DNA of 27,601 bases from a virus: the IMG/VR virus record IMGVR_UViG_3300031688_001544, positions 1 to 27,601 of that record. One strand, written 5' to 3'. Shown one piece after another: positions 1 through 27,601 of the stretch. A program made the position numbers and the translations under genes. The number at the start of each line of letters is the position of its first letter. Within the stretch, counting starts at the first letter, position 1. The notes beneath the pieces were generated by a model. The model worked only from the letters and a program-made list of their open reading frames with translations. It ran no database searches and was not told where the DNA came from.

Positions 1-2
1 AA

Positions 3-320
3 AATGCATTGTTCATGCATTATCCTAAGGATGGTTATATAGGTTGGCATGATAACAGAGATGCACCTGGATATACTATACTATTTAATTGGAGTAAAGG
101 CGGTGACGCCTTTTATAGATACAGAGATTGGAAGACAGGTAAAGTACATACTATAGAGGATAGACCGGGTTGGTCATGTAAGACAGGTTGGTATGGCCCA
201 GGTGATGAGTCAACATTCCATTGTGCTGCTACTAATGAACCAAGATGGAGCATAGCATTCTATGCACGTAATGAAACAATGAGAGATATTATAATTGACC
301 ACATAGAAAATAATGACTAA
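3..320 (+). CDS. 2OG-Fe(II) oxygenase-like protein, C-terminal part (5' truncated)
   Basis: The frame is open to the left window edge, so this is probably the 3' end of a gene that starts upstream; a TTG at 9 is the first in-window start codon. Numbering from that TTG, the tail carries YIGWHDN (H14, N16), then FHCAA (H71) and EPRWSIAF (R79). This spacing matches the metal-binding and 2OG-binding positions of a double-stranded beta-helix Fe(II)/2OG oxygenase, a group often found in marine T4-like phages. The usual acidic ligand of HxD would be N16 here, so the chemistry is uncertain; it could be a non-catalytic cupin-like fold. It overlaps the next gene by 8 nt. I cannot name a substrate. Confidence 0.55.
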   Translation, partial: NALFMHYPKDGYIGWHDNRDAPGYTILFNWSKGGDAFYRYRDWKTGKVHTIEDRPGWSCKTGWYGPGDESTFHCAATNEPRWSIAFYARNETMRDIIIDHIENND

Positions 321-1779
321 AGATAAATTCATAAGATTCATAAAAGATAATAAACATAAATTCGTATTCTTTAATTATAGAGGTGGAATGGGTGGTGAGA
401 CTATATGTAATCATCTAACAAGAGAATCTGATTACTTCTATAATGAAACTTTAGTAAAAGATATTAAAGATAATAAGCACCATCTTTTTAATGGCAGCAC
501 AAATTGGAATGATAGTAACGACCTTGATAATCAAGGTGCGATATTCAGTGGTTACAAGGATTCAAATAGAAATATTTTTAAAGATTGGATGTTTGGAAAT
601 ATGTTTATGATACATTCAATATATAATACTTTTAATTCTAATAATAATAACTTATGGGCTGGTAATAATACATTCAGACATCAGGATACAATAGATGGTG
701 ATCACCAATTTTATGAGGAGATGTATAGAATATCTGATAGACACCATAGAGATGCTAATTATGGTGATATCAATTGTGTGTATGGTTATGATAATGACCA
801 CAATGATGGTAAATGGGATCATGAATGGAAGGATGTTGATAATGAAATGGATGAAGTATTAGAAAGGTTTGCTGCACAAGATAAACCTTACTTGATACGA
901 CTACATGGTATAACTCCATTCATGAAACACTTCGGTATGCTTGATCAAATCGAGCAAGAAAGTAATATCTTTGCCGGGCAGGACCCAGGTATGGCTGGAT
1001 CAACTCCTATATGGGCAGACAATGCTAAAAATTTTAAAGGAGCAGTATTCATTGATGTCGTTGCTAATGAATGGGAAAGATATTCCACAAGTTTATCTGA
1101 AGCAAAAGTATTCGTTAGCCCTATTAAAGGTAAAGAAAAAATTAAAGAAAGTGTTTACAATGTTATCCATTGCTGGGCAGTTGGAATTGAATCAATTGGA
1201 TTAGACGAGGCAAATAAAGAATTTGAAAGGCACACTGAAGAAGAACAAACAGCTATGGAAAAATTTGTGATGGATTACATAGGTGATATTGAAGAAATTA
1301 ATCTTAAGACAATATCTGTTATAATCGATCCTAAAAAATATGAAATATTTTTAGAGGATTACACACCTAAAGAGTTAAATAATTTTGTGTTCTTCTTACA
1401 TATGTTTAGATCATTTCCAAAGATGCTACCTTTTTTCATGAGAGATGAATTACAAAAATGGGAATTAGCTGGACCATGGGGAACAAAGATAAATGAGCCA
1501 AATCATAAAGGTAAATGGTGGAAGACTCTATATAAACATGAGAGATGGTGGTATGATATGATTAACCCACAACTATATAGCATGCAAGAGATGTTTGATG
1601 GTGATTGGGTAGAAGAACAATTCGGAATGGATCCAATACCTATGAGAGAAGCAATGGCTAAATGGCATGAAGGTAATTGTAAGTATTTAGATGGTATGCG
1701 TATTACTGATTATCTTCCTAAAACATCTTCAGATGAGGCAAAAGCAATATTTAATACACACATAATGGTACCTAATTGA
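313..1779 (+). CDS. GxGGE-motif protein, large paralogue (unknown; possibly sulfotransferase-like)
   Basis: A 488-aa protein starting with ATG inside the previous gene's stop region (8-nt overlap). Near the N-terminus a hydrophobic strand (KFVFFNY, about residues 16-22) leads into RGGMGGETI (G24-T30). The same strand-loop pattern occurs in two shorter proteins here, at 18160 (WPCGSGGDMV) and 26612 (WTPGMGGDMV), so the three look like one family. A strand followed by a glycine-rich loop resembles the phosphate-binding loop of sulfotransferase or P-loop folds, but no canonical Walker A lysine is present, so function stays open. Residues about 60-175 are rich in Asn, Asp and His and look like an insertion absent from the shorter relatives. 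It is followed by a glycosyltransferase-like gene with a 4-nt overlap. Confidence 0.6.
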   Translation: MTKDKFIRFIKDNKHKFVFFNYRGGMGGETICNHLTRESDYFYNETLVKDIKDNKHHLFNGSTNWNDSNDLDNQGAIFSGYKDSNRNIFKDWMFGNMFMIHSIYNTFNSNNNNLWAGNNTFRHQDTIDGDHQFYEEMYRISDRHHRDANYGDINCVYGYDNDHNDGKWDHEWKDVDNEMDEVLERFAAQDKPYLIRLHGITPFMKHFGMLDQIEQESNIFAGQDPGMAGSTPIWADNAKNFKGAVFIDVVANEWERYSTSLSEAKVFVSPIKGKEKIKESVYNVIHCWAVGIESIGLDEANKEFERHTEEEQTAMEKFVMDYIGDIEEINLKTISVIIDPKKYEIFLEDYTPKELNNFVFFLHMFRSFPKMLPFFMRDELQKWELAGPWGTKINEPNHKGKWWKTLYKHERWWYDMINPQLYSMQEMFDGDWVEEQFGMDPIPMREAMAKWHEGNCKYLDGMRITDYLPKTSSDEAKAIFNTHIMVPN

Positions 1780-2447
1780 ATATAGTAACAGTTAAATGGG
1801 GTGACAAATATACAGTTGATGATGTCAACAAACTGTATTATAGTATTGTGAACATGCTGCAATGGGGTGAGAATGAGAACTCTATTCATTTCTATTGTTA
1901 CACAGATGATTCTATTGGACTAAATCCTCATATACATTGGCTGCCATTGATTGATATGGATCTAGATGGGGTGTGGAACAAGTTAGCCTTGTTTAAACCA
2001 GGCATGTTACCAGAAGGTAAGTGGTTATACCTAGACTTAGATGTAATCATACAAGGTAGATTAGATGAGATCTATATGCAGAACCAGTTCACAATGGTTA
2101 AATGCTATTGGAAACCTATAGAACAATTAAAATCTGATTGGATAATGGAAGGTAGAACTGTGATAGATCACAATATAAACTCTTCTGTTATGCTATTTTG
2201 GAATGATGAGAACTATCATATATGGGAACACTTCTTCCAAGACCCAGAAGATTACATGATGGCTTATCCAGGAATAGATGGCTTCTTATACTGTGAAGGA
2301 TTAGCACCTGAGAATTATTGGAAGCAAGGTAGAATCTATTCAAAGTATTTTGGAGTGGCAGAAAGCTCATGGTATAATCCACCCGATGAACCTTATTATT
2401 TAGAAACAGCTGCAATTTGTTTACTTAATGGTCCGTGGAAGATATAA
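1776..2447 (+). CDS. GT-A-like glycosyltransferase (DxD type), paralogue 1
   Basis: A 223-aa protein that begins at a TTG overlapping the upstream stop (TTGA). It opens with VKWGDKY (residues 6-12), followed by a YCYTDD strand-turn (40-45) and WLYLDLDVII (83-92). The DLD at 87-89, after a hydrophobic strand, is typical of the metal-nucleotide binding DxD of GT-A glycosyltransferases. A longer relative at 20132 shares KWGDKY and DLDVL. Family membership is inferred from these motifs; donor and acceptor are unknown. Lying just before the late promoters of the tail-fibre genes, it could act on the virion or on a host surface glycan. Its TAA stop overlaps a TATAAATA box. Confidence 0.65.
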   Translation: MNIVTVKWGDKYTVDDVNKLYYSIVNMLQWGENENSIHFYCYTDDSIGLNPHIHWLPLIDMDLDGVWNKLALFKPGMLPEGKWLYLDLDVIIQGRLDEIYMQNQFTMVKCYWKPIEQLKSDWIMEGRTVIDHNINSSVMLFWNDENYHIWEHFFQDPEDYMMAYPGIDGFLYCEGLAPENYWKQGRIYSKYFGVAESSWYNPPDEPYYLETAAICLLNGPWKI

Positions 2448-2450
2448 ATA
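2443..2450 (+). promoter_or_regulatory. T4-type late promoter (TATAAATA), distal
   Basis: An exact TATAAATA overlapping the stop codon of the upstream glycosyltransferase-like gene. T4-like late promoters consist of this octamer at about -13 to -6, so initiation would fall near 2456. It is one of two copies in the 98-nt gap before the fibre genes. Confidence 0.6.
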
Positions 2451-2487
2451 ATAGTATATCCAACGTAATGATTGAATATTCAATTGT

Positions 2488-2495
2488 TATAAATA
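2488..2495 (+). promoter_or_regulatory. T4-type late promoter (TATAAATA), proximal
   Basis: A second exact TATAAATA, 51 nt before the ATG of the first fibre gene, with expected initiation near 2501. A near-perfect inverted repeat (2505-2520, one mismatched pair) would lie at the very 5' end of this transcript and could form a small hairpin. Placement in a true intergenic gap ahead of structural genes fits a late promoter well. Confidence 0.75.
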
Positions 2496-2545
2496 AAGAC
2501 AACGGTGGTTATATAACTACTTAACAATTTAAAAAGAGCATAGAT

Positions 2546-2824
2546 ATGGCTGGTACTGTAGTAAAAATCAAGCAGTCCTCGGTAGCGGGTAAAGTCCCAC
2601 TAGCAAGTGACCTGCAACAAGGCGAATTAGCACTCAATACAGCTGACGTCAAACTATACTCTAAGAACGGATCAGGATCAATTATCACACTAGCTAGTGG
2701 TGCTACCTCATCAGATGACTTATTTGATATGGGCGATAGCCTAGGTAATGTTATACTTGATGGCGGTGATTCTAATGATGCAGTATTTACAACACACGGT
2801 ACATATGACGGCGGGGGAGCTTAA
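2546..2824 (+). CDS. Short tail-fibre N-terminal-type protein (Mtd_N-like)
   Basis: A 92-aa protein beginning MAGTVVKIKQSS, followed by LASDLQQGELALNTAD and KLYSKNGSG. This is the pattern of the small beta-rich domain at the N-terminus of many phage fibres (major tropism determinant N-terminal type: 'rrs...aP..L..GElalN..d..ly.kn..g'). Here it is a free-standing protein that ends in a Gly/Asp-rich tail (GTYDGGGA) instead of continuing into a shaft. It probably acts as a virion connector or fibre adaptor. A weak AAGAG lies upstream of the ATG. The next fibre gene, which begins with a similar domain, starts only 2 nt after its stop, so the two are surely co-transcribed. Confidence 0.75.
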   Translation: MAGTVVKIKQSSVAGKVPLASDLQQGELALNTADVKLYSKNGSGSIITLASGATSSDDLFDMGDSLGNVILDGGDSNDAVFTTHGTYDGGGA

Positions 2825-2826
2825 AC

Positions 2827-5800
2827 ATGGCAACAATATTTAAGATAAGAAGAGATACGGCGAGTAATTGGTCATCAGAGAATCCTACATTATCAGCTGG
2901 AGAAATGGGTCTTGACCTAACAAATAACTTCATCAAGATGGGTGATGGTTCAACTGCTTGGAATGCATTAGCTCAATTCACACAAAACATTGAGAACGTA
3001 GAAGATTTAGTAGGTGCAATGGTTGCATCGAATACTGAAACATTTATATCAGTAACCTACGATGACTCAGATGGAACATTAGATTTTACTGTTCCGGTAT
3101 TAGACGAGGATAACCTCGCATCAAATTCAGCAAGTAACCTTGCTACACAACAATCTATTAAAGCTTATGTTGATACTGCGGTAGCTACTAAAGATGCTTT
3201 AAGTGAATTGTCTGGAACATTAGATGATATTACAGATGGCAGTACTTATAAAAAGATTTCAGCAACAGAAAAATCTAAACTAGCTGCTATAGAAGCATCT
3301 GCTACGGCAGACCAATCTAATGCAGAGATCAGAACTGCTGTTGAAGCGGCTTCAGATTCAAATGTATTTACTAACGCAGACCATACAAAATTAAATGCTG
3401 TTGAAGCTTCGGCTGATGTAACAGATACTGCTAATGTTGTTGCAGCTCTAAGTGCTGGAACAGGTATTGGATTATCTGCTTCTGGTGTTATTTCTGCTGG
3501 TGCTCTTGCAGTAACAACGGTACAGACTGCTTCTAGTCAAAGTGCTCATCTAGCATTAACTGCTGAACAAGGTGATGTAGTTGTAAGATCAGATGAGAAT
3601 AAATCATACATACACAATGGTGGTTCTGCAGGTAATATGACAGACTACACATTGTTAGCAACACCTACTGATTCAGTACTAAGCGTTAACGGTGTTACAG
3701 GTGCAATTACTGCTGCTCATATTGCTACAGCTGTTGAGGCAGCTAGTGGTTCAAATACATTTACTGATGCTGACCATACTAAACTTGGTAACATCGAGAC
3801 TGCAGCTGATGTAACGGATGCAACTAATGTAACAGCTGCTGGTGCTCTAATGGATAGTGAGTTAGCTGGTCTAGCTGCTGTCAAGGCAACTACTGGAACA
3901 TTCTTAACTGCTGACCAAACCAAATTAGATGCTATTGAGGCATCTGCAACTGCTGATCAAACAAGTGCAGACATAAGAGGTTTAGTCGCCATTGATGAAG
4001 ATAATATGTCTTCAGACTCTGCTACTAAATTACCTACACAGCAAAGTGTTAAAGCTTATGTTGATACTCAAGTAGCTACAGTTCCTGTTGGTGATATTAC
4101 TTCGGTAGTAGCTGGAACAGGTTTAACGGGTGGTGGTACTAGTGGTGATGTAACAGTAAATGTTATAGGCGGCACGGGTATTACAGCAAACGCTGATGAT
4201 ATTGCTATTGATTCAACTGTTGCAACCTTAACTGGTACACAAACAATGAGTGCGAAGACACTTACCTCTCCTGTATTTAATACGGGCGTAAGTGGTTCAG
4301 CTATATTAGATGAAGATAACTTTGCTTCAAATAGTGCTACTAAAATTGCTACTCAACAATCTATTAAAGCATATGTTGATGCAGCTATCTTAACAGAAGA
4401 TAATACAGACGAAATTGTTGAAGGTTCAAGCAACCTTTATCACACAACTGCAAGAGCTAGAGCTTCTATATCTGTTACAGATTCAGGTGGCGATGGTTCA
4501 TTAGCATATAACTCTACAAGTGGTGTAGTAACTTACACAGGTCCAAGCGCTGCAGAAGCCAGAGCACATATTAGTGTTACTGATGCTGGTGGTGATGGTT
4601 CAGCTGCATACAATAGTTCAACTGGTGTTATTACATATACAGGACCAAGTGCTGCTGAAGTACGTGCACATCTAAGTGCTGGTACAGGTGTTACATATTC
4701 AGGTGGTGCGTTTAGCATTGGCCAGGCAGTAGCAACAGACAGTGATGTAACATTTGATGATGTAGTTGTTAGTGGTAACTTAACCATTAACGGTACTACT
4801 ACAACAGCCGCTTCAACGAATACAACTATTGCTGATAAGTTAATCGAACTTGGTAATGGTCAAAGTGGTTCACCATCAGGTGATCTAGGTTTAGTATTTG
4901 AACGTGGTTCTTCTGCTAATGCCTTTATCGGATTTGATGAGAGCACAGACAAATTTACAGTTGGTACAGGTACATTTACAGGTGCTTCAACTGGCAACCT
5001 ATCAATTACAACAGGTACTCTTGTTGCTAATATCGAAGCTGCAACGGTGGTTACTACTGGTAATATAACGGTTGGTGGTACGGTTGACGGACGTGATATG
5101 CAAACAGACGGTACGAAGCTAGATGCTATAGAAGCTTCTGCTACAGCCGATCAGACTGGTGCACAGATTAAAACATTATATCAAGCAGAAAGTTCAGCCT
5201 TTACAGATTCACAGTTTAGTAAGTTAGCAAATATAGAAACTGCTGCTGATGTAACTGATGCTACGAATGTTAATGCTGCTGGTGCAGTTATGTTATCAGA
5301 TGCTACAACATCTGGTATGGGCTTTGTTATTGATGAAGATAACTTAGTGAGTGATCATGCTACTAAGGTACCTACACAGCAAAGTGTTAAAGCTTATGTT
5401 GATACAGCTATCTTAACAGTAGATTCTCTAGCAGAGATGTCTGGTACTATGGATGATATTGCTAATGGTAGTACATTCGTTAAGACAAATAATAATTTTA
5501 GTGACGTAGAAAAAGCTAGTCTTGCCACAATGGAAGACAGCGCAGATGTTACCGATGCAGCCAATGTAGAAGCGGCCGGCGCGGTTATGGAATCAGGTGC
5601 TAACGCATCTGCTAAGATACCAAACGGATCAACAGCACAAAGAGATAGTTCTCCAAGTGCAGGTTTCTTCAGATGGAATACAACAACCTCAAGTGCTGAG
5701 ATCTATGATGGAAGTGCATGGGGACTTGTTGGTGGTGGTAACACTACTGATAAAGTAATGTGGGAACATAGTTATACAGTTTCATCTAACTATGAAATAG

Positions 5801-5895
5801 CAAATGGTAACAACGCAATAACGTCGGGACCAATTACAATTAACTCAGGGGCTTCAGTCACCGTTCCAAGCGGATCGAGCTGGGCGATAATATAA
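2827..5895 (+). CDS. Long tail-fibre / structural repeat protein with Mtd_N-like head
   Basis: A 1022-aa protein with a GGGGGAG ribosome-binding site at the preceding gene's end. Residues 1-50 (MATIFKIRRDTASNW, LSAGEMGLDL, KMGDGSTAWNAL) match the Mtd_N-type fibre head. The shaft holds four copies of a 24-residue DEDN...QQSxKAYVD module (from residues 93, 390, 495 and 836), several EASATADQ / ADVTDATNV / DADHTKL units, and a tandem 34-residue pair around residues 549-616 (ISVTD.GGDGS...TYTGPSAAE). The C-terminus (about 930-1022) has a DSSPSAGFFRWNTTT and EIYDGSAWG segment, common in marine phage fibres before the tip, and ends SVTVPSGSSWAII. It shares shaft modules with the next gene. It probably forms a trimeric fibre; receptor binding is inferred. 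Confidence 0.85.
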   Translation: MATIFKIRRDTASNWSSENPTLSAGEMGLDLTNNFIKMGDGSTAWNALAQFTQNIENVEDLVGAMVASNTETFISVTYDDSDGTLDFTVPVLDEDNLASNSASNLATQQSIKAYVDTAVATKDALSELSGTLDDITDGSTYKKISATEKSKLAAIEASATADQSNAEIRTAVEAASDSNVFTNADHTKLNAVEASADVTDTANVVAALSAGTGIGLSASGVISAGALAVTTVQTASSQSAHLALTAEQGDVVVRSDENKSYIHNGGSAGNMTDYTLLATPTDSVLSVNGVTGAITAAHIATAVEAASGSNTFTDADHTKLGNIETAADVTDATNVTAAGALMDSELAGLAAVKATTGTFLTADQTKLDAIEASATADQTSADIRGLVAIDEDNMSSDSATKLPTQQSVKAYVDTQVATVPVGDITSVVAGTGLTGGGTSGDVTVNVIGGTGITANADDIAIDSTVATLTGTQTMSAKTLTSPVFNTGVSGSAILDEDNFASNSATKIATQQSIKAYVDAAILTEDNTDEIVEGSSNLYHTTARARASISVTDSGGDGSLAYNSTSGVVTYTGPSAAEARAHISVTDAGGDGSAAYNSSTGVITYTGPSAAEVRAHLSAGTGVTYSGGAFSIGQAVATDSDVTFDDVVVSGNLTINGTTTTAASTNTTIADKLIELGNGQSGSPSGDLGLVFERGSSANAFIGFDESTDKFTVGTGTFTGASTGNLSITTGTLVANIEAATVVTTGNITVGGTVDGRDMQTDGTKLDAIEASATADQTGAQIKTLYQAESSAFTDSQFSKLANIETAADVTDATNVNAAGAVMLSDATTSGMGFVIDEDNLVSDHATKVPTQQSVKAYVDTAILTVDSLAEMSGTMDDIANGSTFVKTNNNFSDVEKASLATMEDSADVTDAANVEAAGAVMESGANASAKIPNGSTAQRDSSPSAGFFRWNTTTSSAEIYDGSAWGLVGGGNTTDKVMWEHSYTVSSNYEIANGNNAITSGPITINSGASVTVPSGSSWAII

Positions 5896-6140
5896 AATAG
5901 GAGACATAAATGTCAAAAATTAAAATTCAGGGTGATGCAGGCGGCAGTGGTATATTTACTATCGCTTCTCCTAATTCGTCCACTAACAGAACGATAACTC
6001 TGCCGGATGATGCCGGAACGATTATTACAAACGCACAAACTGACGCGTCAGGTTATGCATGGCTTGTTGACGAAGATAACATGGCAAGTAACCTTGCTAC
6101 TAAAGTACCTTCACAACAATCAGTTAAAGCTTATGTAGAT
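3103..6140 (+). repeat. Five dispersed 72-nt DEDN...KAYVD modules across two fibre genes
   Basis: Copies lie at 3103-3174, 3994-4065, 4309-4380, 5332-5403 (long fibre) and 6069-6140 (second fibre), each exactly 72 nt. Each encodes [D]EDN.xS..A.K.x.QQSxKAYVD, with wobble differences between copies. Being in frame and nearly equal, they are natural sites for homologous exchange within and between the two genes. Confidence 0.8.
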
Positions 6141-8144
6141 GCACAAATTAGTGCTGAAAATACTCTTGCCGAAGATAACGATGTAACTATTACGTCCGCC
6201 GCGGATGGTTCAATGTTATTATACGACACAGGTACTTCAAAATGGATCGATAATGTAATGTCTGGTGATGCTACATTAGCAGATACTGGTATTCTAACAA
6301 TTGGATCTGGTAAAATTGATGCAGCAATGCACGCTGCTGGTGGTGTTGATGCTACTGCAATCGGTAACGATGTTGTAAACAGTCAACATATAGCTGCAGA
6401 CTCAATTGATGCAGAGCACTTAGCACCTAACAGTGTTAATACAGATGCTTATATCGATGGTTCAATCGTAACTGCTCACATACTAGCGGATAACATTGAT
6501 GGTACATTGATTGCAGATAACGCAATTGATTCAGAACACTATACAGATGGTTCAATTGACACAGCTCATATTGCAGCAGATCAAATAACAGCAGCCTTGA
6601 TGGCAGACAACTCAATTGATTCTGATATGTATGTGGACGGTTCAATTGATACTGCTCACATTGCAGGTTCACAAATTACAAATGCGTTGATGGCAGATGA
6701 TGCTATTGATTCAGCAGAGATTGCTGCAGGCGCAATTGATCTAGCTCATATGAGTGTAAACTCTATTGGTTCTGATCAATACGTTGACGGTTCAGTATTA
6801 ACTGCTCACATTGGTGCTTCAAATATAACAAATAACTTAATGGCAGATGATGCTGTTGACTCTGCTGAAATTGCGGATGGTGCAGTTGATCTAGTTCACA
6901 TGAGTGCAAACTCAGTAGGCTCTACTCAATATGTTGATGATTCTGTACTAACTGCTCATATCGGTGCTTCACAAATAACAAACACTGAAATGGCTGATGA
7001 TGCTATTGATAGTGCTGAAATCGCAGACGGTGCAATTGATGTTGCTCATATGGCAGCTAACTCAGTTGATAGTGCACAATATGTAGATGGTTCAGTGGAC
7101 AATGTTCACTTAGCTAATTCAAGTATTACAGTTGGTGATGGTTCAAGCACTACAGCTATGGCTCTTGGTTCAACGATTACTTTCGCTGGTACAACTAATG
7201 AGATTGAAGTAGGTGAGAGTGGTGGTACAATCACAGTTGGTTTACCTGATAACGTAACAATCGCTGGTAACTTAACGGTAAGTGGTACAAACACTGCTGT
7301 TTCATCAACTACAATTACTGTTGCTGATTCATTACTTGCTCTAGCTACAAACAATAATTCAGCTGATGCTGTTGACGTTGGTTTCTATGGTTTAATGGAT
7401 ACTACTGGTTCACAAGATGTATACTCTGGTTTATTTAGGGATGCTTCTGATTCAGGTAAGTGGAAAATCTTTAAAGACAACCAAGCAGAGCCTACTACAA
7501 CGGTTAACGTTGCTGGTACTGGTTATGCAATGGGTACATTGGTTGCAAACACTGAAGGTGCAACGGTAACTACTACTGGTAATATTACAGTTGGTGGTAC
7601 GGTTGATGGTCGTGATGTTGCTACTGATGGTACTAAGTTAGATGGTATTGAATCAAATGCAACTGCTGATCAATCATCGGCTCAAATAAGAGTCCATGTT
7701 GAGGCTGCTAGTGACAGTAATGTATTTACTGATGCAGACCATAGTAAATTAAATGCTATTGAAGCTAGTGCAACTGCTGATCAAACTAATGCTGAGATAA
7801 GAACTGCTGTTGAAGCAGCTTCTGATTCGAATGCATTTACAGATGCTGACCACAGTAAACTAAATGCTATTGAAGCTTCAGCTACTGCTGATCAGTCAAA
7901 CAGTGAAATTAGAAATGCTGTTGAAGCTGCTTCTGATTCAAACACGTTTACTGATGCTGATCATTCTAAGTTGAATGCTATTGAGGCAAGTGCAACGGCT
8001 GATCAAACAGCTGCACAAATCTTAACAGCTATTAAGACTGTTGATGGTTCTGGTTCAGGACTTGATGCTGACTTACTAGATGGTCAATCAAGTGCTCACT
8101 TCAGAGTTAACATCTATAACGCTGCGGGATCATTGCTTAACTAA
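5910..8144 (+). CDS. Second tail-fibre / structural repeat protein
   Basis: A 744-aa protein with a good Shine-Dalgarno (AGGAG, 6-7 nt before ATG). The head, KIQGDAGGSGIFTIASP then STNRTITLPDDAGTI, is a module common at the start of marine T4-like phage fibre proteins. It is followed by the DEDN..KAYVD module (from residue 54), a DGSMLLYDTGTSKWIDN segment, a long run of SIDTAHIA / ADNSIDS / YVDGS units with a 50-residue superperiod (about 190-415), a GNLTVSGT module, and a tandem 37-residue DADHSKLNAIEASATADQ array (about 575-707). It ends LDADLLDGQSSAHFRVNIYN and stops, without the tip-like domain of its neighbour. A strong terminator follows, closing the structural unit. Confidence 0.85.
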   Translation: MSKIKIQGDAGGSGIFTIASPNSSTNRTITLPDDAGTIITNAQTDASGYAWLVDEDNMASNLATKVPSQQSVKAYVDAQISAENTLAEDNDVTITSAADGSMLLYDTGTSKWIDNVMSGDATLADTGILTIGSGKIDAAMHAAGGVDATAIGNDVVNSQHIAADSIDAEHLAPNSVNTDAYIDGSIVTAHILADNIDGTLIADNAIDSEHYTDGSIDTAHIAADQITAALMADNSIDSDMYVDGSIDTAHIAGSQITNALMADDAIDSAEIAAGAIDLAHMSVNSIGSDQYVDGSVLTAHIGASNITNNLMADDAVDSAEIADGAVDLVHMSANSVGSTQYVDDSVLTAHIGASQITNTEMADDAIDSAEIADGAIDVAHMAANSVDSAQYVDGSVDNVHLANSSITVGDGSSTTAMALGSTITFAGTTNEIEVGESGGTITVGLPDNVTIAGNLTVSGTNTAVSSTTITVADSLLALATNNNSADAVDVGFYGLMDTTGSQDVYSGLFRDASDSGKWKIFKDNQAEPTTTVNVAGTGYAMGTLVANTEGATVTTTGNITVGGTVDGRDVATDGTKLDGIESNATADQSSAQIRVHVEAASDSNVFTDADHSKLNAIEASATADQTNAEIRTAVEAASDSNAFTDADHSKLNAIEASATADQSNSEIRNAVEAASDSNTFTDADHSKLNAIEASATADQTAAQILTAIKTVDGSGSGLDADLLDGQSSAHFRVNIYNAAGSLLN
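6696..7145 (+). repeat. Tandem 150-nt repeats in second fibre gene
   Basis: In-frame repeats start at 6696, 6846 and 6996, each 150 nt (50 residues: DDAIDSAEIA..GAID..HM..NS.GS.QYVDGSVLTAHIGAS.IT...MA). Each is built from about three 16-17-residue subunits, and weaker copies extend upstream from about 6400. The regular I/V and A positions suggest a repetitive beta or coiled trimeric shaft. Confidence 0.8.
7632..8030 (+). repeat. Tandem 111-nt repeats in second fibre gene
   Basis: DADH-starting units begin at 7731, 7842 and 7953, exactly 111 nt apart (37 residues: DADHSKLNAIEASATADQ, then [N/S]xEIR.AVEAASDSN.FT). A partial copy precedes them from 7632. Related but diverged units occur in the long fibre gene near 3290-3410, 3730-3980 and 5110-5280. 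Confidence 0.8.
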
Positions 8145-8157
8145 TAAGTAAATTACT

Positions 8158-8182
8158 AAGGGCTCTTCGGAGCCCTTTTTTA
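8158..8182 (+). terminator. Rho-independent terminator after fibre genes
   Basis: A perfect stem AAGGGCTC / GAGCCCTT closed by a TTCG tetraloop and followed by T residues, 13 nt after the stop of the second fibre gene. It is the only convincing intrinsic terminator I see in the window, and it separates the fibre genes from the enzyme cluster. Confidence 0.9.
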
Positions 8183-8185
8183 TTA

Positions 8186-8193
8186 TATAAATA
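8186..8193 (+). promoter_or_regulatory. T4-type late promoter immediately before ATG
   Basis: An exact TATAAATA 5 nt before the ATG at 8199. With the usual late-promoter spacing, transcription would begin at or beside the A of this ATG, giving a leaderless mRNA. No Shine-Dalgarno fits in the gap. It directly follows the terminator and starts the radical SAM unit. Confidence 0.7.
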
Positions 8194-8198
8194 TTGTT

Positions 8199-9656
8199 AT
8201 GAAAATGCTTAATGAAAAAGGCTTGCCTACAAGTAACACATTTTGTGCCCTACCATGGGTACATCTCTCAACCAGACCAAATGGACATATGCGTGTATGC
8301 TGTACAGCTAACGCTTCCGGTGTTCAGAATCCAGACTCACAAGATAAAGTAGACTCAGACATTGGTATTCTAAAGAATGATGATGGCATGCCTTCTAATC
8401 TTGCTAATACATCATTAGCTGATGCTTGGAATAATAACTATATGAGAGGCACACGTAAAGCAATGATGAGAGGTGAAAAGCCTGCAAGTTGTATTAAGTG
8501 TTATAAAGAAGAAGATGCTGGACATAGATCTAAGAGGATGTGGGAGACCGATAAATGGATTAAGAAACTCGGTATAGAATCAGTATTAGAAGGATACGAT
8601 CCAGAGAGTGGTCAGGTGCCACCACAAATCCGATACGTGGATCTTCGTTTAGGGAGTAAGTGTCAGTTAGCTTGTGTCATGTGCTCACCTAATGATTCTT
8701 CCGGTTGGATTGTTGAACACAAGAAGATACATCCTAAATTAAAGAACGAAAACTTAGAAAAAACAATGCGTTGGGAGAAGGAAACAGGTAAGCTTGCCTT
8801 TGTAGGTGGTAGTTATGCTTGGCATAAAAAGAATCCTATGTTCTTTGATGAACTCTATGAACAGATACCTAAGCTAAAACAATTGTATTGGGCAGGTGGT
8901 GAACCACTTGTTATGAAAGAACATTATTTATTATTGCAACAAATCATTGATGATGGTTATGCAAGCGAGATTGAAGTGAGATATAATTCAAACGGAATGG
9001 AGTGGGAGCCTGAGCTCTTCGATCTATGGAAGCATTTCAAGGAAGTTATATTTCATTTCTCTATTGATGATATGGGAGATAGGCTTGCTTATATAAGATA
9101 TCCAGCAACCTTCGATCATCTCACTATGAAAATGAGAGAGCTAGATGAATATCCTCATGGAAACCTTAGGCTTACAACAGCTTATACTATACAACTACTA
9201 AACATATGGTCTATACCTGATTTTGTTAAATGGAAATTAACAAACAAATGGAAACTGTTAAACAAATGGCCACAAGGCGGAGGTATGATTGATAATCATT
9301 TAGCATATTGGCCACCACAATTAAACTGTAAGGCATTACCACTGGACTTTAAGAAGAAGGTTACTGAGAAATATGAGGCCTTCTATCCATGGTTAGAGGA
9401 GAACTGGGAACTGTCTGGAGCTCCAAGTAAAGAAGCCTTCATGGAAAATGATTATACTATAAACAGATTAAAAGGTATTGCATCATTTATGAATGCAGAA
9501 GATTGGTCAGTACGATTACCTGAGACTGCTGAATGGTGTTATAGGGTTGCAGAAGAAAGAGGACAGAACTTTGATGAGATCTTTCCAGAGTTATCTTTCT
9601 TACAAGACTATCACACTCCACACCAAGACTTTCCTTTAGTAATTAATACTGGTTAA
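8199..9656 (+). CDS. Radical SAM protein with N-terminal twitch/SPASM-like domain (1)
   Basis: A 485-aa enzyme. The N-terminal cysteine cluster reads CALPW (C16), RVCC (C34, C35) and CIKCYKEE (C98, C101), the layout of the twitch domain that normally follows a radical SAM core but here precedes it. The core has C155-x3-C159-x2-C162 for the SAM-binding [4Fe-4S] cluster and GGEP at 233-236. The C-terminal third continues the barrel and a Trp-rich helical region without further obvious cluster motifs. By family precedent it generates a 5'-deoxyadenosyl radical; the substrate is unknown. The ATG at 8199 abuts a late promoter; an in-frame ATG at 8205 is an alternative. Its stop overlaps the convergent minus-strand gene by 14 nt. 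Confidence 0.85.
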   Translation: MKMLNEKGLPTSNTFCALPWVHLSTRPNGHMRVCCTANASGVQNPDSQDKVDSDIGILKNDDGMPSNLANTSLADAWNNNYMRGTRKAMMRGEKPASCIKCYKEEDAGHRSKRMWETDKWIKKLGIESVLEGYDPESGQVPPQIRYVDLRLGSKCQLACVMCSPNDSSGWIVEHKKIHPKLKNENLEKTMRWEKETGKLAFVGGSYAWHKKNPMFFDELYEQIPKLKQLYWAGGEPLVMKEHYLLLQQIIDDGYASEIEVRYNSNGMEWEPELFDLWKHFKEVIFHFSIDDMGDRLAYIRYPATFDHLTMKMRELDEYPHGNLRLTTAYTIQLLNIWSIPDFVKWKLTNKWKLLNKWPQGGGMIDNHLAYWPPQLNCKALPLDFKKKVTEKYEAFYPWLEENWELSGAPSKEAFMENDYTINRLKGIASFMNAEDWSVRLPETAEWCYRVAEERGQNFDEIFPELSFLQDYHTPHQDFPLVINTG

Positions 9657-10314
9657 AAGCCCAGAACTTCTCTTTACACCACCAACATTTCTTACATGGC
9701 TTAGTAAAGTTTTTAGTAACATCAGCTTGGCCTTCACAAGACCTTGTTAATTTACTTAGTGCTCCAAGGTTTTCTGATTCAAAGCATTGAGCAATAAATG
9801 ATTTGTCATAATTTCTAAATGGTTGAGAGTTATCTGCTCTCCTTGCTCCATCTCTATATACAGGTCTATCATCCCACATCTTATTCTCTTTCATAATAGG
9901 CCTTGCTGGGTTTTTAGTAACAAATCCAAACATTGATTTTAATTTATGCTTCTTCTTGTTATCATCAAATACTGCAACCCAATGTTGCTCTTCAATCTTT
10001 AAACCTGTTTTAGGTGGAGTAGGTATAACAATGTGGGTAATACAAGTCTTAGCTAATTTTAATTCTTTCTCAACCCATGCTATAACCTTTTCGGCATGTG
10101 TGACATTCCAGTCTTTAGCTGCTTGCTTCTTCTTACCTGGGTTATCGTTCTCATCTCTTTGCCATGTAGCAACTACAATCTTAGGTTTAAGTTTATTCTC
10201 TTTAATATGTCTGGCTACAAGGTATAAGCCAAGAGCAGAGTCTAGTCCACCTGACACCCATAACAGTATGTTGCCAGTCTTTGGTAATTCGATATCTATG
10301 TTTTTGTAATTCAT
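9643..10314 (-). CDS. QueC-like PP-loop ATP pyrophosphatase (1)
   Basis: A 223-aa protein, the only clear minus-strand gene. ILLWVSGGLDSALGLYL carries the PP-loop SGGxDS (21-26) of N-type ATP pyrophosphatases. Near the C-terminus, SCEG (C193) followed by PCKKCWWC (C207, C210, C213) matches the zinc site of QueC-type proteins (C...CxxCxxC). Such enzymes adenylate a carboxylate or carbonyl oxygen and release pyrophosphate. True QueC makes preQ0, but no other deazaguanine genes are recognisable here, so I infer a different substrate. A paralogue lies at 16233. It has its own minus-strand late promoter (10352-10345), giving a 25-nt leader without Shine-Dalgarno. It converges on the radical SAM gene at 8199. 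Confidence 0.8.
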   Translation of the reverse strand: MNYKNIDIELPKTGNILLWVSGGLDSALGLYLVARHIKENKLKPKIVVATWQRDENDNPGKKKQAAKDWNVTHAEKVIAWVEKELKLAKTCITHIVIPTPPKTGLKIEEQHWVAVFDDNKKKHKLKSMFGFVTKNPARPIMKENKMWDDRPVYRDGARRADNSQPFRNYDKSFIAQCFESENLGALSKLTRSCEGQADVTKNFTKPCKKCWWCKEKFWAFNQY

Positions 10315-10321
10315 ATAAATA
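10314..10321 (+). promoter_or_regulatory. T4-type late promoter, plus strand, of a divergent pair
   Basis: An exact TATAAATA whose first base is also the first base of the opposite gene's start codon. Expected initiation near 10327 gives a 25-nt leader before the ATG at 10352. Confidence 0.7.
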
Positions 10322-10344
10322 AAAGTATTGATTAACTTATAATA

Positions 10345-10352
10345 TATTTATA
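10345..10352 (-). promoter_or_regulatory. T4-type late promoter, minus strand, of a divergent pair
   Basis: The plus strand reads TATTTATA, i.e. TATAAATA on the minus strand. Expected initiation near 10339 gives a 25-nt leader before the minus-strand ATG at 10314. Its last base lies in the ATG of the plus-strand gene, so each promoter sits inside the other gene's leader. Confidence 0.65.
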
Positions 10353-11704
10353 TGGAAACTAAAGCTAAAGATACTTTCTGTCCACTTCCTTGGAACTCAA
10401 TAAACCTAAGAAATAACGGTGACATGCGCATCTGTTGTAATACAAACTCGTATTCGCCACAACGTGGTATAATGAAGAACGAAGAAGGTGAAACATATAA
10501 TGCTGGTAAGCATGATTTTAATGAGGCACGTAATGCACAGATATTAAAAGATGTTCGTAAAGATATGCTTAAAGGTGAATGGAATCCAGAGTGTGAACGT
10601 TGCAGGCAAGAAGAAGTAAACGGTATTCCATCTCGTCGTCAATATGAGAATAACGATTGGGATATAAAATTAGATACAGCTATTCCAATCACTCAGGAAG
10701 ATGGAACTCTTGATGTAGATAAACAACTAATAGAATTCATTGATATACGTTATGGTAATTTCTGTAATCTTAAATGTAGAATGTGTGGACCAACTGATTC
10801 ACATATGTGGTACCCAGACTTTATTAAACTTACAGATGGTAAGGTAACAGGTTATAATGATACACATACTCGTATAGAACTACATCAAAATGAAAGAGGT
10901 AAATGGATTACTGATCAGTACGATTGGTTTAAAGATGCGCCAATCTATTGGAATAACTTTGAGAAGTACGCACATGATGCAAAGAAACTTTATATCGTTG
11001 GTGGTGAACCTTTAATTATTGCTGAACATGAAAAGAGTTTACAACTATTAGTTGATGGTGGTAAAGCACATAACATAGAGATAGAGTATAACTCTAACCT
11101 AACAAATGTAACACCTAAGTACTTAAAGCTATGGGCAGAGTTTAAACAGATTCGTGTAGGTGCATCCGTAGATGGATTCGGTAAGGTATTTGATTACCAA
11201 CGTACACCAGCTAAATGGAAATCTGTATATGGTCAAATGAAAAAGCTTAATGACAATAGAGATATTAATCTAAAGTGTTGGTTTACATTTACTGTTACAC
11301 CTTATAATGTATATCATATGCCTGAGTTTATGAAATGGAAATTAGAAGAGAGTGAGTTAGATAGATATAATCCTATCGATGGTATGAGACCAACTATAAC
11401 TCAGCATATGTGTCACTCACCTAAGTACTATAACATTAAAGTATTACCTCAACATCTTAAAGATGATATTGAAGATCACTATGAATTATATAAATCATGG
11501 GTTGATGGTACTGATTATTCGGATAATGTCAAGCGACACTTTCATGAGGTCTGTGATTCCACAATAAGATTTATGCAGTCTGAGTCTTATGAAAAAGATC
11601 ACCTACAAGGATTCATTGATATAACAAACAAGCTTGATAAGATTCGAGGACAAGATGTAAGAGAAATTGTTCCTGAGTATATCGAGATGTTTGATGCACA
11701 CTAA
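10352..11704 (+). CDS. Radical SAM protein with N-terminal twitch/SPASM-like domain (2)
   Basis: A 450-aa enzyme with the same permuted layout as the gene at 8199: CPLPW (C10), RICC (C28, C29) and CERCRQEE (C81, C84), then the SAM-cluster motif C138-x3-C142-x2-C145 in NFCNLKCRMCGP, and GGEP downstream. SVDGFGKVFDYQR is a conserved barrel segment also seen in other members here (SIDGTGDVFEHQR at 11694, SMDGTGKLFEYFR at 13827). The product is an oxidoreductase, transferase or modifying enzyme with unknown substrate. It heads a run of overlapping plus-strand genes; its last 11 nt overlap the next start. The promoter is the divergent late promoter at 10314. Confidence 0.85.
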   Translation: METKAKDTFCPLPWNSINLRNNGDMRICCNTNSYSPQRGIMKNEEGETYNAGKHDFNEARNAQILKDVRKDMLKGEWNPECERCRQEEVNGIPSRRQYENNDWDIKLDTAIPITQEDGTLDVDKQLIEFIDIRYGNFCNLKCRMCGPTDSHMWYPDFIKLTDGKVTGYNDTHTRIELHQNERGKWITDQYDWFKDAPIYWNNFEKYAHDAKKLYIVGGEPLIIAEHEKSLQLLVDGGKAHNIEIEYNSNLTNVTPKYLKLWAEFKQIRVGASVDGFGKVFDYQRTPAKWKSVYGQMKKLNDNRDINLKCWFTFTVTPYNVYHMPEFMKWKLEESELDRYNPIDGMRPTITQHMCHSPKYYNIKVLPQHLKDDIEDHYELYKSWVDGTDYSDNVKRHFHEVCDSTIRFMQSESYEKDHLQGFIDITNKLDKIRGQDVREIVPEYIEMFDAH

Positions 11705-12632
11705 GCCTTATTGTAAGGCACCGTGGGTAGCATTACAATATACAGCACTAGAAGGGTGTAAGCCATGTTGTGAATGGAAAGGTGATTTTTATAAAGGTAA
11801 TGTAAAAGATTATTATGCATCAGATTATTTAAAAGAGTTTAAGTCTTACATGCATGCAGATACAATGCATGATAATTGTAAGGAATGTGTGGACATTGAA
11901 GATAGGGGTGGTGATTCACGTAGATTAAAGTACATGCAATATCATATACCTCATGGCCTACAAAAATTAGACTATAGGCCTGGTAACAAATGTAATCTAA
12001 AATGTATAATGTGTGGCCCAGAGAATTCATCTATGTGGGAAGACGCTGAGAATATAACATTAGATAAATTAGATACATCAGATATACATGACCTGGACTT
12101 TAGTAAGTTACACAAGGTTATGATACTCGGTGGTGAACCATCAATCGATTTGAAAGTACGTGAATTCCTAAAGACCATACAAGACTTAGATTGTTATATA
12201 GGAATAACTGTTAATGCAACCAACGCATCAGACAAATGGTTTAATACATTAAAAAGTTTAAAGACAAACAAATTAGAGATAGCTTTATCAATTGATGGCA
12301 CGGGTGATGTGTTCGAACATCAACGTGAAGGTGCTAATTGGCTTATGGTAAAAGAGAATATAATAAAATACAAAGAGAATTTTAGAAATGTTATTATACA
12401 AGTAACAGCAACTAACTATAACTATCCATTAATACACGAATGGTGGGATGAGTTGCTTTCGTTTGATATAGACATATGGCAAAGCGTATGTTATATGCCA
12501 GACAAGTATGCACTTAAAACCATAGAAGATAAGGTAAGTATAATTAATTGGTTAATGGAGTGGCGTAAAACAGCCCCTGAAAACAAATATAAATATGTTG
12601 ATGAGGCAATTAATATGTTGAGAGTGGCGTGA
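11694..12632 (+). CDS. Radical SAM protein with N-terminal twitch/SPASM-like domain (3), short form
   Basis: A 312-aa protein from the ATG at 11694 (a TTG 27 nt upstream is possible but overlaps the previous gene further). N-terminal cysteines: CKAPW (C7), CKPCC (C22, C25, C26), CKEC (C62, C65); core C100-x3-C104-x2-C107 in NKCNLKCIMCGP; then LGGEPS and SIDGTGDVFEHQR. At about 310 residues it is the most compact of the set, lacking the C-terminal extension of the proteins at 8199 and 10352. A TATAAATA box lies in its last codons (12588). The next gene starts at GTG overlapping its stop (GTGA). Confidence 0.82.
   Translation: MHTKPYCKAPWVALQYTALEGCKPCCEWKGDFYKGNVKDYYASDYLKEFKSYMHADTMHDNCKECVDIEDRGGDSRRLKYMQYHIPHGLQKLDYRPGNKCNLKCIMCGPENSSMWEDAENITLDKLDTSDIHDLDFSKLHKVMILGGEPSIDLKVREFLKTIQDLDCYIGITVNATNASDKWFNTLKSLKTNKLEIALSIDGTGDVFEHQREGANWLMVKENIIKYKENFRNVIIQVTATNYNYPLIHEWWDELLSFDIDIWQSVCYMPDKYALKTIEDKVSIINWLMEWRKTAPENKYKYVDEAINMLRVA
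12588..12595 (+). promoter_or_regulatory. Possible intragenic T4-type late promoter
   Basis: An exact TATAAATA within the 3' end of the radical SAM gene at 11694, 33 nt before the GTG start at 12629. Expected initiation near 12601 would give a 28-nt leader, similar to the divergent pair. In such AT-rich DNA a chance match in coding sequence is possible. Confidence 0.45.
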
Positions 12633-13837
12633 AAGATAACGGTGTAGTATGTATGTTACCTTGGGTACACACAACAGTGAGTATGAAAAATACTTTGAGG
12701 CCGTGCTGTAGATTTAAAGTAGGTAAGGAAGACGAAGTTAAATCTGAAGATGATATCGAAGATATTAAAGATAAATTCAGATGGCTACGTAAAGAAATGC
12801 TTGCAGGTAATGAAGTAGATCAGTGTTCACTATGTTATCAACAAGGTGACAAGTCTATGAAGTGGACAGCCAACAAAGAATTTGATTTAGAAAATGCTGA
12901 GTTAACAGAAGACTTTGATGTATTAAGATCAGTAGAGTTATCCCTAGATAACCTATGCAACCTACAATGTAAGATGTGTGATTCTTTATTCTCAAGTAAA
13001 CTATATGATAGAGACAAGTATCTAATAGAGGTACACAACCTTCGTGGCAGAAATCCACAGAAGATACCTAAACAAAGAATTGAATTTCTTAAAGGTCTTG
13101 ATATAGATTGGCATGCATTAGAACATATTAAAATTCTTGGCGGTGAACCATTCTTCTCACCTAACTTTCCTAAGCTAATCGATTTCTTATTAGAACATTC
13201 TGAAGTAAAGAATGTAACATTAGAGATTGTAACGAATAGCACAAAGAGATTAGATCAAGATATGATTGATAAGTTAAATCAATTTGGTTGGATAATACTT
13301 ACATGTTCTCTCGATGGTTGTAATGAATTTAATACATATCAACGTTGGGGTTCACCTGGATGGCAAGAGACATTAGACACATATCTTTGGTATCATTCAG
13401 TTCTAAATAATATGGTTAAAAAACATATACATTCTACGTATACTATTCTTAATCTATCTGGCCTTGCCGATGATATGAAATACTGGGAGAATAATTATCC
13501 TGAGTGGAGTGTGTCATTTAACTTTGTTAATATGGGTGAGTATTCACCATATAATGCTCCGACATGGTACACAAATTGGATCTTAGAACAGTGGGGAGAT
13601 AAACACAACGAGAGAATATCTTTAGCTCGTAAGATGTTTAGTGAGAACCAAGTTGAATATAAACCATGGAAGACATGGGGATTAGCTATGTTAAAGCTTC
13701 ATGCTATTGATGGATACTATGATTCAGAATTAGGTGACTATTGTCCTGAGCTAGAAACATTATTATTAAAACATGATAAGACATATCAGCATAATCAGTA
13801 CTATGAAACACTAGAGGATTTTAATTATGAAATGTAG
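12629..13837 (+). CDS. Radical SAM protein with N-terminal twitch/SPASM-like domain (4)
   Basis: A 402-aa protein starting at GTG (GTGA overlap). N-terminal cysteines: CMLPW (C8), RPCC (C26, C27), CSLCYQQG (C66, C69); core motif C110-x3-C114-x2-C117 in NLCNLQCKMC; LGGEPFF follows and SLDGCNEFNTYQR marks the later barrel. The C-terminal 100 residues are rich in Trp and Tyr with one isolated Cys pair candidate (GDYCPELE), too little for an extra cluster call. Family chemistry is radical SAM; the substrate is unknown. The next gene overlaps by 11 nt. Confidence 0.83.
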   Translation: MKDNGVVCMLPWVHTTVSMKNTLRPCCRFKVGKEDEVKSEDDIEDIKDKFRWLRKEMLAGNEVDQCSLCYQQGDKSMKWTANKEFDLENAELTEDFDVLRSVELSLDNLCNLQCKMCDSLFSSKLYDRDKYLIEVHNLRGRNPQKIPKQRIEFLKGLDIDWHALEHIKILGGEPFFSPNFPKLIDFLLEHSEVKNVTLEIVTNSTKRLDQDMIDKLNQFGWIILTCSLDGCNEFNTYQRWGSPGWQETLDTYLWYHSVLNNMVKKHIHSTYTILNLSGLADDMKYWENNYPEWSVSFNFVNMGEYSPYNAPTWYTNWILEQWGDKHNERISLARKMFSENQVEYKPWKTWGLAMLKLHAIDGYYDSELGDYCPELETLLLKHDKTYQHNQYYETLEDFNYEM

Positions 13838-15023
13838 ATATGCATCATCGCATTTAGATTTCAAGAAGGGTGGATATGCCCCATGCTTTAGGTTTAAAAA
13901 TACTAGTGATGTTCAAAGACATAATTATTGGATGGGATCTGGTTCTGATAAATTACCAAGTCAAGTGATAAACAATAAAGACTTTCAAGATGTCAGAGAA
14001 CAACTACGTAATGACATATGGCCTGCGGGTTGTATAGACTGTAAGACACAAGAAGAAGCTGGCATGTCATCATACAGGACCAGATCATTGGATAATGCTA
14101 TGGACTATTCACCAGTAGATTATGATAGTAACATAGTTGTAATAAAAGATTTACAATTAAAGATGTCACGTGCTTGTAATTATACTTGTCGTCATTGTGA
14201 CTCAGCATCTAACTCCTCATTTGAAAAGCTAGGTCGTCAATTCCCTGAGATAGAGAATGAATTAAAAACTAAATATCAATTTAGTCATATATCTCCAGCA
14301 GGTGATAAGAAGATTATTATACCAACAGACGAAGTAATGGAAGATCTTTATGAAAATGTTTTTCCTACAATAGAACAACTTGAATTTTCTGGTGGTGAAC
14401 CTTTTTATCAAATTGAAATGTACAAAGTATTACAACGATTAATAGATCACCCAAATATTGATACAACTAAAATGAGATTAGTTTATAATTCTAATATGAG
14501 TCAGTTAACTCATAAGGGATATTCAGTAAAAGAATTATTTCCACACTTTGGGCAAGTACATATCACAGTTTCGATGGATGGTACTGGTAAATTGTTTGAA
14601 TACTTTAGAGAGGGTGGCAATTGGGATAACGTTATAAATAACATTAAAGAGATTGCACCGCTTGTAACACAATTTTTATTTGTGTGTACCACATCTTCAT
14701 ATCAAGCTTTTTACATGAATGAAATATATAAAGATTTAACAGAATTAAAAGAATCAATACCTGAGACACGTGTACAGATACGTGCAACATTTGTTCATTG
14801 GCCTAAAGCAATGGATATAGTAAACCTTGAAGAAGAAACTAAAACTAAAATAATGGAAACATTAGAGATAAATGATTTTACTAAAGAGTTTGCTATACGA
14901 ATGACAAGCTCTGACAATGAAATAGAGCCATGCTTCAAAGGTCTAGTAAAGACCCAAGATCTATTATACGATAGATCATGTGAAGAAGGTGCACCTAAAA
15001 TATATGAGTATATATGCAATTAA
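13827..15023 (+). CDS. Radical SAM protein with divergent N-terminal twitch domain (5)
   Basis: A 398-aa protein with a Shine-Dalgarno AGAGGA 8 nt before its ATG. The core motif is C117-x3-C121-x2-C124 (ACNYTCRHC), followed by SGGEPFY and SMDGTGKLFEYFR. The N-terminal domain is altered: it opens MKCRYASSHLDFKKGG with C3, has a single C20 (APCFRF) where the relatives have CC, and lacks the PW pair; C69 and C72 (CIDC) are kept. The twitch cluster would therefore have four rather than five nearby cysteines. It may bind a cluster with a different open site, or only three or four ligands. It overlaps both neighbours by about 10 nt. Confidence 0.8.
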   Translation: MKCRYASSHLDFKKGGYAPCFRFKNTSDVQRHNYWMGSGSDKLPSQVINNKDFQDVREQLRNDIWPAGCIDCKTQEEAGMSSYRTRSLDNAMDYSPVDYDSNIVVIKDLQLKMSRACNYTCRHCDSASNSSFEKLGRQFPEIENELKTKYQFSHISPAGDKKIIIPTDEVMEDLYENVFPTIEQLEFSGGEPFYQIEMYKVLQRLIDHPNIDTTKMRLVYNSNMSQLTHKGYSVKELFPHFGQVHITVSMDGTGKLFEYFREGGNWDNVINNIKEIAPLVTQFLFVCTTSSYQAFYMNEIYKDLTELKESIPETRVQIRATFVHWPKAMDIVNLEEETKTKIMETLEINDFTKEFAIRMTSSDNEIEPCFKGLVKTQDLLYDRSCEEGAPKIYEYICN

Positions 15024-16231
15024 CTATTGAAGTAACCTCTAATTGTCAGGCTCAATGCCCTGGTTGTATTCGTAAAAACGTAATGAATCCAACAACCGGT
15101 GAGGTTGGTTATACTAAAGGTGTTCCTAAGAATGTGAACATGTCTGTTGAAGCACACAATAGATTAATAGATGAGGCAGGAGAAGCTTTAACTTGGGTAA
15201 GTTATGATGGAGGCTTTGGTGATTCACCACTACACCCGCAGTTCTTAGAGCTAATAGAACACACAGTATCTAAACCTCAAATAGAAATTATTGCTATATC
15301 AACTAATGGTTCATATCAAACCGAGAAGTTTTGGTTTAAGCTTGGGCAGATTCTTTCTAAAAGTAAGGCAGTCAATAAGGATTTTATTCACGATGGTGAT
15401 ACTTTCTTAGATGCTGACGGTAATCCAGATAAGAATAATAGAATACAATATGGTCATTTAGTATTTTGGGATTTAGATGGTGTTGATAATGAATCACAGA
15501 ATAAGTATAGAGTTAAAACAAATTTCGATAGGATCATTCGTAATGCTAAAGCCTTTATAGCTGGTGGTGGTTATGCTGTATGGAAGATGATTCCATTTGA
15601 CTTCAATGAAGAATTAGAAGAGCGTGGGATGGAGTTAGCAAATGAACATGGCTTTGCAGAATTTAGAAGAACACGAACACATAGATTAGAACAATCAGCA
15701 ACACTACTTGCTTTAGCAGAAGCTCAAGGTATAGATCCTAAAGAATTAAATGATGGTGAAATAAATAGAGCATCTGATAAATTAATTAAGAAAAATGCAG
15801 ATGCTGGTAAAACATTAATACAAGATATAGTAATAGATCCTAAAAAATCTCCAATGCAAAATATGGATATAGCAAAAGAGAAGGCAGGTATTACGTGCCA
15901 ATGGGCAAACGTAGAAGGTGGTGGTAATTACCAAGTCAGTCATGATGGATCTGTATGGAGATGCTGTTGGCATAACTCAGCCTATCAATTTAGAACTAAG
16001 TTAAACACCGGTGATAGAGATGGATGGGAAAGATTTGTGCGGTTCTATGATGATAATTGGAACGACATAAATACTCACAGCTTCCAAGAAATTATAAGCC
16101 ATGATTTTTTTACCACAGATTTATATGAAAGCTTTGACAACGATTACGATGATCCTATTAATCCAAAGTTAAAGGTATGTACAAAGAGATGTTCTAATTT
16201 AAATTTAACAGAGAGTGAGAGGTTTTGCTAG
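15014..16231 (+). CDS. Radical SAM protein with C-terminal SPASM/twitch-like domain (6)
   Basis: A 405-aa enzyme in the usual domain order. The core begins at once: EVTSNCQAQCPGC gives C11-x3-C15-x2-C18. C-terminal auxiliary-cluster cysteines are C295 (ITCQWANV), C317 and C318 (WRCCW), C389 and C393 (KVCTKRC), plus a terminal C405. The CxxxxD-G-xxxxCCW pattern also occurs in the gene at 17120, so those two form a subgroup. Residues about 125-160 hold a charged insertion rich in Asp/Asn (DGDTFLDADGNPDKNN). The substrate is unknown. It is followed by a QueC-like gene 1 nt after its stop if that gene starts at ATG 16233. Confidence 0.8.
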   Translation: MQLTIEVTSNCQAQCPGCIRKNVMNPTTGEVGYTKGVPKNVNMSVEAHNRLIDEAGEALTWVSYDGGFGDSPLHPQFLELIEHTVSKPQIEIIAISTNGSYQTEKFWFKLGQILSKSKAVNKDFIHDGDTFLDADGNPDKNNRIQYGHLVFWDLDGVDNESQNKYRVKTNFDRIIRNAKAFIAGGGYAVWKMIPFDFNEELEERGMELANEHGFAEFRRTRTHRLEQSATLLALAEAQGIDPKELNDGEINRASDKLIKKNADAGKTLIQDIVIDPKKSPMQNMDIAKEKAGITCQWANVEGGGNYQVSHDGSVWRCCWHNSAYQFRTKLNTGDRDGWERFVRFYDDNWNDINTHSFQEIISHDFFTTDLYESFDNDYDDPINPKLKVCTKRCSNLNLTESERFC

Positions 16232-16232
16232 T

Positions 16233-17120
16233 ATGATAATAAATGATAAAAGTATTATATATGATAAAGATGTATTGAAAGATGAATGGAATATAGAATT
16301 AAACTTAAGTTATGATCATGCGTTAGTCGGTATGTCAGGAGGAATGGATTCATCTATTCTATTTTGGATGTTAGCTCATCATATTAATGAGAACAATTTA
16401 AATATTACATTACATGCCTATACATGCATCCATGAAGAGAGACCATGGCAACATATTCATGCAAAGAAAGTAATTGCATATGTAAAATCTGAATTTCCTA
16501 ATGTTAAATTTGGGGTACATGCAATTAATACCACACCAGCAAAGGACTATGTAGCATCTGGAACTACGTTACAATGGAAGACTAGTCGCGAGATAGCTAA
16601 AGAAGGTGGATCAGTAGGTACATACAGTGGTGTGACACTTAACCCACCAGATAGTATAGGTAAACCTATATGGAAAGACGCATGGCCTCGTCGCGCTATG
16701 AATAGGAATGCAGAAACTATTGCTGATTGGGATGTTGATGGAGAATTTATTGAGCATAACAATCCAAGTTTTCATGAGAGAGCTGGTATAGAATGGATAG
16801 CATCTGATTTTAATATGGACTCAGCAGATTCTGATGCTCATCATCAAAGTGCGAGAGACAATAATCACTATCATATTCAACATTATCCATTTTGTATATT
16901 AGATAAGCGTGTAGTACTTGCCTTCTATAAAAAGTATGGCCAGCTGGTATCGTTAGGTGAATTAACTAATTCGTGCGAAGGTCATATTACTATGAGAGGT
17001 GAACCTAAATTTTCAAAGCCTTGTCATTGGTGTTGGTGGTGTATAGAAAAAGAATGGGCAACCTCATATGTATTTAATTATGATGCCAATGTATCAATGA
17101 AAGACTGGCCAGATAGATAA
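16233..17120 (+). CDS. QueC-like PP-loop ATP pyrophosphatase (2)
   Basis: A 295-aa protein from ATG 16233, preceded by GAGAGG about 10 nt upstream (an in-frame GTG at 16215 would add 6 residues). VGMSGGMDSSILFWML contains SGGxDSS (35-41), the PP-loop. The C-terminal zinc-type cysteines are C248 (NSCEG), C264, C267 and C270 (PCHWCWWC), followed by EKEWA, matching the minus-strand paralogue (SCEG..PCKKCWWCKEKFWA). It has a His-rich stretch (SDAHHQSARDNNHYHIQH) absent from the paralogue. It is predicted to activate a carboxylate-like group with ATP. It is sandwiched between two radical SAM genes, overlapping the next by one base (TAATG), so a joint pathway is likely but inferred. Confidence 0.8.
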   Translation: MIINDKSIIYDKDVLKDEWNIELNLSYDHALVGMSGGMDSSILFWMLAHHINENNLNITLHAYTCIHEERPWQHIHAKKVIAYVKSEFPNVKFGVHAINTTPAKDYVASGTTLQWKTSREIAKEGGSVGTYSGVTLNPPDSIGKPIWKDAWPRRAMNRNAETIADWDVDGEFIEHNNPSFHERAGIEWIASDFNMDSADSDAHHQSARDNNHYHIQHYPFCILDKRVVLAFYKKYGQLVSLGELTNSCEGHITMRGEPKFSKPCHWCWWCIEKEWATSYVFNYDANVSMKDWPDR

Positions 17121-18169
17121 TGTATAGTTACTCTGACATAAAGCAAGTACATCTTGAACCGACACAGAAATGTCAAGCTAGATGCCCTATGTGTGATAGG
17201 AATGAAAACGGTGGTAAAGATAATAAGTATCTAACTAACGCTGACCTATCATTACTTGATGTACAGACAATGATGCCAGAAGCATTCGTAAACCAGCTTG
17301 AGAACCTCTATATGTGTGGTAACCATGGTGATCCGATGATGGCACCTGAAGCATTAGAGATAGCTCAATGGTTAAAGAAAGTTAACCCTAAAATAAGACT
17401 TGCCATGAATACAAATGGTGGTGCACGTACACCTGACTGGTGGGCGAAGATGGCGAAGGTCATGGATCATGTAACTTTCTCTGTTGATGGTCTTGATGAC
17501 ACTAATCATTTATATAGACAAGGTGTAAGTTGGGATAAGGTAGAAGAGAACATGGCTGCATTTTGTGATGCAGGTGGAATTGCTAAATGGGAATTCCTAG
17601 TATTCAAACATAATGAACATCAAATAGAAGAGGCCAGACTCTGGTCAGATACACTTGGTGTAACGACTTTTAGTGTGAAGAAGTCAGGCAGATATATATC
17701 TGCTGCAACATTAACTAAAAAAGATTCACACCAATCGAAGGATAGACATGAACAAAACACACAACTCTTGGAGCCACCTACTATGGCGCGCTTTAAAAAC
17801 GCAGCAAGCAAGGACTTTGATAACATTTCTGCTAAATTTGGGAACATGGATACTTATTTGGATGTGGCTGACATAGACTGTAAAGCTATTACAAAGAAAG
17901 AGATCTATATCTCAGCTGAAGGATTTGTATTCCCTTGTTGTTGGACAGCAGGTCAAATGTATAAGTGGTGGCAAAAACCTGGTGAGGCACAGATATGGGA
18001 ACATATAGATCAGTTTGATATTAATGCTATAAATACACCAATAGAAAAGATAGTCAATACATTCTTTAACTCAATAGAGGAAGCATGGGAAGTTGGCCCT
18101 AACCGATTAAAGGTTTGTGCCCTTAAATGTAATAAGAAGTTTGACCCGTTCGCAGCTCAGTGGCAATAG
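17120..18169 (+). CDS. Radical SAM protein with C-terminal SPASM/twitch-like domain (7)
   Basis: A 349-aa enzyme. The start ATG shares one base with the upstream stop. The core motif C18-x3-C22-x2-C25 lies in PTQKCQARCPMCDR; the usual GGEP is replaced by MCGNHGDPMM, an acceptable variant of the SAM-binding strand. SVDGLDDTNHLYRQG follows. Auxiliary cysteines: C254 (IDCKA), C273 and C274 (FPCCW), C333 and C337 (KVCALKC). It is similar in plan to the gene at 15014. Radical SAM enzymes of this layout commonly modify peptides or sugars; which one cannot be told here. The next gene starts at GTG overlapping its last 10 nt. Confidence 0.82.
   Translation: MYSYSDIKQVHLEPTQKCQARCPMCDRNENGGKDNKYLTNADLSLLDVQTMMPEAFVNQLENLYMCGNHGDPMMAPEALEIAQWLKKVNPKIRLAMNTNGGARTPDWWAKMAKVMDHVTFSVDGLDDTNHLYRQGVSWDKVEENMAAFCDAGGIAKWEFLVFKHNEHQIEEARLWSDTLGVTTFSVKKSGRYISAATLTKKDSHQSKDRHEQNTQLLEPPTMARFKNAASKDFDNISAKFGNMDTYLDVADIDCKAITKKEIYISAEGFVFPCCWTAGQMYKWWQKPGEAQIWEHIDQFDINAINTPIEKIVNTFFNSIEEAWEVGPNRLKVCALKCNKKFDPFAAQWQ
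18028..18035 (+). promoter_or_regulatory. Possible intragenic T4-type late promoter (weak case)
   Basis: An exact TATAAATA near the end of the radical SAM gene at 17120, about 125 nt before the next start. It encodes ordinary residues (AINTP) and may be a chance match. Confidence 0.25.
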
Positions 18170-18894
18170 GAAATACAATACTGTTAACCTGGCCTTGTGG
18201 CTCTGGTGGTGATATGGTCAGAACTTGTCTATATCCGTTACTGCATAAAGGTAATTGGGAATATAAACAATTAGATCGTGGGATGAATGGGTATATTGTT
18301 AAACACGGATTAACATGGAATGATAATTTAATATCTTTTGTTGATGAAGTTGGTCAAGCACAAACACCTATTATGTGGACAAGAGATGGTGATGATTATA
18401 TAGATGACACTGGCCAGTCAGATATATTTAAAATTATATTTAGTATCCATAAACGTCATCATTATGAAAACAATATTGAACAGTTAGCAGATCGTTGTAA
18501 GGAAGCATATGTGCTTGATGCGTTACATCCCGTTGTTACTTTTATTTGTGTGAAAGACAATAGGTTATATGAAGTATCTAAAAAGAATTGGTTACTAAAA
18601 ACATTTGATAATAGTTTAAATAAAGGTGTTGAGATAGATGTTGAAAGAAAGAATATGGATGACACCATTAAATGGAGAGAAGACAATCCAGATAGAGCTA
18701 ATCATAATTTTTATGAGTTAGGTGATAGAAAGCATATGATGTTTATGGATAACTTCTTCGATTGGGAATCATTTAAATGGGAACTAATAAGCTTCTGCGG
18801 TGTTTATGATAGAGAATGTCATATAGAAAACTTACCAGTAGTTAAACAATTTTGGCAGGCATGGAGAGATGAGCAAAGAATTAAAGTGGAGTGA
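18160..18894 (+). CDS. GxGGD-motif protein, paralogue 2 (unknown; possibly sulfotransferase-like)
   Basis: A 244-aa protein from a GTG overlapping the previous stop by 10 nt. TILLTWPCGSGGDMVRT (about 6-22) gives a hydrophobic strand followed by G14-S-G-G-D18. The C-terminus, DNFFDWESFKWELISF then PVVKQFWQAW, matches the 26612 protein (DSIYNWESYEAELKKY, HLVKEFWSKW), so these two are full-length paralogues. A strand plus GxGG loop at the N-terminus and a late helix with xWESxxxEL are reminiscent of sulfotransferase-like P-loop proteins, but the usual lysine is missing. Function is not assignable from sequence alone. The following radical SAM gene starts 26 nt before its stop. Confidence 0.6.
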   Translation: MAIGNTILLTWPCGSGGDMVRTCLYPLLHKGNWEYKQLDRGMNGYIVKHGLTWNDNLISFVDEVGQAQTPIMWTRDGDDYIDDTGQSDIFKIIFSIHKRHHYENNIEQLADRCKEAYVLDALHPVVTFICVKDNRLYEVSKKNWLLKTFDNSLNKGVEIDVERKNMDDTIKWREDNPDRANHNFYELGDRKHMMFMDNFFDWESFKWELISFCGVYDRECHIENLPVVKQFWQAWRDEQRIKVE

Positions 18895-19999
18895 GTATGA
18901 CTTCGGTCAAGTACCCTTTGATGACATACAGCACTTCGGTACGAGGTCTATGTTGGATAGGGATACGTTTACCGTGTCTTGGCTCCTAGGAAGATTCTGT
19001 AATTACAAGTGTTCTTACTGCTGGCCGTATGCTAGATCAGATAAGAAAGATCATAGACCACTTGCAGCAACCATAGGAACTATAGATGAAATCAAAAGAC
19101 AAGCTAGAGAAAGAGGATTTAATTCGTTTCACTTCTCACTTTCGGGAGGCGAACCGACATTTCATCCGAGCTACCTCGATATTGTACGCCACCTTAATAA
19201 CGATATGCCTAATTGTAACTTTCATAGTTTACACATGACATCAAATGTTTCTCGTAACATGAAATGGTTCGAGGAATATTATCAAGCATCTAAAGATATG
19301 AATAGAGTATCTATCACTGCATCCTATCATAGGGAACATGTTAACACACCTAAGAAGGTAAGTGAGTTCGCAGACAAATTAGAATTCTGTCAGTCACGTA
19401 ATATACAGATTACTATTAATATGGTTATGGTACCTGAGTTCTTTGAAGAGTTTTATGAAGAGGCATTATACTTTCATGAACGTGGTATCAATGTAACACT
19501 TAAACCACAGAGTGATCCTACAGCTTCATTTGTTGTTGATGGATATACTGATGATCAGTTATCAAGACTACACAATGGTATGCCACAAAGAGGATACACT
19601 ACAGCCAAATCTAAAGTTGAAAGACCTCATTATAAATGGAGAGATGCTGCAGTAGATAATCAGTATGGTAAAGTACCTGCTCACTTTGAAATAGAATTAA
19701 CTGATAGTAAGGGTAAGAAATATTATATTGATCAAGCAGAGAGACTGAATGCATTTAACTTTAATAACTTTAAAGGATGGGAATGCTCATCAGGTTATAG
19801 AAGTATTATTATAAGAGAGCCTGATGGTACAATCAAAAGAAGTTACTCATGTCATGATGAGCCATTAGGTCAAATAGAAACTGGGTTTAAATTATATGAT
19901 GGACCCAAGATATGTACAACAAGTGCTTGCGTATCTTCAGCTGATAGTAAGATACCTAAACGTAAGCCAGGGAATGTGATACCATTATGGACGGTATAG
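18869..19999 (+). CDS. Radical SAM protein with C-terminal SPASM-like cysteines (8)
   Basis: A 376-aa protein. The core motif C44-x3-C48-x2-C51 lies in GRFCNYKCSYC, and SLSGGEPTFHP (GGEP 93-96) follows. The C-terminal region has C306 (WECSSGYRS), C328 (YSCHDEPLG), C349 and C354 (ICTTSACVSS), an auxiliary cluster region unlike that of the genes at 15014 and 17120. It forms a third architectural type in the locus. PDGTIKRSYSC is typical of the SPASM hairpin before the cluster. Substrate unknown. It overlaps the preceding gene by 26 nt and the next small gene by 13 nt if that starts at 19987. Confidence 0.82.
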   Translation: MSKELKWSEYDFGQVPFDDIQHFGTRSMLDRDTFTVSWLLGRFCNYKCSYCWPYARSDKKDHRPLAATIGTIDEIKRQARERGFNSFHFSLSGGEPTFHPSYLDIVRHLNNDMPNCNFHSLHMTSNVSRNMKWFEEYYQASKDMNRVSITASYHREHVNTPKKVSEFADKLEFCQSRNIQITINMVMVPEFFEEFYEEALYFHERGINVTLKPQSDPTASFVVDGYTDDQLSRLHNGMPQRGYTTAKSKVERPHYKWRDAAVDNQYGKVPAHFEIELTDSKGKKYYIDQAERLNAFNFNNFKGWECSSGYRSIIIREPDGTIKRSYSCHDEPLGQIETGFKLYDGPKICTTSACVSSADSKIPKRKPGNVIPLWTV

Positions 20000-20217
20000 A
20001 AGGCCTTATAAATACTTTTGAGATGCGAGAACTTCAACTCGAGGCTGCTCTAGTAATAAGCTCACATAATGCAAACAATATTTGGATAAAACAATTTAAA
20101 GCAGATCATAACTCGGAGGAGTTTTATAAGAATGTCATCAAATGGTATATTAATGAATACGGAGGACTTCCTAGCGAAGTTGGACCCGGAAATAAAATTC
20201 CACTTCTTTACGTTTAA
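19987..20217 (+). CDS. Small protein of unknown function
   Basis: A 76-aa reading frame from ATG 19987. An in-frame ATG at 20023 follows a TATAAATA box by a few bases and may be the real start (64 aa). I do not recognise it. It is acidic and helical in appearance (ELQLEAALVISSHN, EEFYKNVIKWYINEYGG) with no cysteine and no signal peptide. It overlaps the next gene by 86 nt in another frame, unusually long here, so either the next gene starts later or this frame is partly non-coding. Position between a radical SAM gene and a glycosyltransferase-like gene makes it a possible substrate or carrier peptide, but nothing in its sequence requires that. Confidence 0.45.
   Translation: MDGIEGLINTFEMRELQLEAALVISSHNANNIWIKQFKADHNSEEFYKNVIKWYINEYGGLPSEVGPGNKIPLLYV
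20007..20014 (+). promoter_or_regulatory. Possible T4-type late promoter before ATG 20023
   Basis: An exact TATAAATA inside the first codons of the 76-aa frame. Expected initiation near 20020 would give only a 3-nt leader before the in-frame ATG at 20023, close to the leaderless arrangement at 8199 and 24508. Confidence 0.45.
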
Positions 20218-20941
20218 GTGGGGTGATAAGTATGGACCAGAATATGTTAACAGATTATACGGTAGTCTTGTAAAATATTGTGATGTCCCTTTTGCTTTCA
20301 CTTGTATTACTGACAATCCTGATGGGATACGTCCTGAAGTACTTCTTTTAGATTACAATCAAATAGGTCCAGACTCTTGGAGAGCTTACGGTCAAGATAA
20401 AATCTTTACTCGTGAGAAACTGTGCCTAATGGATCTAGATATTCCTGGTACAATAGGTTGGATTGATTTAGATGTATTGATTACAACGGAAGTAACATCT
20501 ATGGTGACACGTGACTTTAAGAAGCCTACCTTTATTCTCAATCATTGGAATATGGATAAAGAAAACTCTTTCAAATGGTTTGGTAAAGGATCTGATTGCC
20601 ATGTGAATAGTAGCTTTGTTATGTGGAAAGATGATGTAGCGCAATGGCTATTTGATTACACTGATAAGAATCTAGAGAAGCTAATGTTCACTTATAAATC
20701 TTTAGATAAATACTTATATTACCAGCATTGGCGTACAGATAGATTAGCATTTTGGGAAGAAGGTTTAGTAGATAATTATAATTTTAGTGAGCCACAGTAT
20801 GAAGAAAGAAAGGAAGTGAGGATAACTTTATTTAATACCTCACATATTATTATACAAAATATGGATATAGAAGCATACGAGTTACATGAAACAGAAGGTA
20901 TGTGGCCATGGGATCATTGGGTGAGTTATGACAAAAGTTGA
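20132..20941 (+). CDS. GT-A-like glycosyltransferase (DxD type), paralogue 2
   Basis: A 269-aa protein with a strong GGAGGAG about 10 nt before ATG 20132; ATG 20153 is an alternative in the same frame. FTFKWGDKYGPEYVNRLYGSL (about 26-46) parallels the first glycosyltransferase-like protein (VTVKWGDKYTVDDVNKLYYS), and GWIDLDVLI holds DLD at 112-114. CHVNSSFVMWKDD corresponds to its INSSVMLFWNDE segment. It carries about 20 extra N-terminal residues, mostly within the overlap with the small upstream frame. Function is inferred as sugar transfer from a nucleotide sugar; the acceptor is unknown. The next gene overlaps by 14 nt. Confidence 0.68.
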   Translation: MSSNGILMNTEDFLAKLDPEIKFHFFTFKWGDKYGPEYVNRLYGSLVKYCDVPFAFTCITDNPDGIRPEVLLLDYNQIGPDSWRAYGQDKIFTREKLCLMDLDIPGTIGWIDLDVLITTEVTSMVTRDFKKPTFILNHWNMDKENSFKWFGKGSDCHVNSSFVMWKDDVAQWLFDYTDKNLEKLMFTYKSLDKYLYYQHWRTDRLAFWEEGLVDNYNFSEPQYEERKEVRITLFNTSHIIIQNMDIEAYELHETEGMWPWDHWVSYDKS

Positions 20942-21371
20942 TGCATGGATATACACACAGGTAACAACATTCAGTGATGCTGAAACGATTGCTATTGTTG
21001 GACCAGCTAATAAGAGAAATCTATATAATGAATTTTCAAACATAAAATCTTTTAAAGAAGTTAATATGTATGACTATGATCCTGCACGTAGTGATGATAA
21101 GAATATTATTAATAAAGATGTTGTATTTGATGTAGAGTTACATGAAGATCTTATTATAAATTACGCATGTGAGAAGATGTGGCCGCTGGGAGAGATGTAT
21201 AAAGATAGAGAATTCATATTGATAGGTGATAATGAGAAACATAATGGTGATTGTAATCCTATAATAAGTAATAAGATGATGGTAAAACAAAATTGTTTAG
21301 AAGAGATTTGGTCTTTTAATGAGTGTACAAGATGGAAAGGTAAATATTTTATGGTGTACGGATGCAACTAG
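20928..21371 (+). CDS. Short methyltransferase-like protein
   Basis: A 147-aa protein. TIAIVGPANKRNLYNEF (20-36) looks like the first strand and glycine loop of a class I SAM-dependent methyltransferase, and LIINYACEKMWPLGEMY (75-91) parallels LVINTSCEHMPDMLDMK of the next protein. MYDYDP (48-52) corresponds to its FFDMDP. The two neighbours therefore appear related, this one being much shorter and lacking the N-terminal 80 residues. The GxG loop is incomplete, so it may be a degenerate or partner subunit. No target can be proposed. Overlaps: 14 nt upstream, 10 nt downstream. Confidence 0.5.
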   Translation: MTKVDAWIYTQVTTFSDAETIAIVGPANKRNLYNEFSNIKSFKEVNMYDYDPARSDDKNIINKDVVFDVELHEDLIINYACEKMWPLGEMYKDREFILIGDNEKHNGDCNPIISNKMMVKQNCLEEIWSFNECTRWKGKYFMVYGCN

Positions 21372-22129
21372 TAGATACATCAACTCGTAAACGATCGCGT
21401 GAGGCAGATCACTTAGGTTCTGATATAGCAAATAATAAAACTCAAGACTTAGATATATATTATAATATGCTTAAATGGTTTCACAGGAATTATCCTGAAA
21501 GGCTAGATAGGTTTATTGAGAGTTGTTCACCTAACCAGATAGAAGGTAAGACATGGTTGGTAGAAGAGTTAGACAATGTACAGATACCACGTGATGATGA
21601 AGGCAAATTTAAGATTGAAATAGTAGGTGGTTGGTTTGGCTTTCCTATGATCGATTTGTTATATGCAAAGTTTGGTGATCAGATAAGAGCAATAGACTTC
21701 TTTGATATGGATCCATTTGCTGCTAAAGTGTTTGGTGTATATCTAAGTATGTGGGATGTAGATATGCAAGATGTTAAAATATTTACTAATACTCAGGGTG
21801 ATTATTTTAATTATAAAGAAAAGCGTAGAGCTCATTTAGTCATAAATACATCATGTGAACATATGCCTGACATGCTTGATATGAAAGAATATTACTTTGA
21901 TCCTGATAGAACATTGCTTGTATTACAAAGTAATGATAAAGATGATGAGCCTGATCATATCAATTGTGTTAAGAGTGAAGTAGAGTTAGCTGAAAAGAAT
22001 GGTATAGCTTTATTAAATGGTGGATGGCGAACAATGAAAAGCAAAGTACTTAAACGAGAAGTACGTGGTGGAGATAAGAAGAAGATCTCTTTTTGGAATA
22101 GATATATGGCGATGGGCAAATGGACTTAG
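21362..22129 (+). CDS. Class I methyltransferase-like protein
   Basis: A 255-aa protein. KIEIVGGWFGFPMIDLL (84-100) fits strand 1 and the SAM loop; AIDFFDMDPFAAKVFG (110-125) carries acidic residues at strand 2; LVINTSCEHMPDM (159-171) is the strand-4 region. An N-S/T-CEHM signature of this kind occurs in uncharacterised phage methyltransferase-like proteins. The N-terminal 60 residues are charged and helical. Substrate unknown; the neighbours suggest small-molecule, peptide or glycan modification rather than DNA methylation, and no DPPY/NPPY motif is present. It overlaps the desaturase gene by 10 nt. Confidence 0.65.
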   Translation: MQLVDTSTRKRSREADHLGSDIANNKTQDLDIYYNMLKWFHRNYPERLDRFIESCSPNQIEGKTWLVEELDNVQIPRDDEGKFKIEIVGGWFGFPMIDLLYAKFGDQIRAIDFFDMDPFAAKVFGVYLSMWDVDMQDVKIFTNTQGDYFNYKEKRRAHLVINTSCEHMPDMLDMKEYYFDPDRTLLVLQSNDKDDEPDHINCVKSEVELAEKNGIALLNGGWRTMKSKVLKREVRGGDKKKISFWNRYMAMGKWT

Positions 22130-22770
22130 AATTATTTTGGTGGGCAACAGCATTAGGCTTTATATGGTGTCAGGTAATAACTCATTACGCTGTCAGTGTA
22201 GGTCTACATAGATACTTTGCTCATGGACAATTTAGAACAAGTGTAGCACACGAATGGGGATTCATAATAGGAATTATGATTGCTTGTGTTCGTACACCTA
22301 TTGGTTGGGTAGCGTCTCATAGAATGCATCATGCCGATACCGAGGGACCATTAGATCCACACAATTATAAAGAGATAGGTTACTTAAAGGTTGCATTAAC
22401 TACGTGGTCTATACCGAAAATACCAATACGATTTGCAAAGGATCTATATGATAACCCAAGACTTGTATGGGCTCATAACAATTGGAAGATATTCTTATTT
22501 ACATACTGGGCAATATGTATGTTGATCTCTCCATACTTCTGGTGGGCTGCAGCATTTATGCCATTCATGTTTGCGAAGATAGGATTTGGTATGTTAAATA
22601 TATTTGGGCATTGGCCTACTGGCCCTAAAGATGGACCATGGATGAATTGGATATTAGGTGGTGATGGTTACCATGAACAACATCATATGCATCCGCGTAG
22701 ATTAATATTAGGTAAGTATGATCTAGGTGGTAAACTGGCGAATAGATTTTGGAAAATAAAAAAACAATAA
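22120..22770 (+). CDS. Fatty acid desaturase (acyl-CoA/acyl-lipid delta-9-like), membrane
   Basis: A 216-aa protein with the three histidine boxes of membrane di-iron desaturases: HRYFAH (H30, H35), HRMHHAD (H67, H70, H71) and HEQHH (H185, H188, H189). Hydrophobic segments lie at about 5-28, 47-63 and 123-158. The typical family length is about 250-380, so this is a compact form with short ends, but every box is intact. It would introduce a double bond into a fatty acyl chain using O2, iron and an electron donor; no donor is encoded here. In context it could alter host membrane lipids or an acyl group made by the cluster. The start overlaps the methyltransferase-like gene by 10 nt. Confidence 0.85.
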   Translation: MDLELFWWATALGFIWCQVITHYAVSVGLHRYFAHGQFRTSVAHEWGFIIGIMIACVRTPIGWVASHRMHHADTEGPLDPHNYKEIGYLKVALTTWSIPKIPIRFAKDLYDNPRLVWAHNNWKIFLFTYWAICMLISPYFWWAAAFMPFMFAKIGFGMLNIFGHWPTGPKDGPWMNWILGGDGYHEQHHMHPRRLILGKYDLGGKLANRFWKIKKQ

Positions 22771-23576
22771 GAAATAACCCTTGGGTAGATGTTCCTATGA
22801 CTGCAGATGTATGGCATTTGTTGAAGGAACAACGCGTAGCTGATACATATTACAAACGTGGTAATGGTGATGCAGCTCAAGATCTAGAATGGGTTGAGGC
22901 AACACATAGATCGTGGGTCCATGAAATTATTGATCTAGCTGAATTCCCTTATTGTTATTTTGTTAATGGTACTACTGATGCAATACATCATTGGCTATTA
23001 AGTGAAGATAGAGATTGGCAACATTACACAGGTGAGTATGAATACCCTAACACAATTAAGCAAGGCCATGAGATAACAGGTGAAGAGCATAACGACAAAG
23101 TTCTATATGTATCTAATCCATCTGCTACTGATGGCAACTTTAAAATACTAGATGTTGATTGTCCAGTCATATTAGATTGTACATATATATCATCCACTGA
23201 TATACAACATATAGATGTGCCTAAAAATACTGAACAAGTTATGTTTTCTTTCTCTAAAGGATTCGGTTTAGTTGGCAATAGATTAGGTTTAGTATATACA
23301 AAGAAACCTCATAAGACATTACACTTATTAAAAGAATTTGAGAACTGGAATTATGGTGGTGTTAAAACAATAGATTTAATCATGAGCAATTACACTGTTG
23401 ATGATATGTATAACGAACATAGAGATAAGCAAGAGAAGGTTTGTGAGATGATGAACCTTATACCTACTGATTGTTTCTTCTTGGCTAACTCGTATGATGA
23501 TTATTATATGCGTAGAAGACGGATGAAAGAAAACAGTGTGGCTCGACTTTGCTTAACCCCGCTAATAGAATGGTAG
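22749..23576 (+). CDS. Short PLP-dependent aminotransferase-like protein (fold type I)
   Basis: A 275-aa protein from TTG 22749; ATG 22797 is a plausible later start. FVNGTTDAIHHWLL (71-84) matches the G-[ST]-T phosphate-binding turn; YVSNPSATDGNF (120-131) resembles the NPxNPTG segment; VILDCTY (140-146) supplies the Asp for the PLP ring (D143); and MFSFSKGFGLVGNRLG (165-180) gives the Schiff-base lysine K170 and a following R178. These occur in the right order with usual spacing. Normal aminotransferases are 350-420 residues, so the C-terminal small domain is mostly absent. Substrate unknown; it could make an amino sugar or aminate a cluster intermediate. Overlaps with both neighbours suggest coupled translation. 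Confidence 0.75.
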   Translation: MENKKTIRNNPWVDVPMTADVWHLLKEQRVADTYYKRGNGDAAQDLEWVEATHRSWVHEIIDLAEFPYCYFVNGTTDAIHHWLLSEDRDWQHYTGEYEYPNTIKQGHEITGEEHNDKVLYVSNPSATDGNFKILDVDCPVILDCTYISSTDIQHIDVPKNTEQVMFSFSKGFGLVGNRLGLVYTKKPHKTLHLLKEFENWNYGGVKTIDLIMSNYTVDDMYNEHRDKQEKVCEMMNLIPTDCFFLANSYDDYYMRRRRMKENSVARLCLTPLIEW

Positions 23577-24499
23577 TACCTGAATATAGTGGTGTACCAC
23601 TAAGTGAAATAAATCCAGATAACGTAGCAAAGCAAATTGCCAATCAAGGTTTAGTTGTTATACGTGATAGCGGAGCAACACCTGAGGAATATGCTGAATG
23701 GTCTCTTGGCGTAGGTTATCATTTAAGTCCAGAGATATGGTGTACTGATAAAGAACATTCACATTTGTTTTGGACAGTAACAAATGAGATGATGGATGAA
23801 AGGAACCAAGGATTATTTGGTGACTATGAATTAGATTGGCACACTAACATGACACCTGTTGCTGATGCAGAAGAAGTAATAGGCTTATACGCTAAGACAA
23901 TAACCTATGACACTGAGACATGGTTTGCTAATTCAGTACCATACTTTGCTCAACTACCTAAAGAGAAACAAGAATTATATCGTAAGCTTACTGTAGTACT
24001 CGATCCTAAAAGAACATTAGGTGTTATTAAGAAGGCATGGCAACCAGCGTTTAAAAAGATATATGGTCAAGAAGTATTAGACGAGATCAATAAGAATAGA
24101 AACACACGTGAGATAGTTAACTGTCAAAACATGGAGCCTGAGAATAAAGAAAAGTTTGGTGCAAGTAGAGGTATAATGAATAACCATAAACTTGTGCCTG
24201 ATCATCCATTGGGTGTTGAAGGTTTATTCTTTAGTCCATATGAAGTGCATGGATTTCTATTAGATGGTAAACCATATGAGCACCCAGAAGATATATTCTA
24301 TGATATGTGGGTTAACTATGTATGTAATAATGACTACATATATAAACACACATGGCAAGAAGGTGACATATGTTTATTCGATAACATAATAGGTATACAT
24401 AGAAGACCAGATATACTTAAAGATAAGCCACGTAAACTATTAAGAACAGCTAAGTGGTATAAGTCACATTTAAGAAAACACCATAACTATGTTGTATAA
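23570..24499 (+). CDS. TauD/TfdA-like Fe(II)/2OG oxygenase with HxN motif (1)
   Basis: A 309-aa protein from ATG 23570 (7-nt overlap with the aminotransferase-like gene; an in-frame TTG at 23549 is less likely). GDYELDWHTNMTPV aligns with the TauD ligand strand WHTDVTF, giving H91 but N93 where the iron-binding Asp is expected. The distal ligand is H277 in FDNIIGIHRRPD, and R292 (KLLRTAKW) fits the 2OG-carboxylate arginine. Everything except the acidic ligand fits the TauD family, so it may be an altered oxygenase, a halogenase-like enzyme or inactive. The same change is present in the two other TauD-like proteins downstream. Its stop lies within a late promoter box. Confidence 0.78.
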   Translation: MVVPEYSGVPLSEINPDNVAKQIANQGLVVIRDSGATPEEYAEWSLGVGYHLSPEIWCTDKEHSHLFWTVTNEMMDERNQGLFGDYELDWHTNMTPVADAEEVIGLYAKTITYDTETWFANSVPYFAQLPKEKQELYRKLTVVLDPKRTLGVIKKAWQPAFKKIYGQEVLDEINKNRNTREIVNCQNMEPENKEKFGASRGIMNNHKLVPDHPLGVEGLFFSPYEVHGFLLDGKPYEHPEDIFYDMWVNYVCNNDYIYKHTWQEGDICLFDNIIGIHRRPDILKDKPRKLLRTAKWYKSHLRKHHNYVV

Positions 24500-24502
24500 A
24501 TA
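24495..24502 (+). promoter_or_regulatory. T4-type late promoter immediately before ATG
   Basis: An exact TATAAATA overlapping the upstream stop codon, 5 nt before ATG 24508, identical in spacing to the one at 8186. Transcription would start at about the A of ATG, and no Shine-Dalgarno is present. Confidence 0.65.
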
Positions 24503-24507
24503 GAAAT

Positions 24508-25134
24508 ATGAGAACTAAGTATAAATTACCGACTCACGGTGAATTGAAACATATTCATATAGATCTTGGTAAGCTTCAAGCTGCCACAGATGTTCTATCT
24601 GCTGAATATGTAGATGTCAAGACCGCTAACAAAATGTTATGTGATAACCATATGGCATTGAGCAAATCTGTATACGATAACTTTAAACAAATTAATTTGA
24701 CTGAGCTCAATGGTGAAGAGTTACCGTTTACAAGTGATATAAAAGAAAGACTAAGACGTAACGAAGAGAAACTATATAACAAACCAAATGATAAACTGAT
24801 AGGTAGTTACTTTGAAGAGATAACTAACCAGTTTAAATGTGATAAGATGAGAGTTCGTATTACTAAACTCGATGGCCATACCGATGTGCCTATGCATATT
24901 GACTATGATCCTACATACGCAACAAGAGTAGTCATACCTGTATACACTAATGAGAAAGTCAAGAATGTATTTAAGGTTAAAGGTGAAAAGGTTGAGACAT
25001 ATTTAGAAGCTGGCAAAGCGTATTTCTTTAATACAGGATTCGCTCATGGAGTATTCAATGAAAGCGATGAACCGCGTATAGCATTCATGTTTAGTTTAGA
25101 TGGACAAGATGACATAACAGAAATAGAATTATAA
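24508..25134 (+). CDS. Fe(II)/2OG oxygenase, aspartyl/asparaginyl hydroxylase-like
   Basis: A 208-aa protein. MHIDYDPTYATRVVIPVYTN gives H130-x-D132 with the strand pattern of the aspartyl/asparaginyl beta-hydroxylase-like group; H180 (GFAHGVFNES) is the second histidine and R190 (EPRIAFMF) the 2OG arginine. All metal ligands are intact, unlike the flanking TauD-like proteins. It would hydroxylate a side chain or small molecule using O2 and 2OG. The gene abuts a late promoter at 24495 and probably starts a transcript with the four following genes. An N-terminal 75-residue region is charged and helical. The substrate is not identifiable. Confidence 0.75.
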   Translation: MRTKYKLPTHGELKHIHIDLGKLQAATDVLSAEYVDVKTANKMLCDNHMALSKSVYDNFKQINLTELNGEELPFTSDIKERLRRNEEKLYNKPNDKLIGSYFEEITNQFKCDKMRVRITKLDGHTDVPMHIDYDPTYATRVVIPVYTNEKVKNVFKVKGEKVETYLEAGKAYFFNTGFAHGVFNESDEPRIAFMFSLDGQDDITEIEL

Positions 25135-25135
25135 T

Positions 25136-25783
25136 ATGAATTTAGACCTAACACATTATGTCTATAAGGCAAAATGGATTGACGATGAACTTTGTGATGA
25201 AGCAATAGACAGGCTTAACCTTCAGCAGACTTGGTTGCCATTCCCTAAAGATGTAGTCAATGCATATCCAGATGAACTCAGACCACAAGATGGTATTAAA
25301 GGATCTACGCTCAGTATAGATTGGGCACAGTTCATGGGTGATCCTAATATTCCTGAGCAAGATAGAAACTATGGTCTAACTCATATGGATGACAGGCCAA
25401 CCTTAGATAAAGTCAGAGCTAGTGTAAAGAATGGATTAGATTATTATATTCACGAATATATGAAGGACATAGAGTGGTATGATTACTATACAGACTTTAC
25501 TGATCCTAAATTTATGAAGTATAGTAAGACCCATGACATGATGGAGCATTGTGATCACGTAAGATATATATTTGATGGTAAAAGAAAAGGCATCCCTACA
25601 GTTTCTATTGTAGGCAGTTTAGATAATCAGCACGAAGGAGGCTATGTGAGATTTTGGAATAAAGAAGAATACTATGTAGGTAAAGGTGAAGTCATGTATT
25701 TCCCTAGCAACTTTTTATATCCCCATAGAATAACGGAGGTCACTAAAGGATTAAGATATTCTTTTGTGAGTTGGGTATGGTAA
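25136..25783 (+). CDS. Fe(II)/2OG oxygenase, prolyl 4-hydroxylase-like
   Basis: A 215-aa protein starting 1 nt after the previous stop. YSKTHDMMEHCDHVRYIF gives H138-x-D140; YPHRITEV gives H197; GLRYSFVSWVW gives R207. The strand LDNQHEGGYVRFWN is the typical 'GGEL' region of prolyl 4-hydroxylase-like (P4Hc) folds. All ligands are intact. It is a predicted dioxygenase acting on a residue or small molecule; prolyl specificity is not implied. The TauD-like gene downstream overlaps by 7 nt. Two adjacent, unrelated 2OG enzymes with intact ligands suggest successive hydroxylations. Confidence 0.78.
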   Translation: MNLDLTHYVYKAKWIDDELCDEAIDRLNLQQTWLPFPKDVVNAYPDELRPQDGIKGSTLSIDWAQFMGDPNIPEQDRNYGLTHMDDRPTLDKVRASVKNGLDYYIHEYMKDIEWYDYYTDFTDPKFMKYSKTHDMMEHCDHVRYIFDGKRKGIPTVSIVGSLDNQHEGGYVRFWNKEEYYVGKGEVMYFPSNFLYPHRITEVTKGLRYSFVSWVW

Positions 25784-26637
25784 ATATATTAGATTACACT
25801 GATGATGAAATCAGAGACTTAGCATTAAAGATTGTCAAAGATGGTAGCGTAGTACTACATGAACAAGATCTAACACAAGCACAACATATAGAAGCATGTA
25901 AACGATTTGGTAAAATGGATCGTAATGAATACTTTATGAATCCAGTAAATGCAAGAGAGATCAGTATAGTATCCGGCCAAAGGAATGAGGAAGGTAAACG
26001 TATTGGTATGTTCGGTGATACTGAATTAGAGTGGCATCAGAATGGATCGGCACGACATGAGTTTGAAGATATAATAGTATCGTTGTATTGTGTAGAGGAA
26101 TGTATTGATACAGTTCTTTCTATATGCAGCCAGTCTGATTGCTTTGCTGAATTACCTACTGAGATACAGGAAAAATATAGAGGAATCAATATTCATCTTG
26201 ACCATGTACATGATGCTATATATAAAATATCTGAGCATGATGTTCCTGGCGAAGATCTAGAACCATCGGCAGAAATTAGAACAGGTAAAGAATTTTACAA
26301 TGATGAATCATCTAACAATCACCACGAGACAGTTGATTATAGACCACTTATAGGTGTACATCCTGTTGACGGTAGAGAATACTTATACTTTGCTTTACCA
26401 TTTATGGTTGGTGCAAGTACAAATGGTGTCATGATGACTGACGAAGAGTTTAAAGATTTCTACGATGAGATGTGGGGATACCTATTTAAATCTAAATATA
26501 TGAAGCATCACGTATTCAGAAGAGGGGACTTACTTATTATGGATCAGCTACATACAATCCATAGGAGATCACCTATTCAATATCTTGAAAGACAATTGTG
26601 GAGAACTGCATTTGACTATACCGCCATTAATTTTTAG
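25777..26637 (+). CDS. TauD/TfdA-like Fe(II)/2OG oxygenase with HxN motif (2)
   Basis: A 286-aa protein from ATG 25777, which lies inside the previous gene's end; an upstream TTG at 25771 would add two residues. MFGDTELEWHQNGSARH has H87 and N89 in the HxD position; H262 (MDQLHTIHRRSP) is the distal ligand and R276 (QLWRTAFDY) the 2OG arginine. It is nearest in plan to the truncated protein at the window end (MFGDTELGWHSNGNSRH) and more distant from the 23570 protein. Reaction unknown. The next gene starts within its last 26 nt. Confidence 0.76.
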   Translation: MVNILDYTDDEIRDLALKIVKDGSVVLHEQDLTQAQHIEACKRFGKMDRNEYFMNPVNAREISIVSGQRNEEGKRIGMFGDTELEWHQNGSARHEFEDIIVSLYCVEECIDTVLSICSQSDCFAELPTEIQEKYRGINIHLDHVHDAIYKISEHDVPGEDLEPSAEIRTGKEFYNDESSNNHHETVDYRPLIGVHPVDGREYLYFALPFMVGASTNGVMMTDEEFKDFYDEMWGYLFKSKYMKHHVFRRGDLLIMDQLHTIHRRSPIQYLERQLWRTAFDYTAINF

Positions 26638-27244
26638 TTGGACACCCGGTATGGGTGGAGATATGGTTAAAACATCTCTATTAGCTCTAATGGTTTCTGG
26701 CAATTGGGAATTTAAACCATGTCATGCTGAATTTTATAAAGATAATCCATTAGCAAATTGTTTCCCAACTTCTTTTGGATTATATTGTAATAGTAGGCTT
26801 ATAAGCTTTATTGATTGGAGAGGGCAAGTACAAAAGGTGGAACCATTAGGTACTATAGAATCAAGCCACTATGCTGAAACACAACACGAGTTTGTAGATA
26901 GTCTTATTAAAGAACATGGTTCACTAATAACCTTTCTAAGTCCTAGAAATATTAAATATCTTAAGATAGCTCAAAAGAATTGGCTAATAAAAACAAGTGT
27001 TACTAGTGGTGATAGGGATTCAATTGCTTGGTGGGATAATGAATATGAAAAGGCAATATTAAAAAGGAATGACTCTTGGTGTAAATATACTAATATCTTC
27101 TTGATGGATTCAATATATAATTGGGAATCATATGAAGCTGAATTAAAAAAATATTTAGCACGTTATGAAATTTATCCAGAAACAAATATGCATTTGGTAA
27201 AAGAATTTTGGTCTAAATGGATGGAAGAGCAAAGTATAAAATGA
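26612..27244 (+). CDS. GxGGD-motif protein, paralogue 3 (unknown; possibly sulfotransferase-like)
   Basis: About 210 aa from TTG 26612, chosen because it aligns with the start of the 18160 protein; the frame is open to a TTG at 26585 (219 aa). PLIFSWTPGMGGDMVKTSLL (about 5-24) has the same strand and GxGGDMV loop as paralogue 2, and the endings match (IYNWESYEAEL, HLVKEFWSKWMEEQ). SLITFLSPRNIKYLKIAQKNWLIKT parallels VVTFICVKDNRLYEVSKKNWLLKT of paralogue 2. It is thus a conserved small family duplicated within the locus. Fold and function are only guessed. The next gene overlaps by 4 nt (ATGA). Confidence 0.6.
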   Translation: MTIPPLIFSWTPGMGGDMVKTSLLALMVSGNWEFKPCHAEFYKDNPLANCFPTSFGLYCNSRLISFIDWRGQVQKVEPLGTIESSHYAETQHEFVDSLIKEHGSLITFLSPRNIKYLKIAQKNWLIKTSVTSGDRDSIAWWDNEYEKAILKRNDSWCKYTNIFLMDSIYNWESYEAELKKYLARYEIYPETNMHLVKEFWSKWMEEQSIK

Positions 27245-27601
27245 CTATACAAATAACAAACTTACCTAAGCAAAGACTTCAATGGGCTATGATCAAGACA
27301 CAGATCGATGGTCATAGTATATGGCATGAGCAAGACTTTACTGCTGAAGGCTTAGCAACATTTATGAAGACAATAGGTGAGTGTGAGACTCCTGATCTAT
27401 TCATGAATCCTAAGAAGACACCTGAGATCTTTCTAGTCACTGGCAAGAAGGATAAGCATGGTAAGAAGCTTGGCATGTTTGGTGATACTGAACTTGGTTG
27501 GCACTCTAATGGTAACTCAAGACATAACGTTGATAAGATATTGATTGCTTTGTATTGCGTTGAAGAAGATGATAATACTTGTTTATCTATATGTAATACC
27601 A
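27241..27601 (+). CDS. TauD/TfdA-like Fe(II)/2OG oxygenase with HxN motif (3), 3' truncated by window
   Basis: ATG 27241 opens a frame that continues to the window edge (about 120 residues visible). MFGDTELGWHSNGNSRHN gives H88 and N90, followed by IALYCVEE and CLSICNT, closely parallel to the 25777 protein (VSLYCVEE, LSICSQS). It is therefore the N-terminal half of a third TauD-like protein with the same HxN change; the distal His and the Arg lie beyond the window. The 4-nt overlap with the previous stop (ATGA) is typical of this locus. Confidence 0.75.
   Translation, partial: MTIQITNLPKQRLQWAMIKTQIDGHSIWHEQDFTAEGLATFMKTIGECETPDLFMNPKKTPEIFLVTGKKDKHGKKLGMFGDTELGWHSNGNSRHNVDKILIALYCVEEDDNTCLSICNT

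What the first reader, a model, noticed from the sequence alone, without database searches (positions are those of the whole stretch)
2546..27601. Hypothesis: a late-expressed enzyme cassette that modifies the adjacent tail fibres (or host surface)
Repetitive fibre proteins rich in Asp/Asn/Ser/Thr/Ala are followed directly by radical SAM enzymes, two intact-ligand hydroxylases (one aspartyl/asparaginyl-hydroxylase-like), PP-loop ATPases, a glycosyltransferase-like protein, methyltransferase-like proteins and an aminotransferase. Shared late promoters mean the enzymes would be made together with virion proteins. Modification of fibre repeats would change receptor binding. A rival reading is remodelling of host lipid or glycan, supported by the desaturase and glycosyltransferases.
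Basis: inference. Interest (0 to 1): 0.75.

Follow-up and report, generated by a model that had tools for sequence, protein, structure and literature searches.

The report
Viral multi-radical-SAM tailoring cassette beside fibres
A marine T4-like virus carries eight radical-SAM enzymes and helper enzymes behind its tail-fibre genes; the core of this set recurs in many other viruses and in some predatory bacteria without these fibres, so it probably makes an unusual surface decoration rather than serving these fibres alone.

Summary
After two repetitive fibre genes lie eight radical-SAM (rSAM) genes, two QueC-like PP-loop proteins, glycosyltransferase-like genes, a desaturase, an aminotransferase-like protein and several 2OG oxygenases, with T4-type late-promoter motifs concentrated in the few noncoding gaps (6 against 0.43 expected). 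The locus is the known 'host recognition cluster' of pelagimyophage-like viruses.

Late expression is supported. A dedicated link to these fibres is not. Window-type fibres occur in 6 of 95 viral loci fetched by the second rSAM and 2 of 51 fetched by the eighth, and most relatives of the fibre lack the array. The rSAM core (first, seventh, eighth genes; often the second, a GT-A-like protein and a methyltransferase-like protein) also occurs in Bdellovibrionota: the eighth is found in 17 of 290 genomes at 55-63% identity.

Viral cassettes are almost free of membrane proteins (2 of 1,106). I read them as soluble, late-made tailoring pathways that build a probably sugar-based group for a surface structure. 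The acceptor is unknown. rSAM-rich T4-like phages were reported in 2010, 2017 and 2020. The shared virus-Bdellovibrionota core was not found in my literature searches.

The parts
2443..2495 (+). two TATAAATA late-promoter-like motifs (2443, 2488) before the fibre genes
2546..2824 (+). short fibre N-terminal protein
   Evidence: PHROG long tail fibre families
2827..5895 (+). repetitive tail fibre with Mtd_N domain
   Evidence: Pfam Mtd_N 50.9 bits; PHROGs
5910..8144 (+). repetitive tail fibre with 50- and 37-residue repeats
   Evidence: TRF; PHROGs
8186..8193 (+). late-promoter-like motif just before the first rSAM gene
8199..9656 (+). R1: rSAM with N-terminal twitch/SPASM-like domain; core
   Evidence: NF033640 391 bits; core
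9643..10314 (-). PP-loop, QueC-like
10314..10352 (.). divergent pair of late-promoter-like motifs, + at 10314-10321 and - at 10352-10345
10352..11704 (+). R2: N-twitch rSAM; core in viruses
   Evidence: NF033640 359 bits; AF2 pTM 0.81
11667..12632 (+). R3: accessory rSAM
   Evidence: NF033640 152 bits, below its cut-off
12629..13837 (+). R4: accessory N-twitch rSAM
13827..15023 (+). R5: accessory N-twitch rSAM
15014..16231 (+). R6: accessory rSAM, weak
   Evidence: Pfam 23.7 bits, below cut-off
16215..17120 (+). PP-loop, QueC-like with Cys motif
17120..18169 (+). R7: rSAM with C-terminal SPASM-like cysteines; core
18160..18894 (+). unknown, same blast family as 26585-27244
   Evidence: no Pfam or PHROG match
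18869..19999 (+). R8: rSAM, most conserved core gene
   Evidence: Pfam 56.2 bits; 55-63% to Bdellovibrionota rows
19987..20217 (+). small helical cassette protein (W18 family)
   Evidence: 41-member family; AF2 pLDDT 91 on a relative
20132..20941 (+). glycosyltransferase-like
   Evidence: same blast family as 1776-2447, which matches phrog_1962
20928..21371 (+). unknown
   Evidence: no family match over a cut-off
21362..22129 (+). methyltransferase-like core partner (label unproven)
22120..22770 (+). fatty-acid desaturase; second module
   Evidence: Pfam 32.8 bits; Mosig 46%
22749..23576 (+). aminotransferase-like, weak
23549..24499 (+). TauD-like with WH-x-N
24508..25134 (+). Asp_Arg_Hydrox-like with intact ligands
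   Evidence: Mosig 49%
25136..25783 (+). 2OG-Fe(II) oxygenase with intact ligands
25771..26637 (+). TauD-like with WH-x-N
26585..27244 (+). unknown, same blast family as 18160-18894
27217..27601 (+). TauD-like, cut by the window end

Best explanation
This is the host recognition cluster of a pelagimyophage-like T4-type virus, with a late-expressed, soluble, multi-rSAM tailoring cassette inserted behind the fibres.

Shown: R1, R7 and R8 form a conserved core, in viruses usually with R2, PP-loop proteins and, in about half of loci, a GT-A-like and a methyltransferase-like protein; the small helical protein W18 is in 38 of 95. Accessory rSAMs, nitroreductases, SDRs, carbamoyltransferases and amidinotransferase-like proteins come and go. 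The core also lies in Bdellovibrionota.

Inferred: the rSAMs and helpers carry out successive radical and group-transfer steps on a small, probably sugar-based unit, which the co-encoded glycosyltransferases attach to a surface structure made late. In viruses this would be a virion protein or the host envelope. The cassette is not dedicated to the neighbouring fibre repeats. The desaturase/aminotransferase/2OG block downstream is a separate module.
For: Core linkage is seen from three query sides: R2-fetched loci (R1 in 78, R7 in 65, R8 in 59, PP-loop in 62, GT-A-like in 47 and methyltransferase-like in 51 of 95), R8-fetched loci (51 of 51 of at least 20 kb hold three or more rSAM genes), and GT-A-fetched loci (29 of 34 of at least 16 kb hold an rSAM gene).

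Bdellovibrionota: R8 in 17 of 290 genomes. In 16 R8 loci R1 is in 14, R7 in 14, all three in 13, GT-A-like in 7 and methyltransferase-like in 7.

Sugar hints: GT2, PMT_2 and UDP-sugar dehydrogenase genes beside the core in L099, GT2 in L107; a GT2 gene within 10 kb of R8 in 3 of 6 genomes.

Late expression. Soluble: 2 of 1,106 viral cassette proteins have two or more predicted TM segments. HRC placement: a VrlC-type gene upstream on the same strand in two long relatives.
Against: No enzyme activity, product or acceptor was tested. The structure of R2 ties between a sugar-nucleotide rSAM (BlsE) and peptide maturases (anSME, SkfB), so peptide and sugar substrates are not told apart. The GT-A-like and methyltransferase-like labels rest on motifs; neither had a Pfam match. 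The window lacks the common GT-A family and has another glycosyltransferase-like family instead. In L100 no GT2 gene lies near the core. Phages have few membrane proteins anyway (recalled). Many rSAMs are peptide-modifying, and the 2OG enzymes could act on protein.
Confidence: 0.42

Rival explanations
1. The cassette modifies the adjacent fibre repeats: rSAMs and hydroxylases install changes on Asp/Asn/Ser/Thr of the 37- and 50-residue repeats and so alter receptor binding.
For: Direct adjacency and late-promoter motifs before both fibre and enzyme genes; almost no membrane proteins in the viral cassettes; Asp_Arg_Hydrox-like gene in the same cluster.
Against: Window-type fibres in 6 of 95 and 2 of 51 cassette loci. 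The fibre's relatives mostly lack the array: 24 of 32 loci of at least 12 kb have no rSAM gene and 6 have one only. The core is also in Bdellovibrionota. Limits: flanks of 10 kb, and the fibre scan returned only two of the six known cassette-bearing fibre loci.
Confidence: 0.1
2. The cassette remodels the host's surface glycan or lipid, for example to block superinfection, as proposed for pelagimyophage glycosyltransferases.
For: HRC glycosyltransferases were read this way by the pelagimyophage authors (PMC7029224, passages); bacterial copies sit beside surface-glycan genes in some loci; desaturase in the second module.
Against: Almost no membrane proteins, so no flippase- or polymerase-like ones to speak of, in viral cassettes; a late motif, which is late for superinfection exclusion.
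Confidence: 0.22
3. The product is a free small molecule (modified nucleotide, cofactor or antimicrobial) or a nucleic-acid modification.
For: QueC-like PP-loop partners; R8 is nearest in sequence to anSME and viperin-type rSAMs in the PDB; rSAMs of sugar-nucleotide pathways among structural matches.
Against: R8 fails the prokaryotic viperin cut-off (40.7 against 180 bits); glycosyltransferase-like genes recur with the core.
Confidence: 0.16
4. It is a RiPP-like cassette in which many SPASM/twitch rSAMs mature one peptide or protein, W18 being precursor or guide.
For: N-twitch rSAMs resemble peptide maturases in fold; W18 is conserved in 38 viral loci.
Against: W18 is conserved along its length with no variable core and is predicted all-helical, without the strands of an RRE as I recall that fold; no precursor family was noticed, though ORFs under 65-70 aa were not listed.
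Confidence: 0.1

Closest known systems
Host recognition cluster (HRC) of pelagimyophages (Zaragoza-Solas et al. 2020, authors recalled; PMC7029224; passages read)
   Same: Large variable island after VrlC with tail fibres, glycosyltransferases and, in some genomes, radical-SAM gene cassettes
   Different: That paper, in the passages read, mentions rSAM cassettes only in passing; the conserved R1/R7/R8 core, its partners and the Bdellovibrionota copies are added here
T4-like TARA_ERS488813_N000010 with 12 rSAM genes (Nishimura et al. 2017, authors recalled; PMC5332604; passages read)
   Same: T4-like marine virus with many rSAM genes
   Different: There read as Fe-S metabolism; no cassette structure in the passages read. 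Here an A-type carrier gene was found in 8 of 25 rSAM-rich records
Campylobacter phages CP220 and CPt10 (Timms et al. 2010, authors recalled; PMC2853527; passages read)
   Same: 11-12 rSAM genes per phage, clusters with an amidinotransferase
   Different: No tblastn match of R1, R2 or R8 in any Campylobacter phage of the collection at E 1e-5, so not the same core
Pelagibacter phage Mosig EXVC030M (MT647606)
   Same: Fibre relatives and relatives of the second module: AspH 49%, desaturase 46%, TauD 35%, aminotransferase-like 32%
   Different: No match to R1, R2 or R8
NCBIfam NF033640 N_Twi_rSAM
   Same: Four of eight window rSAMs pass its cut-off; all 25 rSAM-rich records have members over it
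   Different: A subfamily label with no function named in the result; R7 and R8 are not members by its cut-off

Membership tests
Pelagimyophage host recognition cluster (HRC) | Lies downstream of VrlC in the structural region | tested here: met
   VrlC-type gene at 43.8-48.9 kb (L004's record) and 41.4-46.4 kb (L005's record), rSAM arrays following at about 62-77 kb, same strand. Mosig's annotated VrlC falls in blast family f60, whose member L094 matches phrog_358. Tested on relatives, not in the window
Pelagimyophage host recognition cluster (HRC) | Bounded by gp14 on the other side | not tested
   The window ends inside the cluster
Pelagimyophage host recognition cluster (HRC) | Contains tail fibres and glycosyltransferases | tested here: met
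Radical SAM superfamily | Pfam Radical_SAM match and CxxxCxxC | tested here: met
   Seven of eight over cut-off; the three cysteines invariant in the alignments of R1, R2, R7 and R8
NF033640 N_Twi_rSAM | Score over 170 bits | tested here: met
   Met by four (8199, 10352, 12629, 13827); not met by 11667 (152.1), 17120 (56.7), 18869 (34.8) and 15014 (not listed)
Prokaryotic viperin (NF038283) | Score over 180 bits | tested here: not met
   R8 40.7 bits
QueC (PF06508) | Score over 22 bits | tested here: not met
   Window proteins 18.8 and 14.2 bits; one relative, L096, 22.7
rSAM RiPP cassette | Precursor peptide and RRE domain | tested here: inconclusive
   W18 all-helical and not precursor-like; ORFs under 65-70 aa not listed in the locus scripts
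gtr-type seroconversion cassette | Multi-pass membrane flippase and transferase | tested here: inconclusive
   2 of 1,106 viral cassette proteins with two or more predicted TM segments, by a crude hydropathy count
Virion-modifying glycosyltransferase system | Modified virion protein shown | not testable with these tools
   Needs mass spectrometry

The most novel reading that the evidence does not exclude
Marine T4-like viruses and predatory Bdellovibrionota share a radical-SAM pathway, moved between them at least once, that builds the same chemically unusual surface decoration. It would serve attachment to Gram-negative cells in both: on virion fibres or tails in viruses, on surface fibres or the envelope in the predators.
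Probability: 0.1. Interest if true: 0.9.

Novelty: new variant of a known kind. Interest (0 to 1): 0.58.

Why it matters
Between 5 and 20 rSAM genes per record in the 25 long records examined is exceptional for viruses, and I found no product named for any of these phage arrays, noted since 2010. A defined core of three to four rSAMs with recurring partners, present in viruses and in sequenced bacteria, turns an open oddity into a pathway that can be expressed and assayed. It also shows that adjacency to fibres inside a variable island is weak evidence for fibre modification.

Tried and rejected
Rejected: fibre-dedicated modification as the main function. W18 as an RRE or precursor: predicted helical, with no Foldseek match at E 0.001 or better. 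R8 as a viperin: below cut-off. Fe-S supply as a required companion: an A-type carrier gene in only 8 of 25 records, some of them fragments.

Led nowhere: the PDB profile search with R2 gave nothing at E 0.01; with the methyltransferase-like family only E 0.064 and 0.11; with the GT-A-like family nothing; single-sequence searches with 22749 and 20132 gave only E 0.36 or worse, and nothing. The R2 model gives only the common rSAM fold, with ties from BlsE to MoaA. PHROGs on ten neighbour proteins gave tail or known-position hits only for L021 (tail sheath) and the phrog_358 protein, plus an 'HNH endonuclease' label for L012. phrog_358 was found in only 2 of 25 long records, so HRC placement is shown for the window's own clade only. 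Megablast of window 1-25000 in the phage collection: no match. The papers were seen as search listings, except the five whose passages I read.

Results against my reading: in L100 no GT2 gene lies near the core. R2 is in only 4 of 16 Bdellovibrionota R8 loci. Five of 34 GT-A loci have no rSAM gene. In relatives the late motif is before only 26 of 702 viral rSAM genes, enriched (shuffled mean 11.0, maximum 16; opposite strand 9) but sparse, and it is about as frequent before other viral genes (26 of 856).

Limits: collection scans keep the best 80 rows; loci reached by R2 hold R2 by construction; 8 of 32, 51 of 51 and 29 of 34 are counts on the longer loci only (32 of 79, 51 of 80 and 34 of 80). 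The fibre-side and R8-side loci partly repeat contigs of the R2-side loci. The tree of R8 is a quick one with a poor outgroup (four of its six outgroup rows are fragments of the family itself).
Full report
WHAT IS THERE. The window is an IMG/VR virus record of 36% G+C, without tRNA genes and without a megablast match in the phage collection. Between 2546 and 8144 lie a short fibre N-terminal protein and two repetitive fibres. From 8199 to 19999 follow eight rSAM genes, two PP-loop genes and an unknown gene (18160), then W18, a glycosyltransferase-like gene, an unknown gene and a methyltransferase-like gene up to 22129. From 22120 to the end come a desaturase, an aminotransferase-like gene, four 2OG oxygenase genes, an unknown gene (26585) and one more TauD-like gene cut by the end.

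LATE EXPRESSION. TATAAATA, the T4 late-promoter octamer as I recall it, occurs 10 times against 4.75 expected, with 1 of 100 shuffles as high. Six of the ten lie in or at the edges of the five noncoding stretches (216 noncoding bases in all), against 0.43 expected and 0 of 2,000 shuffles. They stand before the fibres, before R1, as a divergent pair between the minus-strand PP-loop gene and R2, and before 24508. In related viral loci the motif lies on the coding strand within 100 bases before 26 of 702 rSAM genes (shuffled mean 11.0, maximum 16; opposite strand 9). Before rSAM genes of the genome collection it is at chance, 1 against 1.1.

A CONSERVED CORE. Scans with R2 gave 95 viral loci. In these R1 is in 78, R7 in 65, R8 in 59, a PP-loop gene in 62, the methyltransferase-like family in 51, GT-A-like in 47, W18 in 38, aminotransferase-like in 37, SDR in 30, nitroreductase in 26, carbamoyltransferase in 15 (label from Mosig's annotation), amidinotransferase-like in 5 (that label is recalled from sequence; no Pfam match), and window-type fibres in 6. 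All four core rSAMs are in 39 of 95, or 29 of the 56 loci over 20 kb. A usual order is carbamoyltransferase, GT-A-like, methyltransferase-like, W18, R7, R1, accessory genes, R2, accessory genes, R8. Long records hold 5-20 Radical_SAM matches (25 records), and 14 of the 25 have T4-type gp23. Starting from R8 instead, 51 of 51 loci of at least 20 kb hold three or more rSAM genes and 2 hold window-type fibres. Starting from the GT-A-like family, 29 of 34 loci of at least 16 kb hold an rSAM gene.

OUTSIDE VIRUSES. A scan of bacterial and archaeal genomes with R2 gave 67 loci, mostly Bdellovibrionota by record title. R8 is in 17 of 290 Bdellovibrionota genomes at E 1e-60 or better. Rows aligned here are 55-63% identical to the window's R8, 47-50% to R1 and 40-42% to R7. 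In 16 R8 loci read (of 17 genomes; the one split over contigs was left out), R1 and R7 are each in 14, all three in 13, GT-A-like in 7, methyltransferase-like in 7 and R2 in 4. Neighbours include GT2, PMT_2 and UDP-sugar dehydrogenase genes in L099 and GT2 in L107. A GT2 gene lies within 10 kb of R8 in 3 of 6 genomes, which have 15-24 GT2 matches each. In a quick tree of R8 the viruses form one clade of 98 rows and a small one of 5, with Bdellovibrionota rows around both. This suggests transfer from that phylum to viruses, but the outgroup is poor. One 'Rickettsiales' contig (L103) has the same length as a viral record (L299), with cassette genes in both, and is probably a misbinned virus.

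THE FIBRE LINK. Scanning with the second fibre gave 79 loci. Of the 32 of at least 12 kb, 8 hold an rSAM gene: two full arrays, both window-clade contigs already known (L016 and L005), and six with one rSAM beside a carbamoyltransferase and a methyltransferase-like gene. That scan missed four known window-clade loci, so its counts are lower bounds. Together with the 6 of 95 and 2 of 51 above, fibre and array are mostly found apart. Their joint presence in the window fits a shared variable island, the HRC described for pelagimyophages (PMC7029224, passages). The two long window-clade records have a VrlC-type gene upstream on the same strand.

TWO MODULES. Mosig, a cultured Pelagibacter phage, has in its own fibre region relatives of the window's AspH (49%), desaturase (46%), TauD (35%) and aminotransferase-like (32%) genes and of the fibres (35-36%), but no match to R1, R2 or R8. 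In L354 and L355 the desaturase block lies beside other rSAM and nitroreductase genes. The blocks are therefore separable.

WHAT IT MAY DO. Between the first and last rSAM gene in 91 viral loci, 2 of 1,106 proteins of at least 100 aa have two or more predicted TM segments. Within four genes of a core rSAM, 4 of 686 viral proteins have three or more, against 12 of 136 around the bacterial cores. The viral pathway therefore probably works in the cytosol, and its product must be attached there or use host machinery for export. Carbamoyltransferase, amidinotransferase-like, SDR, nitroreductase, aminotransferase-like and glycosyltransferase-like partners read, by established knowledge of such families, like tailoring of sugars or sugar-like units. 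The structure of R2 does not decide between sugar and peptide. W18 is a three-helix protein with invariant R, H, S, Y and GP positions and no fold match. I take a late surface decoration as most likely, with the acceptor unknown.

KNOWN OR NEW. Many rSAM genes in T4-like phages were reported for Campylobacter phages (11-12; PMC2853527, passages), one TARA virus (12; PMC5332604, passages) and pelagimyophages (PMC7029224, passages). My searches found no account of the conserved core, its partners or its presence in Bdellovibrionota. The library is open-access only and holds no preprints.

Noticed in passing
window 23549-24499, 25771-26637, 27217-27600: Three TauD-like oxygenases read WH-x-N where HxD is the norm (recalled). 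Asn is also seen in Mosig, in L053, L065, L089, L354 and L355, and in a Bdellovibrionia locus (L149); L028 and L038 read WHSD and L019 WHND.
   Followed up: partly
window 18160-18894 and 26585-27244; also 313-1779: Unknown proteins (the first two in one blast family) with a glycine-rich N-terminal motif, possibly P-loop or sulfotransferase-like; the resemblance is recalled only.
   Followed up: no
L103 and L299: A contig titled Rickettsiales MAG (NZHE01000012.1, 46,940 bases) has the same length as an IMG/VR record and carries a viral-type cassette: probably a virus binned into a MAG.
   Followed up: partly
L028, L008, L013 (family f0): GT-A-like proteins of up to 1,058 aa that look like several fused glycosyltransferase domains; no Pfam match for L008's and no PHROG match for L028's.
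   Followed up: partly
L021, L045, L052, L068: A second, separate viral lineage of R8 sits a few genes behind an unusually long (about 1,260-1,360 aa) tail-sheath protein.
   Followed up: partly

Follow-up and report, generated by a model that had tools for sequence, protein, structure and literature searches.

An operon of eight radical SAM genes in a marine phage

The window analysed here, a 27,601-nt stretch of IMG/VR record IMGVR_UViG_3300031688_001544, carries eight intact radical SAM (rSAM) genes within 11.8 kb of the DNA of an uncultured marine virus of bacteria (Table 1). A PF04055 profile search of the window returned exactly eight matches (E 1.5e-17 to 1.3e-5), all with zero internal stops, and each encoded protein has a CX3CX2C core at the residue originally predicted (155, 138, 100, 110, 117, 11, 18 and 44 in rSAM 1 to rSAM 8); in 500 shuffles of the same 23 open reading frames, this motif occurred in 0.05 proteins on average and in two at most. 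Six of the eight pass the curated PF04055 cut-off as six-frame domains and seven as whole proteins, including rSAM 1 (33.3 bits against 29.5), with rSAM 6 falling below it (23.7 bits). Pairwise identity among the eight proteins is 19–33%, ruling out recent tandem duplication. They show the three architectures proposed for them: five have an N-terminal auxiliary cysteine domain, rSAM 6 and rSAM 7 place the core at the start and a CCW...CxxxC domain at the end, and rSAM 8 has a C-terminal end with four cysteines. Every one of the eight has additional cysteines that would fit an auxiliary Fe–S cluster.

Named rSAM equivalogs, including MoaA, PqqE, QueE, NirJ and viperin, all scored far under their cut-offs, and a viperin-like antiviral role for rSAM 8 was set aside on the weakness of its profile match (PDB E 5.5e-4). 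The NCBIfam model NF033640 (N_Twi_rSAM, twitch domain-containing), a sequence-based subfamily to which no reaction is assigned, scores rSAM 1, 2, 4 and 5 above its 170-bit cut-off and rSAM 3 close to it (152 bits); the remaining three lie outside (57 bits for rSAM 7, 35 for rSAM 8 and no score for rSAM 6). Across 79 N_Twi proteins, seven cysteines and a GGE motif are invariant, including the four auxiliary-cluster cysteines that precede the core (C16, C34, C98 and C101). The possibility, raised with the original prediction, that most of the proteins lack a full barrel is answered with confidence for rSAM 1 alone, whose AF2 model is a full rSAM barrel (pLDDT 91); the other seven are PF04055 matches without a confident model, and the rSAM 8 model, built from nine sequences, is poor (pLDDT 54). 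Fold comparison of the rSAM 1 model gives Z 11–12 to BlsE, DesII and SkfB, its nearest folds including RiPP maturases (SkfB, CteB and SuiB) as well as carbohydrate or nucleoside enzymes at equal Z.

From 10352 to 20217, the end of each gene overlaps the start of the next by 1–26 nt, in line with the adjacency first reported, and in 80 related loci 169 of 178 adjacent same-strand rSAM-like pairs lie <30 nt apart. The eight rSAM genes lie in a translationally coupled operon. The late-promoter-like sequence TATAAATA occurs 10 times in the window against 4.75 expected, a count as high in 1 of 100 shuffles; intergenic copies precede 8199, 10352 (+) and 10314 (−), and 24508. The claim that all eight genes follow late promoters is only partly right: rSAM 1 and rSAM 2 have a late-promoter-like copy in front of them, and the inner genes have no intergenic promoter and would be readable only by read-through as an operon. 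Late transcription of the operon is probable.

Table 1 Features of the window
Feature	Position	Strand	Evidence
w2, glycosyltransferase-family protein	1776..2447	+	phrog_1962 glycosyltransferase E 1.9e-13; same family as 20132 (shared hit list with w17)
Tail fibre-like protein	2546..2824	+	PHROGs tail families E 9e-10
Tail fibre protein	2827..5895	+	phrog_24456 tail fiber E 1.9e-29
Tail fibre protein	5910..8144	+	phrog_21412 tail fiber E 3.2e-78
T4-type late-promoter-like TATAAATA, precedes rSAM 1	8186..8193	+	Consensus match alone
rSAM 1 (w6), core enzyme; N-terminal auxiliary Fe–S domain (C16, C34, C98, C101), barrel (C155, C159, C162)	8199..9656	+	NF033640 391 bits; AF2 pLDDT 91
PP-loop ATPase, QueC-like (w7)	9643..10314	−	Weak PF06508 E 1.2e-3; phrog_1550 QueC-like E 3.5e-6
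Late-promoter-like TATAAATA, precedes rSAM 2	10314..10321	+	Consensus match alone
Late-promoter-like TATAAATA, divergent, precedes PP-loop gene	10345..10352	−	Consensus match alone
rSAM 2 (w8), N_Twi type	10352..11704	+	NF033640 359 bits
rSAM 3 (w9), N_Twi-like, fast-evolving or replaced	11694..12632	+	NF033640 152 bits (cut-off 170); dN/dS 0.42
rSAM 4 (w10), N_Twi type	12629..13837	+	NF033640 184 bits; dN/dS 0.11
rSAM 5 (w11), N_Twi type	13827..15023	+	NF033640 219 bits
rSAM 6 (w12), N-terminal core, C-terminal CCW...CxxxC auxiliary domain	15014..16231	+	PF04055 23.7 bits; Cys 295/317/318/389/393
PP-loop ATPase (w13), same family as 9643	16215..17120	+	Weak PF01171 E 1.8e-4; hit set identical to w7
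rSAM 7 (w14), core enzyme, C-terminal SPASM-like Cys	17120..18169	+	PF04055 51.7 bits
Protein without family match (w15), related to 26585–27244, fast-evolving	18160..18894	+	dN/dS 0.50
rSAM 8 (w16), signature enzyme, C-terminal Cys 306/328/349/354	18869..19999	+	PF04055 56.2 bits
wS, conserved 76-aa protein overlapping rSAM 8 end	19987..20217	+	Homologues in 9 loci; conservation along the full length
w17, glycosyltransferase-like; true start probably near 20195	20132..20941	+	Same family as w2
w19, Rossmann/methyltransferase-like protein	21362..22129	+	Fold class from motif only
Fatty-acid desaturase-like membrane protein	22120..22770	+	PF00487 E 8e-8
w21, PLP-dependent aminotransferase-like	22749..23576	+	Profile match to aminotransferase 3if2 E 5e-5
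TauD-type 2-oxoglutarate dioxygenase	23549..24499	+	PF02668 E 4e-23
w23, aspartyl/asparaginyl hydroxylase-like dioxygenase	24508..25134	+	PF05118 E 1e-7

A constant core with variable accessory enzymes

Gene content and order are kept in relatives at 43–95% identity, with order conserved from 95% down to about 50%, and the core genes are under strong purifying selection (dN/dS 0.057 for rSAM 1, 0.080 for rSAM 2, 0.093 for rSAM 7 and 0.113 for rSAM 8). Lost order and decaying genes, which would have counted against the original prediction, are thus not what the relatives show, and low dN/dS together with the lack of internal stops rules out pseudogenes. Fifty relatives carry 5–24 rSAM genes each, which appears to be a new observation. 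rSAM 8 returned 80 viral loci at 64–90% identity and no match among 50,697 phage records, and appears to be a previously undescribed signature of these arrays; N_Twi genes adjoin it in 57 of 76 loci. rSAM 2 matched 23 viral loci (43–93% identity), and a nucleotide search of phage records with the whole window found no match. In several families the catalytic core and the Fe–S domain are encoded as separate genes, an arrangement that also appears to be new.

The accessory genes rSAM 3, w13 and w15 turn over, with dN/dS of 0.35–0.50. This turnover, the variation in rSAM number and the five-gene rSAM modules exchanged between phages CP220 and CPt10 (PMC2853527) would suit a host recognition cluster that acts as a hot spot, gathering interchangeable rSAM genes that are unrelated and act on separate substrates. 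Such an absence of any single pathway is clearly improbable given the conserved order, the tight coupling of the genes and a core triad held together across viral and bacterial lineages. Conserved order and content, purifying selection, <30-nt spacing and the bacterial triad instead favour a dedicated pathway over scattered genes, and the multi-step pathway originally proposed is well supported as a maintained multi-enzyme module. One fixed eight-step pathway is less supported than a constant core with lineage-variable accessories.

Comparison with known phage arrays

The view that zero to two rSAM genes is usual for a phage overlooks published multi-rSAM phages, and dense arrays as such are already known (PMC2853527, PMC5332604, PMC7029224). 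The cultured T4-like Campylobacter phages CP220 and CPt10 encode 11 and 12 rSAM proteins and resemble the arrays described here in their number and in the exchangeable five-gene module; they differ in having a putative glycine amidinotransferase, and no bacterial triad is described for them (PMC2853527). rSAM 1 and rSAM 2 had no Campylobacter phage match. TARA_ERS488813_N000010, an uncultured marine T4-like genome of 183 kb, carries 12 rSAM genes and an A-type Fe–S carrier, a likeness to the window's relatives that we draw from its description only; these genes were explained solely as Fe–S metabolism, with no core, order or bacterial counterpart described (PMC5332604). The pelagimyophage host recognition cluster is a variable island by VrlC with tail fibres, glycosyltransferases and rSAM cassettes, and a near relative of the window, G003, has this layout of VrlC, then tail fibres, then rSAM array; the accessible part of that paper mentions the cassettes as insertions only and proposes no function (PMC7029224). 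VrlC of G003 (at 43773) is 36% identical to Mosig VrlC, with best matches in Pelagibacter phages (36%); the window itself ends short of VrlC. Other records with rSAM 8 have a capsid gene related to jumbo-phage genes. N_Twi-type rSAM genes also occur in cultured phages, namely in the Vibrio phage K566/K567 cluster and as an rSAM protein of KVP40. In K566, four such genes alternate with GT8 and GT4-like genes and an annotated PagP lies nearby. The rSAM proteins of these cultured Vibrio phages and KVP40 are only about 25% identical to those of the window, and no orthologue of rSAM 7 or rSAM 8 was scored as such.

The core is shared with Bdellovibrionota

rSAM 1, rSAM 7 and rSAM 8 form a triad that is also present in Bdellovibrionota genomes, which appears to be new. 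Among 291 such genomes, 17 encode rSAM 8; an rSAM 1 orthologue (E ≤ 1e-175) is found in 15, all within those 17, and an rSAM 7 orthologue (E ≤ 1e-150) in 16, of which 15 are within the 17 (Fisher tests of co-occurrence with rSAM 8, 3e-23 and 4e-22, respectively). The chromosomal surroundings of the bacterial triads are ordinary and contain no recognised tail genes. The rSAM 8 tree unites the main phage set (73 sequences and two viral-looking MAG-contig sequences) in a single clade (100/99) and places two phage sequences among the bacterial ones. With midpoint rooting, the bacterial sequences have the deeper branches, which may point to a bacterial origin.

Some gene families around the core recur in both settings. 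The w19 family occurs in 17 phage and 10 bacterial loci and adjoins 8 of 22 bacterial rSAM 8 loci, and the w21 family is found in 33 phage and 7 bacterial loci. The PP-loop family of w7 is present in 49 of 104 phage loci, and the w23 family in 49 phage loci. A DxD-motif protein family adjoins bacterial triads in 11 of 22 loci and phage arrays in 8 loci. Searches of this family against solved structures and PHROG found no match; its glycosyltransferase label comes from the motif, and profile search does not support it as a proven glycosyltransferase. A 920-aa protein next to some arrays is a member of this DxD family, and its reading as a tail fibre is rejected.

A candidate glycoconjugate tailoring module

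The original prediction assigned no substrate, and gene context at least allows a class of substrate to be suggested. We tentatively favour, at somewhat under an even chance, a horizontally spread tailoring module of eight working enzymes, in which a core pathway and exchangeable tailoring enzymes act on an envelope or virion glycoconjugate. The constant core comprises rSAM 1, rSAM 7 and rSAM 8, usually with rSAM 2, joined by a glycosyltransferase-like protein, the Rossmann protein of the w19 family, an aminotransferase, PP-loop ATPases and 2-oxoglutarate dioxygenases, with further rSAM genes varying between lineages around it. Besides its catalytic [4Fe-4S]-SAM cluster, each enzyme would have one or more auxiliary clusters, with cluster loading provided in part by the A-type Fe–S carrier that related phages encode elsewhere (PF01521, in 8 of 15 related records), and the rSAM enzymes would act on one intermediate after another by hydrogen abstraction. 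A modified glycoconjugate, either a sugar chain or an anchor that bears sugar, would be the most likely product, and either the infected cell or the tail fibres encoded immediately before the array would display it. Consistent with glycan chemistry, the w19 and DxD families lie beside triads, a PHROG glycosyltransferase family is present in the window and K566 has its GT8 and GT4-like genes; tail fibres directly upstream, the position of the G003 array after VrlC, and arrays of other lineages that adjoin tail sheath or tail fibre genes point to the surface. Against a glycoconjugate count the substrates of known SPASM/twitch enzymes, which are mostly peptides and proteins, and the RiPP maturases among the nearest folds, and one shared product is not assured given how much the accessory set varies.

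Much of the surface context would also suit enzymes that epimerise, crosslink, methylate or hydroxylate the upstream tail fibres, diversifying or hardening the adhesin. The last tail fibre gene stops 54 nt short of rSAM 1, arrays of other lineages adjoin tail genes, aspartyl/asparaginyl hydroxylase-like genes of the protein-modifying type recur and peptide-modifying enzymes are among the nearest folds. Many arrays, however, have no tail gene within 8 kb, a finding that also weighs against the glycoconjugate or surface reading, the bacterial triads have no recognised tail genes around them, and the glycosyltransferase-type genes are left unexplained by virion-protein modification, which we consider rather unlikely.

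A RiPP-like natural product, made from one or more small phage peptides and released as an antimicrobial or signal, is rather improbable. rSAM-rich clusters with nitroreductases, methyltransferases and acetyltransferases do resemble natural-product clusters, and wS, directly behind rSAM 8, could be a candidate peptide, but conservation of its family runs along the whole protein and only 9 loci have it. A PqqD-type recognition domain was found in 0 of 30 related records, with a control search finding it in bacteria, and small-ORF clustering returned no conserved-leader/variable-core family in the arrays, although a distant or very short precursor could escape it. The two QueC-like PP-loop proteins of the window, and the PP-loop/QueC members that recur in related arrays, would be expected of a 7-deazaguanine-like modification of phage DNA or tRNA. 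Their matches are weak and below cut-off, no rSAM gene exceeds the QueE cut-off (the best QueE model reaches about 21 of 260 bits), no other queuosine-pathway gene is recognised in the window and the gene set lies in a late structural region, making nucleoside modification very improbable.

Implications

The operon core is common to many other uncultured viruses and to some predatory bacteria. Viral contigs carry up to 24 rSAM genes, and at least 16 Fe–S clusters are predicted for the operon of the window; that a virus keeps such expensive chemistry implies a strong benefit. It is possible, though we hold this with less than even confidence, that the arrays represent an unrecognised virus-borne biosynthetic system, with a fixed core of three or four rSAM enzymes shared with predatory Bdellovibrionota; large uncultured phages would add up to about twenty more, including enzymes split into catalytic and Fe–S-domain proteins, to diversify a single class of surface glycoconjugate. 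As the core consists of a few conserved genes that also occur in bacterial genomes, work on its reaction needs only these and not the whole uncultured virus, and a puzzle noted since 2010 can be tested directly. Should the substrate prove to be a surface glycoconjugate, the arrays would give phages a novel means of changing the surface of host or virion, and would form a large reservoir of enzymes that is still unexplored.

Eight radical SAM genes form an operon-like array

The original prediction of eight radical SAM (rSAM) genes is borne out by eight PF04055 matches in the window, a 27.6-kb virus record (genes 8199, 10352, 11694, 12629, 13827, 15014, 17120 and 18869, named by start), none with an internal stop and all with CX3CX2C cores exactly where predicted. 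Gene 15014 lies under the curated PF04055 cut-off; whole-protein scans otherwise agree with the eight matches, and shuffling the same ORFs yielded 0.05 CX3CX2C proteins on average. Mutual identity of 19–33% rules out recent copying. Because successive genes from 10352 to 20217 overlap end to start by 1–26 nt, the layout is that of a putative translationally coupled operon. The late-promoter-like TATAAATA is enriched in the window (10 sites where 4.75 would be expected, a count reached by 1 shuffle in 100), and scanning the window for it revealed no intergenic promoter-like site before the inner rSAM genes.

An unconserved order and decaying genes had also been envisaged. Instead, G003, the closest long relative (94 kb), has these genes in almost the same order plus one more rSAM gene, reading frames are uninterrupted, and dN/dS between the window and G003 is low for core genes 8199 (0.057), 10352 (0.080), 17120 (0.093) and 18869 (0.113). 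Accessory genes 11667, 16215 and 18160 gave 0.35–0.50. Across 79 phage and bacterial proteins of the twitch domain-containing N_Twi subfamily, four auxiliary Cys, three core Cys, GGE, N265, S288 and R300 are invariant.

Features in the window and related loci
Record	Position	Feature	Remarks
Window	before 8199	Late-promoter-like TATAAATA	Consensus match
Window	between 10314 and 10352	Late-promoter-like TATAAATA, divergent	Consensus match
Window	313-1779, 18160-18894, 26585-27244	Proteins with glycine-rich motif near N-terminus, two visibly alike	No family match; motif suggests P-loop or sulfotransferase-like protein
Window	19987-20217	Conserved 73-76 aa protein, HNS..WY...GPGK motif	Beside rSAM arrays in 9 loci; no family match
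Window	22120-22770	Fatty-acid desaturase-like protein	Downstream of rSAM operon; family in 20 related viral loci
Window	23549-27600	Several 2-oxoglutarate dioxygenases (TauD type, aspartyl hydroxylase type)	Downstream of rSAM operon
L014 (related locus)	18718-19822	17120-type core, then stand-alone CCW...C Fe-S domain protein in other frame	Also in related loci
L198 (Bdellovibrionales genome)	17363-18513	Pair resembling split rSAM enzymes
L198 (chromosome)	10389-11315	308-aa protein adjoining 18869 orthologue	Start reads phage-tail-like; no family match

rSAM arrays recur in viral loci and include split enzymes

Scanning with the 10352 protein identified 23 viral loci, with 2–11 PF04055 matches per record in the 22 records searched. 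The 18869 family occurs in at least 80 viral loci (64–90% identity over almost full length; some are near copies); the 18869 protein had no match in 50,697 phage records. Among the loci listed, 50 records hold 5–24 PF04055 matches each, and the 18869-type gene adjoins several other rSAM genes in most; among the matches listed, 57 of 76 loci place N_Twi genes of 8199 or 10352 type beside it. With ORFs called mechanically by a simple longest-ORF picker, 169 of 178 adjacent same-strand rSAM-like pairs among the loci listed lie less than 30 nt apart. An A-type Fe-S carrier is encoded in 8 of 15 related records searched.

Contigs resembling these phages also occur in metagenome-assembled genomes (MAGs) labelled Rickettsiales, Neisseriaceae, Planctomycetota, Acidimicrobiaceae, Chloroflexi and Gammaproteobacteria (L054, L059, L073, L075, L077, L078, L079), and are probably mis-binned viral contigs; the L054 contig is 46,940 bp, as is the IMG/VR contig of L114.

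Some rSAM enzymes are split over two genes (families c51 and c52 in L090, L093, L098 and L102; c29 and c21 in L091, L092, L110, L119 and L122). One gene of each pair encodes a short catalytic core (236–246 aa), the other a cysteine-rich protein with the Fe-S domain (108–163 aa). Another complete rSAM gene sits between the halves in L090 and L093, ruling out a frameshift there. A 17120-type core paired with a CCW...C protein (8 loci, 6 different sequences) represents either a third type of split enzyme or programmed frameshifting.

The core has a bacterial counterpart

Scanning genome contigs identified 36 loci, chiefly in Bdellovibrionota MAGs, where the 8199, 17120 and 18869 orthologues are often found within a few kilobases of one another. 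To guard against bias from how loci were found, we searched the same 291 Bdellovibrionota genomes with each family, placing the orthologue cut-offs where the E-value lists show a clear break. The 18869 family occurs in 17 genomes, the 8199 orthologue in 15 (all within the 17) and the 17120 orthologue in 16 (15 within the 17). Because these genomes lack phylogenetic independence, the Fisher P values of 3e-23 (8199) and 4e-22 (17120) overstate the evidence; even so, the three genes clearly form a unit. Among 22 bacterial 18869 loci, neighbours include a DxD-motif family (11), the Rossmann/methyltransferase-like 21362 family (8), an aminotransferase family (5) and a 10352-type enzyme (5); the DxD and 21362 families also adjoin phage arrays. 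In an 18869 tree rooted only at its midpoint, the main phage set forms one clade and bacterial sequences branch deeper.

A maintained module and its possible substrate

The best-supported reading is that the eight genes belong to a maintained module of several enzymes, in which the core is fixed and the accessories can be exchanged. That this module acts on a glycoconjugate is suggested by glycosyltransferase-type neighbours in phages and by cultured Vibrio phage K566, where four N_Twi-type genes, in alternation with GT8 and GT4-like genes, lie close to an annotated PagP; we give the combined proposal slightly less than an even chance. Its strongest rival is protein modification of tail fibres. 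Tail fibre genes stop 54 nt upstream of 8199; G003 has VrlC, tail fibres and then the array, an arrangement known from the pelagimyophage host recognition cluster (PMC7029224); and in other lineages arrays lie next to a tail sheath gene (L028) or to tail fibre genes (L113, L145). For many arrays, no tail gene lies within 8 kb. PqqD domains were absent from the 30 records searched, and clustering of small ORFs in the arrays revealed no precursor-like family. Recurrent among 115 non-rSAM array proteins are nitroreductases, aspartyl/asparaginyl hydroxylases and PP-loop/QueC proteins. The confident 8199 model (pLDDT 91, pTM 0.90) aligns, over the rSAM barrel within the whole model, with BlsE, DesII, SkfB, CteB, MoaA and SuiB (Z about 11); as these tie, the predicted fold does not choose between peptide and carbohydrate. 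The 18869 model is poor.

Multi-rSAM phages are already known in outline, from Campylobacter phages CP220 and CPt10 (11 and 12 rSAM proteins; PMC2853527), a T4-like Tara genome (12 rSAM genes and an Fe-S carrier; PMC5332604), pelagimyophage cassettes (PMC7029224) and NF033640, which already names the N_Twi subfamily. Not described in the open-licence literature covered by a limited search, the core, its bacterial counterpart, counts of up to 24 and split enzymes are what appears new here relative to published multi-rSAM phages.

Follow-up and report, generated by a model that had tools for sequence, protein, structure and literature searches.

Asparagine in the iron-ligand position of a TauD-like family found in marine phages and in some Bdellovibrio-related bacteria suggests an unusual but working iron centre

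The H-x-D/E...H triad serves to recognise and annotate Fe/2OG enzymes. How, then, should a set of neighbouring genes be read whose products resemble TauD and carry H-x-N at this place? Such genes are found in a 27,601-base virus fragment from IMG/VR (IMGVR_UViG_3300031688_001544:1-27601), the whole of which is referred to here as the window. Its right end is a tightly packed gene row, which runs from a desaturase-like gene to the cut-off TauD-like gene P0003:

22120..22770, + strand: membrane fatty-acid-desaturase-like cassette partner (PF00487, E 8e-8)
22749..23576, + strand: PLP/aminotransferase-like cassette partner (weak PF00155 match)
23570..24499, + strand: HxN TauD-like P0001 (ATG at 23570, open frame from 23549; WHTN at 23837-23848; PF02668, 83 bits)
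24508..25134, + strand: AspH-like protein, cassette partner (PF05118, E 1e-7)
25136..25783, + strand: oxygenase of the 2OG-FeII_Oxy_3 / phrog_61 type (PF13640, E 2.4e-8; phrog_61, E 1.7e-20)
25777..26637, + strand: HxN TauD-like P0002 (WHQN at 26032-26043; PF02668, 78 bits)
26585-27244, between P0002 and P0003: protein of no known type, without a Pfam match
27241..27601, + strand: HxN TauD-like P0003, cut by the window end (WHSN at 27499-27510; PF02668, 14.8 bits alone)

A first-pass annotation had proposed that WHTN, WHQN and WHSN of the three TauD-like proteins sit where TauD has WHTD, and that the distal His and Arg are intact in the two complete copies. Both claims agree with the alignments: in a profile alignment to solved TauD/TfdA-type enzymes H-x-N falls on H-x-D, and in a multiple alignment with E. 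coli TauD the Asn lies on the Asp ligand, with the distal His and both C-terminal Arg residues also aligned. The positions given at the time, 23570, 25777 and 27241, are correct as the ATG starts of the genes but are not those of the motifs, which begin at 23837, 26032 and 27499. P0001 and P0002 clearly exceed the curated PF02668 cut-off of 27 bits; the truncated P0003 stays below it when taken alone and matches its complete homologues L019, L020 and L021, in which the distal His is intact, with E values of about 2e-69. The AF2 models, which are metal-free, adopt the TauD-type double-stranded beta-helix fold both for P0001 (pLDDT 82; best match TauD 3pvj, Z 23.0) and for P0002 (pLDDT 84; matches to TauD, ScoE and SfaA, Z about 24, the best 24.5), with rmsd values of 2.6–3.1 over 251–257 residues. 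The matches listed in the PDB fold searches are TauD-type oxygenases, and no halogenase is among them; likewise, P0001–P0003 have no match to PF05118, the AspH family, at E values up to 1. The coding pattern of WHxD, TGG-CAY-NNN-GAY, is absent anywhere in the window. By direct reading, as opposed to structural alignment, the other two recognisable 2OG oxygenases of the window keep H-x-D, as HID (24508-25134) and HCD (25136-25783), and the Asp-to-Asn change is therefore specific.

The canonical Asp or Glu is replaced by Asn in P0001, P0002 and P0003 and, after removal of duplicates, in 112/116 distinct viral homologues, the remaining 4/116 carrying Asp, while the residue between His and Asn is free (S, A, T, V, Q or C). 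Because the Asn is kept while its neighbour varies, it is conserved beyond chance, and random variation at the second ligand can be rejected. The pattern used in the largest viral scan held the residues MDQ, which makes it neutral for the Asn and favours an associated Gln; other viral family scans used peptides without the Asn and without the Gln, and a further scan started from an HxD member. One of the viruses with the motif is the Pelagibacter phage Mosig, which carries a GWHSN copy. His264, the distal His, is invariant in the clade, as are Arg266 and Arg274, and Arg278 is nearly so; His264, Arg274 and Arg278 align with the distal His and 2OG-binding Arg residues of TauD. Values of dN/dS are about 0.1–0.35 in three groups of the family, with L002 left out, in which one stop codon in the row was dropped by the aligner, so that codons slipped and artefact values resulted. 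The earlier proposal that the motif reflects selection and not decay is upheld by these values and by the near-invariant His and Arg residues, and decay of the HxN proteins is unlikely.

A second change is associated with the clade, N259 to Gln, by which the 'DN' before the distal His became 'DQ' in 45/47 representatives. Loss of W257 was considered as a co-diagnostic change and rejected, as Trp is missing from this position in most of 30 other Bdellovibrionota TauDs as well. The conserved acids of the clade are E85, D253 and D258, of which only E85 is a clade-wide acid near the motif. None qualifies as a substitute ligand by this test, since HxD TauDs likewise conserve D253 and D258, and several of them have an acid at position 85 as well. 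An Asp or Glu as the true second ligand, which the first-pass annotation had named as grounds for refutation, hence has no clade-specific candidate.

In a tree of 61 proteins, 47 HxN proteins, one HxA protein and two viral HxD proteins grouped against 11 ordinary HxD proteins with support of 97/95. The viral HxD pair is nested inside the HxN group (support 100/99) and is therefore read as an N-to-D reversion. The tree implies one D-to-N change, followed by one reversion and one N-to-A change. When long branches were removed and the motif residue was masked, the family again separated from ordinary HxD proteins, at an SH-aLRT of 99, or of 96 once 12 TauDs from the same phylum had been added. 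HxN thus defines a clade, one of the possibilities raised at the outset, but the clade is not limited to phages, as members also lie on Bdellovibrionota chromosomes; HxD relatives, which might have pointed to random variation, form one nested viral subclade and the outgroup.

Cellular sampling covered Bdellovibrionota and plasmids. PF02668 is present in 89/369 Bdellovibrionota genomes, and ordinary PF02668 proteins of this phylum keep Asp or Glu in 30/30 best matches. Members of the HxN clade occur there as well, two sets being located on contigs of 349 and 505 kb, the latter with genes read as tryptophanyl-tRNA synthetase and ribonucleotide reductase near the HxN set. The genes around the motif are shared too. 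Among 82 phage loci, AspH-like (71/82), PLP-like (71/82) and desaturase (62/82) genes accompany the HxN gene, mostly within 6 kb, and the conserved cassette consists of a desaturase, a PLP enzyme, an HxN TauD and an AspH-like protein, with a related form in Bdellovibrionota chromosomes. The Bdellovibrionota locus L154 has all four types, including a homologue of the AspH-like protein and a PLP homologue (PF00155, E 4e-4), and L155 has AspH-like, desaturase and radical SAM types. Small proteins repeatedly adjoin these bacterial HxN genes (L154:6238-6636, L154:13431-14018, L155:2178-2768, L155:11022-11477 and L156:253-708), some with a Tat-like leader; the two that were checked have no Pfam match. 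The L154 cluster also contains a fusion of GNAT-like and SET domains (9992-10996). A metagenome-assembled genome titled Candidatus Paceibacter contributes an 8.6 kb contig (L119) with a desaturase-PLP-TauD-AspH row 75% identical to the phage proteins; the contig is probably that of a phage and came into this genome through binning.

In Mosig, a comparable gene row adjoins tail-fibre genes. The window itself encodes two long, tail-fibre-like proteins rich in internal repeats (2827-8144), followed by a closely packed run of some eight proteins of the radical SAM type (8199-19999), six of which have PF04055 matches (8199, 10352, 12629, 15014, 17120 and 18869), while those at 11667 and 13827 look similar by reading. 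Two PP-loop ATPase-like genes lie within this run (9643-10314 on the minus strand and 16215-17120). The radical SAM protein at 18869-19999 matches PADLOC viperin models (E 3.9e-12), probably as a general radical SAM cross-hit, and the TauD-like genes of the window are without any match to defence-system models. A glycine-rich N-terminal motif (GGMGGE / GSGGDMV / GMGGDMV) is common to the proteins at 313-1779, 18160-18894 and 26585-27244, which are possibly one paralogous family.

From what was observed or computed, namely homology, fold prediction, invariance, clade structure, purifying selection and gene association, we infer metal binding, 2OG turnover and the type of reaction. On balance we favour, with modest confidence, the reading that the HxN proteins are active Fe(II)/2OG enzymes that bind iron via two His and either the Asn or a water/anion, and that carry out oxidative tailoring in the conserved cassette; retention of the His and Arg residues together with the invariant Asn argues for a working carboxylate-free Fe/2OG site. 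The facial-triad Asp would have changed to Asn once in the TauD/TfdA branch and then been kept. Iron may be held by the proximal and distal His together with the side-chain oxygen of the Asn or with a water/anion taking the place of the carboxylate, while the retained arginine(s) would bind 2OG. The predicted tailoring, most likely hydroxylation or desaturation, would take place alongside the desaturase-like, PLP-dependent and AspH-like enzymes of a cassette that adjoins tail-fibre-like genes in pelagimyophage-like phages. Precedents bear on this in both directions. AspH is a hydroxylase without a carboxylate ligand, with water at that site (PMC13168262), and hydroxylation hence stays the default reading. 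In FIH, part of the activity is kept when Asp is replaced by Gly, whereas it is not kept with Ala or Glu (PMC10947486), so that changing the carboxylate can abolish activity. A bolder version, which we put forward only tentatively, is that the clade represents a new natural Fe/2OG centre (two His plus Asn, or an Asn-lined open site) for chemistry beyond plain hydroxylation, for instance halogenation or the transfer of another anion, within a pathway common to marine phages and Bdellovibrionota.

Could the site instead be dead? Pseudoenzymes, whose fold persists for the binding of 2OG or a ligand or as a scaffold for partner enzymes, would account for the lost metal ligand, the usual pseudoenzyme sign, and for several paralogues lying side by side. 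We regard this as doubtful: both His and both 2OG-site Arg residues are kept, the Asn is invariant where the middle residue is free, although free loss would allow variation at this position, and a reversion to Asp in one subclade would be odd for a dead site.

A halogenase- or pseudohalogenase-like activity, in which the Asn is not bound to iron and lines an open site for chloride, bromide or another anion, leading to a C-X bond, is quite unlikely. The carboxylate is lost at the same position as in HxG/HxA halogenases, the marine habitat is rich in halide, and one Bdellovibrionota member of the clade (L156:1582-2430), otherwise an ordinary clade sequence, reads WHSA in place of WHSN, the classical halogenase motif. 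It stands in tandem with a TauD-like gene reading WHRD (710-1558). However, the window proteins have neither Gly nor Ala at the carboxylate position, and as Asn nearly fills the space of Asp, the analogy with a Gly/Ala halide site is not direct; moreover, AspH is without the carboxylate yet does not halogenate (PMC13168262). The suggestion of selected, altered chemistry made in the first-pass annotation holds insofar as the Asn is kept under selection, while the halogenase analogy does not follow directly. Halogenation by the window proteins is possible but unsupported, and it is more plausible for the HxA relative than for the HxN proteins.

The existence of Asp in one viral subclade, in the same active-site background, could mean that Asn and Asp are functionally near-equivalent, the proteins being ordinary oxygenases with unchanged chemistry and interchangeable ligands, and the Asn being fixed by descent. 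This is very unlikely, as neutral interchange should give many Asp forms, but Asp occurs in only 4/116 distinct viral proteins and by one event. Asn-Gly is the most deamidation-prone pair, and post-translational deamidation of the Asn to Asp, restoring an ordinary HxD triad, would fit the 38/47 representative sequences with Asn-Gly at the motif, but it is highly improbable, because the P0001 clade has N-M/L/V and still keeps the Asn, the Gly may be a mere family feature, and a single mutation would suffice to encode Asp, which was fixed just once.

A further occurrence of the motif lies at the start of the window:

3..320, + strand: partial gene of an unclassified 2OG-like family, not TauD (WHDN at 45-56)

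The WHDN had been noticed before and is present, but the gene is not TauD-like, having no match to PF02668 and only a sub-threshold one to PF03171. WHDN is kept in 9/9 IMG/VR homologues that cover the motif, a tenth being cut before it, and Phage C48C1, with three matches to the gene in its genome, encodes a family member with WHTN. A PDB sequence search with this family found nothing. This is a second HxN family, unrelated to the first, of putative 2OG oxygenases.

The carboxylate-free iron site that we favour can be set against several known systems. In the literature searched, no relevant paper on HxN facial triads was found. Sequence family and jelly-roll fold are shared with TauD/TfdA (PF02668; E. 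coli TauD, ScoE, SfaA, AAD-1), as are the proximal and distal His and two C-terminal 2OG-site Arg residues, whereas the Asp iron ligand is Asn in the HxN clade and identity is only about 14–25%. A large, long-lived clade that keeps all but the carboxylate would add a third naturally occurring solution for this ligand, besides Asp/Glu and Gly/Ala, and as Asn, Asp and Ala versions all occur naturally within the family, swaps between them can test what the ligand does. The 2OG-dependent halogenases (HxG/HxA: SyrB2, WelO5, DAH type) resemble the clade in a second ligand position without carboxylate, and in the HxA motif of one cellular member, but the window proteins have Asn and the HxN clade descends from TauD-type proteins. 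AspH, with its two-His iron site, may be alike in principle as a 2OG oxygenase without a protein carboxylate ligand (PMC13168262); it belongs, however, to the separate family PF05118, and the PF05118 cassette partner in the window keeps an H-x-D reading. The HxN family would provide a handle on the product of the conserved oxidative cassette of pelagimyophage-like phages. A search of the main text of the study describing the pelagimyophage host recognition cluster gave no mention of TauD or dioxygenases, and none of an HxN motif was noticed (PMC7029224). Radical SAM cassettes are known from that cluster, which resembles the present locus in its variability and in combining tail fibres and glycosyltransferases with radical SAM genes (PMC7029224).
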